DNA of 64,000 bases from Bradyrhizobium sp. LLZ17 (GTDB lineage: Bacteria; Pseudomonadota; Alphaproteobacteria; Rhizobiales; Xanthobacteraceae). Of the stretch, positions 1-64,000 are shown in pieces. Numbering within the stretch: the first letter of the stretch is position 1; each line of letters starts with the position of its first letter. The DNA lies in NCBI RefSeq assembly GCF_041200145.1, contig NZ_CP165734.1, forward strand, positions 1,426,001-1,490,000. The letters run 5' to 3'. Under the pieces are notes generated by a model, which ran no database searches, was not told the DNA's origin, and saw nothing but the letters and a program-made list of their open reading frames with translations. A program made the translations under genes and the position numbers.

Positions 1-1566
1 GGAGCGGTAGACGCCGCGCTCGGCATAGACGAAGGCGTCGGCGCCGGCCGGCACCACACGTCCCGCCACGCCGCGGTCGGAGAGATCAAAGGCGGAGGTC
101 TTCAGGCTGAGGAAGGCATAGTCGGCCTTCTCGCCAGTGACGGTCAGCATCGCCGGGGACAGCCCGCCCTCGCCGCGCGCGAGCCCCGTCTCGAACAGGA
201 CGTGGCCGCTGTCGTCGGTCTTGCGGGTCGCGAGAATCTCGTTGTTGCGGGCCACTAGCCGGACCTCGGCCTTCCCGACCGGATCGGTCGATGCCAGCGA
301 ATTGACGAAGACATGGATGCCGTCATTGCCCGAATACGCCGTCACGCCGAGATCGGAGACGATGAACCATTGGGTGGCGAGCTGATAATCGTCGTCGTTG
401 CCCGGGCCCTTCGCGGCGGCCGTCATCACGTAGACGCCGGGCTGAAGCTCACCGAGCGCCTGGTCGACCGGGAATGCGGTGGTGACGTCCTGGTTCAGGG
501 TCATTGCGGTGGCGAGCTCGCCGGACCACACCTTGACCCCGCGCTCGCCGCCGAGATCTGCAAGCTGGTATTTTGACAGCGTCTTCTGGAAGTCGCTGTC
601 GACCACCGTGTTGATCAGATTGCGGTCGCCGATCCGGAATACGTTGACATTGACCGCCGGCGTGTTGACGCTGACCACGGGAATGCCGCGCTGGCCGGTC
701 CTCGGCAGCACATAGGCGCGGCTGGTGAAGCGCACGAACGGCTTCCGGTCGCGCACATAGACGTTGAATTCGGCCGATTTCGGCAGCCCCTCTTTCACCG
801 TGGATGGCAGACCTGCGCGCAGATTGATGTTGTAGCGCTCGCCATGCTTCAGCCCGTCGACGCAGAGTTGCTTGCCTTCGGCCGTCACAGCCGGCTTGTC
901 GGTGCCTGCCAGCGCCAGGAACGGCGCGAAATCGGTGCGCTTGGCAAGGTCCTCAGAGAACTGGAAGCACGCGCGCGGGCTCGCCGAGTCCGAATCCACG
1001 GTATAATCGAGCAGCCGAAAGCCGTGCTCATCGCGCATCTTCTCATATTGCCCGCGGACGTCGGCGACCTCACGCATGTCGAGCGATAGCCGCAGCGCAT
1101 CCAGCGCCGGCCGCCACAATTTTCGTTCGGCCAGCGACTTGCCGAGCACGGCGAGCGCGTCCGCCTCCTCGCCCGGATTACCGGCGCGCTGATAGGCAAT
1201 GTAGGCGGCGGTCGAGGCGCGCTCCAAAAGGAAGATCTGCTCGCTCGAGCTCTTCGGCGTGATCTGGAAAATGACCTTGGCGAGCCGCAGCCAGTTGCCG
1301 GCGTCCTCCGGCGCGGTCGCGGCGATCTGGCCGAGAACCGACAGGCCACTGCGAAAATCGTTGCGCCGGAAGGCAGCGTCGGCATCGGTGCGCAGCGTCG
1401 TATTGGTCTTGGCGACCGGCCCCGCCTCGCTCTTGATCTGGGCCTCCAGCTTGATCGCGGAATCGGCGAGATCGTCGCGCTTGAACGCCTTGTCCGCGGC
1501 GTGCGCAGCCGCAAGGCCGAACGCCAGCGTGGCGCAGAGTGCAACAGCGCGGATCAGACCGATCAT
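1..1566 (-). CDS. Alpha-2-macroglobulin family protein, N-terminal part (runs off the window)
   Basis: The 522 codons seen are open from the ATG at 1566 to the window edge, so the C-terminal part lies outside. The start MIGLIRAVALCATLAFGLAA is a signal peptide ending near AHA-AD. A helical region follows, then beta-rich macroglobulin (MG)-like segments such as FVRFTSRAYVLPRTGQRGIP and VYVRDRKPFVRF. Bacterial alpha-2-macroglobulins are large periplasmic protease traps, often next to penicillin-binding protein 1C; that neighbour would be outside this window. The bait region and any thioester motif are not visible here. No other start fits the signal peptide as well. Confidence 0.85.
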   Translation of the reverse strand, partial: MIGLIRAVALCATLAFGLAAAHAADKAFKRDDLADSAIKLEAQIKSEAGPVAKTNTTLRTDADAAFRRNDFRSGLSVLGQIAATAPEDAGNWLRLAKVIFQITPKSSSEQIFLLERASTAAYIAYQRAGNPGEEADALAVLGKSLAERKLWRPALDALRLSLDMREVADVRGQYEKMRDEHGFRLLDYTVDSDSASPRACFQFSEDLAKRTDFAPFLALAGTDKPAVTAEGKQLCVDGLKHGERYNINLRAGLPSTVKEGLPKSAEFNVYVRDRKPFVRFTSRAYVLPRTGQRGIPVVSVNTPAVNVNVFRIGDRNLINTVVDSDFQKTLSKYQLADLGGERGVKVWSGELATAMTLNQDVTTAFPVDQALGELQPGVYVMTAAAKGPGNDDDYQLATQWFIVSDLGVTAYSGNDGIHVFVNSLASTDPVGKAEVRLVARNNEILATRKTDDSGHVLFETGLARGEGGLSPAMLTVTGEKADYAFLSLKTSAFDLSDRGVAGRVVPAGADAFVYAERGVYRS

Positions 1567-1947
1567 GATGGACTCCAGAATCCCTGAGAGGATCGCGGAC
1601 GAGCGCCGCGTTGGCGATAAAGGGCGCGGAAAGGTGACGGACTCAAGGCGATGGAACCAAAGGTGCAAAAGGTCGCATTCGCCATGGCAAGGCAAGCCCA
1701 AAGCTGCCGAAGGACCGCCGCAAGGACACGGCGGAAAGATGAACGGGCAAAGCACGTCTCACGCGCGACTTCTGAGGGCGGCACGGCTCGCTGCCGCGTC
1801 GCGAGAGGCCGGCCAAACGCACTCCGCCGCTCCGCTTTGTCGCTTTCGGGGGGAAAACGGTTCGGTTCAGGCTTGGCGAACCCGCGGATTTTTCATACTT
1901 GCCATGGTACAAGCCGGCCACGCCTCGATAGAGGCTGGCTTCATGAC
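1567..1947. other. Intergenic stretch before tRNA-Arg, no convincing gene
   Basis: Open frames here have no recognisable protein features and cross between strands. The segment presumably holds the promoter of the leftward macroglobulin gene and of the rightward tRNA-Arg. Nothing else was recognised. Confidence 0.5.
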
Positions 1948-2024
1948 GGTCCCATAGCTCAACTGGATAGAGTAGCGGATTTCTACTCCGCGGGTTGCAG
2001 GTTCGAGTCCTGCTGGGATCGCCA
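1948..2024 (+). tRNA. tRNA-Arg (anticodon TCT)
   Basis: A 77-nt cloverleaf. The acceptor arms GGTCCCA and TGGGATC pair with one G-T wobble. The anticodon stem GCGGA/TCCGC encloses loop TTTCTAC, giving anticodon TCT. The T arm contains GGTTCGAGTCC and the gene encodes its CCA end. Its 3' half is repeated at 3595-3643, so it served as an integration site. Confidence 0.97.
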
Positions 2025-2026
2025 GC
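1978..2026 (+). repeat. attL-like direct repeat (3' part of tRNA-Arg)
   Basis: This 49-bp segment, from the anticodon arm to just past the CCA end, is identical to 3595-3643. Duplication of a tRNA 3' end in direct orientation is the signature of site-specific integration by a tyrosine recombinase. Confidence 0.9.
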
Positions 2027-2205
2027 TTTCCAACCCATAAATCAAGACGTTGGACCGGTATCCGCTTCGTTCTGCGAGGCAATCCGTGTTGCGCGACGTT
2101 CCGAGCGGCTCGCAGGAAATTCAACGCGTTACGCGACGTTATAAATCGCTCCGTGCAACACGGGAGCAGCATCGACATTCGCTCTCTATTCACCGAAGCC
2201 GGTCA

Positions 2206-2349
2206 ATGACCGCGCTCGTGGGGATCATGCTCGGAAGTCTTCTGGCCATCCTCGGGCGAGCGCTGTGGGCGTGGTGGCGCCGTCCTCCGGCGAAAACGAT
2301 GGAGCAAGTCTGTCGCGATCTGGCAGCGAGTACCGCAGATGACGTATGA
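2206..2349 (+). CDS. Possible small single-pass membrane protein
   Basis: A 47-residue frame starting MTALVGIMLGSLLAILGRAL has one hydrophobic helix, a WAWWRR basic-aromatic boundary and a short soluble tail. A longer in-frame start at 2050 exists, but its added N-terminus is arginine-rich and unlike a protein, so the internal ATG is preferred. It lies inside the tRNA-Arg island. No family is recognised, and it could be chance. Confidence 0.35.
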   Translation: MTALVGIMLGSLLAILGRALWAWWRRPPAKTMEQVCRDLAASTADDV

Positions 2350-2500
2350 GTGGTCGGCGCTGCTCGAGATGGCCGAGAACTATCGGGCCGCGATCAAGTC
2401 GCTGAATTCGCGACCGGGCAAGCCCGCGTCTCAGATCCACTCTGACCAACTCGATAGAAATAACAGAACGCTGTTCGATGTACGCTGCCATAGAAGGTAA
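2339..2500 (+). CDS. Doubtful short ORF overlapping the previous frame
   Basis: A 53-codon frame beginning MTYEWSALLEMAENYRAAIK overlaps the preceding small ORF by 11 nt and the tail of the opposite-strand gene ending at 2394. The first 25 residues look like a real amphipathic helix; the rest does not. It may be the start of a truncated gene. Confidence 0.25.
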   Translation: MTYEWSALLEMAENYRAAIKSLNSRPGKPASQIHSDQLDRNNRTLFDVRCHRR

Positions 2501-3002
2501 TGTTGCTCTTGTAGACAAAACAGCCTTGAACGAGGACGAGCCGATTGCGATCGCCCTTGTCGATCTTTAGGCCGGTCTTCGTGTGCTTGTACTCAAAGTC
2601 AGGGAAAGCAACGCGTTCCTGAAAGATAGCCTTTTGCTCGCACTTCTCCCGTTGCCACGAAACAGCCCACTCCCCGCAACTACCCTTCAAGCCGTCGCTT
2701 CTACAGTCGCTGGAAAAATCGAACTGCTCGGAGCTCGTCGCCACCGTAGCTGACCAATCGTCAGACCAATCATCGCCAAACTCGACGGCCGGCTCTTTGC
2801 CTGCATTCTTGTAGGTAACGTCAATGGTGACAATACCCGCATCGTCGATCGAAACTGTCGCTTTGGAGGGGCCCACCCACGCTCGTGTTGAGGCCTCCAA
2901 TGTCGAATAGCCAAGGCCTGCCAATAGGACCGTCGCAATAGCAGACAGCATCGAAAACATGAAAGCGCCTAGGCGCAGTCTGGTGACCGAATCCAAAATC
3001 AT
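2394..3002 (-). CDS. Hypothetical membrane-anchored protein
   Basis: The product is 202 aa. Residues about 8-32 (RLRLGAFMFSMLSAIATVLL) form a hydrophobic anchor. The remainder is a predicted extracytoplasmic beta-rich domain with several cysteines (CRSDGLKGSC, EKCEQK, GCFVYK). The segment VSIDDAGIVTIDVTYKNAGK resembles an immunoglobulin-like strand pair. No family was recognised. It is the largest gene in the tRNA-Arg island and is transcribed against the 3093 gene. Confidence 0.7.
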   Translation of the reverse strand: MILDSVTRLRLGAFMFSMLSAIATVLLAGLGYSTLEASTRAWVGPSKATVSIDDAGIVTIDVTYKNAGKEPAVEFGDDWSDDWSATVATSSEQFDFSSDCRSDGLKGSCGEWAVSWQREKCEQKAIFQERVAFPDFEYKHTKTGLKIDKGDRNRLVLVQGCFVYKSNITFYGSVHRTAFCYFYRVGQSGSETRACPVANSAT

Positions 3003-3092
3003 AGCCTATCGCAAAAGCCCCCGGCGTGAGCCGTGCCATTCACGAGGGGTTCATAGCCGCTGAAGCACGCTGCGCCTTATGGAGGTTGTCAG

Positions 3093-3488
3093 ATGATCAG
3101 TATCGGGCTCGCCGCAGCACTACTCACGGGTCAGGCTTTGCCGACCGTGGACTTTCAGCCCCCCATGCAGCAGGTCCAGTATGGCGTGCCCAGACACCCT
3201 CCACCGTGTGGCAACGGCTGGGACGTGAGCGCCCGCGACGGGATGTGCTACCCCAACGGCTACTTGCCACCACAAGAGCAGGCCGCGCGGCAGTACTATT
3301 ATCGCGGCGGTGGAGGCTATGGCCGCTATCCCGTTCCCTGTGGCAACGGCGCCGATATCGATATCCGCGATGGACAGTGTTACCCCACTGGAACGGTACC
3401 CCCGCAGTTTCAGCAGGGCCGACAGGGGTACTACGGCGACGACGACTACGATCGCCGGCCCCGGCGCCGCTATTATCGCTATTATTGA
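3093..3488 (+). CDS. Small secreted protein with two CGNG-RDG-CYP repeats
   Basis: The 131-residue product has a short hydrophobic N-terminus, then two copies of a motif of the form PCGNG-D---RDG-CYP-G--PPQ (near residues 38-62 and 82-106), and ends in a Tyr/Arg-rich tail (RRPRRRYYRYY). Each repeat has two cysteines and could form a disulfide-closed loop. A GGAGG-like ribosome site lies just upstream. It is inside the tRNA-Arg island and ends about 100 bp before the attR-like repeat. Function unknown; export is inferred from the N-terminus. Confidence 0.7.
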   Translation: MISIGLAAALLTGQALPTVDFQPPMQQVQYGVPRHPPPCGNGWDVSARDGMCYPNGYLPPQEQAARQYYYRGGGGYGRYPVPCGNGADIDIRDGQCYPTGTVPPQFQQGRQGYYGDDDYDRRPRRRYYRYY

Positions 3489-3594
3489 GGCCCGCAGCTT
3501 GAACCGGCGGCCTGACTGTTGAGCTGAGATAGATAGCGGCAACGCTGGAGCAACAGCGAGGTGCTAAGCCATTGATTAGATTCAGTGTCCGGAA

Positions 3595-3643
3595 GATTTC
3601 TACTCCGCGGGTTGCAGGTTCGAGTCCTGCTGGGATCGCCAGC
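3595..3643 (+). repeat. attR-like direct repeat (duplicate of tRNA-Arg 3' end)
   Basis: Identical to 1978-2026 over 49 bp, with the flanks diverging immediately on both sides. It lacks the 5' half of the tRNA and cannot encode one. Confidence 0.9.
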
Positions 3644-3747
3644 CCTTCGCAAATCTGTCGCACTTCAAGAACGCGTGCGCAGGCCTGTTGCGGAGACGGG
3701 AGCGTCTTACCTCTTCGGCACGCAATCGACGTATCGAAGGTTTTGGA

Positions 3748-4110
3748 ATGCCGGCATCCGACTGGACAAGAATGGGCATCGCATCAGCCGTTGCCGTGAT
3801 CGCGATATCCTTCCTGGCGGTTGACGCGAGCGTAGACGTGAACTCCGCCGGGATCGCCAAACGCCTTGAAGCGACGCTGGCTTCCATCACGCATGTCGCG
3901 GCTGGTGAGCATCAGCTAGCCTTCGCCGTTCAGGCGTGGGCGCATGAAAGCGATGTGACCCGCCGTTCGGCCGCGGATGAAGCATGCGTCCCGGTGCGCC
4001 AGCACAGGCCGCAACCGGTGAGCGTCGTTCGCGGCGTTCGACAGCAGCAATCTCCGCCGCTCTCCGTGCAACGTCCTGCGGTCGATCCTGTTCAGGATGA
4101 AGCGGGCTAA
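3748..4110 (+). CDS. Possible hypothetical protein with N-terminal hydrophobic segment
   Basis: A 120-residue frame starts at an ATG (MPASDWTRMGIASAVAVIAI), with a hydrophobic segment at residues 9-28. The remainder is polar, Gln/Val/Arg-rich and of low complexity, which lowers confidence. It starts about 100 bp outside the tRNA-Arg island. No family is recognised. Confidence 0.4.
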   Translation: MPASDWTRMGIASAVAVIAISFLAVDASVDVNSAGIAKRLEATLASITHVAAGEHQLAFAVQAWAHESDVTRRSAADEACVPVRQHRPQPVSVVRGVRQQQSPPLSVQRPAVDPVQDEAG

Positions 4111-4181
4111 ATCCTAGCGCTCGCCGGCAGGCAGGCCGGACCGGTCGATATTCCAGGGCAGCCGACATTGGCTGCGATGCG

Positions 4182-4334
4182 TCAGTCGGGCCGCTCGTCG
4201 TCGCGGCGATCGCGGGCGAGTTGATGCCACGCGAGCGCGATCTCGATGAGTCTTTGCCGGTCGGCGCCTTCGGACGCTGCGGCGCGCTTCATCGCCACCT
4301 CGGCTTCATGCTGCGGATCGTACTTGGTACACAT
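4182..4334 (-). CDS. Small conserved-type hypothetical protein
   Basis: A 50-aa protein starting MCTKYDPQHEAEVAMKRAAA and ending in IEIALAWHQLARDRRDD. The pattern of an Ala-rich helix followed by a W-x-x-LA element resembles many short rhizobial proteins, including the one at 36206-36445 (AEDWLKLA). A longer start at 4421 exists, but the extension is unlike protein. Function unknown. Confidence 0.55.
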   Translation of the reverse strand: MCTKYDPQHEAEVAMKRAAASEGADRQRLIEIALAWHQLARDRRDDERPD

Positions 4335-4640
4335 GGGGCCGAGTTTAACCGTCCGATCTGGACAAGGACGTGGCAATTTTGTCCGTATGATTGCGGAGGA
4401 CGTGTTGCCAGCGATTTCCACACGTCAAAATTGTATCCAATATAGAGTTGCACTGGCGGTTTCAAGCGGCTCAAACCAACCGCCGCGCCCAGCAGGAGAT
4501 TGGCGCAACGACCGTCACACCGGTGAGGCCGAGTTTCACGCAGGCCATCTGTGAAGTGCCTCACAGCCTCGGCCCGGCAGGTCCGCTAAACTTGTGCACG
4601 GCGCTCCGCAGAGCGCGACTGAGGAACGGCTATTCCCCTC

Positions 4641-4808
4641 ATGGCACACGAAGCTAAAGCCACAACACGGGCTGACACAGCGGCATCGTCGCGCAAGACC
4701 GACCTGCACGGCCTCGCCTTTCTCGCAACCATCGCCATCGTGATGACGGCCTGGATCGCTGCCCTGATCTGGGGAGCGATGGCATTCATGAGCTGGCTTG
4801 TTTCATAG
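4641..4808 (+). CDS. Small single-pass membrane protein
   Basis: A 55-codon gene: a polar N-terminus (MAHEAKATTRADTAASSRKT) followed by one long transmembrane helix rich in Ala, Ile and Trp, ending SWLVS just before the stop. Its charge pattern and codon use fit a real protein. The shared hairpin at 4893-4921 would end its transcript. Function unknown. Confidence 0.6.
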   Translation: MAHEAKATTRADTAASSRKTDLHGLAFLATIAIVMTAWIAALIWGAMAFMSWLVS

Positions 4809-4892
4809 CGTGGACCGCGCATCAGACAGTCGTTGTGCCTCGCGGCAAGGATTCATCCACAAAGACACGGATCTTTGTGAGGTCCGGACAAA
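4809..4892. other. Short spacer before shared terminator
   Basis: Between the small membrane gene and the bidirectional terminator; no feature recognised. Confidence 0.3.
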
Positions 4893-4921
4893 AATAAGGC
4901 GGGCATCGCGCCCGCCTTATT
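4893..4921. terminator. Bidirectional rho-independent terminator
   Basis: A perfect 12-bp stem AATAAGGCGGGC/GCCCGCCTTATT closes a 5-nt loop, with A/T tracts on both sides. It lies between the convergent genes ending at 4808 and 4955 and can serve both strands. Confidence 0.85.
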
Positions 4922-4954
4922 CGATCCAGATCTTTTCAGAACCCGCTGGGGCGC

Positions 4955-5731
4955 TCAGTAGCAGGCGCGCGGATCGGCCTGCACATACTGGCCGCTCGGG
5001 TAGCGGTAGTAGCAAACGCCCTCGGCGACATAATAACCGGGACGCGAGGCCGCCGTAGCGCCGGCGATGGCGCCGGTGGCGCCGCCAATCACGGCGCCTG
5101 CCGCGGCTCCCGAGGCTCTGCCGGAAATCAGGCCGCCAAGCACACCACCAATGATGGCCCCACCGAGCGCACTTGCGCCCGGATCGGGTGCAGGCGGCGG
5201 AGGCGGTGGCGGTTCATAGGCGACCGGCGGTCCCGGCGGCGCGTAGGCCACCGGCACGTCGTCGATATAGTCTTCGGAAATGTAGGCCGGCGGACCGTCC
5301 ATCCGCTGCGGATAATAATACCAGACGCCGCCGACGTCCCACCACCAGCCCGGGCGGCCATTGTGGACCTCATGGCGCCAGCGCCCGCCTTCCCAGGCGA
5401 GGTTGCCGCGGTAGGCGTGTCCGCCCCAGTCGCGCGCCGGCGCGGGACCGCGGGCCATATAGCGTCCCGGCGGCGGGCCGCCGGGGCCATGTGGACCGGC
5501 CCCCATACGAGCCTGGCCGCCCTGGTTGCCGGGCTGAAGCGCGGGTCGCGCCGTCTGCTGCGGCGCTGGGCCCTTGCGGATGTTCTGATTGTTCTGGGGC
5601 GGCGCACCGGCGCCCTGTCCCGGCGGTTGCCCCCTTGGCGGACCCGCGTCCTGCGCTTGCGCGGCGAGCGCCAGCAACGACATGGCCGAAACCACGGGAA
5701 TGATGATCTTCATACGGCTGGACGCACTCAT
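4955..5731 (-). CDS. Secreted Pro/Gly-rich protein with glycine-zipper segment
   Basis: A 258-aa protein. The signal peptide lies at about residues 7-26 (MKIIIPVVSAMSLLALAAQA; the internal Met at residue 7 is an alternative start). A Pro/Gln/Gly-rich stretch follows, then a WEGGRWRHEVHNGRPGWWWD tryptophan-rich region, a polyproline run, and a glycine zipper (GGAIIGGVLGGLISGRASGA) of the kind seen in outer-membrane 17-kDa-antigen-like proteins. The C-terminus YYRYPSGQYV-ADPRACY contains conserved-looking cysteines. Probably periplasmic or outer-membrane associated; precise role unknown. Confidence 0.8.
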   Translation of the reverse strand: MSASSRMKIIIPVVSAMSLLALAAQAQDAGPPRGQPPGQGAGAPPQNNQNIRKGPAPQQTARPALQPGNQGGQARMGAGPHGPGGPPPGRYMARGPAPARDWGGHAYRGNLAWEGGRWRHEVHNGRPGWWWDVGGVWYYYPQRMDGPPAYISEDYIDDVPVAYAPPGPPVAYEPPPPPPPAPDPGASALGGAIIGGVLGGLISGRASGAAAGAVIGGATGAIAGATAASRPGYYVAEGVCYYRYPSGQYVQADPRACY

Positions 5732-5899
5732 TCGTGCCTACCCCCTGCTTGCTCGATGGCCGTGGCCCATGCGCGTAGACGATTCGGCGCGCGCCTGGCC
5801 GATGCCGGCCGACATAGCTGACCTCTCCGGTCCGCTATGTCCCGTTACAAACGATTAAGATCACGGCAATTTTTCGTCAGGACGATCGGGGGAATACCG

Positions 5900-6169
5900 C
5901 TAGCGTGCCGGCTCGATGACATTGCAATTGCTGCGGCCAGACATCACGCAGTCCTGCAGCTTGCTGGCGGCAGTGAGGTCTCGGGCGAGCCACAGACCGA
6001 CACCGAGAATCACGGCGGCAATGATCAAGCCTGCGATAGCGCCGCGGCGGCTGTCGCCGGATTTGGGCTTTGCCGGAGACCTGGGTTCTTGGGACTCGGG
6101 TTCTTGAGACTTGAGGTTTCCGGCCGGTTCGGGCCTGCCGGGTTCAGGTTGGGCTGGAGGCTTGGACAT
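5900..6169 (-). CDS. Small single-pass membrane protein, Pro/Glu-rich N-terminus
   Basis: An 89-aa protein: a cytoplasmic tail rich in Pro, Glu and Ser (MSKPPAQPEPGRPEPAGNLK), one transmembrane helix (RGAIAGLIIAAVILGVGLWL), then a short outside segment with two cysteines (LQDCVMSGRSNCNVIEPAR). The start at 6169 is preferred over 6223 because the extension is basic and unstructured. It is co-oriented with the next gene, which has a similar plan (one helix, then a short Cys-containing tail). Confidence 0.7.
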   Translation of the reverse strand: MSKPPAQPEPGRPEPAGNLKSQEPESQEPRSPAKPKSGDSRRGAIAGLIIAAVILGVGLWLARDLTAASKLQDCVMSGRSNCNVIEPAR

Positions 6170-6229
6170 GACGACCTTGTCGCTGCGCGAGCCGGTTTTA
6201 GCAGTTCCGCGCCGTGGCGTCACATCGAC

Positions 6230-6466
6230 TCAGCCCCTGGTGGACCTGATCGCATCCTTGCGCGAGGTTTCGACCGCCGGATTCCCCTGCTGGAGCCGCG
6301 GCGCGCAGCTCGTCAGCACGAACGCGGTGCGGGTACACTCCCAATCGGTCCCCAAAACGGTGTTGTCGACCGGTTGCGGACGGGCGAGCAGCAGCACCCC
6401 CACGGCCATTGCCGCCGCAGCCACCGTGATAGCAAGGGCCTTCAGGCTCAGCCGGAAAAAAGTCAT
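6230..6466 (-). CDS. Small membrane protein with Cys-containing tail
   Basis: A 78-aa protein with an N-terminal helix (FRLSLKALAITVAAAAMAVG) followed by a soluble segment containing WECTRTAFVLTSCAP. Two cysteines in a short outside domain echo the neighbour at 5900-6169, suggesting an operon or paralogous pair. Function unknown. Confidence 0.65.
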   Translation of the reverse strand: MTFFRLSLKALAITVAAAAMAVGVLLLARPQPVDNTVLGTDWECTRTAFVLTSCAPRLQQGNPAVETSRKDAIRSTRG

Positions 6467-6733
6467 GCCCGTGCTCCGTCTGGTATCGTGGCGGACGCTA
6501 GGCGCCGCCTACGTGTGTCCTTATGAGGGACATCACATTCGGCAGTTTTTCCGGGCTACGAAGGGATCGGCTGGTTCAGCGATTTTTCGTCTACCTGATC
6601 GGCTGCGATTAAGGGTGGCGTTGCGGCGCGCGCGGATGTACACGCATCTGCGTCGCGTGGCGCCTGCTATGCCCAGCCGACGTACCAACAGGCAGTGATG
6701 TAGGATTGAAAGCGAGGAAGGCAAGGCCGTTCG

Positions 6734-7081
6734 ATGAGTGGATTTAGGGAACCAGGTTTTTCTGACCGGCAGAAGGCGGCGCAGGAAGCGCGCAAGAACC
6801 TTTTGAACAAATTCAAGTCGCAGCCAGGGCCGGATGACCCGAGCGTCGCGGCGAAGCGTGCCGAACGCGAGGCTCTCGCGGCCAAGCGGGCCGAGACGAA
6901 GGCTGCGCGCGAGCTGGAAAAGGCCGAGCAGAAGCGTCGCGACGAAGAGGCCGCGGCCCTCGAAGCCGCGCGGATAGCTCGTGAAGCGGAAGAAGCGGCC
7001 GCAAAGGCCGCCGAAGCCGAGGCCGACCAAAAGGCCAAGCGCGACGCCCGCTACGCCGCCCGCAAGGCCAAGCGCAAGTAG
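6734..7081 (+). CDS. DUF6481 family protein
   Basis: A 115-aa, extremely charged Ala/Glu/Lys/Arg protein. The N-terminus FREPGFSDRQKAAQEARKNL is followed by one long coiled-coil-like helix (residues about 40-105) ending in a lysine-rich tail (YAARKAKRK). This matches the small alphaproteobacterial DUF6481 family, whose function is unknown. Short stretches of AAGTAGACTTGAA-like repeat follow the stop. It appears monocistronic. Confidence 0.8.
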   Translation: MSGFREPGFSDRQKAAQEARKNLLNKFKSQPGPDDPSVAAKRAEREALAAKRAETKAARELEKAEQKRRDEEAAALEAARIAREAEEAAAKAAEAEADQKAKRDARYAARKAKRK

Positions 7082-7314
7082 ACTTGAAAAGTAGACTTGA
7101 AGAGTAAACTTCAAAGGTAACGTTCAATTGAAAATGAACTGAGGCACGCCTCGGTTCACATCTCACAACGGGACCGTCTTGTCGCAACGGGCGGTCTTGT
7201 CGAACGGGACGGTCTTGCCGGCCCGACAGCGCGGCGCGACGACGGGCGAACAAACGGACCATCGCGAAACGCCGGGCTCGCCTCGTCGAGGCGCCCCGGC
7301 ATAACGGCGTGAGA

Positions 7315-7554
7315 TCAGTTCTTCTTCATCATCCCGTCGTCCTTCTTCATCCCGTCCTTCGACATGGTATCCTTCTTCATGCCGTCCTTGGACATCGTGT
7401 CCTTCTTCATGCCGTCCTTGGACATCGTGTCCTTCTTCATCATGCCGTCGTCCTTGCCCATTTTGTCCTGAGCAAAGGCGGCCGGCGAAAGCGCGAGGCC
7501 AAGCGAGAGAGCGGCAGCCGAGACGCCGAGCACGATGCGGGTGCGAATGGTCAT
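7315..7554 (-). CDS. Pentapeptide MXKDX repeat protein
   Basis: A 79-aa secreted protein: signal peptide of about 28 residues ending AFA-QDK, followed by repeats of MxKDx (KDGMKKDTMS repeated three times). This is the small MXKDX repeat family of proteobacterial exported proteins, whose function is unknown. The repeats are also nearly identical at DNA level (7351-7440). The high Met/Lys/Asp content would permit metal or anion binding, but this is speculation. Confidence 0.85.
   Translation of the reverse strand: MTIRTRIVLGVSAAALSLGLALSPAAFAQDKMGKDDGMMKKDTMSKDGMKKDTMSKDGMKKDTMSKDGMKKDDGMMKKN
7351..7440. repeat. Three tandem 30-bp units inside the MXKDX gene
   Basis: Units 7381-7410 and 7411-7440 are identical and 7351-7380 differs at a few positions. 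Each codes for ten residues. Copy number may vary between strains by slippage. Confidence 0.9.
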
Positions 7555-7883
7555 GATTCATCTTCCTTCGGAATGGTGTTGCCAGCGACGGATGCCGCTA
7601 CACAATCTCGACGGATCGGTACCCTCGGTTGTTACGCCACCTCGCGAAGTTTTTTTCGCAAACCGTCCGCCGCTTGCCCGATCCTCCCCTGACAGACATC
7701 GTTAACGATTAGAAACGGATGAGGCCGGCGAGTGCAGCGCAGCAAGGCCAACGCTTGCCGCGGCATTCCATCTCGAACTATCAGATGAGAGAACTCGGGG
7801 TCGAAGACCGGCTAGGATGGGCGCCCATGCTGGTCTCATGACCCCAAATCACGTCAAACAAGAACCGTCCGAGGGGATGCTCC
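7555..7883. other. Intergenic region upstream of TRAP transporter
   Basis: Divergent spacer between the MXKDX gene and dctP; it should contain both promoters. No regulator-binding palindrome or RNA element was recognised. The ribosome site GAGGGGATG lies just before dctP. Confidence 0.5.
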
Positions 7884-8906
7884 ATGTTCACCCGCCGTCA
7901 TTTGATCGCGACTGCCGTCGCGGCACCCGCCATTCTCCGCTTCGGCATTGGCACCGCGCACGCCGCGACCACGCTGAAGATCTCGCACCAATTCCCGGGC
8001 GGCACCATCGACAAGGGTGATTTCCGCGACCGGCTCTGCCGCATGTTCGCGGCTGAAGTTGCCAAGCGCAGCAACGGCGACATCGCTGCCGAGATCTATC
8101 CGAACTCCTCGCTGATCAAGACCAACGCGCAGTTCTCCGCGATGCGCAAGGGCGCGCTCGACATCAGCCTCTACCCGATGCCCTACGCCGGCGGCGAATT
8201 GCCGGAGACCAATATCGGCCTGATGCCCGGTCTCGTCACCACCTACGACCAGGGCATGCGCTGGAAGAAGCAGCCGGTCGGCAAGGCGCTCTCCGACTTT
8301 CTTGCCGACAAGGGCATCATCCTGCTCTCCTGGGTGTGGCAGGCCGGCGGCGTCGCCAGCCGCTCCAGGCCCATCGTCGCGCCGGAAGACGCCAAGGGTA
8401 TGAAGGTGCGCGGCGGCTCGCGCGAGATGGACATGGTGCTGCAGACGGCGGGCGCCTCGGTGCTGTCGGTGCCGTCGAACGAAATCTATGCGGCGATGCA
8501 GACCGGCGCCTGCGATGCCGGCATCACCTCCTCCACCAGCCTGATCTCGTTCCGCCTTGAGGAAGTCGCGAAGTCGCTGACCTCGGGTGCGGGCGCCTCC
8601 TACTGGTTCATGCTCGAGCCGCTGATGATGTCGAAGGCGATCTTCGACAAGCTGCCGAAGAACCAGCAGGACATCCTGGTCGCTGTTGGCGAGGAGCTCG
8701 AGGCGTTCGGCCGCAAGGGCGCGCAGGACGACGATGTCGAGGTCGCCAAGGTCTATGAGAAGGCCGGCGCCAAGGTCACCGCGCTCGACGCTGCAACCGT
8801 CGGCAAGTGGCGCGACATCGCCCGCGATACCGCGTGGAAGGATTACGGCGCCAAGACCGCGACTGCGGCGAACCTGCTCAAGCTCGCTTCCGACGTCGCA
8901 GCATGA
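7884..8906 (+). CDS. dctP: TRAP transporter substrate-binding protein (DctP family)
   Basis: A 340-aa periplasmic receptor. The N-terminus MFTRRHLIATAVAAPAILRF looks like a twin-arginine-type signal. The mature protein begins TTLKISHQFPGG and contains the family's central segment (PEDAKGMKVRGGSREMDMVL, then GASVLSVPSNEIYAAMQTGA), where the arginine that salt-bridges the ligand carboxylate normally lies. It overlaps the DctQ gene by 4 nt (ATGA). The ligand is unknown. The gene converges on a leucine-degradation operon, so an organic acid is a reasonable guess. Confidence 0.92.
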   Translation: MFTRRHLIATAVAAPAILRFGIGTAHAATTLKISHQFPGGTIDKGDFRDRLCRMFAAEVAKRSNGDIAAEIYPNSSLIKTNAQFSAMRKGALDISLYPMPYAGGELPETNIGLMPGLVTTYDQGMRWKKQPVGKALSDFLADKGIILLSWVWQAGGVASRSRPIVAPEDAKGMKVRGGSREMDMVLQTAGASVLSVPSNEIYAAMQTGACDAGITSSTSLISFRLEEVAKSLTSGAGASYWFMLEPLMMSKAIFDKLPKNQQDILVAVGEELEAFGRKGAQDDDVEVAKVYEKAGAKVTALDAATVGKWRDIARDTAWKDYGAKTATAANLLKLASDVAA

Positions 8907-9457
8907 TCCACGGTCCGCTTCCGGATCGTGACGACCCGGCGAACGCTGCCGCAAGCACAGGCCTTGCGGCGGCGCTCGATCGCGGCCTCGCCGTCCTCAA
9001 CCGCATCATCGTGGTGTTCGCAGCGGTCGCGCTGGTCGCGGCCTGCGCCATCCTGAGCTACAGCGTGCTCAGCCGCGCGCTGTTCCATGCCGCCAATTAC
9101 TGGCAGGACGAGGCCGCCGTGTTCCTGCTGGTCGGCGCCACCTTCATGTCCGCGGCCTATGTGCAGCAGAACCGCGGTCACATCGGCATCGAGGCCTTCG
9201 TCGGCCTGCTGTCGCCGCTGGCGAACAGGATCCGCCTCTGGTTCGTCGACGCGGTGACGCTGCTGTTCTGCGCGTTCTTCGCCTGGAAGTCCTGGACGCT
9301 GGCGCATGAGGCTTACGTCGACGGCCAGGTCTCGAACTCGATGTGGTCTCCGCCGCTCGCCATTCCCTATTCGCTGATGGCGTTCGGCATGAGCCTGCTC
9401 TGCGTGCAGGTTCTGGTGCAGCTTGCGCTACCGTTTGCGGGAGCCAGGCGGCCATGA
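8903..9457 (+). CDS. dctQ: TRAP transporter small membrane subunit (DctQ)
   Basis: A 184-aa protein with four predicted membrane helices, including RIIVVFAAVALVAACAILSY, and the family-typical WQDEAAVFLLVGATFMSAAY. The start is at 8903, giving a 4-nt ATGA overlap with dctP; the longer upstream frame would run through dctP. Together with DctM it forms the Na+-coupled membrane part of the importer. Confidence 0.9.
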   Translation: MIHGPLPDRDDPANAAASTGLAAALDRGLAVLNRIIVVFAAVALVAACAILSYSVLSRALFHAANYWQDEAAVFLLVGATFMSAAYVQQNRGHIGIEAFVGLLSPLANRIRLWFVDAVTLLFCAFFAWKSWTLAHEAYVDGQVSNSMWSPPLAIPYSLMAFGMSLLCVQVLVQLALPFAGARRP

Positions 9458-10812
9458 GCGTCTTCGCTATCGGCCTCGCCTACGGCTTTGCGACACTGGT
9501 CGCCATGTTCTCGGGCATGCCGATCGCTTTCGCGCTCGGCGCCGTTGCGGTGGTGTTCATGGGCATCTACATGCCCGCAGCTTCGCTGGATACGGTGACG
9601 CAGAACGTCTACGAGGAAATGGCTTCGATCACGCTATTGTCGATCCCGCTCTTCATCCTCAAGGGCGCGGCGATCGGCAAGTCGCGCGCCGGCCAGGATC
9701 TCTATTCGGCGCTGCATGCCTGGCTGCATCGCGTGCCCGGCGGCTTGGGCGTCGCCAACGTATTCGCCTGTGCGCTGTTCGCGGCAATGGCGGGCTCCTC
9801 GCCCGCAACCTGCTCGGCGATCGGCTCGGCAGGGATCCCCGAGATGCGCAAGCGCGGCTATTCCGGCGGTTTTGCCGCCGGCATCATCGCCGCCGGCGGC
9901 ACGCTCGGCATCCTGCTGCCGCCCTCGATCACCATGATCCTGTTCGCGGTCGCCGCGGAAAAATCGCTTGGCCGCTTGTTTCTCGCTGGCATCGGACCCG
10001 GGCTGCTGCTGGTGACGCTGTTCGGCGGCTATGCCGTAATCCGCTTCCGCCAGGAATATGCCGCGGCCGAAGCGGCCTACAAGAAAGGCGGGCCCGAGGC
10101 AGCGATCCTGGCGCGCGACGAATATACCCTGGCGGAGCGCTTCAGCGTGCTGCCGCGCGTGCTTCCCTTCGTGTTGCTGCTGACCGGTGTGATGGCCGCG
10201 CTCTATGGCGGCTATGCCACGCCGTCGGAGACCGCCGGCCTCGGCGGGCTGCTGGCGCTGGCGCTGATCGCGATGATCTACGGCGTGTGGCGACCGAGCG
10301 ACCTTGCGCCGATCATGAAATCGACGATCCGGGAATCCACCATGCTGATGATGATCATCGGCATGTCGCTGCTTTATTCCTACGTGATGAGCTATCTGCA
10401 CATCTCGCAATCGGCCGCCGAATCCGTCGTCGCAATGCATTTGCCGCGCTGGGGCCTGTTGTTCGCGGTGCTCGTCATGGTGGTCGTGCTCGGCTTCTTC
10501 CTTCCGCCGGTCTCGATCATCCTGATGACGGCACCGATCATCCTGCCGCCGCTGCGCGCCGCGAATTTCGACATCATCTGGTTCGGCGTGGTCATGACCA
10601 TCGTGATGGAGATGGGCCTGATCCACCCGCCGGTCGGCCTCAACATCTTCGTCATCCGCAACGTCGCGCCCGATATTCCCCTGAGCGAGGTGATCTGGGG
10701 CACGCTACCGTTCGTGTTGCTGATGATGGCGGCCGTGCTGCTGCTTTGCTTCGTGCCGGGAATCTCGACCGCGCTGCCGGATCTGGTGATGGGCGCGGAC
10801 GGGAGCAGGTAG
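9454..10812 (+). CDS. dctM: TRAP transporter large permease (DctM)
   Basis: A 452-aa protein with about twelve hydrophobic segments. It contains the family motifs MPIAFALGAVAVVF near the N-terminus, AMAGSSPATCSAIGSAGIPE, GGTLGILLPPSITMI and MGLIHPPVGLNIFV. It begins with an ATGA overlap to dctQ, so the three genes form one translationally coupled operon. A palindromic repeat follows its stop and separates it from the convergent HMG-CoA lyase gene. Confidence 0.93.
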   Translation: MSVFAIGLAYGFATLVAMFSGMPIAFALGAVAVVFMGIYMPAASLDTVTQNVYEEMASITLLSIPLFILKGAAIGKSRAGQDLYSALHAWLHRVPGGLGVANVFACALFAAMAGSSPATCSAIGSAGIPEMRKRGYSGGFAAGIIAAGGTLGILLPPSITMILFAVAAEKSLGRLFLAGIGPGLLLVTLFGGYAVIRFRQEYAAAEAAYKKGGPEAAILARDEYTLAERFSVLPRVLPFVLLLTGVMAALYGGYATPSETAGLGGLLALALIAMIYGVWRPSDLAPIMKSTIRESTMLMMIIGMSLLYSYVMSYLHISQSAAESVVAMHLPRWGLLFAVLVMVVVLGFFLPPVSIILMTAPIILPPLRAANFDIIWFGVVMTIVMEMGLIHPPVGLNIFVIRNVAPDIPLSEVIWGTLPFVLLMMAAVLLLCFVPGISTALPDLVMGADGSR

Positions 10813-10846
10813 ACGCTCTCTCCGTCGTTGTTGCGAGGGCCGCTGC

Positions 10847-10940
10847 CGTAGGGTGGGCAAAGCGAAGCGTGCCCACCGCAAAACTAGCGATCGCGGAGCG
10901 ATGGTGGGCACGGCGCAAGCGCGCCTTTGCCCACCCTACG
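10847..10940. repeat. Imperfect palindromic intergenic repeat (REP-like)
   Basis: CGTAGGGTGGGCAAAGCG at the left and its inverse ending CCACCCTACG at the right enclose a GTGCCCACC/GGTGGGCAC inner pair. The element sits between convergent genes (dctM and the lyase gene) and could end both transcripts. Similar sequences are common in Bradyrhizobium genomes. Confidence 0.8.
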
Positions 10941-10968
10941 AATTCCCTGCGCTCGCAATGACGGCGGA

Positions 10969-11880
10969 CTAGGAAACGGCTCGCTTCTTCTTCGCGTTCA
11001 GCGCCGAGGCCACGCGGCTCACAGGCGGCTTGCCCAGCAAGCCGCTCATATCATTGGTCGCCGCCAGCAGCTTGTCCATATCGACGCCGGTCCCGATCCC
11101 CATGCCATCGAGCATGTAGACGACGTCTTCGGTCGCAACGTTGCCGGTCGCGCCCGGCGCGTAGGGGCAACCGCCGAGCCCGCCTGCGGCAGCGTCGATG
11201 ACGCAGACCCCCTCCTCCAGGCCCGCGTAGAGATTGGCGAGCGCCTGGCCGTAGGTGTCGTGGAAATGCATCGCAAGCCTGGCCGCCGGAACGTTGGCAG
11301 CGACCGCGCGCAGCATGTCCCTCGCCTTCGTCGGGGTGCCGACACCGATGGTGTCGCCGAGCGAAATCTCGTAGCAGCCGAGCTCCCACAGCGTCCTGGC
11401 GAGATCGGCCACCGCTTTCGGCTTGATCTCGCCGTCGAACGGACAGCCCAGCACGCAGGAGATATAGCCGCGCACCTTGACGCCGTCGGCCTTGGCACGT
11501 GCCATCACCGCCTTGAACCGCTCGATGGACTCCGCGACCGTGCAGTTGATGTTGGCGCGCGAAAAACCCTCCGAGGCCGCCGCGAACACGGAAACGACTT
11601 GCGCTCCGGCGGCACGCGCGGCGTCATAGCCCCTCTCGTTCGGCACAAGCACGTGGAATTCGGCGCCCTTGATGCGGGCAACGCCGCGCAGCACGGCATC
11701 CGAGCCTGCCATCTGCGGGATCGCCTTGGGCGAGACGAAGGCGCCGACCTCCACGGTGGTGAGGCCGGCCGCAACGAGCGACTCGACAAAGGCGATGCGG
11801 GACTCGACGCTGACGGGCGTCTTCTCGTTCTGGAGGCCGTCGCGCGGCCCCATTTCGATGATGCGGACCTGGTCGCCCAT
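10969..11880 (-). CDS. Hydroxymethylglutaryl-CoA lyase
   Basis: A 303-aa TIM-barrel enzyme that cleaves 3-hydroxy-3-methylglutaryl-CoA to acetoacetate and acetyl-CoA, the last step of leucine degradation. Visible family features are the N-terminal EMGPRDGLQNE, the metal-binding HFHDTYGQALANL, and the signature loop GGLGGCPYAPGATGN with the active-site cysteine. Its ATG follows the stop of the carboxylase alpha gene by 1 nt, indicating one operon. Equivalent names used for this gene are liuE, mvaB and hmgL. Confidence 0.93.
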   Translation of the reverse strand: MGDQVRIIEMGPRDGLQNEKTPVSVESRIAFVESLVAAGLTTVEVGAFVSPKAIPQMAGSDAVLRGVARIKGAEFHVLVPNERGYDAARAAGAQVVSVFAAASEGFSRANINCTVAESIERFKAVMARAKADGVKVRGYISCVLGCPFDGEIKPKAVADLARTLWELGCYEISLGDTIGVGTPTKARDMLRAVAANVPAARLAMHFHDTYGQALANLYAGLEEGVCVIDAAAGGLGGCPYAPGATGNVATEDVVYMLDGMGIGTGVDMDKLLAATNDMSGLLGKPPVSRVASALNAKKKRAVS

Positions 11881-11881
11881 C

Positions 11882-13902
<2,021 letters not shown>

Positions 13903-13906
13903 CGCA

Positions 13907-15511
13907 TCACATCCTGAACAGGCCGAATTTCGTCGGTTCGATCGGCGCATTCGACGCCGCCGAGAGGCCAAGGCCGAGCACGAGCCGGGTGTCGGCCGGG
14001 TCGATCACGCCGTCATCCCACAGTCTCGCGGTCGCGTAATACGGGTGTCCCTGGCTTTCATACTGCGCGCGGATGGGCGCACGAAACTTGTCTTCCTCTT
14101 CCCTGGACCAGCTATCACCCTTGGCCTCGATATTGTCGCGCCGGACCTGGCTCAGCACCATGGAGGCCTGTTCGCCGCCCATCACCGAGATGCGCGCGTT
14201 CGGCCACATCCAGAGGAAGCGCGGACTGTAGGCGCGCCCGCACATGCCGTAATTTCCGGCGCCATAGGAGCCGCCGATCACCACGGTGAATTTCGGCACC
14301 GAGGCGGTCGCAACCGCCGTGACGAGCTTGGCGCCGTCACGCGCGATGCCGCCGGCTTCGTATTTCTTGCCAACCATGAAGCCGGTGATGTTCTGCAAGA
14401 ACACCAGCGGAATGCCGCGCTGACAGCACAGCTCGATGAAATGCGCCCCCTTCAGCGAGCTTTCGCTGAACAGGATGCCGTTGTTGGCGATGATGCCAAC
14501 CGGAAAACCCCAGATATGGGCGAAGCCGCAGACCAGCGTCGTGCCATAGAGTTTCTTGAACTCGTCGAACTCGGAGCCGTCGACCACGCGTGCGATGATG
14601 TCGCGCACGTCGAACGGCTTTCTTCCGTCGACGGGCACCACGCCGTAAATCTCCTCCGCCGCGAACAGCGGATCGCGCGGCGGATGCATGTTGAGATTCG
14701 GCCGCATCGATGGCTTCAGCGTACCGACAATGCGCCGGGCGATGCCGATCGCGTGCGCGTCGTTCTGGGCGTAGTGGTCGGTCACGCCCGACTGGCGCGA
14801 ATGTACGTCGGCGCCGCCGAGCTCTTCGGCGGTCACCACCTCGCCGGTGGCGGCCTTCACCAGCGGCGGGCCGCCGAGGAAGATGGTGCCCTGGTTGCGC
14901 ACGATGATGCTCTCGTCCGACATCGCCGGCACATAAGCGCCACCGGCGGTGCAGGAGCCCATCACGATCGCGATCTGCGGGATGCCCTGCGACGACATCT
15001 GAGCCTGATTGTAGAAGATGCGGCCAAAGTGCCGCTCGTCCGGAAAGATCTCGTCCTGGAGCGGCAGGAAGGCGCCGCCGGAATCGACCATGTAGACGCA
15101 AGGCAAGTTGTTCTGCCGCGCCACGTCCTGCGCACGCAGATGCTTCTTCACGGTCATCGGGTAGTAGGTGCCGCCCTTGATGGTGGCGTCGTTGGCGACA
15201 ACAACGCATTCGCGCCCCGCGATGCGCCCAACCCCGGTGACGACGCTGGCCGAATGCACGTCGCCGCCATACAGGCCATGGGCTGCCAGCGGCGACAGCT
15301 CCAGGAACGACGTTCCGGGATCGACCAGCAAATCGACGCGCTCTCGCGCCAGCATCTTGCCGCGCGCGGTGTGGCGGTTGCGCGCCACCTCGCCGCCGCC
15401 GCCGGCGACCTGGCTGAGCTTTTCACGCAGATCCGCGACGAGCCCGCGCATGGCCTCGGAATTGCGCGCAAAGTCCGATGACGACGTATCGATGCTGGAA
15501 TGGAGCGGCAT
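13907..15511 (-). CDS. Methylcrotonyl-CoA carboxylase carboxyltransferase (beta) subunit
   Basis: A 534-aa crotonase-fold carboxyltransferase. Characteristic elements are [20 protein letters not shown] near the N-terminus, [36 protein letters not shown], and the C-terminal [20 protein letters not shown] with GGEQAS. It transfers CO2 from biotin to 3-methylcrotonyl-CoA. The start at 15511 gives the usual length; a longer in-frame start at 15580 is not needed. Only four bases separate it from the alpha subunit. Confidence 0.93.
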
Positions 15512-15592
15512 TGAGGTCCCGCGTTTCTGGTGATCTGGTGAGGGGCCGCGACAGGTTTGACTCTTTCGCGGCAATTCCAATTCCGTGAACGC

Positions 15593-16765
15593 TTAGGCCG
15601 TTTCCGCCATCAGCTCGCGGCCGATCAGCATGCGGCGCACTTCCGAGGTGCCGGCGCCGATCTCGTACAGCTTTGCATCGCGCCACAGACGCCCCACCGG
15701 AAACTCGCTGGTATAACCGACACCCCCGAGCGCCTGGATCGCCTCGCCCGCCATCCACGTCGCCTTCTCCGCCGAATAGAGGATCGCAGCCGCAGCATCC
15801 TTGCGCAAGCTGCGCGCGTGGTCGGCGCGGTCGCAGGCGCGGCCGACCGCGTAGACATAGGCGCGTGTGGCCTGCCAGGTCGAATACATGTCGGCGAGCT
15901 TGCCCTGCATCAGCTGGAAGTCGCCGATCGGCTGGCCGAACTGCTTGCGCTCGTGCATGTAGGGCACCACCGCGTCCATGCACGCGGCCATGATTCCAAG
16001 CGGGCCGCCGGAGAGCACCGCACGCTCATAGTCGAGGCCGGACATCAGCACCTTGACGCCCTCACCGACGCCGGCGAGCACGTTTTCTTCCGGCACTTCA
16101 CAGTCGTCGAAGAACAGCGGATAGGTGTTGGAGCCACGCATGCCGAGCTTGTCGAGATGCTGGCCGTGGGTGAAGCCCTTAAAACCCTTCTCGATGAGGA
16201 AGGCGGTCATGCCGCGCGGGCCCGCCTCCGGATCGGTCTTGGCGTAGACCACGAGCACGTCGGCATCGCCGCCATTGGTGATCCACATTTTCGAACCATT
16301 GAGCACATAGCGGTCGCCGCGCTTGTCGGCGCGCAGCTTCATCGAGACGACGTCGGACCCCGCGCCGGGCTCGGACATCGCGAGCGCGCCGACATAGTCG
16401 CCGGAGATCAGCTTTGGCAGATAGCGCTGCCGCTGCGCGTCGTTGCCGTTGCGGCGTATCTGGTTGACGCAGAGGTTGGAATGGGCGCCGTAGGACAGCC
16501 CGACCGCAGCCGAGCCCCGCGAAATCTCTTCCATGGCGACGACGTGGGCCAGATAGCCCATGTTGGAGCCGCCATATTGCTCCGGCGCGGTCATGCCGAG
16601 CAGGCCGAGGTCGCCAAGGCGCTTCCAGAGGTCGGCCGGGAACAGATTGGCTTTCTCGATCTCGGCAGCGCGCGGGGCGATCTCCGCCTCGACGAAGGCG
16701 CGCACGGTGTCGCGCAGCATGCTGATGTCTTCGCCCAGATCGAAATCGATGCTCGGGATGTTCAA
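15593..16765 (-). CDS. ivd: Isovaleryl-CoA dehydrogenase
   Basis: A 390-aa acyl-CoA dehydrogenase, first enzyme of the cluster. It has the FAD-binding segment [20 protein letters not shown] and [17 protein letters not shown], the [16 protein letters not shown] region characteristic of isovaleryl-CoA dehydrogenases (catalytic Glu), and the C-terminal [24 protein letters not shown] start at 16765 is chosen: it is preceded by GGAGGA with good spacing and gives the family's normal length. The ATG frames upstream add unrelated sequence and overlap the divergent promoter. It heads the leucine-degradation operon. Confidence 0.92.
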
Positions 16766-16890
16766 GGCGAATCCTCCGAATTTCTTGCGAATTTCTTGTC
16801 CGCCCGAACCTAGCGCCGGCCGGGCACCGTGGCGGTCGAAAAGGTTGCATTTTCCGCCAACTTTGGCGAGGATTTTCCAAAGGACGTCAC
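16766..16890. promoter_or_regulatory. Divergent promoter region between ivd and the AraC-type regulator
   Basis: The 125-bp spacer between oppositely oriented genes must contain both promoters and probably the regulator's binding site. It contains short self-complementary tracts (TTGCATTTTCCGCC, CCAACTTTGGCGAGG), but no convincing operator could be defined by eye. Confidence 0.5.
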
Positions 16891-17919
16891 ATGACCTTTC
16901 AAGCCGCAACCGCAACGCCGCGACGCGCCATGACCCCCGCCGCCTTCGTCCGCGGCGTGGTCGCAGCCTATGCCCGCTACGGGCGGGATCCGGCCGAGGC
17001 GCTGGCCAAGGGGCAGGTCTTGCCTGATCTGGTCAAGTCCGGCGGGGGGCGGGTAACCGCGGCGCAATTCGAGGCGTTGGCCGGCCATGCCATGCGCGAG
17101 CTCGATGACGAGGCGCTCGGCTGGTTCTCGCGCAGGCTGCCCTGGGGCACCTATGGCATGCTGTGCCGTGCCTCGATCACCGCCCCCAATCTCGAGGTCG
17201 CGCTGAAACGCTGGTGCCGGCATCACCGCCTGCTGACCGAGGACGTGCTGTTCGAGCTTGCGATCGGCAAAGACACCGCGACCATTTCCATTCGCGAGGT
17301 CCGCGATCTCGGACCGTTCCGCGAGTTCTGCCTGGTCACACTGCTCCGCTATGTCCTCGGCTTCTCCTGCTGGGCGATCGATTCCGCGGTCGCACTGCGC
17401 GCGGCGGAATTCCCCTACTCCGAGCCCGAGCACGTCTCGGTCTATCCCACCATCTTTTGCAGGAACACTCGCTTCGACGCGGATGGCGCCTGCATCGTCT
17501 TTGACAAGCACTATCTCTCGCTGCCGCTCACGCGCAGTGCCGCCGACCTCGACAACATGCTCAAGGGCGCGCTGCGCTTGACCGTGCTGCCCTATCGCCG
17601 CGATCGCCTGCTGGTGGAGCGTGTCCGGCGCGTGCTGCGCGAGGCGCGCGGACGCATTCTGGGCGCGGAGGATGTCGCCAGCGAGCTCGCGCTCTCCACC
17701 CGCACCATGCACCGCCGCCTGCGCGAAGAGGCGACGTCGTTGCGCGATCTCAAGGAAGAGGCAAAACTCGAGCTCGCCAAGCAGGAGCTGATGCGCGGCC
17801 GCACCCCGATCAAGCGGATCGCGGAGATCGCCGGCTTCCGCAACGAAAAGAGCTTTTCCCGTGCCTTCCGCAGCTGGACCGGCACCTCGCCGCGGGAATT
17901 TCGCGGGCGGTATCGCTGA
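16891..17919 (+). CDS. AraC-family transcriptional regulator, probably of the leucine-degradation operon
   Basis: A 342-aa protein of the subgroup with an AraC-binding-type N-terminal domain (DUF4-like region, residues about 25-215) and a C-terminal double helix-turn-helix: [20 protein letters not shown], then [20 protein letters not shown] followed by [10 protein letters not shown]. It is transcribed away from ivd and separated by 125 bp, an arrangement typical of a local activator. The effector is unknown; a CoA intermediate or branched-chain acid is inferred from context only. Confidence 0.88.
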
Positions 17920-17964
17920 AGGAGCCGGGACATCCTGCATCCGCGGAAGCGGAGCAGTCGGTCG

Positions 17965-18456
17965 CTACCCGGCCGACGCCGTCGCGACCTCCTGCAGCGG
18001 CAGCGGTACATCCTTGGCCACGCCCAGCACAGGAAAGCTGCGGACGTTCCTCACATTCGGCATCGCGGCGAAGTGCAGGAGCTGCTGGCGCATGCTCTCC
18101 ACGCTCGGCGCCACGCATTTCAGGAGGTAGTCGGTATCGCCCGAAATTCGCCAGCACTGCTGGATGCGCGGGATCGCGGCGATGGAGCTCTCGAAGGTCT
18201 CCAGCACCGGCTGGGCCTGGCTGCCGAGCTGGATCGAGACGAACGACACCACCTCGTAGCCGAGCAGCCGTTCGTCGATGACCGCACGGACCGCCCGGAT
18301 CACGCCGCGGCTGAACAGGGATTTCAACCGCCGTAGACAGTTCGGCGCGGACACGCCGACGCGCAACGCCAGCTCGTTGTTGCGGACCCGCCCGTCCTGC
18401 TGGAGCTCGGACAATATCTTCAGATCGACGCCGTCGAGCTGGTCACGCCCGGCCAT
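17965..18456 (-). CDS. Lrp/AsnC-family transcriptional regulator
   Basis: A 163-aa protein with an N-terminal winged helix (LDGVDLKILSELQQDGRVRN, ELALRVGVSAPNCLRRLKSL) and a C-terminal RAM/AsnC ligand domain (VSFVSIQLG, CWRISGDTDYLLKCVAPSVE). Such proteins sense amino acids and form octamers. A start at 18471 adds only five residues; longer frames upstream are unlikely. It could regulate amino-acid genes nearby, but no target is evident. Confidence 0.92.
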   Translation of the reverse strand: MAGRDQLDGVDLKILSELQQDGRVRNNELALRVGVSAPNCLRRLKSLFSRGVIRAVRAVIDERLLGYEVVSFVSIQLGSQAQPVLETFESSIAAIPRIQQCWRISGDTDYLLKCVAPSVESMRQQLLHFAAMPNVRNVRSFPVLGVAKDVPLPLQEVATASAG

Positions 18457-18590
18457 ACCCCACCTCGTCATGATCCCGTCATGCGGGCCAGCGAAGCACG
18501 TGGGGAAATGGGTGCCAAGGGGCAGAAGCTGGGGCAGCGGCTGATCAGCGGGTCGCGACACTATCGCCGACGAGCGGAGTGCCTCACCAT

Positions 18591-18711
18591 CGTCATGGCT
18601 GGGCTTGTCCCGCCTGCGCGGCCGAAGCCGCTTCGGCGAGGCGAAGGCCCGGCCATCCACGTTCTTTCGTGCGTCCAAACGTGGCTGCCCGGGACAAGCC
18701 CGGGCATGACG
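18591..18711. repeat. Imperfect palindromic intergenic repeat
   Basis: CGTCATGGCTGGGCTTGTCC at the left is the inverse of the right end, GGACAAGCCCGGGCATGACG, and CGGCCATCCACG pairs with CGTGGCTGCC internally. It is a second type of rhizobial dispersed repeat, different from 10847-10940. Confidence 0.8.
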
Positions 18712-18739
18712 AGAAACTTAGGTTATCAGTCGGGCAACC

Positions 18740-19045
18740 TCAATGCGTCCAGGGCTCGCCGCGCCGGAACGAAAAATTATCGGCGTAGGCGACCGGCCGG
18801 CGCACCGATTCCTTGGGCTCGATCACCTGGTAGGCGACGCCCTTGCGCTCGCAATAGGCGATTGCCTCGTCCTTGCTGTGGAAGTGCAGCGTGATCTGCT
18901 GCTTCATGTCGCCGGACGATGTCCAGCCCATCAGCGGCTCGACGGCGCGCGGCTGCTCAGGCTCGTAATCGAGCTGCCATTCCTTGGTCTTGGACCGACC
19001 GGATTGCATTGCGTTCTTGGCGGGCTTGAAAATGCGTGCGGTCAT
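18740..19045 (-). CDS. NADH-ubiquinone oxidoreductase accessory subunit (NDUFS4-like, ETC complex I subunit)
   Basis: A 101-aa protein with the family's features: ARIFKPAKNAMQSGRSKTKE, WQLDYEPE, PLMGWTSSGDMKQQITLHFH, and AIAYCERKGVAYQVIEPKES. In Alphaproteobacteria and mitochondria this small subunit (PF04800) sits on the peripheral arm of complex I and stabilises it. It is encoded away from the main nuo operon, as is usual. Confidence 0.93.
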   Translation of the reverse strand: MTARIFKPAKNAMQSGRSKTKEWQLDYEPEQPRAVEPLMGWTSSGDMKQQITLHFHSKDEAIAYCERKGVAYQVIEPKESVRRPVAYADNFSFRRGEPWTH

Positions 19046-19301
19046 TTGGCTGTCCGGCCCTCTTCGTCTTTCCGTTCGATTTTAATGCGTCACGGTAGCA
19101 GTTGGTGGAAACCACGGGCATAGTATAGAGACACCTTTTGGGAACTGATCGGTGATTCCGGCCCCGGGCGATCTCACCGATGGGTATAGTCATTATGCTG
19201 CACCGTGACAATTCCGTACCCGCCTTCCGCGCCGGGGTCCCGCCCGGCGGCACTGCCTCGCCGACACCAGCGCATCTGTCCCCTTCGAAAGCTCCCGTCG
19301 C

Positions 19302-20477
19302 ATGGCCTTCCTGAACATCAGCGCAACCCTTCCCGAGAAAGGCCGCGACCTCAGGCTCGACCTGTTTCGTGGCATCGCGAACTGGGCGATTTTTCTCGAC
19401 CATATCCCCGACAACATCGTGAACTGGATCACGACCCGCAATTACGGCTTTTCCGACGCCGCTGACCTCTTCGTCTTCATCTCCGGCTACACCGCCTCCT
19501 TCGTCTACGCGCGGATGATGCTGGAGCGTGGTTTCCTGGTCGGCGCCACCCGTCTCACCAAGCGGGTTTGGCAGCTCTACGTCGCCCACATCATCCTGTT
19601 CGTGATCTACATCGCCTCGATCAGCTATCTGGCGCTGCGCTTCGGCGATTCCGAGATGATCAACGAGTTCAACGTCGCCGGCCTCGTCGACAACGCCACC
19701 GAGACGCTGCGGCAGGGCCTGTTCCTGCGCTTCAAGCCGCTCAATCTCGACGTGCTGCCGCTCTACATCGTGCTGATGGGTCTGTTTCCGCCGGTGCTGT
19801 GGTTCATGCTGCGCAAGCCGGACCTGACCATGGCGCTGTCTATCGTCCTGTGGCTCTCGGCGCGGCACTTCGGCTGGAATCTGAACGCCTATCCGGCCGG
19901 CCAGTGGTACTTCAACCCGTATTGCTGGCAGGTGCTGTTCGTGTTCGGCGCCTGGTGCGCCATGGGCGGCGCGCGGCGCTCGATGACGCTGATCAACTCG
20001 CCGATCACGTTGTGGGTCTGTCTCGCCTATCTCGCTTTCGCGCTGGTGATGACCATGGCCGGTCGCTTCCCGGGCCTCGCCGCCATGATGCCCGAATGGC
20101 TGTTCTCGGCGTTCAATCCGAACGACAAGACCAATCTTGCGCCCTACCGCTTCATCCATTTCGTCGTGATCGTGATCATGGTGATCCGCTTCGTGCCGAA
20201 GGAGTGGCCGGGCCTGGAATGGAAGATCTTTGATCCCGTGATCGTCTGCGGCCAGCAGTCGCTCGCCGTCTTCTGCGTCGGCGTGTTCCTGTCCTTTGTC
20301 GGCCATTTCGAGCTGTCGATGAGCTCGGGATCGCTGTTCGCGCAGCTGTTCGTCTCGATCGCCGGCATCGCGATCATGACGACGGTGGCCTACTACATTT
20401 CCTGGTCGAAGCGGCAGGACAAGCCGTTAAAGCCGCCACCGGCCAAGCCGGCGGCAACGACGGCCAAAGCCGCTTAG
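19302..20477 (+). CDS. opgC: OpgC family integral membrane protein
   Basis: A 391-aa protein with about ten transmembrane segments. It begins with KGRDLRLDLFRGIANWAIFL and contains SDAADLFVFISGYTASFVYA, the conserved opening of OpgC proteins. OpgC in relatives adds succinyl groups to periplasmic cyclic beta-glucans in an acyltransferase-3-like fold. The last 20 residues are Pro/Ala/Lys-rich and cytoplasmic. It is monocistronic here, with no glucan synthase gene next to it. Confidence 0.88.
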   Translation: MAFLNISATLPEKGRDLRLDLFRGIANWAIFLDHIPDNIVNWITTRNYGFSDAADLFVFISGYTASFVYARMMLERGFLVGATRLTKRVWQLYVAHIILFVIYIASISYLALRFGDSEMINEFNVAGLVDNATETLRQGLFLRFKPLNLDVLPLYIVLMGLFPPVLWFMLRKPDLTMALSIVLWLSARHFGWNLNAYPAGQWYFNPYCWQVLFVFGAWCAMGGARRSMTLINSPITLWVCLAYLAFALVMTMAGRFPGLAAMMPEWLFSAFNPNDKTNLAPYRFIHFVVIVIMVIRFVPKEWPGLEWKIFDPVIVCGQQSLAVFCVGVFLSFVGHFELSMSSGSLFAQLFVSIAGIAIMTTVAYYISWSKRQDKPLKPPPAKPAATTAKAA

Positions 20478-20514
20478 GAGCAGGCCGCCTGAGCGAGGTG
20501 GCAGCGGATGAAGC

Positions 20515-20811
20515 TCACGCCGCCGCTTCGTCGTACTCGGTGAACTTCCTGTAGATCCAGTCACGGCCGTCGTGGCGGCGCCAGACCTTGCCGTAGACGA
20601 GCTGCCCGTTGATCGAGCGGCGCGGCACGATCACGGTCCAGAGGTGCCAGATTTCGGTCCAGTTCGAGCGCGGACGGAGAGTTCTGGTGCTGCTATCGAA
20701 AACCATGACCAGCAACTCGCGCGAAACGAAACGCCGCGACGAATGTGATCTCGTGTGGGCTGACTGATGGCCCATCGTCGCAAGCCGGACTGGCTTGATA
20801 ACAGCCGCCAT
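20515..20811 (-). CDS. Hypothetical protein
   Basis: A 98-aa protein. The C-terminal two thirds look well folded (WTEIWHLWTVIVPRRSINGQ, LVYGKVWRRHDGRDWIYRKF) with many aromatic residues. The first 20-30 residues are less convincing, and the true start may be an internal codon. No family is recognised. It ends 38 bp after opgC on the opposite strand. Confidence 0.6.
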   Translation of the reverse strand: MAAVIKPVRLATMGHQSAHTRSHSSRRFVSRELLVMVFDSSTRTLRPRSNWTEIWHLWTVIVPRRSINGQLVYGKVWRRHDGRDWIYRKFTEYDEAAA

Positions 20812-20983
20812 GGCGGCGGCAACGACGTCTCGCGCTTAACCTAACCGATCAACCTTACCTGGCGCAGAGTCTGGTTGAAACGCTGGCCTGTTTGATCCTA
20901 GGATATGTGCGCAATTTGAGAATGAGCGCGCCGTTTACGAACAAGGCGCGGTGATTTCGAACTCAGACTGATTTTTGAAAAAC

Positions 20984-21328
20984 TTACTGCACGGGCTGGA
21001 TGATCATGAATTTGCAATGTGCATATCTGCGCCTGGCGCTGGTTTCGCCGCCGCCATGGCCCGTCACCAAACCGGCCACGGACAAATTGCCGAAAGCCGC
21101 CAATGACGATTGTCGGGTTTGGCCGCTGATCCCATTCCCCGCCGGTTGGTACGCCTTGAACTGAGCGGGAAAAAGCGCAACGCCGCACAAGCGGAATATC
21201 ATCGCTTGGCGGCGTCCGTTTAGGTATTGGGCGCTGAAATCCCCAACATCCATATGTCGTTGGCGACGCCCAAAGGTTCGATGAACTTTGGTCATTCCGC
21301 GCCGGATAACCTGTTTTAATTCCAGCAA
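20984..21328 (-). CDS. Doubtful hypothetical ORF
   Basis: A 114-aa frame with some protein-like segments (SAQYLNGRRQAMIFRLCGVA) but no recognised family. Another open frame overlaps it on the same strand. Codon usage is not strongly like its neighbours. Apart from this frame, 20812-21399 shows no gene. Confidence 0.3.
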   Translation of the reverse strand: MLELKQVIRRGMTKVHRTFGRRQRHMDVGDFSAQYLNGRRQAMIFRLCGVALFPAQFKAYQPAGNGISGQTRQSSLAAFGNLSVAGLVTGHGGGETSARRRYAHCKFMIIQPVQ

Positions 21329-21399
21329 GAATCACGCAGAGATTGGATCCCGCGAGGAACAAGCGCTGAGCGTTTATTGGCGTCCGAACCGTGGGGGAC

Positions 21400-21477
21400 T
21401 GGTCGGGGCAGCTGGATCTCGAACCAACGACCTGCAGTACCCAAAACTGCCGCGCTACCAGGCTGCGCTATACCCCG
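21400..21477 (-). tRNA. tRNA-Pro (anticodon TGG)
   Basis: A 78-nt cloverleaf read leftward. Acceptor arms CGGGGTA and TGCCCCG pair and are followed by encoded ACCA. The anticodon stem GCAGT/ACTGC encloses TTTGGGT, giving TGG. The T arm contains GGTTCGAGATCC. No duplicated 3' end was seen nearby, so this tRNA shows no sign of integration. Confidence 0.95.
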
Positions 21478-21572
21478 AATGTCCGGTGAGCCCCGTCGAT
21501 ACACGCTTCCCAAGCCGCCAGCAAGCTTTCGAAGCGGCCAGCAAGGCGCCAAATCGCCCCGTGGTGTGGGCT

Positions 21573-22058
21573 CTATTTGCTGCCGAACAGCGGGTGGCCG
21601 ACGCGGTCGCCGGGGCGGATGCCGTATTTCTGCGCCGTGCCCGCCGGCACCTCCAGAACGGCCCGGGCAGGGCCCTGGGACGAGATGATTTTGGTCGACA
21701 GCGGCTCGGTATTCTCCGCGATGCGCAGGATGCGGCCGTCGGCGCGGATGAAGATCATATCGAGCGAGACGTAAGTGTTCTTCATCCACATCGAGATCTG
21801 CTGCTCGGGATTGAAGTCGAACAGCATGCCTTTGCCGTCGGCCAATTCCTTGCGGTACATCAGCCCGGTCTGCTTCTCCTCGTCCGTCGTCGCCATCTCC
21901 ACCGAGAACGCCTGCACGCCGTTCTTGGTGACGATCTCAAGCGGCTGGAAGCTGGCGGCGCGGACGGGCGAACTAGCGACAGCAAGGCCGGCGACGACGA
22001 GGATGGCGGCAAGCCAGCCCCGGGCAAGGGACCAGACAGTCGTTCGATCAGAATTCAT
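21573..22058 (-). CDS. DUF192 family exported protein
   Basis: A 161-aa protein with an N-terminal signal anchor (RGWLAAILVVAGLAVASSPV) and the DUF192 fold: EMATTDEEKQTGLMYRKELA, MLFDFNPEQQISMWMKNTYV, SLDMIFI, and AVLEVPAGTAQKYGIRPGDR. This small family is widespread in Proteobacteria and its role is not established. Its start lies close to the downstream end of the cold-shock gene, which is co-oriented. Confidence 0.88.
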   Translation of the reverse strand: MNSDRTTVWSLARGWLAAILVVAGLAVASSPVRAASFQPLEIVTKNGVQAFSVEMATTDEEKQTGLMYRKELADGKGMLFDFNPEQQISMWMKNTYVSLDMIFIRADGRILRIAENTEPLSTKIISSQGPARAVLEVPAGTAQKYGIRPGDRVGHPLFGSK

Positions 22059-22196
22059 GAGATGGCATTCTTGGCGCAAGAGCCTGGGACTGGCGAGGGA
22101 CTGGTCCATCCTTACGCGGCGATGGCTGGAAAATCCAGAACAGGCGCTCCGCCCCGGCCACCCGCCTCCGCTCACGATTGCGGGAGCAAACAGCCG

Positions 22197-22853
22197 TCAG
22201 TGCGACTGCAATCCCGGCGATCCCGTCTCGGGATGGATCTCGGCCGCCATCATGCCCTTCGAGCCGGGCCCGAAGCGGACCAGCACATACTGGCCGGGCC
22301 GCAACTCGGTCATGCCGAACCGGCGCAGCGTCTCCATGTGCACGAAGATGTCGGGAGTGCCCTCGCCGCAGGTCAGGAAGCCGAAACCGCGAAGCCGGTT
22401 GAACCACTTGACCTGGGCGCGCTCGAGCCCGCTGGTCGCGGTGACCGTGACGTGGGTGCGCGGCGGCAGCATCTGCGCGGGATGGATCGCGGTCGATTCG
22501 TCCATCGAGACCACGCGAAAGGCCTGGTAGCCCTTGGCGCGCTGGATGCATTCGACGACGATGCGGGCGCCCTCATAGGCGGTCTGGAAACCATCGCGCC
22601 TAAGCACGGTAACGTGCAGGAGCACGTCGGGCCAGCCATTGTCGGGAACGATGAAGCCGTAGCCCTTTGAAGCGTCGAACCATTTGATGACGCCGTGGAC
22701 CTCGACGAGGTTGGCGCTGGCCTCACCTAATCCGGTGAAGGGACTGAGCGCGCTATCGCGACCGCCGCCATGTTCGCCGGCTGCGGGAACTCCCAGCTTC
22801 TTGGACTCAAATCCGTCCGACGACCCCATAACCCCGGACCCCACACATGCCAT
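22197..22853 (-). CDS. Cold-shock protein with two CSD domains
   Basis: A 218-aa protein. After a poorly conserved 50-residue leader come two cold-shock domains. The first has GVIKWFDASKGYGFIVPDNG and DVLLHVTVLRRDG; the second has AQVKWFNRLRGFGFLTCGEG and DIFVHMETLRRFG. The RNP-1 and RNP-2-like aromatic patches that bind single-stranded nucleic acid are present in both. Double-CSD proteins of about 200 aa are typical of rhizobia. The start at 22853 is one of several possible; GTG and ATG codons slightly downstream (MGSSDGFESK) are alternatives. Confidence 0.9.
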   Translation of the reverse strand: MACVGSGVMGSSDGFESKKLGVPAAGEHGGGRDSALSPFTGLGEASANLVEVHGVIKWFDASKGYGFIVPDNGWPDVLLHVTVLRRDGFQTAYEGARIVVECIQRAKGYQAFRVVSMDESTAIHPAQMLPPRTHVTVTATSGLERAQVKWFNRLRGFGFLTCGEGTPDIFVHMETLRRFGMTELRPGQYVLVRFGPGSKGMMAAEIHPETGSPGLQSH

Positions 22854-23041
22854 GCGACCCGCCTCAATTGGCGGCGCCGAATCACGCGTCTTTCGAGAAC
22901 CTTCAGAGAATCTTCTCAACTCGACGCGACGCGAATCTTTCGAATCAAAAGATAACACTCCCGGTTAGGAGGCATAGACAAAAAAGAGATTCGCCGGAAC
23001 CTATGAACAGCTTGCACAGCCGCGAATCAAAAGACGACCGC

Positions 23042-23803
23042 TCAATTGCCGACGAACGGCCCGAGCGTTTCGCCGATGTCGTGATGGATCACCAGGTCGG
23101 CGATGGCGTCCTGCTCGGTCGGCTCGCGATTGATGATCACCAAACGTGCACCGGCGTTCTTCGCCATCATCGGAAAGCCCGCCGCCGGCCACACCACGAG
23201 CGAGGAACCGATCGCGATGAAGAGGTCGCAGGCTTGCGACAGCTCGGTGGCGCGTTGCATTTCGTCTTCGGGCATCGCCTGACCGAATGAGATCGTTGCG
23301 GTTTTCACCGGCGCATCGCATGCGGCGCAGTTCGGCGCGGCGCCGTTTTCGTCGAAACGGCGCTTCACCCAGTCGAGCTGATAGGCCTGCCCACATCCGA
23401 TGCAGCGCGCATAAGTGGTATTTCCGTGGAGTTCAATCACGCGGTCGGGCGCGAAGCCCGAGGCCTGGTGCAGATTGTCGATGTTCTGGGTGATGACCGC
23501 GGGAACCTTGCCGGCGCGGTACAGCGCCGCGAGCGCGCGATGACCGCGGCCGGGCTTCGCCGCCGCGAAGGTGTCCTGCATCGCAAAGCGCCGGCGCCAG
23601 GATTCGTCCCGCGCGTCCTGGCTCGCGGCGAATTCATCGAACGGGATCGGACGGTTGCGAGTCCACAGGCCGCCGGGCGAGCGGAAGTCCGGGATACCGC
23701 ATTCGGTCGAGATGCCGGCGCCGGTGAAGGGAACGATAGTCTTCGCCTCGGCGATCATATCGCCGAGCCGTTCAACGCCGCTGCGAAGATCTGAAGCAAT
23801 CAA
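23042..23803 (-). CDS. cobB: NAD-dependent protein deacylase (sirtuin, CobB type)
   Basis: A 253-aa Sir2 protein. The NAD motif GAGISTECGIPDFR is at residues about 28-41, TQNIDNLH at 105-112, and the catalytic His in ELHGNT at about 126. Four zinc cysteines lie in CIGC (134,137) and CAAC (159,162), with GSSLVV further on. It removes acyl groups from lysines. The start codon is TTG at 23803; an internal ATG at residue 16 would cut off part of the first helix. Confidence 0.93.
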   Translation of the reverse strand: MIASDLRSGVERLGDMIAEAKTIVPFTGAGISTECGIPDFRSPGGLWTRNRPIPFDEFAASQDARDESWRRRFAMQDTFAAAKPGRGHRALAALYRAGKVPAVITQNIDNLHQASGFAPDRVIELHGNTTYARCIGCGQAYQLDWVKRRFDENGAAPNCAACDAPVKTATISFGQAMPEDEMQRATELSQACDLFIAIGSSLVVWPAAGFPMMAKNAGARLVIINREPTEQDAIADLVIHHDIGETLGPFVGN

Positions 23804-24075
23804 CGCGGCCTCCGATTTGTTTTTGCGCTAGCTGCCACGCGCCCAAGCGGCAAGATTGTTGACGCTCTTATCCACCGTTGCGCAAGCCGCGATCGGCAAT
23901 TCTTTCCGGTCCCTGTTTATCACATTCCTGCAATGCCTCCTCCCCATTGACGCCCCAATCAGAACCGCCAATGCATGTGTTGAATCGACTCAACCGATGC
24001 GGCGGCGCTGCTTGAGTTTAGGAGTGAACAGAGTCGAACTGTGAACAGAGTTCAGAGTTCAAGTGTGAACAGGGG

Positions 24076-24246
24076 ATGGACATGACCGAAGACGAAGAAC
24101 GCAGAGCACGCGAACGAGACGAAATCGCCGCACGTGTTGCCGCCTTCCGCGCGACGCAAGAAAAGTTCAAGCGCGAGCGTGACGAATATTTCGTGTCGAC
24201 GCTCGAGAACGCCCGCAAGGTGGAACGGCCCTCGCTCTGGCCGTAA
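24076..24246 (+). CDS. Small charged hypothetical protein
   Basis: A 56-aa, helix-only protein (MDMTEDEERRARERDEIAAR, then FRATQEKFKRERDEYF and ENARKVERPSLWP). It is very rich in Glu and Arg, with good codon use and an AGGGG ribosome site. The strong terminator at 24277-24305 follows directly, supporting it as a genuine monocistronic gene. Function unknown. Confidence 0.65.
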   Translation: MDMTEDEERRARERDEIAARVAAFRATQEKFKRERDEYFVSTLENARKVERPSLWP

Positions 24247-24276
24247 CGATATCGCAACCAGAGATGCGCGCATGAA

Positions 24277-24305
24277 AAAAGCCCGGAGCAACGCTCCGGG
24301 CTTTT
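24277..24305 (+). terminator. Rho-independent terminator
   Basis: AAAAGCCCGGAGC and GCTCCGGGCTTTT form a 13-bp stem around a tiny loop, with T-runs on both strands. It lies between convergent genes ending at 24246 and 24329 and can serve both. Confidence 0.9.
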
Positions 24306-24328
24306 CGCTTGTCATTCCGGGCCGGCGA

Positions 24329-24625
24329 TTACCAGTGATGACGGTAATAGTGGTGCCGGTAATAGCGCGGGCCGCCGTAATAGGCGTAGGGGCCAGGACC
24401 ATAAGCATAGGCCGGTTCGTCATAGTAACCGTAGCCGGGACCATAGCCGTAGCCATACGGACCGGAGGCGGCGATCGCGCCCGCGGTGAGCGCGCCGGCG
24501 GCCAGACCGAAGGCCAGACCCGGGCCGATGCCACGGCCCCGGGCTTCGGCGGGTGCCGGAGCCGCAACCGCGGTCACGCCGACGGCTGCAACGGTCGCAA
24601 GAACTGCAAGTGTCTTCCTCATCAT
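24329..24625 (-). CDS. Small secreted Gly/Tyr/His-rich protein
   Basis: A 98-aa protein: signal peptide (MMRKTLAVLATVAAVGVTAV, cleavage after PAEA), a Gly/Ala-rich hydrophobic stretch (GLAFGLAAGALTAGAIAASG), then GYGYGPGYGYY repeats and a His/Tyr-rich C-terminus (YYRHHYYRHHW). The C-terminal histidines might bind metal. This type of small exported protein is frequent in Bradyrhizobium; function unknown. Confidence 0.75.
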   Translation of the reverse strand: MMRKTLAVLATVAAVGVTAVAAPAPAEARGRGIGPGLAFGLAAGALTAGAIAASGPYGYGYGPGYGYYDEPAYAYGPGPYAYYGGPRYYRHHYYRHHW

Positions 24626-24798
24626 TTATTTTCTCCTCAAGTCCGAGGATACAACGAGGACGGCCTGCGATGGTTGCGTGCGGCCGCGGAACCCGCACCG
24701 CCAAAATGTTTGGGCCGGGCCCGGAACCAAATCGCGGCCCGTGGATTGAACCTGCAAGTGCAAGAGCCTCCGCTATCCGGTTGAGGCGACAGCACGAA

Positions 24799-24838
24799 GA
24801 CCCCGTCAGTATCCTCCGCGGTGCTGGCGGGGTTTTCT
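24799..24838 (+). terminator. Terminator-like hairpin without an obvious upstream gene
   Basis: GACCCCGTCAG and CTGGCGGGGTT form a stem with one G-T pair, followed by TTTT. No protein gene on the + strand ends just before it, so it may end an unrecognised transcript or act for the region 24626-24798, where no gene was found. Confidence 0.55.
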
Positions 24839-24869
24839 GTTCCAGGGGAAAAAATGGCAGCAGATATAA

Positions 24870-25169
24870 ATGGCTGCCAACGGCGACGACCCGTGGGAGG
24901 AAAGATTGCCGCTATCCGCCTTGCTGGCCCGCATCCGCAGGCTCGTTCCCCGGACCAAGGAGCAGCACTACGACGAGATCGTCCGCAACTTCAGCGTCGG
25001 CGCCCTGCGTCCGCCCTCGACGCCAATGAGTGACGGCGAGCTCGCCCGCGCCATTGCGGAGTTCCTCAAGGCAAGGCCGTCGACGGAGACGGTTGCGAAG
25101 CTGGGCCGGCGGCTCGACCCCCTCCTCCCCGCTCTGAGCGGCGTTTCTGAGCGGTGCGGGAACGGGTGA
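24870..25169 (+). CDS. Hypothetical protein
   Basis: A 99-aa soluble protein, MAANGDDPWEERLPLSALLA followed by an RIRRLVPRTKEQHYDEIVRN helix and ARAIAEFLKARPSTETVAKL. Its composition and helix pattern are protein-like, but no family is recognised. The C-terminal 15 residues are less typical. Confidence 0.5.
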   Translation: MAANGDDPWEERLPLSALLARIRRLVPRTKEQHYDEIVRNFSVGALRPPSTPMSDGELARAIAEFLKARPSTETVAKLGRRLDPLLPALSGVSERCGNG

Positions 25170-25214
25170 ATGGCCTGGGTGTTGATCTCGCCTCCGCATA
25201 TCAAGAGGCTCACC

Positions 25215-25328
25215 ATGCCCGTGTGGCTCGAGATCCTGCTCAATCTGTCCGGCTATGCCGGCTTCGTGGCGCTCGCAACGCACGGCACCTCATGCCGGCA
25301 CATCGAGGCCGACGATCAGACCCTCTAG
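25215..25328 (+). CDS. Possible very small membrane protein
   Basis: A 37-aa frame: MPVWLEILLNLSGYAGFVAL followed by a polar tail with one Cys and one His. An in-frame ATG at 25170 would add 15 residues. It might be real and coupled to the preceding gene; evidence is weak. Confidence 0.35.
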   Translation: MPVWLEILLNLSGYAGFVALATHGTSCRHIEADDQTL

Positions 25329-25338
25329 CGACGCGCGC

Positions 25339-25536
25339 TCAATTCGCGTGCGCAGCCTCTCCCGCGGTGCGCATCAGCCGGTCGGCCTTGACTGCAACGC
25401 GCGTATCGTCGACCTGCGGACGCAGCGAAAAGCTGATCACGACGAAAGCGAGACAGAACAGCGTGCCGACGACGGCAACGCGGCGATAGGTTTGGCGGTC
25501 GCCTTGGTAAAATGACGGTTCGAAAAAAGGGATCAT
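25339..25536 (-). CDS. Small single-pass membrane protein
   Basis: About 65 aa from MIPFFEPSFYQGDRQTYRRV, then one transmembrane helix (VAVVGTLFCLAFVVISFSL) and a short polar tail (RPQVDDTRVAVKADRLMRTA). A longer start at 25572 adds 12 residues. Convergent with the preceding short frame. Function unknown. Confidence 0.55.
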   Translation of the reverse strand: MIPFFEPSFYQGDRQTYRRVAVVGTLFCLAFVVISFSLRPQVDDTRVAVKADRLMRTAGEAAHAN

Positions 25537-25572
25537 TGGCAAATCGGTTTTCTTGTTGTGCTTGCCAGACAC

Positions 25573-26236
25573 CTATCCCAACGGCGCGCAACTGCAACGC
25601 GATTGGGCTTTTAACCTAACCGAATAGGGTTATCGCGATCCCGACAGGTTTTCGTTAAAGCCTGATCCGGGCAAGCGCGAAGCGGTTTGCGGCATGATGC
25701 GGGTGAGCGAGACCGCAACGAGATGGTCCTTGGCCGTGCGTTCACTGCCTTTGTTCCGCCTTCAACTCTCTTTCGTTCCCAAAGAACGAATCGGAATCGA
25801 CGAAATCGGTGCGGAGCAAGTCCTAACAATCGGTTTGCACTGTGCGGGCGCAGCATGCGAGCGCAGCTTCGATCAGATCGAAATCGAAGAGCTTGATAGT
25901 GGAGCTTGGCGTGAAGCTCGCCTGCAGCCATCCTTCGAGACGCCCGCCTCTGGCGGGCCCTCAGGATGAGGTCGCGCTTTGCGGCGAGATACCCCTCATC
26001 GAAACGTCAGACCCTCATCGGCACACATCAGACCTCATGGTGAGGAGCCCGCTCAAGCGGGCGTCTCGAACCATGCAGGCCGAGCATGTCCGGCAAGTCG
26101 TGCCTCGACATCAACAGGCGCAACTTGTTCTGCTTCCGACTCCATTTCGTTCTCAAAGAACAGATCGGAATCGCGAAAATCAGCACGAACCGATTCTAAT
26201 AACGCATGAAGCCATCATGCATGAAGGCGCGCAGCG
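25573..26236. other. Gene-poor intergenic region with repeats
   Basis: No convincing gene is seen here. It holds two copies of an imperfect repeat of about 64 bp (near 25756-25820 and 26133-26197), each containing a TTCGTTC...GAAC hairpin, and between them a rhizobial palindromic repeat (25928-26075). Confidence 0.6.
25928..26075. repeat. Imperfect palindromic intergenic repeat
   Basis: CATCCTTCGAGACGCCCGCC with CTCAGGATGAGG at the left mirrors CCTCATGGTGAGGAGCCCGC and GGGCGTCTCGAACCATG at the right. This is a third class of dispersed rhizobial repeat. Confidence 0.8.
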
Positions 26237-26359
26237 CTACTTCCCCGGCGGCAGGAATTTCGACACCACCGCAAACACGATGATGATCTCGCGGCATGAC
26301 TCGCACCGGAAGATGTTCGGTGGATTTGCGATCATCGGCTTGCAGCATTGCGGACAGGG
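26237..26359 (-). pseudogene. Zinc-ribbon protein fragment lacking a start codon
   Basis: The frame reads CPQCCKPMIANPPNIFRCES-C and on to KFLPPGK before a stop. The two CxxC knuckles are those of a short zinc ribbon. A stop codon lies directly before the first cysteine pair and no start is available, so the N-terminus seems lost or frameshifted. Related zinc-ribbon miniproteins occur at 38723 and 42272. Confidence 0.4.
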
Positions 26360-26482
26360 TCATGCAGATCGAATGCAGCCGGCGAACGTTCGTTCCTACG
26401 CCGGCGTCACCGACATTCGCGCCAGCGACGACAGACCGTCATTGCCGGCGCGCGTTGGCCCGATGCGCGCCGATGATGCGCC

Positions 26483-26620
26483 TCAAGCCGCGCGCTTCGC
26501 CTTATCCTTCTCAGCAAAGCATTCGAGGATCTGGATCCGGAGTTCTTCTGCGACCGGCCCCTCGACCTTCCGCAGTTGATTCCAGAGCCTGATCACTTCA
26601 CGCTGTTTCTCGATGGTCAT
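26483..26620 (-). CDS. Small helical hypothetical protein
   Basis: A 45-aa protein, MTIEKQREVIRLWNQLRKVE followed by EELRIQILECFAEKDKAKRA. Two amphipathic helices are likely. An AGGTGACT ribosome site precedes the ATG. Function unknown. Confidence 0.5.
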   Translation of the reverse strand: MTIEKQREVIRLWNQLRKVEGPVAEELRIQILECFAEKDKAKRAA

Positions 26621-26784
26621 GAGTCACCTCCAAGGTGACGTCACTAGAACAAAGTGAGAACAAAAAGTCCAGCCCTTTCCACCGGAATTCCTGTAGATGC
26701 CGGCGTTGCGTTCTGGATTTTCAACTTTAAGTTAGGGGCGTAGCCAGCGGCCAGGCGCTGAAATCCCATTGCCGTCGGCTAGAG

Positions 26785-26815
26785 AGCCCCGTGCGCAAGC
26801 GCGGGGTTTTTCTTT
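26785..26815 (+). terminator. Terminator-like hairpin, first of two
   Basis: GCCCCGTGCGC-AAGCGCGGGG followed by TTTTT. It shares its 3' arm and T-tract with the hairpin 155 bp downstream. Confidence 0.6.
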
Positions 26816-26939
26816 GAGCGTTGGGCTGGAGCCTTGTCGAGTTCGCGCGGCAACGCCGGAACGAATTCCCCATCCCGCACATTAGCAAACCGAATGCGAT
26901 GGTGCTGTCGGTTGTGTGAGGCGACCGCCGGCTTGGAAA

Positions 26940-26970
26940 ACCCCGTAGCTCCCGCGCGGGGTTTTTCTTT
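26940..26970. terminator. Terminator-like hairpin, second of two
   Basis: AAACCCCG and CGGGGTTT arms around TAGCTCCCGCG, with T/A tracts on both sides, so it can act in both directions. On the minus strand it lies downstream of the HU gene. Confidence 0.6.
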
Positions 26971-27059
26971 GTGAGCCGCGGCGCAGTCGATGATCACCGC
27001 GATCGCAGCATGGCCTGCCCGCGTGCCCTCCGGCACGCAGACGGCGCGCGGCGGCCGGA

Positions 27060-27356
27060 TCAGACGGAGTCCTTGGCAACCTTCAGCGGCGAGGCCTTGA
27101 CCGACTTGCTCGCCGGCTTTGCCGCAAACTGCATCGGCTCCTTGGTGAAGGGATTGACGCCCATGCGGGCTTCGGTCGCAGGCTTGTTCACGACCGACAT
27201 TTTCGCAAAGCCGGGAATCACGAACTCGCCGGACTCGTTCAGCTCCTTGTAGCCGACGGTCGCCATGTACTCGATGACCGACTTCACGTCGTTCTTCGAC
27301 AGCTGCGTGCCCTCTGCGATTGCATCGATCAATTGGGTCTTGGTCATCTTCGCCAT
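27060..27356 (-). CDS. HU-family DNA-binding protein
   Basis: A 98-aa nucleoid protein: MAKMTKTQLIDAIAEGTQLS, helix KNDVKSVIEYMATVGYKEL, then the beta-arm region GEFVIPGFAKMSVVNKPATE and NPFTKEPMQFAAKPASKSVK. The arm resembles the HU/IHF family, while the extended Ala/Lys/Ser tail is a variant seen in Alphaproteobacteria. It binds and bends DNA. Monocistronic. Confidence 0.9.
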   Translation of the reverse strand: MAKMTKTQLIDAIAEGTQLSKNDVKSVIEYMATVGYKELNESGEFVIPGFAKMSVVNKPATEARMGVNPFTKEPMQFAAKPASKSVKASPLKVAKDSV

Positions 27357-27621
27357 GTCAAACAGTCCTCTGAATTGGGTGCGCGCGAGCTACGATGTAG
27401 CTCTGCCTGGGAGGCCGTAAAACGACCCGGCGCGCTTCGGTTCATGCCTACGGTCATGAAGCAACCGGGCTTAGAACCTATCGGGACCGGAAACGCAAGC
27501 CGCACTTGCCCGGAGATTCCGGGTCTTTTGTTCGGATATTGGCCTGCCGCGCCGGGCTGGTTTCAAACCCCGCCGCCGCAATGCGGGTTCTCTTTTCAAG
27601 CCAGTTCCTGCATAATGCGGC

Positions 27622-27807
27622 ATGGCTAAAACAAAAGTGACCTTCAAAACCGTCCGGATTGCAGACAACGACTGGAAAATACTGGCGGATTACCCGGGCA
27701 GCGAACAGCGCCAGATCACCGGCTTCACCAGCAAGGCGGATGCCGACGACTGGATCAACGGAGATCGCAAGATCGCGTGGCTCCGCTCGCAGGGCTACGC
27801 CAAGTGA
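27622..27807 (+). CDS. Small hypothetical protein
   Basis: A 61-aa protein: KVTFKTVRIADNDWKILADY, then ITGFTSKADADDWINGDRKI and WLRSQGYAK. The pattern of a beta strand followed by a W-containing helix suggests a small alpha/beta fold. Codon use is good. Function unknown. Confidence 0.65.
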   Translation: MAKTKVTFKTVRIADNDWKILADYPGSEQRQITGFTSKADADDWINGDRKIAWLRSQGYAK

Positions 27808-28137
27808 GTAGGCTAAGCCAAGTGACACGGTAGCATCTGACCCGTAGCGTCTGACCCGCTACGCTCGGGCGCCTTGCCCTTCGGCTTCGCCGGGTAGGCG
27901 TGCCGCCCTCTCCGCTCCAGATGTTCTCACCGCCGCGGTGCTTCACAGACCGCGCTGCGGATCGCTTTGACATGGCCAGAACAGGTTGACGATCCAAAGC
28001 GCGTGATCCGTGGTCCTCGAACGCAACATCCCAACCTCGCTCCTGACAAGACACTCGTGGTTAAACTTGTGGCCGAGCCTGCGTTGTTGAGACTTCAGTA
28101 ACCCAACGCCTCCACTCTCCTCATCAGTATCGTTGCG
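27808..28137. other. Intergenic region without recognised gene
   Basis: Contains a short tandem ACCCGTAGCGTCTGACCCG element near 27838-27865 and GC-rich inverted tracts. Frames crossing it are not protein-like. Confidence 0.4.
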
Positions 28138-28455
28138 TTGGAGTACCCCACAGTGCTGGATTTTCACGAGCTGCGTGAACTCGCGGCCGATGTTCGCGTA
28201 TTTGTCGATGTCGCCGAGGACAAGGCCGAGGCGCTGCGCGCCGTCGTCGCGGCGTATGACGTGGTGTTGGCGATCTTCCCTTCGGAAGAGGGCATGGGAC
28301 TCCACGTCATCAAGGGCAAAGAGATCCTGGATGGAATCGCAAATTCACGGATCCACGCGAGTTACAGCCACACGGCTATCGCCGTTCCCGACCTGCAACA
28401 CGCACAAGCGCTGAAGCTCCTGACCGCGCCGGTCGAACAACGGATTGCAGCCTAG
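28138..28455 (+). CDS. Hypothetical protein (start TTG)
   Basis: A 105-aa acidic soluble protein beginning with TTG at 28138 (MEYPTVLDFHELRELAADVR). It contains AEALRAVVAAYDVVLAIFPS and GLHVIKGKEILDGIANSRIH. No family recognised. No ATG start is available that keeps the N-terminal helix. Confidence 0.55.
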   Translation: MEYPTVLDFHELRELAADVRVFVDVAEDKAEALRAVVAAYDVVLAIFPSEEGMGLHVIKGKEILDGIANSRIHASYSHTAIAVPDLQHAQALKLLTAPVEQRIAA

Positions 28456-28477
28456 TCGAACGCGGCCATCCCGCCTC

Positions 28478-28684
28478 TCAGTTGATGGCGATATCACCAC
28501 GATACTGCGCGCTCTCGCGCAGACCGTGCTTGTGCATCCTGAACAGGCCGAAGGCCAGCTGTCGAAGGTCGTCGCGATAGGATCCCGGCGGCAGCTTGCG
28601 TGCGCGCAGAAATGTCATCGCCGCCTGCTTGCGCAACGGAAGCGACGGCGCAACAGCCTTTTTCAATTCGGCGTGCTCACTCAT
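28478..28684 (-). CDS. Small hypothetical protein
   Basis: A 68-aa basic helical protein, MSEHAELKKAVAPSLPLRKQ then MTFLRARKLPPGSYRDDLRQ. The LPPGSYRDDLRQLA pattern occurs in many short rhizobial hypothetical proteins. It is close to and co-oriented with the gene at 28715. Confidence 0.6.
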   Translation of the reverse strand: MSEHAELKKAVAPSLPLRKQAAMTFLRARKLPPGSYRDDLRQLAFGLFRMHKHGLRESAQYRGDIAIN

Positions 28685-28714
28685 TCTAACTGCCCTTGCT
28701 TATCTGGCCTTGGC

Positions 28715-28915
28715 TTACCGGGGCGGCTGCAGGCCGGGCGACCGCAGCCATTCGTTGATTTTCGCAGCCGTCTCGGCCTGGCGCGCCTGCCGGATCAGGT
28801 GATCCCGGCGAATACTCGGGGCCAATTTCTGCGCCTTCTGGCGCAGGCTCGAGGCTTCCTGCCGCATCATATCCTGCAGCGATGACGTCTGTTTGAAACT
28901 GCGCCAGGTGACCAC
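28715..28915 (-). CDS. Small hypothetical protein, paralogue of 37580-37783
   Basis: A 66-aa protein with coiled-coil-like MMRQEASSLRQKAQKLAPS and C-terminus RQARQAETAAKINEWLRSPG-LQPPR. The C-terminal pattern (RQA-T-A-----WL-S-GLQPP) is shared with the 67-aa protein at 37580 inside the tRNA-Glu island. Function unknown. Confidence 0.65.
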   Translation of the reverse strand: MVTWRSFKQTSSLQDMMRQEASSLRQKAQKLAPSIRRDHLIRQARQAETAAKINEWLRSPGLQPPR

Positions 28916-29181
28916 GGCGCGCCCTTTCCGCTCAGCAGCAAAAACTATTGGATGACGCGATCATGCCCCACGCCGGGCAACGCTTCGTTAACCATTGATA
29001 GTTTGCAGCGCGAAAATTTACGTTTTCATCGCTCGGCATTGCGGGAGGCGGCCGTGCTCTCCCGGCGTGCAGCCGCGGCGCAACACACCACGTTCGAGGT
29101 CGAAGCCAACGAGGATATTGTCGGTTAGACAGCGGCTTGCGCAGAGCCCTCGGAATGCCGCTCAAGCCGAGTAGGTCTTGC

Positions 29182-29322
29182 TCAGGCGAAGGCGGGCAAT
29201 CGTCCGACCACCTGCAGCGCGCCCAGCACGATCACCGACAATCCAAGAGCCGACCCGAGGAAGGCCAGATAGAGCACAACGTCACGTTGCTCGTCGCCCA
29301 TTCCCGAAAACGCCTTGCGCAT
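29182..29322 (-). CDS. Small single-pass membrane protein
   Basis: A 46-aa protein, MRKAFSGMGDEQRDVVLYLA then a hydrophobic helix (FLGSALGLSVIVLGALQVVG) and RLPAFA. The start at MRKAF is preferred; upstream codons contain a repeated SWTK sequence arising from a DNA repeat. Function unknown. Confidence 0.55.
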   Translation of the reverse strand: MRKAFSGMGDEQRDVVLYLAFLGSALGLSVIVLGALQVVGRLPAFA

Positions 29323-29410
29323 ATCCGCCTCCGCTTTTGTCCAGGAAGTTTTTGTCCAAGAACTTTGATCCAAGAACATGCGGTTGGTTGTTCTGTTCCT
29401 GCGGCCAAGA

Positions 29411-29440
29411 AAAAGGCCTCCGCGAACGGAGGCCTAGTTT
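29411..29440 (-). terminator. Rho-independent terminator (leftward)
   Basis: On the minus strand AGGCCTCCG TTCG CGGAGGCCT is followed by TTTT. A perfect 9-bp stem with a TTCG tetraloop. It lies upstream of 29322 and downstream of the leftward gene at 29637-30071. Confidence 0.8.
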
Positions 29441-29636
29441 GAAGGGAGGAAAAGCACGTCAACCCGGCCAACCTGCCGGTAAAGCCGACGTTCCCTGATG
29501 CACAGCTGGATTCTTGAAAACCTGCCGGGACTTTATCCTGGGTTTAGGTCTCGAAAGGACCGAGTCTTAGTCCACCGGTGCAGTCCGGCACTGTCACCGC
29601 AATCCCTGAGCAAAGCAGCCAGACACAAGCAGCAGC

Positions 29637-30071
29637 TCATTTCGGGACCGGCGATCCGTGATGCTGGGCAATCAGCCAGTGACCGCCGACCTGCACCAAA
29701 GCGAGGGTCAGACGATACGGGACGACGGTGCCATCCTTCAGCGTAAAGCTCGCGAAACCGGAGCTCAGGAGAACATTCGACCCGACCGCGATGGCTTGTT
29801 GATCGCCCATCTTTGCTTTGATGCCCGGCGGCAGCTTGCTGTAGTAGGCACGCACGCCGTCCGAACCGGTGAAGAGCTGGGCCGTCGATCCGAAAAGCGT
29901 GGCATCCTTGGTATAGAGCGCGACGAATTTGTCGGCGTCGCCGGAATTGTAGACCTCCTCCCACTGCGCGCGGACCGCGGCGGCGTCTTCGTTCGGTCCG
30001 GCCTTCGCGAGCTGCGGCGAGGACAAGGCAACGACAATGACAATGGCAAGAACTGCAAAAAGCTTCTGCAT
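29637..30071 (-). CDS. Exported SnoaL-like/DUF4440-type protein
   Basis: A 144-aa protein. The signal peptide MQKLFAVLAIVIVVALSSPQ is followed by an NTF2-like cone fold: DAAAVRAQWEEVYNSGDADK, FVALYTKDATLFG, SGFASFTLKDGTVVPYRLTL, ALVQVGGHWLIAQHH. This matches the SgcJ/DUF4440 group of small NTF2-like proteins. The ligand or reaction is unknown. The start at 30071 gives a clean signal peptide. Confidence 0.82.
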   Translation of the reverse strand: MQKLFAVLAIVIVVALSSPQLAKAGPNEDAAAVRAQWEEVYNSGDADKFVALYTKDATLFGSTAQLFTGSDGVRAYYSKLPPGIKAKMGDQQAIAVGSNVLLSSGFASFTLKDGTVVPYRLTLALVQVGGHWLIAQHHGSPVPK

Positions 30072-30223
30072 CAGGTTTCTCCCCAAATAGGCGGCGTGTC
30101 TGCGGCACGCCGTTCGGCCGCAAGTATCTTCAGCTCAAAATCCAACAAAGTGCGACAAGCTGCCGGCGGGCTATCGCCGATGTCTTCGTATTGCGCTCAC
30201 GCACGGTGACCGCAATTCTAATG

Positions 30224-30832
30224 TTAGTTCTGCACGACCTTTTTCTCTTGGTCGGCCGCTGGAGCGTCGATATCCATCTCGTAGCTAATCACCGTCCCAA
30301 ACGTAAGCTCCGGCCCCAGTGTTATGACCCAGAACGCGAACTTGCCGCTCGCGTCGAAATTCGCTTTCGCAGTAACGGTCAATGAACAAGTTGCCGTGAA
30401 TCCGCTTTTCAACGCGGCCTGGTTTTTCTCGAGGCAGTCGTAAATTCCCACCGGAATGGCCGGCCTTTTGCCAATACAAACCGCGGTATTTCCCTGATTG
30501 ATGTTCATTTTGCCTTCGAGCGTATTCTTGTCGACCCTGGTAAGGTCATATCCCGCACTGAGCTTTGGGGCTTGAATAATCGAGGCGAGCCAGCCACCGA
30601 TCCCCGCTTCCACCGAAGCTTTTGCTTCATAGCTTCCGCTCGTCGAATATTTCACATGTGCCCTGAGCGCCGGATCCAGTCCCGCCGCCTTGGCCCTCAG
30701 CGCAAACAGGCCCATCTCACACTGCATCGACTTGAAAACGGTGTCCGGATTGAGATTCTTGATGATTGTCTGAGCGCTCGCGCTCGAAGCAAGGATCAAC
30801 GCGAAGAAGCAAGCAGCGAAAAAACGCAGCAT
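30224..30832 (-). CDS. Hypothetical secreted protein
   Basis: A 202-aa protein with signal peptide MLRFFAACFFALILASSASA followed by QTIIKNLNPDTVFKSMQCEM. Repeated Gly/Ser-rich strands (YSTSGSYEAKASVEAGIGGW) and several cysteines suggest a periplasmic beta-rich domain. A short polar tail ends it (PAADQEKKVVQN). No family recognised. Monocistronic. Confidence 0.7.
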   Translation of the reverse strand: MLRFFAACFFALILASSASAQTIIKNLNPDTVFKSMQCEMGLFALRAKAAGLDPALRAHVKYSTSGSYEAKASVEAGIGGWLASIIQAPKLSAGYDLTRVDKNTLEGKMNINQGNTAVCIGKRPAIPVGIYDCLEKNQAALKSGFTATCSLTVTAKANFDASGKFAFWVITLGPELTFGTVISYEMDIDAPAADQEKKVVQN

Positions 30833-31034
30833 TGAAAAGCCCCCAAATTATTGGGCATCTTCTATGGTTTCAGCAAAGAATCAAGCGCTAGTAGATGGGC
30901 TTCTCTGATGCTACCCATTCGCCATCCACACCCTGCCGGCTGTGCGGCTTCGGTCAATGCTTTGCCCCGACCTGATAAGAGCCTTGTGGACACCAGCTCG
31001 CCTTCGAAGTGATCCCGCTCACAGGAGATTTGAG

Positions 31035-31782
31035 ATGCCCTTCGACTTCTCGGCTGCTCGCATTAAGATCAAAGGCGCACGGGACCATATCGAGCACTTC
31101 CGGAAACGCACTTCACCGCTCGATCCGCTGCTCTACAGCATCGAACTCGTGGAGAAGCCTAGCGACCCACCGCGCAACCCGCGACTATCCTACGCCCTGA
31201 CTTACCGGCCGAAGGATCAGCCTATACCCGAGACGCTCGCAAACATCATTGGCGATGCTCTCGGGAATTTGAGGAGCGCGTTGGACTACGTCGGCTCTCG
31301 GATCGCGCCCAATGATAAGAAGATCTTTTTTCCAGTCGCCCCGCGACCCGATCTTCCGAGCCACTCGAGCCTCCCTGCATGCGAGGCTGCGCTTCCTGGC
31401 TTCAAGGACCTCCTGCTCAACAAGATCCGCCCTGAGAATGGTCCAGATGAGCCACTATGGGATTTGGTAGGCAAAGCGAACAACGATAATAAGCACGTTG
31501 ATTTCATTCCGACGATCGCCGCACTCGAAATTCGGAATATCAATGCAAGATTTCCACGCGGCTATCAAAAACTGCTCTGTGGGCGGCAACGCAGCTAACC
31601 AGATTATTATCATCAGTTCTGATGCGCCGTTCACTTACACTCGCGGCTATGAAACGATTGTGGAAGGCAAATTCGGCCCAAAGACGCCCGTTCCAGAAAA
31701 ACTCCTTGTGCCAACCCTGGAACAAACGGCGGCGATGGTCGAGCAGGCAATAAACGCCGTCGATAAACTAGCTAATCCATAG
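31035..31782 (+). pseudogene. Hypothetical protein, frameshifted
   Basis: The first frame, MPFDFSAARIKIKGARDHIE up to DNKHVDFIPTIAALEIRNI, reads into a stop at 31598. From about 31540 a second frame continues naturally (MQDFHAAIKNCSVGGNAANQ, FTYTRGYETIVEGKFGPKTP, ending near AINAVDKLANP at 31782). Together they make one protein of about 248 aa. A 1-base insertion or 2-base deletion around 31535-31550 explains this. The N-terminal part contains GDALGNLRSALDYVGSRIAP. No function is recognised. Confidence 0.6.
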
Positions 31783-31858
31783 GGGCAGTTCACGCCCTTG
31801 AATGGATTGTCCTGGTAAGCAATTGAAAACTGGGGCCTGTTTGATTAGGCGATTGCCG

Positions 31859-32326
31859 ATGACAAAAATCCGGAAGCCGAACGCAGCTACTGAGTCCGTA
31901 GCCGAAGAATGGCTGAGGCGTCACCTTTGTTACGAAGTTGGCATGATGCGCCAGCTACTTCCGGTACTTGCGCATAGTCCACCATCTCAATTCGAGCGAA
32001 ATATTCACATTGAATGCTTTCATTTGCATGCGCGGAATCTGATCGAGTTCTTCAAAAACAAAGACCCCTGCGACATTGACCCAAGACGCTTTACGAAACC
32101 AAGTTATCAACCAGACGGAAATTTTATCGACAAAGACCTTGAAGCCAGAATCAATCAGCAAATATCCCATCTGACATCTAATAGAGTAGGCGCAAAGCAG
32201 CTTGGCCCCAGCGATTGGCGCAAGATCAGCGCGACGATCGAAGCTGAGATCGCGCGCTTTGAAAAGCATCTGACTAAGGATGCCGAAGGTCATTGGCGCT
32301 TAGGCCTGAGTGATATGGGATTGTAG
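31859..32326 (+). CDS. Hypothetical protein
   Basis: A 155-aa soluble helical protein, MTKIRKPNAATESVAEEWLR, with ECFHLHARNLIEFFKNKDPC and WRKISATIEAEIARFEKHLT. Base composition is lower in G+C than nearby core genes, suggesting transfer. It follows the frameshifted gene in the same direction. No family recognised. Confidence 0.65.
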   Translation: MTKIRKPNAATESVAEEWLRRHLCYEVGMMRQLLPVLAHSPPSQFERNIHIECFHLHARNLIEFFKNKDPCDIDPRRFTKPSYQPDGNFIDKDLEARINQQISHLTSNRVGAKQLGPSDWRKISATIEAEIARFEKHLTKDAEGHWRLGLSDMGL

Positions 32327-32405
32327 AGAACCTCCCAATCTTGATCGGTGACAGTGCACCAGATTGTCGTTCCGGAGTTACGGTGCCAGTAGTAACAAAC
32401 TTGCA

Positions 32406-32531
32406 CTAGAGCCACCGGTAAGCCGAGACTAGGAAGATGACCAAGAAGCATGCGGCGCCGATGCCTAACACCCCTTCGGCGCTGACGTCGAACCCCAGAA
32501 CTTTGATTTGAAATTTGGGTGGCGGATTCAT
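32406..32531 (-). CDS. Very small membrane protein
   Basis: 41 aa: MNPPPKFQIKVLGFDVSAEG, then a hydrophobic helix (VLGIGAACFLVIFLVSAYRW). Reading direction and composition are plausible. Function unknown. Confidence 0.45.
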   Translation of the reverse strand: MNPPPKFQIKVLGFDVSAEGVLGIGAACFLVIFLVSAYRWL

Positions 32532-32753
32532 AACGCAGCTCTCCGTTAAGTCGGATGCTGCTTCCTCAGCCAAGATTCATAAGATCAGAGATCTGAAGAC
32601 TTGCAACGAAATTGATTCACACTTCATGCGTCGAAAAACTCAAACCGCAGGGCGCGGACTCGCTATGGACGACCGTAGTGTCTGAAAGGATTGAGGAAAC
32701 AATCCACAGTTCCGCGAAAATCCGTCAAACGAAAAAATTTTACACGATGCAGA

Positions 32754-32984
32754 TCACATAGCCCCATACCGTAGTTTCCGCGCCCTCAATACTGGGGGAA
32801 TTACGAGAATTGCAGGACAGTGCACTAAATCCATTCGCCACCGTCCCTGCTGGCTGCGCAACTCGGTCAACGCGTTGCGGACGCCGTCAATTGAGTGCAC
32901 TGTCGCCGAAACCGTAACTTCGTAATCTTCCATGCCGAACTGATCGAAGTATCGGTTAGGAGCGAAGCTAGGCTTGCTGATCAT
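32754..32984 (-). CDS. Small hypothetical protein
   Basis: A 76-aa protein, MISKPSFAPNRYFDQFGMED then VTVSATVHSIDGVRNALTEL. It starts with a 4-nt ATGA overlap to the membrane protein upstream (33265-32981), so the two are coupled. The C-terminus is basic. Function unknown. Confidence 0.55.
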   Translation of the reverse strand: MISKPSFAPNRYFDQFGMEDYEVTVSATVHSIDGVRNALTELRSQQGRWRMDLVHCPAILVIPPVLRARKLRYGAM

Positions 32985-33265
32985 CCCAGCTTCCCTTGAT
33001 TGATCTTGTGCGCAACGTCGCCAACGGAGCTGCCAACGATGACGGCGGTCACGATTGGCCAAAAACCCGCCACTATGACAATAGCGCCCCAACGCGTGTC
33101 TTCGCCGGGCCGTCTGTAGCCATCGCTGATGCCGCCGAGGATCAACCAGATCAGGCAGCCAATTGCATATCGTTTGAACCATTTCACGGCGAAATACCTT
33201 CCAGCTATGGGCATTAGTGACCATGACATTGAGTATGGTTCATCGGCGGGACTAGGCTTGCTCAT
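32981..33265 (-). CDS. Small membrane protein with two helices
   Basis: A 94-aa protein with helices YAIGCLIWLILGGISDGY and GAIVIVAGFWPIVTAVIVGS. The N-terminus is polar (MSKPSPADEPYSMSWSLMPI). Translationally coupled to the next gene through ATGA. Function unknown. Confidence 0.6.
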   Translation of the reverse strand: MSKPSPADEPYSMSWSLMPIAGRYFAVKWFKRYAIGCLIWLILGGISDGYRRPGEDTRWGAIVIVAGFWPIVTAVIVGSSVGDVAHKINQGKLG

Positions 33266-33478
33266 CTACGAAAGGCGCTGAATTCCGATGCATCGAATTC
33301 ATCCGCGAGTCCCGGCTGATGCTGCGGCTCGTCCGTCCACGCTTAGCTAGCTTACCGCACCGGTCGCTTTCCCTCACGCACACGTGCCCTCACCCTCTGC
33401 CCCTCATCCCATTTTGCTGCTATTCATCGCCCCCGCCAGAAACCAAAAACCCTCCATCCGTTCAAGGGAGCAATAACC

Positions 33479-33931
33479 ATGCGATATCTTCACACCATGC
33501 TGCGCGTACGCAATCTCGATGTCGCGCTGAAGTTTTATCAGGATGCGCTGGGGCTGAAGGAGGTGCGGCGGATCGAGAACGACAAGGGGCGTTTCACGCT
33601 GGCGTTCCTGTGCTCGTCCGACGACCTCGAGGCGCTGAAGAAGCAGCCGCAAACGCGCGGCGCGCCGCTGGTCGAGCTCACCTGGAATTGGGACGAGGAG
33701 AAGTATGGCGAGGACCGCTTCTTCGGCCATCTCGCCTATGAGGTCGACGACATCTACGCCACCTGCGAGAAGCTGATGAAGGCGGGCGTCACCATCAACC
33801 GGCCGCCGCGCGACGGCAACATGGCCTTCGTCCGCTCGCCCGACCTGCACTCGATCGAGCTGCTGCAGAAGGGCGAGCCGAAGCCGCCGCAGGAGCCGTG
33901 GTCGTCGATGCCCAACACCGGCCATTGGTAA
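33479..33931 (+). CDS. gloA: Lactoylglutathione lyase-like VOC protein (glyoxalase I)
   Basis: A 150-aa glyoxalase: MRYLHTMLRVRNLDVALKFY, DALGLKEVRR, LVELTWNWDEEKYGEDRFFG, HLAYEVDDIYATCEKLMKAG, FVRSPDLHSIELLQ. The metal-ligand His/Glu positions expected of glyoxalase I (H5, E near 66, H near 82, E near 130) appear present. It would convert the methylglyoxal-glutathione hemithioacetal to lactoylglutathione. The start has AAGGGAGCAATAACC upstream. Confidence 0.9.
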   Translation: MRYLHTMLRVRNLDVALKFYQDALGLKEVRRIENDKGRFTLAFLCSSDDLEALKKQPQTRGAPLVELTWNWDEEKYGEDRFFGHLAYEVDDIYATCEKLMKAGVTINRPPRDGNMAFVRSPDLHSIELLQKGEPKPPQEPWSSMPNTGHW

Positions 33932-34000
33932 CGCCCTTCACGGGGAACAAGCTTCCCATCGCCGCGTTCTCTGTTCATGGAGCGAATGGAGGAGAACGCG

Positions 34001-34081
34001 ATGGGACGCGGAATTTTGTTGTGGCTGTTAGGCGTGCCGATCCCGGTGATCATTCTGCTGTGGCTGTTCTTCGGCCGCTGA
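34001..34081 (+). CDS. Very small membrane protein (26 aa)
   Basis: MGRGILLWLLGVPIPVIILL-WLFFGR: one hydrophobic helix with an internal Pro pair, preceded by a strong GGAGGAGAACGCG ribosome site and followed by a terminator (34106-34128). It resembles the tiny single-helix proteins found in many rhizobia. Function unknown. Confidence 0.7.
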   Translation: MGRGILLWLLGVPIPVIILLWLFFGR

Positions 34082-34105
34082 TCGCCTGGTCAGACTTGCA
34101 ATGAA

Positions 34106-34128
34106 AGCTCCGCCCCAGGCGGGGCTTT
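34106..34128 (+). terminator. Rho-independent terminator
   Basis: AGCTCCGCC CCA GGCGGGGCT followed by TTTTT; a 9-bp stem with one G-T pair. It ends the small membrane gene and possibly gloA. Confidence 0.9.
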
Positions 34129-34202
34129 TTGCATGCAGCGGAGCCTTTGCGTGAGAGGCTCGCAGCAATCGCGAAATTCCGCTATCACCCGCGCGACGGG
34201 CT

Positions 34203-34289
34203 CGTAGCCCGGATGGAGCGAAGCGTCATCCGGGACAGACGCGCCTTGTGGCAACATCCCGGATTGCGCTTCGCTCCATCCGGGCTACG
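34203..34289. repeat. Palindromic intergenic repeat (REP-like)
   Basis: CGTAGCCCGGATGGAGCGAA (left) is the perfect inverse of TTCGCTCCATCCGGGCTACG (right), around a short loop. It lies directly upstream of the glutathione S-transferase gene. Confidence 0.9.
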
Positions 34290-34313
34290 ACAGAAAACGC
34301 GCGGAGGAATCTC

Positions 34314-34952
34314 ATGCCTGAGACCAAGCTGACGATCTGGGGCCGCGCCAATTCGGTCAATGTGCAGAAGGTGCTGTGGTGCCTGACCGAGCTTGGCCTC
34401 GCCTATCAGCGCATCGATGCCGGCATGGCTTTCGGCAAGACCCGCGACGCCGGCTATCTCGCGATGAACCCCAACGCGCGGATCCCGACGCTGGTCGAGG
34501 GCGACTTCGTGCTGTGGGAATCCAATTCGATCATGCGCTATCTCTGCCTCGCGCATGGACGCGGCACGCCGATCTATCCGGAGGCGCCGAAGCTGCGCAG
34601 CTCGGTCGACCGCTGGCTCGACTGGACGCTCTCGACGGTGCAGCCGGTCGATCGTCCGGTGTTCTGGGGCATCGTGCGCACGCCGCCCGCCGAGCGCAAC
34701 ATGATCCAGGTGCAGCGGGATGCCGACGCGGCCGCCGAGGTCTGGGCGATCGCCGATCGCCTGCTGGCCACGCGCCGCTTCATGGAGGGCGAGCAGTTCA
34801 CGCTCGCCGATATCGCGCTCGGCGCCTATGCGCGGCGCTGGCTTGGCGTCGAAGGCATCAGCCGACCTGCGCAGCCGCACCTGACGCGCTGGCTCGCCGA
34901 GCTCGCACCGCGGCCCGGATCTGCGCAGCACGTGGCCCCGCCGATGTCGTGA
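34314..34952 (+). CDS. Glutathione S-transferase
   Basis: A 212-aa protein. The thioredoxin-like N-terminal domain has LTIWGRANSVNVQKVLWCLT (glutathione-site Ser/Asn near residue 12) and NARIPTLVEGDFVLWESNSI. The all-helical C-terminal domain has FMEGEQFTLADIALGAYARR with the capping motif. It conjugates or transfers glutathione; substrate unknown. The start at 34314 lies just after the palindromic repeat; an earlier start would read through the repeat. Confidence 0.93.
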   Translation: MPETKLTIWGRANSVNVQKVLWCLTELGLAYQRIDAGMAFGKTRDAGYLAMNPNARIPTLVEGDFVLWESNSIMRYLCLAHGRGTPIYPEAPKLRSSVDRWLDWTLSTVQPVDRPVFWGIVRTPPAERNMIQVQRDADAAAEVWAIADRLLATRRFMEGEQFTLADIALGAYARRWLGVEGISRPAQPHLTRWLAELAPRPGSAQHVAPPMS

Positions 34953-35076
34953 GCCGCTGACGCGGCTTAAGCTGCAGTGAGGTCGTGCTGAATCGCTTCA
35001 CGCGCGCAAGCCTCACGCAGCACGGCCGGACTTGACGGCTACTGTGCATGGGGTTGTTTTCGACTTTTTTGTCTGG

Positions 35077-35322
35077 CTAGCGCCGCACCCCGGCATCGAC
35101 GCTGGTTGAGCCGCCGATCTTGACGCAGGTCCCGGTCGCCTCGACCCAGCTGAAGCCCTGGCCATAGGACGCGCAGGCGTTCGCCCTGGCCGCTCCCGAG
35201 GCGCCCTTCAGCGGCAGCGTCTTGCTGGCCTGCGGTTGATCGGCCGGCGGAAGCCGCAACGTCTCGGCCGTGGCCGCAGAGGCGGCGGCGAAAGCGATCA
35301 GGCTGAGGACAATGGCGCGCAT
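35077..35322 (-). CDS. Small secreted protein with porin-like C-terminal signature
   Basis: An 81-aa protein: signal peptide MRAIVLSLIAFAAASAATAE and C-terminal NACASYGQGFSWVEATGTCV-KIGG. The sequence CASYGQGFSWVEATGTCVKI is similar to the N-terminal segment of rhizobial porins (two cysteines around GFxxVPGTxTC). It could be a small outer-membrane or periplasmic protein, or a truncated porin end. Function unknown. Confidence 0.7.
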   Translation of the reverse strand: MRAIVLSLIAFAAASAATAETLRLPPADQPQASKTLPLKGASGAARANACASYGQGFSWVEATGTCVKIGGSTSVDAGVRR

Positions 35323-35378
35323 CCACGCCTTTTAGCCCGGACCGGCCGCACGCGCCATCCGGGCCGCGTGGGCGGGCG

Positions 35379-35633
35379 TCAGAGGAACCTGATGCCGGCC
35401 GACTTGCCGCGGCGCCAGATCACCTGGCAGCTTCGCCCGGTCCGCGCGTCCCGTGAGAACGCCATCCGGATCACGCCCGGAAGCTGGCTTGCGTCCTCAT
35501 CCGTCGTGATCTTCGCGCCCGTGCTCGAGATGTCCTGCAACAGGCAATGCCGCGCCGCGAATCCGCCCTCCAGCGTGATCCAGGCATGCCGCGACAGCAG
35601 TTTGCGGGCCGCGCGCTTCTTGGGCTGTGGCAT
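35379..35633 (-). CDS. PilZ-domain protein
   Basis: An 84-aa single-domain protein: N-terminal KKRAARKLLSRHAWITLEGG and CLLQDISSTGAKITTDE with the D/NxSxxG element of PilZ domains, followed by a C-terminal strand (CQVIWRRGKSAGIRFL). The canonical RxxxR binding motif is not evident, so binding of cyclic di-GMP is uncertain. Confidence 0.85.
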   Translation of the reverse strand: MPQPKKRAARKLLSRHAWITLEGGFAARHCLLQDISSTGAKITTDEDASQLPGVIRMAFSRDARTGRSCQVIWRRGKSAGIRFL

Positions 35634-35857
35634 GGCTTAAAATCTCCCGCTCCAGCGCTATCTCAGGGAACCCTAAGAAACGGTTGAAATCGCGTTCCGA
35701 ATGATGCCGGGGAAGCTAACCACCGCGGCGCAAAAGACCGGTCCCGAACGGCTTGCCGACCGGCCCAAAGGCCACTATACGTTCGCCCGCCGTGGCCGCC
35801 GGGCATGACTCGTGCGGCCGGCGGCCGTGCCGTGAAGAGCGGCGGGGCCTTGCGTTT

Positions 35858-35932
35858 GCTCCCTTCGTCTATCGGTTAGGACGCCACCCTTTCACGGTGG
35901 AGAGAGCGGTTCGATTCCGCTAGGGAGCGCCA
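35858..35932 (+). tRNA. tRNA-Glu (anticodon TTC)
   Basis: A 75-nt gene. Acceptor arms GCTCCCT and AGGGAGC, anticodon stem CCACC/GGTGG around CTTTCAC (anticodon TTC), T arm GGTTCGATTCC, and encoded CCA. Its 3' 45 bp are repeated at 51509-51553; it is the integration site of the 15.6-kb island. Confidence 0.97.
35888..35932 (+). repeat. attL: 3' end of tRNA-Glu
   Basis: A 45-bp sequence from the anticodon arm to the CCA end, identical to 51509-51553. It marks the left edge of the island. Confidence 0.95.
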
Positions 35933-36111
35933 ACGATATCAGCCAGTTAGCGCCCTACTCCGCTGCCGTGTCCAACACATGGCCAATAAACGCGTATGGA
36001 CTACTCGCAGACGGCGGGACCGTGGGCAGCGCAATAACCGGCAATTAATGGATATGGAACTATTTTACACGTAAGTTCTTTCGTTCTGAATGGCCGCCAG
36101 GAGGCTAACAG

Positions 36112-36285
36112 ATGACGGATGCAGAGCTAACTCTTCAGGCTGTCAGTGACGCGCAGCGCATTCTCGAGGAGTACTTAGAACCGAGGCCCCGAAATAACGA
36201 GCGCATCATCTTGGACAGGCTGGTGGAAGTGCTCGAGCGGCCAGACCTTCTTGTCGCCGTTCATCGGATGCAGCGCGGCTCGTAG
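36112..36285 (+). CDS. Small hypothetical protein (island)
   Basis: 57 aa: MTDAELTLQAVSDAQRILEE, YLEPRPRNNERIILDRLVEV, LERPDLLVAVHRMQRGS. Two amphipathic helices. A GGAGG ribosome site lies 8 nt before the ATG. Its 3' end overlaps the tail of the opposite-strand gene (36206-36445). It resembles small rhizobial proteins of unknown role. Confidence 0.6.
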   Translation: MTDAELTLQAVSDAQRILEEYLEPRPRNNERIILDRLVEVLERPDLLVAVHRMQRGS

Positions 36286-36445
36286 GATCCCCGTTGTCGG
36301 GCCCTTGCTGATCGGCTCGTGCTAATTTGAGCCAGTCCTCAGCAAGTTTGAGCCACAGCTCCGCATCGATCGAGCAACGGGCTTCGGCGGCCCTTTCTCT
36401 GCACACCTCAGCGAACTGGTAGAAGCGTAGTACATTTTCCGACAT
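36206..36445 (-). CDS. Small helical hypothetical protein (island)
   Basis: A 79-aa protein: MSENVLRFYQFAEVCRERAA, EARCSIDAELWLKLAEDWLK, LARADQQGPDNGDPTSRA. The FAEVCRERAAEAR...AEDWLKLA pattern is common to many short Bradyrhizobium proteins. The start at MSENV is preferred; frames upstream contain an unrelated Gly/Arg stretch. Its C-terminal third overlaps the opposite gene, so the real 3' end may be earlier. Confidence 0.55.
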   Translation of the reverse strand: MSENVLRFYQFAEVCRERAAEARCSIDAELWLKLAEDWLKLARADQQGPDNGDPTSRAASDERRQEGLAARALPPACPR

Positions 36446-36638
36446 AGCAATCGACGCGAATACGCCCATCAACCCGCCTTTACCGTACTCGCCTCTCCTC
36501 GACACTGTCTGTCGATTACCTCACACACCGAACATTGGCCGCGCGATAATCTCGAAGTGTGCCAAATAGGCAACCCAGCGGCCGCAGCGTGAACCGGCGG
36601 GTGTGGCTCGGTGAAGCGACTTGGATTAGCCTCGGACG

Positions 36639-36875
36639 ATGCATCTATCATTGGAATTACCCCACTGGCTGATGATCGCAGGCGCCTTGCTACTGGTCAT
36701 CGGCATTATTGGCGCACTCGTCAGCCGAAAGAAGGTGGACGAGGCAGGTACGACGCCGGAAGAACCAATCGAGGCGCCAAAAACGAAGATGCCGCCCCTC
36801 CCAAAGCTCCTCGACTCCAGTGGAAGAACGCCGCCTAAGACCGATGCACACGAAGAAAACGGCCCGCCAGCGTGA
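36639..36875 (+). CDS. Small single-pass membrane protein (island)
   Basis: A 78-aa protein: MHLSLELPHWLMIAGALLLV, then a lysine boundary (VSRKKVDEAG) and a Pro/Glu/Lys-rich cytoplasmic tail (EEPIEAPKTKMPPLPKLLDS). A hairpin (36861-36887) overlaps its stop region. Function unknown. Confidence 0.6.
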   Translation: MHLSLELPHWLMIAGALLLVIGIIGALVSRKKVDEAGTTPEEPIEAPKTKMPPLPKLLDSSGRTPPKTDAHEENGPPA

Positions 36876-36887
36876 AACCGGCGGGCT
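36861..36887 (+). terminator. Hairpin GCCCGCC...GGCGGGC, repeated in the island
   Basis: GCCCGCC and GGCGGGC enclose AGCGTGAAACC. The 16-bp GGCCCGCCAGCGTGAA is repeated exactly at 37093-37108 and partly near 36583-36600. There is no T-tract, so it may be a processing or transposition-type repeat rather than a classical terminator. Confidence 0.5.
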
Positions 36888-36971
36888 GAATGAAACCATT
36901 CACTGCGATGCACGAAGCAGTCTGGAAACGATCCGGGAGTAGCTTTCCCTCATTAACGACGGGATTTCCAA

Positions 36972-37085
36972 ATGATCGCGCTTCAATTGATGGCAGTGGT
37001 GCTTGGTGGCGGCATTCTCTTTTCAATGTACTCGGGCGATCTAGGCGCCGACGTGGTCCTCGCCATCGTCGCTTGCCTGTCGTAA
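36972..37085 (+). CDS. Very small membrane protein (island)
   Basis: 37 aa: MIALQLMAVVLGGGILFSMY, SGDLGADVVLAIVACLS. Mostly hydrophobic, one or two helices. Located between two copies of the 16-bp repeat. Function unknown. Confidence 0.45.
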   Translation: MIALQLMAVVLGGGILFSMYSGDLGADVVLAIVACLS

Positions 37086-37579
37086 GCGAGAAGGCCCGCC
37101 AGCGTGAACGGGCGCCCCTTGCGCCAAATCACGCAATGCCACTCAGCGACTCTCCAAGCCCGTCAGAAATGCTGTCCGGTTGCCCGGTGTATTCAGCGGT
37201 GGTTCAATCTGGCGCCGGTTGTCTCCCCAATGACGGCAGGCAAAGGGCGGCCCCGATGCTTTGATCCCTTCCGCGATCGGGGCCGTTCTCATGCGCACCC
37301 CATCAGATCCTTTGGTCATGGCGCTCCCCACTTTGAAGGCGGAGGCGCAGTCGCGTCTCCCAGTCACCGGCACCGGCCCAAGGGTCTGGAACGGTGATAG
37401 CTCGGGAATGCAGCGTAAGCAGCAGCGTTCCTATTTCGGTGCTAAAGCGTAATTCCGGCTACGGCGGAACACAACTTAGCAAGGCCGCAATTCACCTAAG
37501 CTAGTGCGCAAATGTTGGATTTCTGAGATCACGGGTAGTGCCCGCCGCATAGCGTACTTCCTTCGTCAACACGCTCGCG
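37086..37579. other. Intergenic stretch in the island
   Basis: No convincing gene. It holds the second copy of the 16-bp repeat (37093-37108) and a GC-rich hairpin (37249-37284, GGCCCCGAT...ATCGGGGCC). Confidence 0.5.
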
Positions 37580-37783
37580 TTACTTCGGCGGCTGCAATCC
37601 CGTTGACTTCAGCCAATCAGTCATGTGCGCGCCAGTGTTAGCTTGTCGGGCCTTCCTAAGAAGAGCCTCGCGTTCTGCGCCTGCCGGTAGCGCGCTGGCC
37701 TGCTCTTTGAACCTTGCGGCTAGATCGGCCAATCGTTCCTCAAGAGATCGGGTTTGCTTCAGCTCGCGACGGTGCTCCGCCAT
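37580..37783 (-). CDS. Small hypothetical protein (island), paralogue of 28715-28915
   Basis: A 67-aa protein: MAEHRRELKQTRSLEERLAD, then LAARFKEQASALPAGAEREA, then LLRKARQANTGAHMTDWLKS, ending GLQPPK. Shares the end pattern with the protein at 28715. The island copy probably came from, or gave rise to, a chromosomal one. Function unknown. Confidence 0.65.
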   Translation of the reverse strand: MAEHRRELKQTRSLEERLADLAARFKEQASALPAGAEREALLRKARQANTGAHMTDWLKSTGLQPPK

Positions 37784-37921
37784 GGTGCTTTCCTCAGCCG
37801 TTGGGAAAATTCGAAACGCACAAAAGGTAAGTTCAGTTCCAGCTCATGGAACGAACTTGCGCCGGGTCTGTGCGCGGCGCGCGCCGGGAGCTGGCGCGAT
37901 TTGATTCTTCGTGCGGCAATG

Positions 37922-37958
37922 AAAACGGCCCCAGCTACTGGCGGCGGCTGGGGCCGTG
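37922..37958. terminator. GC-rich hairpin
   Basis: ACGGCCCCAGC and GCTGGGGCCGT form a perfect 11-bp stem. Equivalent ACGGCCCC/GGGGCCGT hairpins occur at 39298-39341 and 42086-42106 in the same island. No T-tract follows on the + strand. Confidence 0.5.
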
Positions 37959-38073
37959 GGGATCACTCCGACACCGCAGGGGGGACTTGAGAGTCGGAGC
38001 GTAGGTCAATGACGTGTATCGCCCCATTGTTCCTAAGACTCGTATAGTTATCTTAAATCCCTATGTTTCGCCC

Positions 38074-38664
38074 ATGCGTATGACCTACGAGCTCTGCCTG
38101 GCGACCGCCGGCAAGCAGGTCCCATCGGGACCGGACTGGATCCACGAGGTAAAGCACGACGGCTACCGGATGCTGGTAATCCGGGAGAACGAGCGCGTGC
38201 GGCTGCTTTCCAGGAACGGCACCGATTGGACCAAGCGCTATCCATGGATTGCCGAGGCCGCTCTGAAGAACCGGCAGACCCATTTTGTGATCGACGGCGA
38301 GGCTGTGATTTTGGGGATCGACGGCCTCTCCGATTTCAACGCGCTGCACTCCCGTAAGCACGACCACGAGGTGCAGCTTTATGCGTTCGACGTGCTGGCA
38401 CTGGGCAGTGACGATTTTCGCGACCTGCCGCTGCACCTCCGAAAGACAAACTTGCAACGCCTGTTAGCGCGCCGGCCGGACGGGATCACCGTGGCGCCGT
38501 TCGAGCGGGGCGAGATCGGCCCCGATCTGTACCGCGCCGCCTGCCGCATGGGCCTGGAGGGGTTGGTCTCGAAGCACCGCGACCGGCCTTACCGCGGGGG
38601 CCGACAGAAGCATTGGGTCAAGGTGAAGAATAGGCAACACCCCGCCATGAATCGCGAACTGTAG
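38074..38664 (+). CDS. ATP-dependent DNA ligase-like adenylation domain (no OB fold)
   Basis: A 196-aa protein containing only the nucleotidyltransferase domain. Motif I is EVKHDGYR with the adenylated Lys (near residue 27). HFVIDGEAVIL is motif III-like, VQLYAFDVLA follows, EGLVSKHRD is motif IV and HWVKVKN is motif V. A C-terminal OB-fold domain, needed by complete ligases, is absent: the frame stops 10 residues after motif V. Related short ligD-like proteins occur in rhizobia. It could act on nicked DNA with a partner or be a truncated remnant. Confidence 0.85.
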   Translation: MRMTYELCLATAGKQVPSGPDWIHEVKHDGYRMLVIRENERVRLLSRNGTDWTKRYPWIAEAALKNRQTHFVIDGEAVILGIDGLSDFNALHSRKHDHEVQLYAFDVLALGSDDFRDLPLHLRKTNLQRLLARRPDGITVAPFERGEIGPDLYRAACRMGLEGLVSKHRDRPYRGGRQKHWVKVKNRQHPAMNREL

Positions 38665-38722
38665 CCGCCCGCCCTCTTTAACTTCCTCGCGAATCAGATT
38701 TGTATGGTCAGAGGCGGAGGGG

Positions 38723-38929
38723 GTGGACATGAAGTTCATTTTCACGGAAGCTGGCGGCAATAAGCCGGTTCGGAAGTGCGATCTTTGCTTACAGCCGATG
38801 AGGTTTTTGGGCGAACATGCGAGATCTTGGCTGTTCAGGTGCGAGGCTTGCGCGCTTGTCAGCACAGCCAACATTCAACCTCTGCAAGCCAGCTTGGAAC
38901 GATCTCCTCGCTCGCCGCATGCTATCTGA
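38723..38929 (+). CDS. Zinc-ribbon miniprotein (island)
   Basis: A 68-aa protein: MDMKFIFTEAGGNKPVRKCD-LC, then SWLFRCEACALV. The two CxxC knuckles (CDLC and CEAC) form a zinc ribbon. The C-terminal 15 residues look less conserved. Related to the zinc-ribbon proteins at 42272 and the fragment at 26237. Function unknown. Confidence 0.6.
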   Translation: MDMKFIFTEAGGNKPVRKCDLCLQPMRFLGEHARSWLFRCEACALVSTANIQPLQASLERSPRSPHAI

Positions 38930-39359
38930 CGGTTCGCCGCGCGAGGCGTGGCATTTAAGTCTCAGGTCGTCGGCTTCGCGCAGGAATGACGTCAGGCGAT
39001 GTTGCCTAGTCTAACCGCCCGCTGTTAGCTGCAGCGGCCGAGCATCCATTGGCCTTGGGGTTGCAGGAAGACCATGGCGCCCGGCCGCCTGGTCGCAGGC
39101 GGCTGCGACCAGGCACCATATAACCGCGAGTCGCTAAAAGATCTCGCCTTCTTCCTAGAGTGACACATTAAATTCTGCAAAACGAAGCCGGCCTCGCGGA
39201 GTGGTAAGCGCGCGCCGCGATAAGCTGCCGGAGGCCTGCTGTGGGGAACGGCGTGCTCACTGCGCCGTTGGCTGAGTCGCTGGCCCAAGCTGGCGGAACG
39301 GCCCCGGTCAGTACCGTCCATCCCTTCGAAGCCGGGGCCGTCTCTCCCTGTTCCGGAGT
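38930..39359. other. Intergenic stretch in the island
   Basis: No convincing gene. It contains a long GC-rich hairpin (39298-39341). Confidence 0.45.
39298..39341. terminator. GC-rich hairpin
   Basis: ACGGCCCCGG and CCGGGGCCGT form a 10-bp stem around a 24-nt loop. It resembles the 37922 hairpin. Confidence 0.5.
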
Positions 39360-39769
39360 ATGCGTATGCGTTCGTCGCCCTCGATCGTGCCGCTCGACCG
39401 CCTCGATCGCGATGTCTATCTCGTCTTGGAAGATTTCGGCGCGCGCGCGGCTGCGCCTGGCGGGAGACGGACGAGCAGGACACCGACTTCGAGACGGTCA
39501 TCCGCGATCTGCTGTCGGGCCAATACGCCTATCCGGTCCGCATCGTCGCCTTCAATGCCATCGAGGGTTGGTCTCGCGATGCGACCAGCGAGGTCGCGGA
39601 CGAGCTGGCCGAGCGCCACGTGGGCGACGACGAGATCGCGCCGGCGCTGCGTGCCTTCATAGAAGCGAATGCCAGCCGACCGTTTGCCATCCAACTGGCG
39701 CTGCCACTGCGTGGACCCCTTGACCATGGCGCATCTGACACCCGCCGAGAGGATCGAGCAGAGCTATGA
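39360..39769 (+). pseudogene. Hypothetical protein, frameshifted
   Basis: The first frame gives MRMRSSPSIVPLDRLDRDVY-LVLEDFGARA. The continuation in the next frame (AWRETDEQDTDFETVIRDLL, AYPVRIVAFNAIEGWSRDAT, SEVADELAERHVGDDEIAPA) matches a common rhizobial hypothetical family with the VYLVLEDFG...AWRETDE...GWSRD order. One base is missing in a GCGCGCGCGGC run near 39440-39455. The 3' end overlaps the start of the next gene. Confidence 0.65.
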
Positions 39770-40073
39770 CCTCGCCATGATAGCGCTGGCCGATTATCTC
39801 ACGCGCGAGCGCGATGCAGCAGCAACGGTCGACCGGCTGATCCGCATTCTCGACCGCGACAGTCTCCGCGAGGCAATTACGGAGGTCCTCGTCCATGCTC
39901 GCGTCCATCCTAGGTCGAAATCGGATCCCGGCGCGACCATAACTGTTTGGATTTACCACCAGGAGGAGGACCTGAAGGTGTTCGCCAATGAGCAAGCCGC
40001 GCGCGCCTGGATGGACGAAAACGATCCGGAGGGCGTCGCGTTTGAGTACGAGGTGGTAGGCTCGCCGGCGTGA
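39726..40073 (+). CDS. Hypothetical protein (island)
   Basis: A 115-aa protein: MAHLTPAERIEQSYDLAMIA, a central helix (AATVDRLIRILDRDSLREAI), then ATITVWIYHQEEDLKVFANE and ENDPEGVAFEYEVVGSPA. It overlaps the preceding gene by 44 nt. The C-terminal EDLKVFANEQAARAWMDEND part resembles a small alpha/beta unit. Function unknown. Confidence 0.65.
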   Translation: MAHLTPAERIEQSYDLAMIALADYLTRERDAAATVDRLIRILDRDSLREAITEVLVHARVHPRSKSDPGATITVWIYHQEEDLKVFANEQAARAWMDENDPEGVAFEYEVVGSPA

Positions 40074-40104
40074 TCCGTGACATAGAAAGCGGCCGCCGCT
40101 GAGC

Positions 40105-40317
40105 GTGCCGTCCTATCCACAGCGGCTTGGTGCGCCAGTCTTCGAATGGCGTTGGCGGCGTTTCTTGGTCTCAGTCCCCCTTGGGCTAGGCGGAGTGTCA
40201 GCCACACTGATCATGATTGCTGGCGCGGTGGTATCTCGCATCGTCTGGATTAAGTATGATGATCCGGAAACGAACCGCCGGGAGCTGGAAGATCGCGTCC
40301 GGAATTGGTTTCCCTAA
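40105..40317 (+). CDS. Small single-pass membrane protein (island)
   Basis: A 70-aa frame with GTG start: RRFLVSVPLGLGGVSATLIM, AGAVVSRIVWIKY then DDPETNRRELEDRVRNWFP. One helix and an acidic-basic tail. No family recognised. Confidence 0.5.
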   Translation: MPSYPQRLGAPVFEWRWRRFLVSVPLGLGGVSATLIMIAGAVVSRIVWIKYDDPETNRRELEDRVRNWFP

Positions 40318-40375
40318 CCGCAGCCTCCGTCGATTGCACGTTTCAAAAGAAGCCTTCGCGTGGACCGCATCCGCA

Positions 40376-40585
40376 TCATCGGCCACGAAGCGGTCCAGTC
40401 AGTGGCCCCTCATTCGACTTTGGCTTGTCGCCGCGGGCCGGGGTGATGAACACCCAGCTGAACGCGGGCGCCGGGAATTTCGCTTGCAAGAGACGCACCG
40501 CCTCGGCTGCGGAATCCGCAGTTACACGTTCTCGGATAAGCCTCCGATCGGCCGTTCTCTGAAAGCCCACTATGAAGGTTGGCAA
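40376..40585 (-). CDS. Small hypothetical protein (start TTG, island)
   Basis: A 69-aa alpha/beta protein: MPTFIVGFQRTADRRLIRER, VTADSAAEAVRLLQAKFPAP, FSWVFITPARGDK. A TTG start at 40585 is preceded by AGGAG. The longer ATG frame upstream adds an arginine-rich, unlikely N-terminus. Function unknown. Confidence 0.5.
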   Translation of the reverse strand: MPTFIVGFQRTADRRLIRERVTADSAAEAVRLLQAKFPAPAFSWVFITPARGDKPKSNEGPLTGPLRGR

Positions 40586-40966
40586 GAGGCATCGTCTCCT
40601 GAGATACCTCTTGGACAGCATGCGTCGTGCCAGCGTTTTTTGTGCCGGACTGAGACGAGTTCCGGCGGACGCCCAGCAGGCTAGGGCCATCGAGTTGACC
40701 GCCGCGAAGGCGTCCAAACTGGACTTGCCGCGGGCTGAGCACGACGGGCTGGACAGGTCGCAGTAGCGTTCGCCCCGCAATCGAATGCCACGGCGACCGC
40801 CGAGATGGTCCTATTCAGAATTAGGGACACTTTGATTTGTGACAGTTGAATTCGGGCGCATGCTGGTTTAGCGCCCGCTAACGGCTACGGACTGGCACTC
40901 CCCTTGCTCTGCAATGCCCAATCCATCAGACTCAAGGTGGGCCTGTTTCATATTGAGGCGAAGCCG

Positions 40967-41308
40967 ATGCAAGCGATGCCCCGTTTCGAAGCGACCGTCC
41001 AGCTCCATGCGTTGATCTCCGACCTGCTACGGCGCGTTCAACTTCTCAATGCCGACATCGAGGAGGAGGAACGCAAGTCTCGTGTCTTCGACCCTGCTAA
41101 CCAGTCTTACTCGAGGCTGGCTCTAACAATGCGAGAACGTCGCGACAACCTGCAGACGACCGTCGCTACCTTGGAAAAGCAACTGGAGACCGATCCTCGG
41201 AGATCTCCGCCCGAGGCCATTGCCGTTTACCGTGCGTCGCGACGGCCGCGATTCCGGATAACTAACGTGCGTAATGCTGTCCTACGATACTCGGAAAATC
41301 AGAGGTAA
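40967..41308 (+). CDS. Coiled-coil hypothetical protein (island)
   Basis: A 113-aa protein: MQAMPRFEATVQLHALISDL, LRRVQLLNADIEEEERKSRV and RLALTMRERRDNLQTTVATL form long amphipathic helices. The C-terminus (YRASRRPRFRITNVRNAVLR) is basic. The start at MQAM (40967) or MPRF is preferred over an upstream ATG. Function unknown. Confidence 0.65.
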   Translation: MQAMPRFEATVQLHALISDLLRRVQLLNADIEEEERKSRVFDPANQSYSRLALTMRERRDNLQTTVATLEKQLETDPRRSPPEAIAVYRASRRPRFRITNVRNAVLRYSENQR

Positions 41309-41462
41309 GCCCACTGCACGGATCGCTTCAGCGCTGTTCTGGGCGCATGTTTAATTCCTGGTCCGTTTGAAAGCCTCACGGTCCGGCCGCCTCGGCCTCA
41401 GCTTCCACCCCCGTCGAAGTTGGGGCCGATTTTCGCCCTTGGCTGGTTGCGGCACTCCGCGC

Positions 41463-41753
41463 CTAACGCAGATACCGCGCTGGCCTGTTCGCGTGGTTCA
41501 TTTCCTCAAAGGCCTTCGCCAGCTCTTCTGGCCGATGCTTCGCCTTGAAGCTCTCCCAGGCGACCTTGAAGCGCCCTTTCGCTTCGTCGAGCGAACCAGC
41601 GTCCCCAAAAGGCGGTCCGGGAAGTGTCACGATGCACGTCCACAGCCACAGCCCGGGGGAGCATTCGCTGGCGTAGCGGATGCGCCCGACTAGCTGCCGG
41701 TCCTCGTGGACCGTGTAATCATCGAGGCCGATCATCCGTAGGGTCAGGGGCAT
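41463..41753 (-). CDS. Hypothetical protein (island)
   Basis: A 96-aa protein: MPLTLRMIGLDDYTVHEDRQ, LVGRIRYASECSPGLWLWTC, IVTLPGPPFGDAGSLDEAKG, RFKVAWESFKAKHRPEELAK. This is a common small rhizobial protein with a strand-rich first half (VGRIR-A-E--PG-W-W) and a C-terminal helix. Function unknown. Confidence 0.7.
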   Translation of the reverse strand: MPLTLRMIGLDDYTVHEDRQLVGRIRYASECSPGLWLWTCIVTLPGPPFGDAGSLDEAKGRFKVAWESFKAKHRPEELAKAFEEMNHANRPARYLR

Positions 41754-42271
41754 TGTGGCCTGCCGTTGGCTAGGACCAAATAATCGCCGGCTGCTCGAAT
41801 GGTCCCTATCCACAGGAGCGCGGCTGCTTCGAACTGCACGCGAGCGGCACACCTGAGTGGCGGAGGATCACACCATCGTCTTGAGCGCCATAACTTAGAT
41901 CATTTTTCCGCAAGCTGTCGCCATCCCGTGCCCGCACTGGCGATGTTCAATCTTGAGGAGGCTGGCACTTCTATCCAAATGGTTGTGCCGGAAAACTAAG
42001 AGCCCCAGCCGGGAGGCCCCCCGGGTTGGGGCCTTTCTTGTGATGTTGCCAAGTGTTCGGCTGAGACGGCGACCTCGAAACTTAAACGGCCCCACGTGGG
42101 GGCCGTCAACCCGCTGATCGGGTTTTCCTCCAGCAGCCGGGGGGCGACCTGTCTGGCTGGGGGCCTCGGAGAGACGCGGTGCGAAGCAGATTGTTCCACT
42201 TACGTTTGATTGCGGAAGCCCCAAGCCCGGCCCGTCTCTCCGCCCGGAGATCGTCGGCCGGAAGGTACGCC
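41754..42271. other. Intergenic stretch with terminator-like hairpins
   Basis: No gene seen. Three hairpins follow each other: 42001-42037 (GCCCCAGCC...GGTTGGGGC), 42086-42106 (ACGGCCCC/GGGGCCGT) and 42108-42124 (AACCCG CTGAT CGGGTT then TT). Confidence 0.5.
42086..42124 (+). terminator. Tandem terminator-like hairpins
   Basis: ACGGCCCC(ACGTG)GGGGCCGT followed directly by AACCCG(CTGAT)CGGGTTTT. The second has a short T-tract. Confidence 0.5.
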
Positions 42272-42442
42272 TCAGTCGTCCCAGGACCGCTTGCCGCACG
42301 CACATTCGAACATGTGAGTGATGCCTCCGCTGTCAGAGTCCACCACCGTTCGTACAAGCTTCATTTTGTTGCCGCAGGTCCGGCAGGACCTGCTTGAGTT
42401 GTCCTCGACAACGCAAATCTTCTCAGCGCGAAATATTTCCAT
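42272..42442 (-). CDS. Zinc-ribbon miniprotein (island)
   Basis: A 56-aa protein: MEIFRAEKICVVEDNSSRSC-RTCGNKMKL with CRTC, then ITHMFECACGKRSWDD with CAC. It binds zinc in all likelihood; partners unknown. A start at 42442 is preferred. Similar in plan to 38723. Confidence 0.6.
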   Translation of the reverse strand: MEIFRAEKICVVEDNSSRSCRTCGNKMKLVRTVVDSDSGGITHMFECACGKRSWDD

Positions 42443-42593
42443 GACTCTCGTCCCCCGTCCCCAGGTGACAAAGTGGGGCATATAACAAGCCTGTAAAATG
42501 GAGGAAGTGGGTACGAAGCGCGACTAATTTGCGACCGTACACGGAGCAAACCGAGATGCGCCAGCTATCCTGCCGTCCGTTTTGGGTACCCCA

Positions 42594-42839
42594 TTAGGGT
42601 GCCCCGAGTAACGGAACGGAGCGATCCCCGCCGATCCTCTCAGTGCTTGGGCTGATGTAATCCCGGTGCAAAACGGTTGGTCGGTTGGCACCATCGAACA
42701 GGACGGTAATGCCGGTGGTACGAGCGCTGACCGCGACAACGACGCCGACCTTGCGGGCGAGATCTGGGCAACGGGTTATTCCGAACTTGCTGAGCTTGAA
42801 ACGCGCGCCGACCACCATCCAGTCCATTCTAACATTCAT
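42594..42839 (-). CDS. Small hypothetical protein (island)
   Basis: An 81-aa protein: WMVVGARFKLSKFGITRCPD, LARKVGVVVAVSARTTGITV, LFDGANRPTVLHRDYISP. A small beta-barrel-like composition (SH3-like spacing of V/G strands). This type occurs in rhizobial islands. The last 17 residues are less certain. Confidence 0.65.
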   Translation of the reverse strand: MNVRMDWMVVGARFKLSKFGITRCPDLARKVGVVVAVSARTTGITVLFDGANRPTVLHRDYISPSTERIGGDRSVPLLGAP

Positions 42840-43559
42840 CTTGCGCCCCCTAAGATACAGATCGCAACTGGAACGGTGGGGCCGAGTAGCAAAGTTGTAC
42901 GACGCATATTTCGCTTGTGTTTAGGTTCCCGCACTCACCTATGTGAAGGGAAACGCGGACACGTCGGCGCTTCCGACCCACTGCCTCAGCGCGCGCCTCC
43001 CTGCTATGAACCTGCCGCGGGCTTGCTTGCGGAATAAGATCGCACTTCCGCTAATTGCGCCCCGACAAAAGCTCCAGCCGTGGTCACGCAGGCGGTAAAC
43101 CCGATGCCGGGACGCGCTTTGCCTCGCACCTCCGATAGCTACGATTTGTGGCCTTGATCCAGAACTTTTGCCGGCGGCCCCGGCTCCAGCGGACAGGCGA
43201 ATGCCTTCGAGCGCACGATCTGATCAAATCTGACAAGCAGCGAGCGGCCTGACATTTTTTTCACATTCTAACTTACCGCGAAGCGCTACAGAGTCGTGGC
43301 GCGGGTCGCTGCCACGGTGACTCTCATGATTGGCATCTTAGTCTAGCGTCCTAAGAGGTCCAATATGCTAGCAATATATCGAACCCTTCGGTGGCTGGGC
43401 TTTTCACGCTGGAGGGCCACGCGAACACTTTTGAAAATCTACTGTGTGACTTTCCAATCGCGAATGTTCTAGACAATGCAGCGGCGTGGGCGCTCTTCCC
43501 CAAAGCGTTGGCGACCTCGGCGCCGCCGCACTGGCAGCATGATCGCGGAAGACATCTGA
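42840..43559. other. Gene-poor stretch between island halves
   Basis: About 720 bp with no convincing gene on either strand; frames present do not look like protein. It separates the leftward phage-like operon (right) from the cargo (left). It may hold the remains of deleted genes or an unrecognised RNA. Confidence 0.5.
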
Positions 43560-43760
43560 TTAGCATCGATCCGAAGGGTTCGTTTCTCCGTCGCGAGAGA
43601 CGAGCCTTAGGAACAGCTTGCCGGCGAGCTCCGCTTGCTCCGTCATGGCAAGGTCGCTGAGCTTCTTCAGTTCCTCATGCGAGGCGCCCATCGCGCGTGC
43701 GTCGAGGAAGCGCCGGAGCGCGGGAGGTGCATCTAGAATGCGGTGCATAATGTGGTTCAT
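43560..43760 (-). CDS. Small hypothetical protein, end of the phage-like operon
   Basis: A 66-aa helical protein: MNHIMHRILDAPPALRRFLD, ARAMGASHEELKKLSDLAMT, EQAELAGKLFLRLVSRDGET. It starts with a 4-nt ATGA overlap to the gene before it. No family recognised. Confidence 0.6.
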   Translation of the reverse strand: MNHIMHRILDAPPALRRFLDARAMGASHEELKKLSDLAMTEQAELAGKLFLRLVSRDGETNPSDRC

Positions 43761-43936
43761 CTGCCAGCCATCTTCAGAATTTCAGTCAGCTGCGCGATCG
43801 CGCGCGTGTGCTGGTCGATCAGCGCTTCCGCGCGCTGGATCTCTGCCTTTCCGTTCGCGAGCCCGCCTTGGGCTGCGATCAGCCCCGTCTCCTGGATCTG
43901 GATCGCGTTACGAATAATCTCGCGCGCTTCATTCAC
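43757..43936 (-). CDS. Small coiled-coil protein (start GTG)
   Basis: A 59-aa protein with GTG start: MNEAREIIRNAIQIQETGLI, AAQGGLANGKAEIQRAEALI, DQHTRAIAQLTEILKMAGR. One continuous amphipathic helix. Translationally coupled to the next gene by ATGA. It follows the prohead protease gene, a position that in tailed phages belongs to capsid or head-joining genes. Confidence 0.65.
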   Translation of the reverse strand: MNEAREIIRNAIQIQETGLIAAQGGLANGKAEIQRAEALIDQHTRAIAQLTEILKMAGR

Positions 43937-44035
43937 CTTAGATTTCCCCTTAGAATGTGCGGTCCGGGTTACCCCGGACCGCCTCAGTGTGTCCGCCAGC
44001 GACAGCGGTCTTTTGCGCGATGAGACGCAAAACCT

Positions 44036-45241
44036 TCATTTCGAGTACGCCATCCGACGAATCTTTGCGGCTTCGGCTAGGCGCTGCTCGCGAGTTGGGG
44101 TGGGATCGTCGACGATGCGCGCGCTGATCGCACGCGCCCGGGCCACGAGTTCTCGCGCCTCACGGCGTCTGTCCAACATTTTGGTTTCGCCCAGTCGCAC
44201 CTCGAGAGAATCCACCAGGGCTCGCGCCACACTGATAACATTGCCGGGCATGTCGGATTTTTCGAGAGCCGCAAAGCTCTGGCGCCAGCCCGTTTTCGAG
44301 GCGACGATGGTCCCGCCTGCGACCTTGCAAAATGGAAACTGATAGCTATCGGCCTTAAATGCCGCAGACGCATTGGAGGCAAAGAAAAAGTGTTTGGCGT
44401 CCTCGGTGATCGTCCCGTTCGGGGAGAATTGCGCAAGCAAAGCGGCCTTTGCTGAGGCAGCGTTATAGGGATCATCGGTCGAATCGATCGGCATCGTACC
44501 GATCGCCTGGCATACCCAGTCGCTCGGCTCTCCGCCCGGCAAGGGGTAGTCATCGAGCGGAGCATTGCGAACGCGGCCGGATGATTTTGCGCCGGCTGCT
44601 GGACCGACCAGTAGGCAGTTCGGATTGGCCGGCACGGGGCACAGGCTGAATTCAGTCAAGATGTGGCCCGACAGAAAATCGATTCCCCCGGGCCGCTGCG
44701 GGTCCTTGGTGAACTGAAAACTGCCTGGCACGAAGCCCACGCTGCAACCACGCAGGACACCCGCAGCGACCATGCTGCGAACTTGATCCGAAACAGCCGA
44801 AACGCCTTGAGGCGGAAAGTTAACGTTTGCCATCAGTGACGGGCCGCTGCTCGTCCATGGCGTCGAGGATTGTCCGACCGGCATCGAGCTGCTGTCATGG
44901 CAAAACAGGACAGGTCCATTCTTCGCGAAGTTCGCGAGCCGCCATCCGCCGACCTTGATGACGTCGTTCATCAAATCTGGCGTCTCGTCACTAATTCTGA
45001 ATTGCCACGAAAGCGCGGTACTATCCATGGCGCGCAGCACGGGCGCAGACGCGGGCACCCGGATTGCCGGTTCGGCTTGCTTCATTTCGAAGGCGTCAAT
45101 AAGCGCTCGCTCAGAGAATTCCCAGATGCCATGCCGGAGTTGAGCGATATGCTTTGCGTTCCACAAAACGCGATTTCCCCCGACCATTCCCTTAAGTCGA
45201 TGGGCAAGCGCTGACTCGCGCAATGTATCTAGATTGTTCAT
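44036..45241 (-). CDS. HK97-family prohead protease (U35-like serine protease)
   Basis: A 401-aa protein. Residues about 75-215 show the prohead protease core: DLMNDVIKVGGWRLANFAKN, the catalytic His in LFCHDSSSMPVG (H115), MVAAGVLRGCSVGFVPGSF with the nucleophile Ser167, and HILTEFSLCPVPANPNCLLV. A second domain (residues 220-400) has SYQFPFCKVAGGTIVASKTG and an Arg-rich helical tail. In HK97-type phages this enzyme trims scaffold and major capsid protein during maturation. Here no capsid gene follows. The start overlaps the preceding gene by 4 nt (ATGA). Confidence 0.85.
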   Translation of the reverse strand: MNNLDTLRESALAHRLKGMVGGNRVLWNAKHIAQLRHGIWEFSERALIDAFEMKQAEPAIRVPASAPVLRAMDSTALSWQFRISDETPDLMNDVIKVGGWRLANFAKNGPVLFCHDSSSMPVGQSSTPWTSSGPSLMANVNFPPQGVSAVSDQVRSMVAAGVLRGCSVGFVPGSFQFTKDPQRPGGIDFLSGHILTEFSLCPVPANPNCLLVGPAAGAKSSGRVRNAPLDDYPLPGGEPSDWVCQAIGTMPIDSTDDPYNAASAKAALLAQFSPNGTITEDAKHFFFASNASAAFKADSYQFPFCKVAGGTIVASKTGWRQSFAALEKSDMPGNVISVARALVDSLEVRLGETKMLDRRREARELVARARAISARIVDDPTPTREQRLAEAAKIRRMAYSK

Positions 45242-45834
45242 CGCGCCTTCGCCTTTTCGATTTCGGCGGAACTGACTATGCCGGCAGCAATGAGGCGCTC
45301 CACGCACCAGTTCACTTCCTCATCATACGTCTCGCCAACGCCAAGTAATTCACGACCATCGGTCGGCAGGCTTCCACCGCCGCCGGCTGAACGGATGTTC
45401 TCACGCAACTGTTCTCGCTGGCGATTGATGCGCTGTAGATCCAGGGCCGCCATGATGCGCCGACGCTCAATCTCGGCGATCTCGCTAGAAAATGAGGCGA
45501 AGATTCTGTCGCCACGCTCGACGAGAAGATGCTCTCGCGCAACACGGCCGATCTCGAACGCGCGCCGATAGACAGCGCGCTTTTTACATACGATCTCCAA
45601 CTGCGAAATTGAGTTCGCGGTTGGATCGTAGTCGGTACCATCGAGCAACGCTCTGGCTGCGTCTGTAAGGCGCGAGGCCGTGCCGCCCCCGCTGCTCTCT
45701 TCGAGAGACAACTGGACTTCAAATAAGGCCTGGTCATCGGACTCGATCTTCGCGATTTTGCGGTCGAGCGCCGCGAGCGGGGCATCCTCGTAGTCGACGA
45801 GAGAAGCGGTTTTCTTTCGGAGGGCGGCAATCAT
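45238..45834 (-). CDS. Coiled-coil protein preceding the prohead protease
   Basis: A 198-aa protein: MIAALRKKTASLVDYEDAPL, ALDRKIAKIESDDQALFEVQ, EIAEIERRRIMAALDLQRIN, RQREQLRENIRSAGGGGSLP. Long helical segments with heptad character and a C-terminal EVNWCVERLIAAGIVSSAEI unit. Coupled to the protease by ATGA overlap. A role as scaffold or adapter is conceivable but unsupported. Confidence 0.7.
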   Translation of the reverse strand: MIAALRKKTASLVDYEDAPLAALDRKIAKIESDDQALFEVQLSLEESSGGGTASRLTDAARALLDGTDYDPTANSISQLEIVCKKRAVYRRAFEIGRVAREHLLVERGDRIFASFSSEIAEIERRRIMAALDLQRINRQREQLRENIRSAGGGGSLPTDGRELLGVGETYDEEVNWCVERLIAAGIVSSAEIEKAKAR

Positions 45835-45911
45835 GTCTCTGTGGCCTCGTGAGCTTGAACACAGATAGCCATGATTGCGTTTGCAACATCCACAGGGAGA
45901 TGTTGCAAACG

Positions 45912-46319
45912 TCAACGCCCGCGGTGGCCCTCGATGACATTCAAGATTTGCCGCCAAGACAGCGATGCGCCGACGGAGAAAAACGCGATCTTAAACAAAA
46001 GGCGGCGCCGTTCGCCTGATCCTTCGGGCGGACCACCATCACGTTCCCGAAGCCACGCCCCGGACAGATACCGTGAGAGATCCACGGCGATGGCTTTAGC
46101 CGAGCCGCTCGGCGTCCCATCGTAAAGAGCAGAAATATCCCGCACGGCCTGATCTCGGTCGTTGAGCCTACGTCCCCGTATTGGCGGCGCCGATGCCAAT
46201 GCTCGCTCAATCACTTCCCTATCTTCTGGTTTCAGCCTGTCCAGAACTGCCTGGACTGCACCGGCTCGGCAGGCTGAGCTTGAGCTCAGGTCAGCGAGGC
46301 TGCTCTTATCGAGGGGCAT
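45912..46319 (-). CDS. Hypothetical protein in the phage-like operon
   Basis: A 135-aa protein: MPLDKSSLADLSSSSACRAG, LKPEDREVIERALASAPPIR, GRRLNDRDQAVRDISALYDG, RRLLFKIAFFSVGASLSWRQ. Its first half (a short helical unit then LKPEDREVIERAL) is similar in plan to small phage proteins that recognise DNA, but no family is assigned. An in-frame TTG at 46337 could extend it. A 150-bp A/T-rich gap separates it from the next upstream gene. Confidence 0.6.
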   Translation of the reverse strand: MPLDKSSLADLSSSSACRAGAVQAVLDRLKPEDREVIERALASAPPIRGRRLNDRDQAVRDISALYDGTPSGSAKAIAVDLSRYLSGAWLRERDGGPPEGSGERRRLLFKIAFFSVGASLSWRQILNVIEGHRGR

Positions 46320-46400
46320 TAGATTGGATTTTTTCAACTTGATTTATTGTTCAACAAAATCAGTTATATGACCCAACAATAGCGATGGGTCGGTCTTGAT
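46320..46400 (-). promoter_or_regulatory. A/T-rich candidate promoter/operator
   Basis: The only clearly A/T-rich gap in the leftward operon. It contains the perfect short palindrome TTGTT-C-AACAA (46347-46357) and the tract GGTCATATAACTG. It would drive the 45912 gene and the protease block separately from the upstream genes. Hexamers are not clear enough to place a start site. Confidence 0.4.
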
Positions 46401-46489
46401 TTTAGGTCTTATTGCGAACGGAGCTGCAGCGCCGGTCCCCGCCGGTGTCGGCAATGAACAAACAAACCGCCACCACCCCCTGATGATTG

Positions 46490-46882
46490 TCATCGAAGTG
46501 GCTGCTCGCGCTCTGGCCATTTCACACCCGGCGGAGGACCGGCATCGAACAGCGAGGCGAAAAATTGCGGATGCCTCCACTTCACCGAGTCCAAACCAGC
46601 TACCGTCGCCTGGACAAGCGTGAGATCGATGGGCGGGCGGGCCGTCCTTTCGTCCACTGCGATCTGATACACGGCCTCCAACTTTGCCGCAGCGAGCAGC
46701 CTGGCTTCGGGCGGCCAGTGCGCATCCCCGGCTATCTCAAAAAGTCGATCGATGTCGCGCTGGTCAAAAACATTGTCGATCGCACGCCGCACGAGGTCGA
46801 GACGGTCAGGGGATTGCAGATCGTGCAGCCCGACACCGCGATAGGTCGCGACGACCGGAATTGTGTCTCTGCGGTCATGCAT
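46490..46882 (-). CDS. Hypothetical protein in the phage-like operon
   Basis: A 130-aa protein: MHDRRDTIPVVATYRGVGLH, DLVRRAIDNVFDQRDIDRLF, WPPEARLLAAAKLEAVYQIA, DLTLVQATVAGLDSVKWRHP. All-helical, no family recognised. It overlaps the preceding basic protein's end by 8 nt, so it is coupled to it. Confidence 0.6.
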   Translation of the reverse strand: MHDRRDTIPVVATYRGVGLHDLQSPDRLDLVRRAIDNVFDQRDIDRLFEIAGDAHWPPEARLLAAAKLEAVYQIAVDERTARPPIDLTLVQATVAGLDSVKWRHPQFFASLFDAGPPPGVKWPEREQPLR

Positions 46883-47147
46883 TGGTTTTGCCTCCTTGCA
46901 GGATTCGAAGCGCGCGCCGCGTGACGGGATCGCGCTCAGCGGGTTCTTCAGGTTTCTGAGCACTGCTGCTCAACAGGGCTTTCGCGGCGGCTACGCGGGC
47001 CGCGGCCGGCGCGCTCTGATCCGCGGCGATCGAGCGCAAGACATTGTTCGGATCGAGCGTTGAAAGATCAACGCCGGCCAGCGCTTTCTGGCTCGCCTCT
47101 CGCCGGTTCGGCCTACCTTTGCGGCGCTTCGCTATCCGTTTCGCCAT
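46875..47147 (-). CDS. Small basic protein, possible DNA-binding
   Basis: A 90-aa protein: MAKRIAKRRKGRPNRREASQ, LAGVDLSTLDPNNVLRSIAA, DQSAPAAARVAAAKALLSSS. The basic N-terminus and the helical LRSIAADQSAPAAARVAAAKAL unit recall parts of small-terminase-like phage proteins, but the similarity is only in pattern and position and I do not assign it. Confidence 0.55.
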   Translation of the reverse strand: MAKRIAKRRKGRPNRREASQKALAGVDLSTLDPNNVLRSIAADQSAPAAARVAAAKALLSSSAQKPEEPAERDPVTRRALRILQGGKTNA

Positions 47148-47183
47148 AGTGGTTTTCTCCGTTAGGTGATTTTCTGGGAATTT

Positions 47184-47324
47184 TCACCGCGCGCGCGCGT
47201 GGTGCGAATGGCGGCCCATGCGGTAGCGCTCCCAAAGCGCCGCCTGAGGAAAGTAACCCGCATCCCGTGCGCCCCCAATGTCGCGCAACCAGCAATATTT
47301 CTCGAAACCTGCGGCGTTTAACAT
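47184..47324 (-). CDS. Possible small protein
   Basis: 46 aa: MLNAAGFEKYCWLRDIGGAR, DAGYFPQAALWERYRMGRHS, HHARAR. The composition is protein-like (WLRDIGGARDAGYFPQAALW). It lies between the ATPase gene and the basic protein gene in the same direction. Confidence 0.4.
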   Translation of the reverse strand: MLNAAGFEKYCWLRDIGGARDAGYFPQAALWERYRMGRHSHHARAR

Positions 47325-47407
47325 TGGACTGGCAACCTGGTTTCCCGCCCTGCTTGGCGCCAGCGGAAATCCCCCTAACACTGCTCACAACGCTCACAGT
47401 CGCGCTC

Positions 47408-48457
47408 TTACTCATCTTCATCAGGATCCTGTCTGGTGTGAGCGGTGTTAGAGGTGTTGGTGGGGGTGTAGCGGCCATATCCCTGCTTCTGGATCTCGCC
47501 CGCAGCCACCATCTGGCCGAGGAGGAACCTGACGTTGCCGTCCTTCATGCCCGTTGCCGCGGCGATCTCTTTTGGTCCGAGCGGCGACGTTTTGGTCAAC
47601 GCGGCGAGAATTGCCCTCCGTTCGTCGGAGCGACGCACGTCAGCCGCCTCCCCGAGAACCGCCCAGCTCCCAGCATTGAACAGCACCGCTGTCTCGCGCT
47701 CCTCTACGTCGCGACCGCGAACGTAGAGCGTCCGACCGTTTGGCCCCTGGTCCAGAACAATGGTGGTGTCGGCGCAGGCTGCTAGGCCGTTGGATCCGGA
47801 TAGCGCCTCGAGAGGATCGTCCATCGCGCCCTTCTTGGTGTGATGCAGACCGAGCACAGCCACTCCATGTCGAGTCGACCATTCCTGGAGCGGCGCCCAA
47901 GTGGAATAGTCCGACTCATAGGCGTTCTGGACCTTGTTGCCGGGAGGCTTGATCCGCTGAAGGACGTCGATAACGACCAACCGAGGATCCTTCACCGATA
48001 TCCGCCAACGATCCAAACGGTTGATGAAGCCGTCGTTGAGCAGCGGAGCTTCCGTGACCCACTCCAGCCGCGACATGTCTGGCAAGTTCTGATCACGAGG
48101 GAATAGCGCCCTGATCCGCGATTGGATGCGGCGGGGACCATTTTCAAGGTCGATGTACAAGACGTCGCCGCCGACACAGTCGATGGAGCCCATCGCGACG
48201 CCGGGAGTGGCAACGGCGACGGCCCAATCAATAGCCAGCCAAGTCTTGCCGAGCTTCATCCTGCCAGCGAGCACGACGAAGCCAGCATAGACATAGCCGG
48301 GAATGATCGCCTTCAAGGGCGGGAATGTCGCCGCCATTAGGTCGTTTGTGTTGGTACGCTTGAAGCCAGATCCGGACCGATCTCGAACCGCGGTCAAGGC
48401 GTCCAATTCCCCGTTGCTCATTTTCTCGCCCGGAAACTCGGTGATGCGAATGTTCAT
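47408..48457 (-). CDS. RepA-like AAA ATPase (DnaB/RecA-fold) with C-terminal winged helix
   Basis: A 349-aa protein. Walker A is AGRMKLGKTWLA (K71). DVLYIDLENGPRRIQSRIRA follows, then Walker B RLVVIDVLQRI (D164) and the HHTKKG element (205-210) typical of RepA/KaiC-like phage and plasmid helicases. The C-terminal EIAAATGMKDGNVRFLLGQM and AGEIQKQGYGRY form a winged helix. Phage satellites and plasmids often replicate with such proteins; a replication role is inferred. Its start overlaps the preceding gene by 4 nt. Confidence 0.85.
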   Translation of the reverse strand: MNIRITEFPGEKMSNGELDALTAVRDRSGSGFKRTNTNDLMAATFPPLKAIIPGYVYAGFVVLAGRMKLGKTWLAIDWAVAVATPGVAMGSIDCVGGDVLYIDLENGPRRIQSRIRALFPRDQNLPDMSRLEWVTEAPLLNDGFINRLDRWRISVKDPRLVVIDVLQRIKPPGNKVQNAYESDYSTWAPLQEWSTRHGVAVLGLHHTKKGAMDDPLEALSGSNGLAACADTTIVLDQGPNGRTLYVRGRDVEERETAVLFNAGSWAVLGEAADVRRSDERRAILAALTKTSPLGPKEIAAATGMKDGNVRFLLGQMVAAGEIQKQGYGRYTPTNTSNTAHTRQDPDEDE

Positions 48458-48744
48458 GCAACACCTTCCGCGAGGCCGGCCGCCATTATCTTCTGAATGG
48501 CTTCGATTCCGTACTCGAGATAAAGCTGATTGTAGAGCGCGGCTGTATGCAGGTGGTCCGCAGCGGCAGCACGATTGAACAGCCCAAATCGAACCAACCC
48601 CACCACATGATCAGCCTCAGCAGCGAACGCGCAAAGCTTGGCGTTTGCGATATTAAGGCAGATCTCAGCCTGCAAGATCGACCACTGCGCCGGATCAAGT
48701 ACACGTATCTGTTCGGCGAGGTCGCACTCCAAATTCAGATTCAC
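48454..48744 (-). CDS. Hypothetical protein (start GTG)
   Basis: A 96-aa helical protein: MNLNLECDLAEQIRVLDPAQ, WSILQAEICLNIANAKLCAF, AAEADHVVGLVRFGLFNRAA. GTG start overlapping the preceding stop by 4 nt, and its own stop overlapping the ATPase start. No family recognised. Confidence 0.6.
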   Translation of the reverse strand: MNLNLECDLAEQIRVLDPAQWSILQAEICLNIANAKLCAFAAEADHVVGLVRFGLFNRAAAADHLHTAALYNQLYLEYGIEAIQKIMAAGLAEGVA

Positions 48745-48941
48745 TGTGCGCGCTCCCCATAGATAAGAGGCGCAAGCAACGCAGCGGCAGCTCCGCTAAT
48801 CGCGCAACGACGTGTAAGATTTGAAACTTGAAGGCGTCGGGTAATTTTGCTAGCTTGCGAATTGTCCAAAGCACCAGCAAGGACCATTTCGCAGACCCGG
48901 CCGTCACCAGCGGTCGGGTTTTGCATTTCCAGATCACGCAA
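48741..48941 (-). CDS. Small hypothetical protein (start TTG or internal ATG)
   Basis: 66 aa from a TTG start (MRDLEMQNPTAGDGRVCEMV) or 61 aa from the ATG at 48926, with a C-terminal Ala-rich hydrophobic patch (CAISGAAAALLAPLIYGERA). The TTG overlaps the preceding stop by 8 nt, an arrangement suited to coupled translation. Confidence 0.5.
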   Translation of the reverse strand: MRDLEMQNPTAGDGRVCEMVLAGALDNSQASKITRRLQVSNLTRRCAISGAAAALLAPLIYGERAQ

Positions 48942-49125
48942 GGTGGAGCACCTCGCGAACGATCTTGTAGCGCCGAAATTTCGTTGCGAGCTTTGGCTCC
49001 GGCGCCGTGCCCTCGGCTACTGGCTCGGCAAACAGGTAGCTGGGGAACGGCCCGGCCACGGCGTCACCGCAGACGAGTTCGAATAGTTTATCATCGCGCT
49101 GATGGATCTCCTGGAGGCGAGGCAT
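48934..49125 (-). CDS. Small hypothetical protein
   Basis: 63 aa: MPRLQEIHQRDDKLFELVCG, DAVAGPFPSYLFAEPVAEGT, APEPKLATKFRRYKIVREVL. The start follows the stop of the AlpA-like gene without a gap. No family recognised. Confidence 0.6.
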   Translation of the reverse strand: MPRLQEIHQRDDKLFELVCGDAVAGPFPSYLFAEPVAEGTAPEPKLATKFRRYKIVREVLHLA

Positions 49126-49347
49126 TTACGCAACCTCCTTGCGGCCAGCGGCGCCCTCGCACGAGCGGCGCCAATCCGCGGCTGCCTCAAGGGAAATCAA
49201 CGTCCGAGAACCAACCGACATGGTTTTCGGAGCTTTTCCCTCCGAGCGCAACTTGTAGAACATGGCTCGCGAAATGGCATGAGTCGAGCAAAACTCGTCG
49301 ACTGAATAGCAGGCCTTGCCAGTTACATTGCCTTGGATGGTATCCAT
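49126..49347 (-). CDS. AlpA-like helix-turn-helix regulator/excisionase
   Basis: A 73-aa protein: MDTIQGNVTGKACYSVDEFC, STHAISRAMFYKLRSEGKAP, KTMSVGSRTLISLEAAADWR. This is the MerR/AlpA-like winged HTH pattern (SVDEFC--H-ISRAMFYKL--EGKAP) found next to integrases in P4-like islands, where it controls integrase expression or excision. The start at 49347 is preferred over an upstream ATG. Confidence 0.85.
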   Translation of the reverse strand: MDTIQGNVTGKACYSVDEFCSTHAISRAMFYKLRSEGKAPKTMSVGSRTLISLEAAADWRRSCEGAAGRKEVA

Positions 49348-49432
49348 TCTCGATCTGTCCAGCATTGGTTTCGATGGACAGATAAAGACAACGACAGCCA
49401 CTCAGGAAAAAGACACGAGTTGTGATGGCTCG

Positions 49433-50113
49433 TTATCCGCTTTTCGTGGTATTTAGTTTCGTCTTTCGACCACGGCGAGGTAGCGCCGCGTCCAAGAATT
49501 TCATTCCGGAAAGAGCGCTCTTTAGCCGCGACTCGTCCGGTACAGGGGTTATTCTGGCCGAACGAAAGGTCTCCTTGATGAGCTTCGCGAATAGGCCGGA
49601 CCTCGAATAGCTGGGGGTCACTTTGAAAGAATCAGCGTAGCCGCGCGCGATATCGCGGACCAGACCGTCGATTCTAACCGTCATGCCGCCGCCTTCAATC
49701 AATGCTGAGGCGGCCCCTGAAATAAGCCGCAGCCTCTTAACATCCTTGTCAAGGTCGTCGAGACTGATTGCTTCCTCGCGGAGCCGGCCGGCGTTCTTTG
49801 AGAGCCAAATCTTCTGGACTAGAACAGAGGCCGTTATTCGATCAAGCGCGCCCAAATCTCGAGCCAGTGCAGTTGCGGCCTTCTCAATCGAACGGGCCAG
49901 TTTTATGCCCCTCTGATCAGACGGGACGGCCCCGGTATAGAATCGATGTTCCCCTATGGCCTCGTCGACAGCGCGGACAAATTGATCTTGCTGTGAGCTG
50001 TCCCCTAGATCGCGAGCAATTTCAAATACACGCCTCCGAAGTGCTTCGGCCTCCTGGGGCGAAAGACCAATTAACATTGCGGCGACCGGTTCGCGGGGAG
50101 GATCATTACTCAT
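49433..50113 (-). CDS. Hypothetical protein between integrase and AlpA-like regulator
   Basis: A 226-aa, mostly helical protein: MSNDPPREPVAAMLIGLSPQ, ALRRRVFEIARDLGDSSQQD, ALARDLGALDRITASVLVQK, with a basic C-terminus (LPRRGRKTKLNTTKSG). It starts in a 4-nt ATGA overlap with the integrase gene. No family recognised; a partner in recombination is possible but unproven. Confidence 0.65.
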   Translation of the reverse strand: MSNDPPREPVAAMLIGLSPQEAEALRRRVFEIARDLGDSSQQDQFVRAVDEAIGEHRFYTGAVPSDQRGIKLARSIEKAATALARDLGALDRITASVLVQKIWLSKNAGRLREEAISLDDLDKDVKRLRLISGAASALIEGGGMTVRIDGLVRDIARGYADSFKVTPSYSRSGLFAKLIKETFRSARITPVPDESRLKSALSGMKFLDAALPRRGRKTKLNTTKSG

Positions 50114-51351
50114 TGGAACCTTGGCCCCCCGCTTCGAATGGCATCGGCCACGAAAGATGGCGCAAGATGACCATAGTGCTTTTCAACCATCCGCGTCGTC
50201 GAGTGGCCGAGGTTTTTGGCGACGACCATTAGCGGCACGCCGTTCATTACGGCATGACTCGCCCAGGTATGGCGAAGGACGTGGAAATTCGCGGCCTTGA
50301 TCTTTGCCAGCTCGCAGGCTTCCGCGATCGGATCTTTCTGATGATCGCGCACCCATGGCTGATCATCGTCTTTCACGAACATGGGCGCGTCGCCTAGTCG
50401 CCCCTTCGTGATTGATGCAAAGAAAGCCGCGCCCTCCTCGGTCAGGACGATGTGCCTCGGCTTGTCACTCTTGGACTGGCGGACGGCAATGGTCCCGCTG
50501 TCTGCGTTGAAATCTTGCACGGTGAGCGCGCACAATTCGCCATATCGCCCCCCTGTTTCCAAGGCACCGCGCACCAGCCGCTGGAAAGCAGGCAAGCTCG
50601 CCGCTAATAACAGCTTCACTTCATCAAGTGTGAGATACCGAACCCGCGCCGAATCTACGCCATGGAACGGCTTAACACGACGCCATGCTGCATCAGACGG
50701 GATGCTTTTGGGGTGGTCATGCGCGGTAAGATTAAGAGCGGCCTTCAATATCGTGAGTATCCGGTTCGCGGACGACTTTCGGCGACGCTCATTTTCGGGA
50801 TCATCGATGGACTTGAATTGCTGTTTCTCGCCCTTCTTTGTACGGACACGCGCTGGCGACTTGGCAAGCTTTGAGATCCATGCGCGGACCTGTTCCGGCA
50901 CCAAAGCGTTGATCTCGACCGCACCTAACGTTGGTAGAATGAAGGCATCGGCGGCATAGCGTGCCTCGCGCCCCGAGCGGCTTCGCTTCGATTCCAGATA
51001 CGTGACGTAGGCCTCGATCGCATCCTTGACAGTAAGGGGCTTGGTCTTGCCGACCGCGGCATGGGCGCGAGCGACCATGCGCGTTCGTGCCAGCGTCTGA
51101 GCTTGGGGGAAACTGAGAATTGCAACGCCGTCCGGGTCGGAAAAATCATCAGCGATAGCGATGGTCTCGACCTCATAGGCCTGACCACCAAGGTAGTGCC
51201 GCGCCAGCCACTTGCCGGCGCCGCTGAGCGGCTTTCGGTAGCCGAGGTGTAATCCCGGCTCCAACCCTCGCCAGTACGGCTTGCCGCGCGCCTTGAGCCG
51301 GCTGCGCGCGGTGCGCGTGTCCAATAAGGCATCCCTGATTGTGCGCGCCAT
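50110..51351 (-). CDS. Tyrosine recombinase (phage-type integrase)
   Basis: A 413-aa phage-type integrase. The N-terminal arm-binding region includes KARGKPYWRGLEPGLHLGYR, a SAM-like core-binding domain spans about residues 107-235, and the catalytic domain follows. The catalytic residues are Arg269 (GGRYGELCALTV), the HVLRHTWASHAV box (H357, R360), His383 (LGHSTTRMVE) and the nucleophile Tyr393 (EKHYGHL). Adjacent to the att repeat it explains insertion at tRNA-Glu. It reads inward and overlaps the next gene. Confidence 0.95.
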   Translation of the reverse strand: MARTIRDALLDTRTARSRLKARGKPYWRGLEPGLHLGYRKPLSGAGKWLARHYLGGQAYEVETIAIADDFSDPDGVAILSFPQAQTLARTRMVARAHAAVGKTKPLTVKDAIEAYVTYLESKRSRSGREARYAADAFILPTLGAVEINALVPEQVRAWISKLAKSPARVRTKKGEKQQFKSIDDPENERRRKSSANRILTILKAALNLTAHDHPKSIPSDAAWRRVKPFHGVDSARVRYLTLDEVKLLLAASLPAFQRLVRGALETGGRYGELCALTVQDFNADSGTIAVRQSKSDKPRHIVLTEEGAAFFASITKGRLGDAPMFVKDDDQPWVRDHQKDPIAEACELAKIKAANFHVLRHTWASHAVMNGVPLMVVAKNLGHSTTRMVEKHYGHLAPSFVADAIRSGGPRFQ

Positions 51352-51508
51352 AGCATCTTTCCCACGGTGGCAAACTGCATCGTGTCCAACATGTGTCTAA
51401 TATCTTTGAGTGGACGTCAATGGACAGGCATGCCCGCTTATGGCCTAACTATCTGATTATTTTCATTATGTTCAAACGAGTGTGGACAGCGGTGAACGCC
51501 GTATCCTT

Positions 51509-51553
51509 CCTTTCACGGTGGAGAGAGCGGTTCGATTCCGCTAGGGAGCGCCA
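51509..51553 (+). repeat. attR: duplicate of tRNA-Glu 3' end
   Basis: Identical to 35888-35932 over 45 bp. It marks the right edge of the island, about 160 bp beyond the integrase start. Confidence 0.95.
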
Positions 51554-51606
51554 TACCTCGCTGCCGCCGGCCGGCGGACCGGCCCCGCAAAATCCACCCT
51601 CCCCGC

Positions 51607-51945
51607 GTGAACCTCCCTGCCGCTTACCTCCGACCCGGGCTCGTCTTCCAATCGCGCTTCCCGCTGTATCTCGGCGCCTTTTTCTTCTTCACGGATGGCG
51701 AGTTCATCGAATGGGTGCTGCGCAAAGCGGGCATCCGGTTCGAGCCCGACGCGATCGGGCCTGATCTCGTCAAGTGCTTCGCCTCCCGGTTCGGATGGGG
51801 AGCGCTGCTCGCGTCCTGGAAAGCCTCCGCGCCGCGAGAGAGCGTGCACCTCGCGAAGGTCCCCCTGCGGCTTACTACCGCCTCCGGCGTTTACCAGAAA
51901 TTTACCCCTGCTCATGAGTGCCGGTATCATTTGCTTAGAATTTGA
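51607..51945 (+). CDS. Doubtful hypothetical ORF
   Basis: 112 aa with GTG start: AYLRPGLVFQSRFPLYLGAF, FFFTDGEFIEWVLRKAGIRF. Some segments look protein-like; an overlapping frame exists on the other strand. It lies outside the island. Confidence 0.3.
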   Translation: MNLPAAYLRPGLVFQSRFPLYLGAFFFFTDGEFIEWVLRKAGIRFEPDAIGPDLVKCFASRFGWGALLASWKASAPRESVHLAKVPLRLTTASGVYQKFTPAHECRYHLLRI

Positions 51946-51992
51946 TTGCTACCGTGGAATTACGGAAACACTCCGCAACACGATTGGCCTAC

Positions 51993-52619
51993 ATGTCCGT
52001 CGCCGAATTCCTCAAGCAGCGTGCAGTGGACGTCAACGTGGGCGGCAGTTATTCGCTGCCGCGCTGGTACGATTGCGAGGGCAGGCTCAGGACGTTCGCC
52101 TGCCGCACCAAGCGCGTCTCGCCGTTCCGGATGATCGTGGACGTGCCGGTCGTCGGCAAGGTCGGCGAGCGCGTCACCTCCTATTTCCAGGAGTTCGGCG
52201 AATTCGAGTGCACGATCACCGCGACGCTGAGGATGGGCTTCCTGATGGAGCTCGAGATGACCCGGGCGCGGCGCGCCTGGATGTCGGAAAAGCTGACCTG
52301 GCTCGAGAAGAGGCAAAAGGACGCCAGCCTCGCCGAGTTGCGGCATGACGCGCGGTTTGTGCCGCAGGTCCCGCATACGTTCCTGGCGCTCGCCGACGGC
52401 AGCACTCATCCCTGCTTCATCATCGACGTCTCGACGGCCGGGGTTGCGATATCCTGCGAATACGACCCGCCGATCGGAACGCCGCTCGCGGTCGGGGCCT
52501 GCGTCGGGCGCGTCATCCGGAAATTCGAGAACGGCTTCGCGGTCAAATTCGCTCAAAAACAGCAGCGCGTCGACCTCGTCCGCCTGATCGTCCGGTCGGG
52601 ACTGAAGCAGTCGGCGTGA
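51993..52619 (+). CDS. PilZ-domain protein
   Basis: A 208-aa protein: MSVAEFLKQRAVDVNVGGSY, then a first beta-rich half (FACRTKRVSPFRMIVDVPVV) and a C-terminal PilZ-like half (LRHDARFVPQVPHTFLALAD, CFIIDVSTAGVAISCE with DxSxxG, FAVKFAQKQ). A longer start at 51942 is possible. Cyclic di-GMP binding is plausible but the RxxxR motif is not clear. Confidence 0.8.
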   Translation: MSVAEFLKQRAVDVNVGGSYSLPRWYDCEGRLRTFACRTKRVSPFRMIVDVPVVGKVGERVTSYFQEFGEFECTITATLRMGFLMELEMTRARRAWMSEKLTWLEKRQKDASLAELRHDARFVPQVPHTFLALADGSTHPCFIIDVSTAGVAISCEYDPPIGTPLAVGACVGRVIRKFENGFAVKFAQKQQRVDLVRLIVRSGLKQSA

Positions 52620-52738
52620 GGGGGGGCGGCCGCTTCGCCTCCGTACCGCCGCCACGCCGTCGCCTCATTGCCGGGTCAGTTTTTGCGGGTCCGTGCGTCG
52701 TGCCGGACTCATGGGCAGAACTGCGATCGGGGGACCGA

Positions 52739-52981
52739 ATGGCAGTGGACAAGATCACCTGGGACAGGGTCGGCCGGGTCACCGAGCCCGGACGCTACAT
52801 GTACACCTTCGGCTGGCTCACCATCACCGCCGGCGACCTCGCGATCTGGCAGCAATATCCGCAGGCGGCGTTCACGCTGCTGGCGCAGCGCCCTATGCGG
52901 GACGAGGCGACCGGCGAGGAATTCCACCTCGGCGCTTTCGACGTCGCACCCGATCCGCGGCCGCCTTTCACCACCCACTAG
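52739..52981 (+). CDS. Hypothetical protein
   Basis: An 80-aa protein: MAVDKITWDRVGRVTEPGRY, MYTFGWLTITAGDLAIWQQY, PQAAFTLLAQRPMRDEATGE, EFHLGAFDVAP. Strand-rich, soluble. This is a common small protein of Bradyrhizobium and relatives. Function unknown. Confidence 0.75.
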   Translation: MAVDKITWDRVGRVTEPGRYMYTFGWLTITAGDLAIWQQYPQAAFTLLAQRPMRDEATGEEFHLGAFDVAPDPRPPFTTH

Positions 52982-53180
52982 TCTCTCGTTCCCAAGCGTC
53001 GTTTCCAAGGGTGGTTTCCAAGGTCGATTTCGCGGCGGAGCCGGCTTGGACGATGATCAAAAAGGCAGCATCATCAAATTATTACCCGAGCCTATGATCG
53101 CCATTTAGCGAATAAATTTCACTTCTTGTTGCGCCGCAGCTAGGCATCGCTGTGCCGGGCGGACCCAACAAGGACACGCG

Positions 53181-54137
53181 ATGCGAGATACCACGCGACG
53201 AGAGTTCATCCGCTTAGCCGCAACCGCCGCGGCGCTGCCCGCAACCAGCTTCCGCGCATTGGCCGATGACCGCGTCATCAAGGTCGGGACGCTGAAGCTC
53301 ATCCACGGCATCACGCCCTATTTTTATGAGAAATTCGCGCCGGCCGGCGTCAAGATCCAGGTGATCCCGTTCGAAAGTCCCACCGACGGCAAGAACGCTG
53401 TCGCCACCCGCACCGTCGACTTCGGCATTTTCGGCTTGGCAGCAGCGACGCTTGGCGCGGCCAACGCCGAGCCCGTCGTCGTCATTGCTGCCGCCTGCAA
53501 CCGCGGCATGGCCGTCGTGGCGGGAAAAGACTCTGCGATCAATTCGATCAAAGACCTCAACGGCAAGAGGGTCGCGATCTGGCCGGGCTCCACGCAGGAG
53601 GTCGTGATCCTCGACCGGCTGACCGCCGAAGGCATGACGATCAAGGACATCGAGCCGGTTCGCGTGTCGTTCAGCGACATGGCGCCCGCCCTCGCCCGTG
53701 GCGACATCGACGCTTATGTCGGCGCGGAGCCCGGGCCCGGCATCAGCCTGGCCAACGGCGTCGGCAAGATCGTGGAATACCCCTACTCGACGCCGACCGG
53801 CTCGCTGAACATGGTGCTGACCACGCACCGTGAGTTGATCGAAAAGGATCCAGACCTGATCCGCACGTTGCTCGCAATTCATCGCAAGGCGAGCGAATAT
53901 GCGATGAGCGATCGCGAGGCGTTCGTCGCGATGGCGATGCAAAAGCTCGGCCAGCCCAAGCCGTCGATCGAACAGGCCGCGCCCAACGTGGAGCTCACCT
54001 GGAATATCGATGCGCTGTTTCTCAAGCAGGCGAACTATTACGGAACGCAAATGCTGGCCAAAAAGCAGATCCGCGAACTCCCGGACTACGGCAAATTCAT
54101 CGAGCCGAGCTTCGTGAAAGCCATTGCCGCGATGTGA
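53181..54137 (+). CDS. ABC transporter substrate-binding protein (NMT1/THI5-like, nitrate/sulfonate/taurine type)
   Basis: A 318-aa periplasmic protein. The N-terminus RDTTRREFIRLAATAAALPA carries a twin-arginine signal. The mature part has VIKVGTLKLIHGITPYFYEK and VATRTVDFGIFGLAAATLGA, with INSIKDLNGKRVAIWPGSTQ and GDIDAYVGAEPGPGISLANG in the family's usual order. It heads an operon with permease and ATPase genes. The ligand is unknown; the family takes sulfonates, nitrate, bicarbonate or thiamine precursors. Confidence 0.92.
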   Translation: MRDTTRREFIRLAATAAALPATSFRALADDRVIKVGTLKLIHGITPYFYEKFAPAGVKIQVIPFESPTDGKNAVATRTVDFGIFGLAAATLGAANAEPVVVIAAACNRGMAVVAGKDSAINSIKDLNGKRVAIWPGSTQEVVILDRLTAEGMTIKDIEPVRVSFSDMAPALARGDIDAYVGAEPGPGISLANGVGKIVEYPYSTPTGSLNMVLTTHRELIEKDPDLIRTLLAIHRKASEYAMSDREAFVAMAMQKLGQPKPSIEQAAPNVELTWNIDALFLKQANYYGTQMLAKKQIRELPDYGKFIEPSFVKAIAAM

Positions 54138-54144
54138 GCGAGCG

Positions 54145-55019
54145 ATGAGCCGGTCGATCAAAATCGCACCTCCGGCCGAGGCAGTGGCCGACCGCGCAGC
54201 GAAGAGCACCCCGGCCAGGACGTCGCGCCCGTGGAAGCTCCATCGTCTTCGCGCCATCGCGCTGGCGGCGGTGGTGCCGCTGGGGCTGCTGTTGTTCTGG
54301 GACATCATGGTGCGGTGGACTGGAACGCGACTCGTGCCGCTGCCGTCCGGCGTCGCCTTGATGATGAGGGATTTTGCAATCGGTGGAATCTACGATGACG
54401 CCTACAGCGCGAGCCTTGCCATACATTTCTGGAAATCGGTGCAGCGCGTCTATGGCGGCTTTCTCTGCGCGGCCGTCATCGGAATTCCACTTGGATTGAT
54501 GATCGGCCGACTGCCGCTGTTGCGCGCGGTGCTCGATCCGACGCTGTCATTGTTGCGGCCGATTCCGTCACGGCGTGGCTTCCATTGTCGATGATCTTCT
54601 TCGGGCTTGGCGCCAAATCGGCGATCTTCCTGGTTTTCCTGGGGGCCTTCTTTCCAATTCTCCTCAACACCATCTTTGGCGTGAAATCAGTTGACGTACG
54701 CCTGTTCGAAGCCGCCGAAATGCTCGGCTGCGCCGGGCCAAAATTATTCCGGGCGGTGGTTTTGCCCGCGGCCCTGCCCAGCATCTTCAACGGCCTGCGT
54801 CTTGGCGCCAGCTTCGCCTGGATCCTGATCGTGGTCGGGGAGATGACAGGAGTTCCGGAAGGCCTCGGCGCGGTGATCATGGACGGCCGCTCATTGTCGC
54901 GCACCGATCTGGTCATCACCGGTATGATCATTATCGGCGTCACCGGCTTTGTCTCCGACCGCATCCTGCTTTGGCTGAGCAACTATTTCCTTCGCTGGAG
55001 CCCGCAACACCATGTCTGA
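54145..55019 (+). pseudogene. ABC transporter permease (BPD_transp_1), frameshifted
   Basis: The first frame (MSRSIKIAPP, WKLHRLRAIALAAVVPLGLL) runs to LSLLRPIP at about 54566, then shifts into a stop. The next frame continues the family sequence (TAWLPLSMIFFGLGAKSAIF and, later, the EAA-loop region AAEMLGCAGPKLFRAVVLPA). One G is missing at about 54567; with it the gene would encode 291 aa, normal for the family. The stop overlaps the ATPase start by 8 nt, so the operon is otherwise intact. It may be a real mutation or a sequence error. Confidence 0.88.
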
Positions 55020-55818
55020 CAGCCAACACGCGCCACCGATCCTGCGCGTCGATGATCTGCACAAAGTCTATGACGCGTCCAATGGCCCGGTCGAGGCGTT
55101 GCGCGGGATCGATCTGACGATCCAAAAAGGCGAGTTCGTCTGTTTGCTCGGCGCATCAGGCTGTGGCAAGTCGACGCTGTTGCGGATCATTGCCGGTTTC
55201 GAGCAGGCGACCAGCGGCTCTGTCACGATGTTCGGATTTGGGATTGATCGTCCTGGACCCGACCGCGGAATGGTGTTTCAGGACTACGCGCTGTTTCCCT
55301 GGCTGACGGTGAAAGAGAATATCGCCTTCGGACCGAGCCAGCGGCGGCTCGCTTCCAAGGATGTTGCCGGGATCACCGAGAGATTCATGGCGATGGTGGG
55401 ACTGGCTGCGTTCGCCGACCGCTATCCGCATCAACTGTCCGGGGGCATGAAGCAAAGGGTCGCTATTGCGCGCGTGCTCGCCAACGACGCCGACGTCCTG
55501 CTGATGGATGAACCGTTTGGTGCCCTCGACGCTTTGACGCGCAGCAAGCTGCAGGAAGAACTGATCGATATCTGGAGGGCCACCAAGCTGACCGTGATTT
55601 TCGTGACCCATTCGGTCGAAGAGGCCGTCCTGCTCGCGGACCAGGTGGTGGTGATGACCGCGGGGCCCGGCCGCATCGATTGCCAAGTCCAGATCGAGCT
55701 GCCTCGCCCGCGTGATGTCTCGTCGCCAGAGTTCAATACCCTTCGGCGCGACGTGACACGGCGGCTGACCAGCCATATCGCCCGGGGCCGGGCGCTCGCC
55801 GCGACCGCGGATTCCTGA
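55012..55818 (+). CDS. ABC transporter ATP-binding protein (SsuB/TauB type)
   Basis: A 268-aa ATPase with Walker A GASGCGKST (47-55), Q-loop MVFQDYALFPWLTV, signature LSGGMKQR (142-149), Walker B DVLLMDEPFG (161-170) and H-loop FVTHSVEEAV. It energises the NMT1-type importer with the two preceding genes. Starts 8 nt before the permease stop. Confidence 0.95.
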   Translation: MSDSQHAPPILRVDDLHKVYDASNGPVEALRGIDLTIQKGEFVCLLGASGCGKSTLLRIIAGFEQATSGSVTMFGFGIDRPGPDRGMVFQDYALFPWLTVKENIAFGPSQRRLASKDVAGITERFMAMVGLAAFADRYPHQLSGGMKQRVAIARVLANDADVLLMDEPFGALDALTRSKLQEELIDIWRATKLTVIFVTHSVEEAVLLADQVVVMTAGPGRIDCQVQIELPRPRDVSSPEFNTLRRDVTRRLTSHIARGRALAATADS

Positions 55819-56101
55819 TGTGAGACTTGCGGTGGCGACACGTACATCGTGAATCGAAGAAATCTCCGCATTCTCTTGATTTTGCTGGCCGATCGCGATC
55901 TCATCGCCGCGGCGCCATCGCTGTCATCGATCGCAGACGGGTCACGTCATGTAATTGATTGGGCTCGCATTCCCACCTCGGCAACGCTACGGATGAACAG
56001 AGGCTGTCACACTCGTTAAGCGACAGGACAGCTGGCGCATGACACATCGTCGCATCGGTCGACGTAGATAAGCCGGTCAAGGAAACGTATTTTCGACCCC
56101 G

Positions 56102-57142
56102 ATGTACCTGATTGAAGCACTGCCCACCGTGATCGGAACGGCCGCCATCGCCCCGGCGCTGCTGATGCTGTGGCTTGTCATCGCGGCCGAAGAACGCCCG
56201 GGCCCGCCGACCCAGGTTTGGACCGCGTTCCTGCTCGGCGCGGCCAGCATCTCGCTGCTCGGCCTCGCCCGCGCTCCCTTCGCCAGGATGGTTGCGGCGC
56301 CGGACAATCCCTGGGCGGAGCTGGCCATGCATTCGGTGTTCGGCGTCGCGCTGCCCGAGGAAGCCGTGAAGGTGATCGCCATCGTGCTGGTCTCCTCAAC
56401 CAAGCGGCGAACCTTCGCCAATCCGATGGACACCGTAGTCTATGGCGCCGCGGTCGGCCTCGGCTTCGCCGCCTATGAGAACCTCGCCTATCTCGTCCAG
56501 CACGCCGAGATGTGGCGCTCGCTCGCGGCCCTGCGCAGCGTGCTGACCGTGCCGTTCCACGGTGCGCTCGGCATCATCGCCGGCGCGTATCTGACGATCG
56601 CACGGGCCGGCACGGCGCTGGGTGCGCACCGCCGTCATCGCGACTGGGCCCGGCTCTCGAGCCGGCTGCTGATGCTGGCGGGCCCGCTGGCGCTGCACTC
56701 GGCCTTCGACTTCCCGCTGCTGACGCTGCAGCAAATGCCCGATCTCGATCCGACGCTGCGGATGTGGCTGGGCGCTGCCAGCCTCCTGATCGGCTTCAGT
56801 TCGATCGCCTTCGCCACGCGCCTGGTGCGGCGCGTCGCGCGCCACCACGCTCCACGCACCGATATCGCGCGCGAGCGGCTCAGCCAACTGCGCCGGATGT
56901 GGGCGCTGCTGCTCACCGGCGGTGGGATCGGCTTCCTCGGCCTCGCCTTCGTGCTGACCTCGATCCATCATTGGCTCATCAATCCCGAGCGCAACTTGAC
57001 GCTGGCGCTGATCCCGATCGGTCTCACCTCGATCCTGCTCGGCATCGCGCTTCTGATCGTCACAACCGCGATCTATGTTCTCGGCCGCAACCGTATCCGC
57101 ACCAGCGGAGAGGGTTTTTCGTCAGCGCACGGCGGAGGTTGA
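56102..57142 (+). CDS. PrsW-family intramembrane metalloprotease
   Basis: A 346-aa polytopic protein with about eight helices. The PrsW zinc motifs are present: PEEAVKVI (85-92), AVGLGFAAYENLAYLV, TVPFHGALGIIAGAYL with a His, and ALHSAFDFPLL. PrsW in Bacillus cleaves the anti-sigma factor RsiW; related membrane CPBP/PrsW proteases occur widely. Substrate here unknown. A longer segment past residue 220 is lineage-specific. Confidence 0.87.
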   Translation: MYLIEALPTVIGTAAIAPALLMLWLVIAAEERPGPPTQVWTAFLLGAASISLLGLARAPFARMVAAPDNPWAELAMHSVFGVALPEEAVKVIAIVLVSSTKRRTFANPMDTVVYGAAVGLGFAAYENLAYLVQHAEMWRSLAALRSVLTVPFHGALGIIAGAYLTIARAGTALGAHRRHRDWARLSSRLLMLAGPLALHSAFDFPLLTLQQMPDLDPTLRMWLGAASLLIGFSSIAFATRLVRRVARHHAPRTDIARERLSQLRRMWALLLTGGGIGFLGLAFVLTSIHHWLINPERNLTLALIPIGLTSILLGIALLIVTTAIYVLGRNRIRTSGEGFSSAHGGG

Positions 57143-57215
57143 TCCACGGCAAAGCCAGGCCGGCACGCACACACTACATTGAGCTCCATCTGCTCCTGCG
57201 ACGTAGAGGTCCCCC

Positions 57216-57794
57216 ATGACATCGCCCGAGGATTTTTCACGGCTGCAATCCGCCATGAGCGAGACGGTCAAGGCGCATTGGAAGGCCTTTCTGTTCGAAG
57301 GCATCCTGCTCGCCGTTCTCGGTGTTGCTGCGCTGATCCTGCCGCCGCTCGCAAGCCTCGCCATCGCGATCTTCCTCGGCTGGATGTTCTTGATCAGCGG
57401 CATCGGCGGGCTGATCGCGACCTACTGGGCGCGCAGCACGCCGGGGTTCTGGTGGTCGCTGATTTCGGCCGCACTCGCCGTGCTCGCCGGCATGTTGCTG
57501 TTGGCGCGCCCAATGCAGGCCGTGCTGACGCTGACGATCGTGCTCGGCGCCTATTTCCTCGCCGAGGGGGTCGCCACCATCATGTATGCGCTGGAGCACC
57601 GTCGTGAGCTGAGCGGCCGCTGGTCGTGGCTCCTGATCTCGGGCCTTGTCGACATCGCGATCTCGTTCATGGTGATCACGGGACTGCCGAGCACGGCGGA
57701 ATGGGCGATCGGCGTCCTCGTCGGCATCAACCTCTTGTTCGGCGGCGCCACCCTGATCGGCATGGCGCTGGCGGTACGCAATAGCAACAGTTGA
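57216..57794 (+). CDS. HdeD family membrane protein
   Basis: A 192-aa protein with six helices in three repeated pairs: HWKAFLFEGILLAVLGVAAL, IAIFLGWMFLISGIGGLIAT, FWWSLISAALAVLAGMLLLA, TIVLGAYFLAEGVATIMYAL and two more. This matches the DUF308/HdeD family of acid-stress-linked membrane proteins. It is 73 bp downstream of the PrsW gene and co-oriented. Confidence 0.87.
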   Translation: MTSPEDFSRLQSAMSETVKAHWKAFLFEGILLAVLGVAALILPPLASLAIAIFLGWMFLISGIGGLIATYWARSTPGFWWSLISAALAVLAGMLLLARPMQAVLTLTIVLGAYFLAEGVATIMYALEHRRELSGRWSWLLISGLVDIAISFMVITGLPSTAEWAIGVLVGINLLFGGATLIGMALAVRNSNS

Positions 57795-57827
57795 GACGCC
57801 TCGTCGCGCCCTGCGCGGTCTTAGGGG

Positions 57828-57856
57828 GTGACAATCCGCCGACCGCGCGCTATATG
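57828..57856 (+). promoter_or_regulatory. Predicted sigma-70-type promoter of the aroG leader
   Basis: GTGACA (57828-57833) and TATATG (57851-57856) are separated by exactly 17 bp. The predicted start would fall near 57863, at or just before the ATG of the leader peptide, so the leader could be translated from a leaderless mRNA. Confidence 0.6.
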
Positions 57857-57863
57857 GGCTGCC

Positions 57864-57944
57864 ATGATCACCCTCGTCACCAGCTACTTTTGGTACTTTA
57901 GCTACGACAGCTCGCTGGCGGCAGGAGGATCGCGCTCAATCTGA
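57864..57944 (+). CDS. Aromatic-rich leader peptide of the aroG attenuator
   Basis: A 26-aa peptide: MITLVTSYFWYFSYDSSLAA followed by GGSRSI. Residues 8-14 are Tyr-Phe-Trp-Tyr-Phe-Ser-Tyr, so six of seven codons (57885-57905) need aromatic aminoacyl-tRNAs. It precedes a terminator and the DAHP synthase gene, as expected for control of the common aromatic pathway by all three amino acids. No Shine-Dalgarno is evident, matching the suspected leaderless start. Confidence 0.8.
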   Translation: MITLVTSYFWYFSYDSSLAAGGSRSI

Positions 57945-57967
57945 AACATTGCAGCAAACGTCCGAAC

Positions 57968-57992
57968 AGCCGCCAGACCTGGCGGCTTTTTT
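57968..57992 (+). terminator. Attenuator terminator upstream of aroG
   Basis: AGCCGCC and GGCGGCT (57968-57974 and 57981-57987) form a 7-bp stem with a 6-nt loop, followed by TTTTTT. Its 5' arm can instead pair with the CTGGCGGC at 57915-57922, inside the leader ORF, forming an antiterminator. Confidence 0.85.
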
Positions 57993-58029
57993 ATTGGCCG
58001 GCAGGTTCTCAAAATGACAGGAGCCCGCC

Positions 58030-59115
<1,086 letters not shown>

Positions 59116-59169
59116 ATGTGAACGCGGGCGGGGCGATGCTGTTCGCGCCCTGCCCGCAATCGGCGCGGC

Positions 59170-59421
59170 TCAGCAGCCGCGGCAGATGCTCTTGATCTTC
59201 TTGTCGAGCGCCTGGTTTTCCTTGCTCAGGGGATCGTTCGGATCGCTCGGATTCTTCTCGCTGGGCACATCGCTGGGGCGCACCTGGCGATGACCGACCG
59301 GCGCCGGCGGTGGCGAGCCGGATGTGGCGCCGCCCGACGTCGATCCCTTGGTGCCGGTTTGCGCGACCGCCACGCCGCCAAGCAGGACCACGAGCGACGC
59401 GGCCACAATGATCTTCTTCAT
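59170..59421 (-). CDS. Small secreted hypothetical protein
   Basis: An 83-aa protein: signal peptide MKKIIVAASLVVLLGGVAVA, then Thr/Gly/Ser/Pro-rich linker and a short charged end (KENQALDKKIKSICRGC) with two cysteines. Function unknown; possibly periplasmic. Confidence 0.7.
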   Translation of the reverse strand: MKKIIVAASLVVLLGGVAVAQTGTKGSTSGGATSGSPPPAPVGHRQVRPSDVPSEKNPSDPNDPLSKENQALDKKIKSICRGC

Positions 59422-59465
59422 TTCATTCCTCCATTCCTCAACCCGCCGTTACCCCCCGTCACCGC

Positions 59466-60560
59466 TCAGGTCTCGGGCGGATAGAGGTGAACGTCGCCGC
59501 AATAGTCGATGATACGATAGCGCGTTTCCGGCGCCGCATCACGTATGTCGGGTGCGGTATTTTGCGCCGCCAACACATAATTCGGCCCCACTGGCGACTT
59601 GCCCGCGCCGCCGGGAATGTCGATGACGTAATCAGGCTGGCACAGTCCCGACACCCGTCCACGCAACTGCCGCATCAACTCCTGTCCCTGCGCCAGAGTG
59701 GTGCGCAGGTGCGCAGTACCCGGCGCGAGATCGCCGTGATGCAGGTAATAGGGCTTGATCCGGCATTCGACGAAAGCTCGCATCAAATCCGACAGAGCCG
59801 TGCTGTTGTCATTGACGCCGCGCAAAAGCACGGACTGGCTCACCATGGGAATTCCGGCATCGACGAGCCGCGCGCAGGCGGCGCGCGCGGCCGGCGACAG
59901 CTCGCGCGCATGGTTGGCATGCAGCGCGACCCATGTGGTCGCGCCCGTCACCTTCAGCGCAGCGACCATGTCGTCGCTGATGCGCGCTGGCTCAGCCACG
60001 GGCACGCGGGTGTGAAGGCGGATGATCTTGACGTGATCGATACGAGCGAGATCGGTCATGATCTCGCTCATGCGCCGCGACGACAGCATCAGCGGATCGC
60101 CACCGGTCAGGATCACCTCCCATATCTCGCGGTGCGAACGAATGTAATCGATCGCAGCGCGGTAGGCGCTGTCCGAGAGCGCATTCTCCTTGCCCGGGCC
60201 GACCATCTCGCGACGGAAGCAGAAGCGGCAATAGACCGCGCAGACATGAACGAGCTTGAACAGCACCCGATCGGGATAGCGATGCACGATGCCGGCGACC
60301 GGCGAATGCGGGTGATCGCCGATCGGATCGGCGTTCTCGCCCGGCTGCAGCTCCAGCTCTGCGGCCGTGGGAACGAACTGCCGGGCAATAGGATCATCGG
60401 GATCGGAACTGTCAATCAGCTCGACCAGCGCGGGCGTGATCGCGACCGCATAGCGCGCGGCGACGCGCTCGAGCGCCGGCAGCGCTTCGGCGGGTGCAAG
60501 ATGCTCGGCCACGAGCTCGGCCGGCTCGCGCAGTGTTCGTGCCAGATTGGTCTTCGTCAT
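59466..60560 (-). CDS. epmB: EF-P-(lysine) 2,3-aminomutase EpmB (radical SAM)
   Basis: A 364-aa radical SAM enzyme. The [4Fe-4S] motif is CAVYCRFC (C107, C111, C114). EVILTGGDPLMLSSRRMSEI and IIRLHTRVPVAEPARISDDM are characteristic of lysine 2,3-aminomutases; the short length and context fit EpmB. It converts L-lysine to (R)-beta-lysine for EF-P modification. The start overlaps the epmA stop by 4 nt. Confidence 0.93.
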   Translation of the reverse strand: MTKTNLARTLREPAELVAEHLAPAEALPALERVAARYAVAITPALVELIDSSDPDDPIARQFVPTAAELELQPGENADPIGDHPHSPVAGIVHRYPDRVLFKLVHVCAVYCRFCFRREMVGPGKENALSDSAYRAAIDYIRSHREIWEVILTGGDPLMLSSRRMSEIMTDLARIDHVKIIRLHTRVPVAEPARISDDMVAALKVTGATTWVALHANHARELSPAARAACARLVDAGIPMVSQSVLLRGVNDNSTALSDLMRAFVECRIKPYYLHHGDLAPGTAHLRTTLAQGQELMRQLRGRVSGLCQPDYVIDIPGGAGKSPVGPNYVLAAQNTAPDIRDAAPETRYRIIDYCGDVHLYPPET

Positions 60561-61624
60561 GTCTCGCTTGTCGTTTCATCTGCGGGCGGCGTCCACACCA
60601 CCTGGTCAATCCGTGTTGCGCCGCTCGCCAGCATGACCAGTCGGTCGAAGCCGAGCGCGACGCCGCTCGCCTCGGGCATCGCGGCAACCGCCGTGAGAAA
60701 ATCCTCGTCCAGCGGATAGGCCTCGCCATAGCGACGCAGCTTCTCCGCCATCGATTCCGTGAAGCGGCGGCGCTGCTCGGCCGCGTCGGTTAACTCGCCA
60801 AAGCCGTTGGCGAGCTCGACGCCGCAGGCATAGATCTCGAAACGCTCCGCCACCCGCGGGTCGTCGGCCTTTGTGCGCGCCAGCGCCGCCTCTGGAGATG
60901 GGTATTCGAACAGGATGGTCAAACGCCCCTGCCCTAGATGCGGCTCGACATGCTCGACCAGAACCTTGCTGAAGACATCCGACCAGGTGTCGTCCTCCGC
61001 GACGCGGACCTTGCCGGCGGCCGCTTCTGCAAGTGCGGCCCGATCGCCTTGGTCGCCTGAAATGGTGGCAAGCAGGTCGATCCCGGCGAACCGCTCAAAG
61101 GCGCTGGCAACGGTCAGAAGCTCCGGCTCGGCAAAGGGATCGGCGGTGCGGCCGCGGAAGGCGAAGGTCCCGATCCCGGTCGCCTGCGCCGCATGGGCGA
61201 TCACGACGACACAATCGGCCATGATGGCATCATAGGGCGCGCCGGCCCGGTACCATTCCAGCATGGTGAATTCGGGCAGATGCAGGTCGCCGCGCTCGCG
61301 GTCGCGGAACACCCGGGCGAATTCGACGATTCGGGGCTCACCGGCTGCCAGCAGCTTCTTGCAGGCGAATTCCGGGGACGTTCGCAGGTAACGCCTGGCA
61401 CGGCTGCCGCCGGGACGCACGATCTCGGTGTGCGGGGCGTGGAGATGGGTCTCGTTGCCGGGAGAGATCTGAAGGACGGAGGTTTCGACCTCGACGAAGC
61501 CCTGTTCGGCAAAAAAGCCCCGTAGAGCCCCGGTGATCGCCCCCCTCGCCTGGAGGAACGGCCGGCGGTCCAAGTGTCGCGAGGGGGACCAGAACGGCGA
61601 AATCGGCTTGTCCCCAGCCATCAA
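60557..61624 (-). CDS. epmA: EF-P--(R)-beta-lysine ligase EpmA (GenX/PoxA)
   Basis: A 355-aa class-II lysyl-tRNA-synthetase-like protein without an anticodon-binding domain: RGAITGALRGFFAEQGFVEV, TSVLQISPGNETHLHAP, FEYPSPEAALARTKADDPRV, CGVELANGFGELTDAAEQRR and SGVALGFDRLVMLASGATRI. It attaches (R)-beta-lysine to EF-P. Divergently placed next to efp, with epmB in the same operon. EpmC is not seen in the window. Confidence 0.94.
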   Translation of the reverse strand: MMAGDKPISPFWSPSRHLDRRPFLQARGAITGALRGFFAEQGFVEVETSVLQISPGNETHLHAPHTEIVRPGGSRARRYLRTSPEFACKKLLAAGEPRIVEFARVFRDRERGDLHLPEFTMLEWYRAGAPYDAIMADCVVVIAHAAQATGIGTFAFRGRTADPFAEPELLTVASAFERFAGIDLLATISGDQGDRAALAEAAAGKVRVAEDDTWSDVFSKVLVEHVEPHLGQGRLTILFEYPSPEAALARTKADDPRVAERFEIYACGVELANGFGELTDAAEQRRRFTESMAEKLRRYGEAYPLDEDFLTAVAAMPEASGVALGFDRLVMLASGATRIDQVVWTPPADETTSET

Positions 61625-61783
61625 CCGACCGCTCCGCAGGCCAGCAAAATGCTGGCATTCAACGACAAAATGCGTATGTTGCGGCCCGAAACGGGCGCCA
61701 AGGTCTGATTTGAGGCCCCAGGTCCCCCATCAATTTGATCACGTCCTGGCCGGTGCCGGGCCAAGCAAGCAGGAAATATCGCT
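61625..61783. promoter_or_regulatory. Divergent promoter region between epmA and efp
   Basis: The 159-bp spacer between divergently oriented epmA and efp must contain both promoters. No operator could be defined by eye. Confidence 0.5.
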
Positions 61784-62350
61784 TTGAGAGTCATCGCCAG
61801 TTCTATTCGCAAGGGCAACGTGATCGAGCAAGACGGCAAGCTATATGTCGTCGTGACCGCCGAGAACATCCATCCCGGCAAGGGAACTCCGGTCAGCCAG
61901 ATCGAAATGCGCCGAATCTCGGACGGGGTAAAGATCTCCGAACGCTACAAGACCACCGACCAGGTCGAGAAGGCCACGATCGAAGAGCGCAACTACACCT
62001 TCCTGTATGAAGATGGCGACGGCTACCACTTCATGAACCCCGAGAGCTACGACCAGGTCCAGGTCTCCAAGGACGTCATCGGCGACGCGGCGGCGTATCT
62101 TCAGGAGGGCATGACCGTCAAGCTGTCGCTGCACGGCGCCAACCCGGTCTCGATCTCGCTGCCCCAGCGGGTGACGCTGGAAGTGGTCGAAACCGAGCCC
62201 GTGACCAAGGGCCAGACCGCCTCCTCCTCCTACAAGCCCGCCGTGCTCTCGAATGGCCTGCGCACCACCGTGCCGCCGCATATCGCGGTCGGTACCCGCA
62301 TCGTGGTGATGACCGAAGACGGCTCCTACTCCGAACGCGCCAAGGACTAA
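61784..62350 (+). CDS. efp: Elongation factor P
   Basis: A 188-aa protein with the three EF-P beta-barrel domains. The modified residue is Lys33 in [14 protein letters not shown], consistent with the EpmA/EpmB pair next to it. TYNFL-like [20 protein letters not shown] and the C-terminal [12 protein letters not shown] end are typical. It relieves stalling at polyproline stretches. The start is a TTG with AGGAAATATCGCT upstream; no ATG is available. Confidence 0.95.
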
Positions 62351-62367
62351 GCGAGGGATCACAACAG

Positions 62368-63990
62368 GTGACCGCCGGGGGCGAGACAGTGGGTAGGAAG
62401 GCTTTCCGCTTCGTCTCGCAAGCCCTGGCGTCGCTTTCGTTGCTTACCGCCAACCCGCTGGCTGCGGATGAATTGCGCAGCCCCTCACTCACGGCGCTGC
62501 GGGTCGATTGGCGCGCAGCGCTCGACCAGCTCCGCACCGAGATCAACAGCCACCCCCAGATCGCGGGCGACTTCGTCTTCGTGCCCCGCCGCACGGTACC
62601 GCGCTACGATCCGCGGGCGATGCCGGCGCTGGTGCAGCTCAACGCCGTCTCCTCGCAATTCTTCGCAGGCATCGCGCGAAGCGCTGTCCCGGTGCTGCTG
62701 CCGTTCGATGCCGCCGCATATCTGGAAGGCCGGCGCAACGGCACGCCATCGAGCCTGTCGCTGTCGCGCTACGAGGCCGATTTCAACCCCGTCGACATGT
62801 TCGACGCCGGACCCGCCGGCTATAGCGCCAGCTTCTCGTTCGAACCTGGTGCCGGCGACGGCATGCCGAGCCGCGTGTTTGCGAAGCCGGTCGAGGTGCA
62901 GATCACGGGATCGGCGCTCATCTACGACATCGCCGATCCCTCCGGCGGCAAGGGCGAGCCGGTCAAGCCGCTCGCGGCGGTCTATCCGGACCTGCGCAAG
63001 TTCATTCGCGAAGGCTATGTGCGTTACGCCTTCTCCCGCTTCGGCGTCGCTTATGTCGTATCCATCCAGTGCCTGGACAGCGTCGCAAAACCGCGGCGGC
63101 TCGCCTGCAAGGAAGCCTATCCGGTTGCCGAGCGCTTCCTGAAGGCGCTGCACGTTGCCGGCGGCCAGCGTATGCGCCCGCTGGCGGATGTTGCCTCCGA
63201 CGTCCTCGATCGTCCTATCGCGCGCTCGGCGGATTTCAGCTACCGGCCGAGCGGCGACATCATCCCGAACACCGGCTATCGCAAGCAGGGCGGCCATCCC
63301 GACGTGATAGCCTATGCCCAGATCCGTTTTCCGCTGGAAAAGGCGCCTGCCTTCGTGCGCTCGCAATCCTACGCCAAGCGTGACAAGAACGACGGCCCGA
63401 CCGCGTATCCCTGGCGCGACAATTTCTGCGAGTCCCGCAGCTTTGAAGTCTGGCAATGCGGCGGCGGTTACGGCCATCAGGGCGAAGACATCCGTGCCGC
63501 CGATTGTCCGCCGCCAAGCGACGGCCAAGCCCCCTGCGATCCCAGGCAGCGCGGCGTGGTTGCGGTGCGCGACGCAATCGTGATCCGCGGCTCCAAGGAC
63601 CAGGCCGCCACACTCGAGATCAACAGCCGCACCGAGCACATCCGCTTCCGCTACATGCACATGAACCCGCAGACCATGAACGCCGACGGCCTGCTCAACG
63701 GCCGCATGGTCGTTGAGGGCGAAAAGATCGGCGTTGTCTCGAACTATCTCGACCATCCCGCCGGCACCTCCATGCACCTGCATTTCGACGTCCAGGTGTT
63801 CACCCGCGACGGCTGGATCTGGGTCAGCCCCTACGCCACCCTGGTCTCGGCCTACGAGCGTTTGATCCGCGCCCGCGGCCGCGAGATCGGCCCGGAGATC
63901 GCGGTCACCGCGCAGCCCGTCGCGCATGCGCTGCCCGAGGACGTGGTCAAGCCCGACCAGCGCGAGGGATCGAGCGGCGAGGAGAATTGA
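62368..63990 (+). CDS. Secreted LytM/M23-like peptidase domain protein
   Basis: A 540-aa protein with GTG start. An N-terminal hydrophobic segment (QALASLSLLTANPLAADE) is a probable signal peptide. The C-terminal region has the M23 zinc pattern: GGGYGHQGEDIRAADC (HxxxD) and TSMHLHFDVQVF (HxH). The middle part is family-specific, with a cysteine pair (CLDSVAKPRRLACKE). It may cleave peptidoglycan cross-bridges or be a non-catalytic LytM factor. It starts 18 bp after efp and could be co-transcribed with it. Confidence 0.85.
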   Translation: MTAGGETVGRKAFRFVSQALASLSLLTANPLAADELRSPSLTALRVDWRAALDQLRTEINSHPQIAGDFVFVPRRTVPRYDPRAMPALVQLNAVSSQFFAGIARSAVPVLLPFDAAAYLEGRRNGTPSSLSLSRYEADFNPVDMFDAGPAGYSASFSFEPGAGDGMPSRVFAKPVEVQITGSALIYDIADPSGGKGEPVKPLAAVYPDLRKFIREGYVRYAFSRFGVAYVVSIQCLDSVAKPRRLACKEAYPVAERFLKALHVAGGQRMRPLADVASDVLDRPIARSADFSYRPSGDIIPNTGYRKQGGHPDVIAYAQIRFPLEKAPAFVRSQSYAKRDKNDGPTAYPWRDNFCESRSFEVWQCGGGYGHQGEDIRAADCPPPSDGQAPCDPRQRGVVAVRDAIVIRGSKDQAATLEINSRTEHIRFRYMHMNPQTMNADGLLNGRMVVEGEKIGVVSNYLDHPAGTSMHLHFDVQVFTRDGWIWVSPYATLVSAYERLIRARGREIGPEIAVTAQPVAHALPEDVVKPDQREGSSGEEN

Positions 63991-64000
63991 GGCGCCGCTC

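What the first reader, a model, noticed from the sequence alone, without database searches (positions are those of the whole stretch)
35858..51553. 15.6-kb element at tRNA-Glu with satellite-like gene order
A 45-bp exact duplication of the tRNA-Glu 3' end brackets int, an AlpA-like regulator, a RepA-like ATPase, unknown proteins and a prohead protease, all leftward and mostly with overlapping stop/start codons. Size and order (int, regulator, replication, one capsid-related function) fit phage satellites better than a complete prophage. No such element is familiar to me from Bradyrhizobium.
Basis: partly seen in the sequence, partly recalled or inferred. Interest (0 to 1): 0.8.

Follow-up and report, generated by a model that had tools for sequence, protein, structure and literature searches.

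The report
Phage satellite with stand-alone head protease
A 15.6-kb DNA element inserted at a tRNA gene of a Bradyrhizobium-like bacterium carries a stand-alone gene resembling virus-head proteases plus a partner gene, where related elements carry a coat-protein gene, so it is likely a phage satellite predicted to take over a helper phage's head assembly.

Summary
In detail: an exact 45-bp copy of the tRNA-Glu 3' end brackets 15,621 bp, and a relative (G188) has the site empty. Inside, leftward: integrase, AlpA-like protein, RepA (AAA_25 ATPase), small unknowns, a 198-aa protein "g9" and a stand-alone S78-type prohead protease. No capsid, portal or terminase was recognised. The satellite reading is supported and extended. 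The element is a mosaic: integrase shared with other tRNA-Glu elements, RepA block with elements carrying a capsid gene, g9-protease with others again. Among 265 genus genomes the window's g9 finds three and a g9 profile five; each g9 overlaps a head gene (protease in two, HK97 capsid protein in three). Of ten att-bounded elements (10.5-23.6 kb), nine show none to two recognised head or tail genes and one a near-full head set like capsid-forming PICIs. I propose that g9 plus protease redirects a helper's head assembly or maturation; this is inferred and untested. Single-capsid-gene satellites have a precedent (SaPIbov5 Ccm); I saw none for a protease module, though key satellite papers were not available to me. 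New variant of a known kind.

The parts
35858..35932 (+). tRNA-Glu(ttc), attachment gene
   Evidence: ARAGORN; Rfam RF00005
35888..35932 (+). attachment core repeat, tRNA side (45 bp)
51509..51553 (+). attachment core repeat, integrase side (45 bp, 100% identical)
   Evidence: empty site in G188
35968..35977 (+). candidate integrase arm site GTGTCCAACA
   Evidence: only 2 copies in 64 kb, one just inside each element end; chance mean 0.01; function inferred
51382..51391 (+). candidate integrase arm site GTGTCCAACA
   Evidence: function inferred
50110..51351 (-). tyrosine integrase (413 aa)
   Evidence: PF00589 1.3e-23; 60-64% identical to integrases of three att-bounded tRNA-Glu elements and 84% to that of G161:C1
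49433..50113 (-). 226-aa unknown protein, overlaps int by 4 bp
   Evidence: no confident family
49126..49401 (-). AlpA-like small HTH regulator/excisionase (91 aa)
   Evidence: PF05930 E=0.016, phrog_2790 E=0.0097; 66% identical to the gene in the same place in G161:C1
48934..49125 (-). 63-aa unknown, conserved next to AlpA
   Evidence: 63% in G239, 66% in L160, 50% in G161:C1
48454..48744 (-). 96-aa unknown, overlaps RepA by 4 bp
   Evidence: 60% in G239, 66% in L160
47408..48457 (-). RepA-like AAA_25 ATPase (349 aa), predicted replication gene
   Evidence: PF13481 1.9e-28; 89% G239, 83% L160
46875..47147 (-). 90-aa unknown
   Evidence: 86% in G239; phrog_15261 4.9e-5, unknown function
46490..46882 (-). 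130-aa unknown (g7; longest frame 157 aa)
   Evidence: 41 proteins including itself; the nine with an organism name are all Bradyrhizobium
45912..46337 (-). 141-aa unknown (g8)
   Evidence: no confident family
45238..45834 (-). g9, 198-aa predicted-helical partner of the head gene (longest frame 239 aa)
   Evidence: found with its own sequence in 3 of 265 genus genomes, with a profile in 5, each time overlapping a head gene; 6 homologues besides itself
44036..45241 (-). stand-alone S78-type prohead protease (401 aa; longest frame 423 aa)
   Evidence: phrog_617 1.8e-18, phrog_80 7.9e-9; predicted viral prohead proteases in BFVD, best E 3e-14; 55 homologues besides itself
43757..43936 (-). 59-aa unknown, overlaps next gene
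   Evidence: gene call only
43560..43760 (-). 66-aa unknown
   Evidence: weak homologue between protease and TerL in L091, E=4.5e-6
38014..38664 (+). ATP-dependent DNA ligase domain protein, likely cargo (start uncertain)
   Evidence: PF01068 1.2e-26
35933..43559 (.). distal variable region with short ORFs on both strands
   Evidence: its PHROG scan went through, which shows 25 of 38 matched families

Best explanation
The segment is a 15,621-bp element inserted at tRNA-Glu that is likely a phage satellite, and its g9 gene and stand-alone prohead-protease gene are predicted to take over the head assembly of a helper phage. Integration at the tRNA 3' end by the element's own integrase follows from the exact att repeats and the empty site in a relative. 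Induction through the AlpA-like protein and replication through RepA are inferred from known satellites. The central step is inferred: when a helper makes heads, g9 (predicted helical, found against a head gene wherever seen) would act as scaffold or assembly partner, and the satellite protease would act on the helper's procapsid in place of, or against, the helper's own protease. Heads would then be resized for the satellite or spoiled for the helper. Elements sharing its RepA block carry a capsid protein instead, so the slot behaves as an exchangeable helper-exploitation module.
For: att repeats at the tRNA and empty site. A head gene with no capsid, portal or terminase recognised in the element and no PF05065 or PF04860 gene in the genome. 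g9: 3 of 3 genomes found with the window's sequence and 5 of 5 found with a profile have it overlapping a protease gene (2) or HK97 capsid gene (3). Closest protease relatives are stand-alone genes; H115, S167 and E197 are invariant in 39 of 39 aligned rows (38 of the 56 hits plus G231), so the gene is maintained. Modular exchange at DNA level: int and AlpA with G161:C1, RepA block with G239 and L160, g9-protease with L091 and G231. RepA of W, G239 and L160 form one group (99/100) although W has a protease and the others a capsid or capsid-like gene. The same RepA family (61-63% identical) occurs in capsid-forming-type contigs L163 and L165. Precedents: a satellite-coded capsid homologue redirecting assembly (SaPIbov5 Ccm, passages); scaffold joined to protease in phage P2 (passages).
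Against: No helper, induction or packaged DNA is shown. No TerS or packaging site was recognised in the element. The g9 count is partly circular: four of the five genomes supplied rows of the profile (only G139 was new), and G239's g9 had been chosen by position, with weak similarity (HHalign probability 62). The g9 model is poor (pLDDT 67) and matches no solved structure, so 'scaffold' rests on position and predicted helicity. The left 7.5 kb has few recognisable genes. G239 carries a broken ClpP-type head protease, so decay occurs in this family.
Confidence: 0.6

Rival explanations
1. It is the decaying remnant of a capsid-forming satellite or prophage that has lost capsid, portal and terminase, and the protease is a leftover.
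For: Contigs with the same RepA family have fuller head sets (L163, L165); G116 has a near-full set; G239 has a broken ClpP-type protease fragment; L091 has g9, protease and a terminase large subunit; the left 7.5 kb holds few recognisable genes.
Against: The g9-protease pair recurs with open frames in G231 and L091; by source record, homologues of both occur in Bradyrhizobium sp. 41S5, GM24.11 and B. erythrophlei, on contigs of equal length. Candidate catalytic residues are invariant in 39 of 39 rows. g9 stands against a capsid gene instead in G161, G239 and G139, not expected of leftovers.
Confidence: 0.2
2. It is a satellite or genomic island, but the protease serves as an anti-phage weapon: it cuts incoming phage head proteins too early and so protects host and element, without making particles for the element.
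For: One head gene fits a poison of head assembly; no TerS found here; PICIs interfere with helper reproduction (PMC6092414, passages).
Against: Related elements carry a capsid protein or TerS, which fits particle hijacking better; G231 has both TerS and protease.
Confidence: 0.15
3. It makes its own heads: one of the unknown proteins is an unrecognised capsid protein and the protease matures it.
For: Several unknown proteins; capsid-forming-type relatives exist.
Against: No PHROG or Pfam capsid hit shown for the scanned element proteins (one search shows 25 of 38 families); g9 is 198 aa and predicted all-helical, unlike the HK97 fold.
Confidence: 0.05

Closest known systems
Gram-negative PICIs (EcCICFT073 type, PMC6092414, passages)
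   Same: int, AlpA-type regulator, own replication gene, about 15 kb, site-specific insertion
   Different: Carries an S78-type prohead protease with partner g9; replication gene is an AAA_25 RepA; no TerS recognised; regulator only weakly AlpA-like. PMC10803314 (passages) places PICIs in many Firmicutes and Gammaproteobacteria
Capsid-forming PICIs (cfPICI; PMC11389934 and PMC10803314, passages)
   Same: Contigs with the same RepA family (L163, L165) and element G116 carry terminase, capsid, protease and portal in 10.7-18 kb
   Different: The window's element has only the protease of that set
SaPIbov5 with Ccm (PMC8569155, passages)
   Same: Satellite coding one helper-like head protein; related elements G212, G239, G139 and G161 carry an HK97 capsid protein
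   Different: Here the head gene is a protease with a dedicated partner gene; no functional data
P4 with Sid, SaPI1 with CpmAB (PMC6893505, passages)
   Same: A small helical satellite protein linked to head assembly; g9 would be the analogue
   Different: Sequence relation to Sid or CpmB was not tested; the role of g9 is inferred

Membership tests
phage satellite (general) | small integrative element lacking a full virion gene set | tested here: met
   15,621 bp, att-bounded; one head gene recognised (one search shows 25 of 38 families)
phage satellite (general) | packaged into helper particles | not testable with these tools
   no reads or particles; relatives of RepA and protease occur in IMG/VR contigs, which is no proof
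PICI (criteria of PMC6092414, passages) | integrase, replication module and master regulator in conserved order | tested here: met
   int, AlpA-like, RepA; the regulator hit is weak
PICI (criteria of PMC6092414) | att site never occupied by prophages | tested here: inconclusive
   elements bounded at the same tRNA-Glu in G062, G060 and G161:C108 are 16-24 kb; prophages at this site were not surveyed
[quoted passage not shown]
   prohead protease present; the same paper says some elements encode capsid morphogenesis genes, so I do not file it as a strict PICI
PICI (criteria of PMC6092414) | size typically around 12-15 kb | tested here: met
   15.6 kb, just above
PICI (criteria of PMC6092414) | phage-dependent induction and interference | not testable with these tools
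   needs a helper phage
capsid-forming PICI | produces its own capsid (capsid gene and the genes around it) | tested here: not met
   no capsid, portal or terminase recognised in the element; no PF05065 or PF04860 in the genome
Ccm-type cos SaPI | capsid-protein homologue as the redirecting protein | tested here: not met
   a capsid gene is present in G212, G239, G139 and G161, not in the window
P4-like satellite | Sid, Psu, alpha primase set (recalled) | not tested
   no dedicated search was run
complete prophage | capsid, portal, terminase, tail and lysis genes | tested here: not met

The most novel reading that the evidence does not exclude
Bradyrhizobium-type bacteria hold a family of plug-in satellites that exchange one helper-exploitation cassette between integration and replication modules. 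One version of the cassette is a scaffold-like protein (g9) with its own prohead protease, which would steer helper heads by proteolysis instead of by a coat or scaffold protein alone: a way of capsid piracy not yet described.
Probability: 0.4. Interest if true: 0.8.

Novelty: new variant of a known kind. Interest (0 to 1): 0.6.

Why it matters
Satellites are known to take heads through scaffold-like proteins (Sid, CpmB), a capsid homologue (Ccm), small terminases, or their own capsids. A protease-plus-partner version, and related elements in which a capsid protein stands behind the same kind of partner gene, would show how satellites change helper strategy by swapping one cassette. It also gives a natural series from near-full-head to single-head-gene elements within one RepA family, useful for asking whether satellites shrink from capsid-forming ancestors or gain head genes one by one. 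I saw no satellite described from Bradyrhizobium in my paper searches: searches gave 0 papers, one search listed 15 of 24, one search listed 15 of 606.

Tried and rejected
Relatives in GTDB contigs: two scans, with the protease and its alignment, found nothing, so I used the genome search. Resident helper: no PF05065 or PF04860 in G000. Against a simple 'no helper' reading, phrog_2 (taken by me as terminase large subunit; the answer gives no name) matches 16 places in 6 of 9 genomes, three of them in G000 (best 2e-19), none inside the described elements; it also rings in 11 of 14 control genomes, so it settles little. phrog_1289 and phrog_53, searched to place two stray hits, fell on a 93-aa fragment in L119, on the G161:C108 gene, on a broken ClpP-type gene in G239, and on other places in all 10 genomes (and in 14 of 14 controls for phrog_53). 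Known phages: the protease matches 1 of 50,697 phage records (32% identity over 31%); RepA matches 11, none over 80% of its length. Plasmids: 2 records, covering 2% and 1%. Solved structures: no match for the protease profile, none at E <= 0.001 by fold for either model. The g9 alignment found nothing in IMG/VR. I rejected g9 as TerS because G231 carries a separate TerS (phrog_83) beside its g9. I dropped the first RepA tree, in which one row had been cut out of frame; one search replaces it. A protease-capsid fusion query intended for one search was not made (no such frame came out), so that the 713-806-aa genus frames are fusions is inferred from length. Not followed: L067-L071 (S78-like genes in frames of 262-406 aa in G066, G200, G092 twice, G160), and 8 of the 22 non-self RepA places. 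Two papers likely to bear on novelty were not available: VEIMEs (PMC9618062, not held) and tycheposons (known to me only from a reference list).
Full report
OBSERVATION. The tRNA-Glu gene (35858-35932) and a second exact copy of its last 45 bases (51509-51553) bracket 15,621 bp. G+C in 2-kb windows is 57-62% inside and 61-66% just outside, but a stretch of 52-55% lies at 30-34 kb, so composition is weak evidence. The relative G188 has the locus uninserted: the joined flanks align over 653 bp at 77%, through a single tRNA (first seen as 75% over query bases 5-405). In G062, G060 and G161:C108 the same tRNA-Glu carries other elements of 17,111, 16,121 and 23,611 bp with 44-46-bp repeats. A 10-mer, GTGTCCAACA, occurs only twice in the 64-kb window, once just inside each end (chance mean 0.01); I read these as candidate integrase arm sites.

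HOST. The tools name no organism for the window. The genus is taken as Bradyrhizobium because the contig length of its genus mate G239 equals that recorded for Bradyrhizobium sp. B097 and the organism-named homologues of the protease (four) and g7 (nine) are all Bradyrhizobium; this is an inference.

GENES. Leftward from the right end: integrase; a 226-aa unknown; an AlpA-like HTH (weak hits); 63- and 96-aa unknowns; RepA (AAA_25); 90-, 130/157- and 141-aa unknowns; g9; a prohead protease; two small ORFs. The left 7.5 kb holds short ORFs on both strands and a DNA-ligase gene. The protease matches positions 31-158 of phrog_617 ('major head protein', 626 positions; residues 104-233, 1.8e-18), the end that G231's protease also matches, while capsid genes match its other end; and phrog_80 (7.9e-9). 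Nothing capsid-like follows. The model has a confident core (residues 81-210, block means 92-97; overall mean 74) that matches predicted viral prohead proteases (BFVD, best E 3e-14). H115, S167 and E197 are invariant in all 39 rows of A1 (38 of the 56 hits plus G231); that they are the catalytic residues is inferred.

PROTEASE RELATIVES. A search of 5.8 billion proteins gave 56 hits including itself, 237-468 aa long; it admits only 0.55-1.75 times the query length, so longer proteins are excluded, and only the 7,996 candidates sharing most words were scored. In 265 genus genomes, 19 including the own one match. Thirteen matches lie in frames of 713-806 aa, likely fusions with a capsid protein (not tested), with E from 2e-21 to 2e-17. 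The best non-self hit, G231, is a stand-alone gene of 280 aa (frame 296 aa) with E = 6e-38.

G9 AND THE HEAD SLOT. The window's g9 searched in 265 genus genomes finds three, including itself: G000, G231 and (weakly, 3e-4) G161. In all three it overlaps a head gene: protease, protease, HK97 capsid. A ten-row profile finds five, adding G239 and G139, where it overlaps a 353-aa HK97 capsid gene (PF05065 1.2e-27 for G239; G139 capsid 88% identical). Four of the five had rows in the profile; G239's row was chosen by position and is weak on its own (HHalign probability 62), and G139 is the only new find. So 3 of 3 by sequence and 5 of 5 by profile, the latter partly circular. By source record, homologues of g9 and protease also occur in Bradyrhizobium sp. 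41S5 (locus tags ending 20590 g7, 20600 g9, 20605 protease), GM24.11 and B. erythrophlei, on contigs of equal length. The IMG/VR contig L091 (5.9 kb) has g9, protease, a weak homologue of the 66-aa gene, and a terminase large subunit. L161 has RepA, the G239-type g9 and a capsid gene.

MOSAIC STRUCTURE. DNA homology falls in separate blocks: 50138-51403 (int) and 49041-49320 (AlpA, 63-aa gene) with G161:C1; 47371-49068 and 46506-47240 (63-aa gene to g7) with G239; 47368-49139 with L160; 44586-45036 and 45218-45438 (protease, g9) with L091; 45239-45368 with G231. In the RepA tree W, G239 and L160 group together (99/100), though W carries a protease, G239 a capsid gene and L160 a 484-aa capsid-like gene (8e-13 to the capsid gene of L163). 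Several other forks in that tree are open.

ELEMENTS DELIMITED. Ten have exact att repeats at a tRNA gene: W (Glu, 15,621 bp, g9 + protease); G231 (Arg, 15,693, TerS + g9 + protease); G212 (Trp, 10,546, capsid); G053 (Arg, 16,939, TerS + tail collar); G139 (Lys, 16,899, g9 + capsid); G161:C107 (Val, 10,630, capsid and a 93-aa portal-end or tail-fibre-like fragment); G062 (Glu, 17,111, none assigned; a 165-aa protein hits a major-tail profile at 0.0015); G060 (Glu, 16,121, TerS-like 2e-5); G161:C108 (Glu, 23,611, ClpP-type head protease, phrog_53 6e-103); G116 (Tyr, 18,008, portal, S78 protease, capsid, and by pairwise match TerS and TerL). Limits: the bulk PHROG scans covered 85 proteins (W, G231, G212, G139, G239) and 93 of 130 listed candidates (G053, G161:C107, G062, G060, G161:C1, G141; the 24 of G161:C108 and 13 others left out), without integrases, replication genes and head genes already identified; they show 25 of 38 and 25 of 35 matched families, so weaker head genes could be missed. 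Two TerS-like members (phrog_2538) were not assigned. Of 22 non-self RepA places I fetched 14. Five showed a recognised head gene (G239, G212, G053, G141, G194); nine did not, against a limited local query set. Among six IMG/VR contigs with this RepA, L163 and L165, which look closely alike, have TerL, capsid, protease, portal and integrase beside tRNA-Ser in 10.7-10.8 kb, by pairwise matches (capsid only 1e-5).

HELPER. Of 11 genomes searched, including the own one, none has a PF04860 portal, and PF05065 matches four places in three genomes, all in elements described here (G161:C1, G161:C107, G239, G212). Other portal types were not searched apart from phrog_1289, and phrog_2 matches outside the elements in 6 of 9 genomes, so resident phages of other kinds are not excluded.

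MECHANISM. Shown: insertion site, gene order, module exchange, coupling of g9 to head genes, invariant protease residues. Inferred: mobility today, induction by AlpA, replication by RepA, scaffold-like role of g9, action on helper heads. Known analogues: SaPIbov5 Ccm, a capsid homologue that alone redirects helper assembly (PMC8569155, passages); scaffold joined to protease in phage P2, and the helical Sid and CpmB (PMC6893505, passages); cfPICIs that make their own capsids (PMC11389934, passages). PICI criteria are from PMC6092414 (passages); the strict criterion of no structural genes is not met here, so I file the element as a phage satellite of new variant, not as a member of the PICIs.

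LITERATURE. Two papers on Bradyrhizobium temperate phages (PMC10127595 and PMC11599138, passages) report prophages; neither describes such elements in what I saw. A review (PMC12949522, passages) says satellites are widespread in plant microbiomes, naming none from Bradyrhizobium in the passages seen. PMC10803314 (passages) places PICIs in many Firmicutes and Gammaproteobacteria and cf-PICIs mainly in other groups than rhizobia. Four searches used a protease term (the last listed 12 of 22 papers) and showed no protease-based satellite in the listings. The library lacks most subscription journals and the VEIME paper.

Noticed in passing
window 38014-38664: ATP-dependent DNA ligase gene in the distal part; ligase matches also lie in the fetched neighbourhoods of two other RepA genes, L055 (G161:C94) and L058 (G115).
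   Followed up: partly
L118 (G161:C1) 18020-19683: An array of ten tRNA genes directly beside the g9-capsid element of G161.
   Followed up: no
L053 about 10338-10805 (G239): Broken ClpP-type head maturation protease (one stop inside) downstream of the capsid gene.
   Followed up: no
L115:7929-9209 (G161:C108): Element at the same tRNA-Glu, with an integrase 60% identical to the window's, carries a ClpP-type instead of S78-type head maturation protease.
   Followed up: partly
L163 and L165 (IMG/VR): 10.7-10.8-kb contigs with RepA, TerL, capsid, protease, portal and integrase beside tRNA-Ser: likely compact capsid-forming satellites.
   Followed up: partly
A1, residues about 225-360 of P0001: The protease family has three forms at one place: no insert, a shared insert of about 130 aa, and an unrelated long insert in P0030 and P0041.
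   Followed up: no
window 34202-34290: 34-bp inverted repeat, 94% complementary with a 21-bp loop, outside the element.
   Followed up: no
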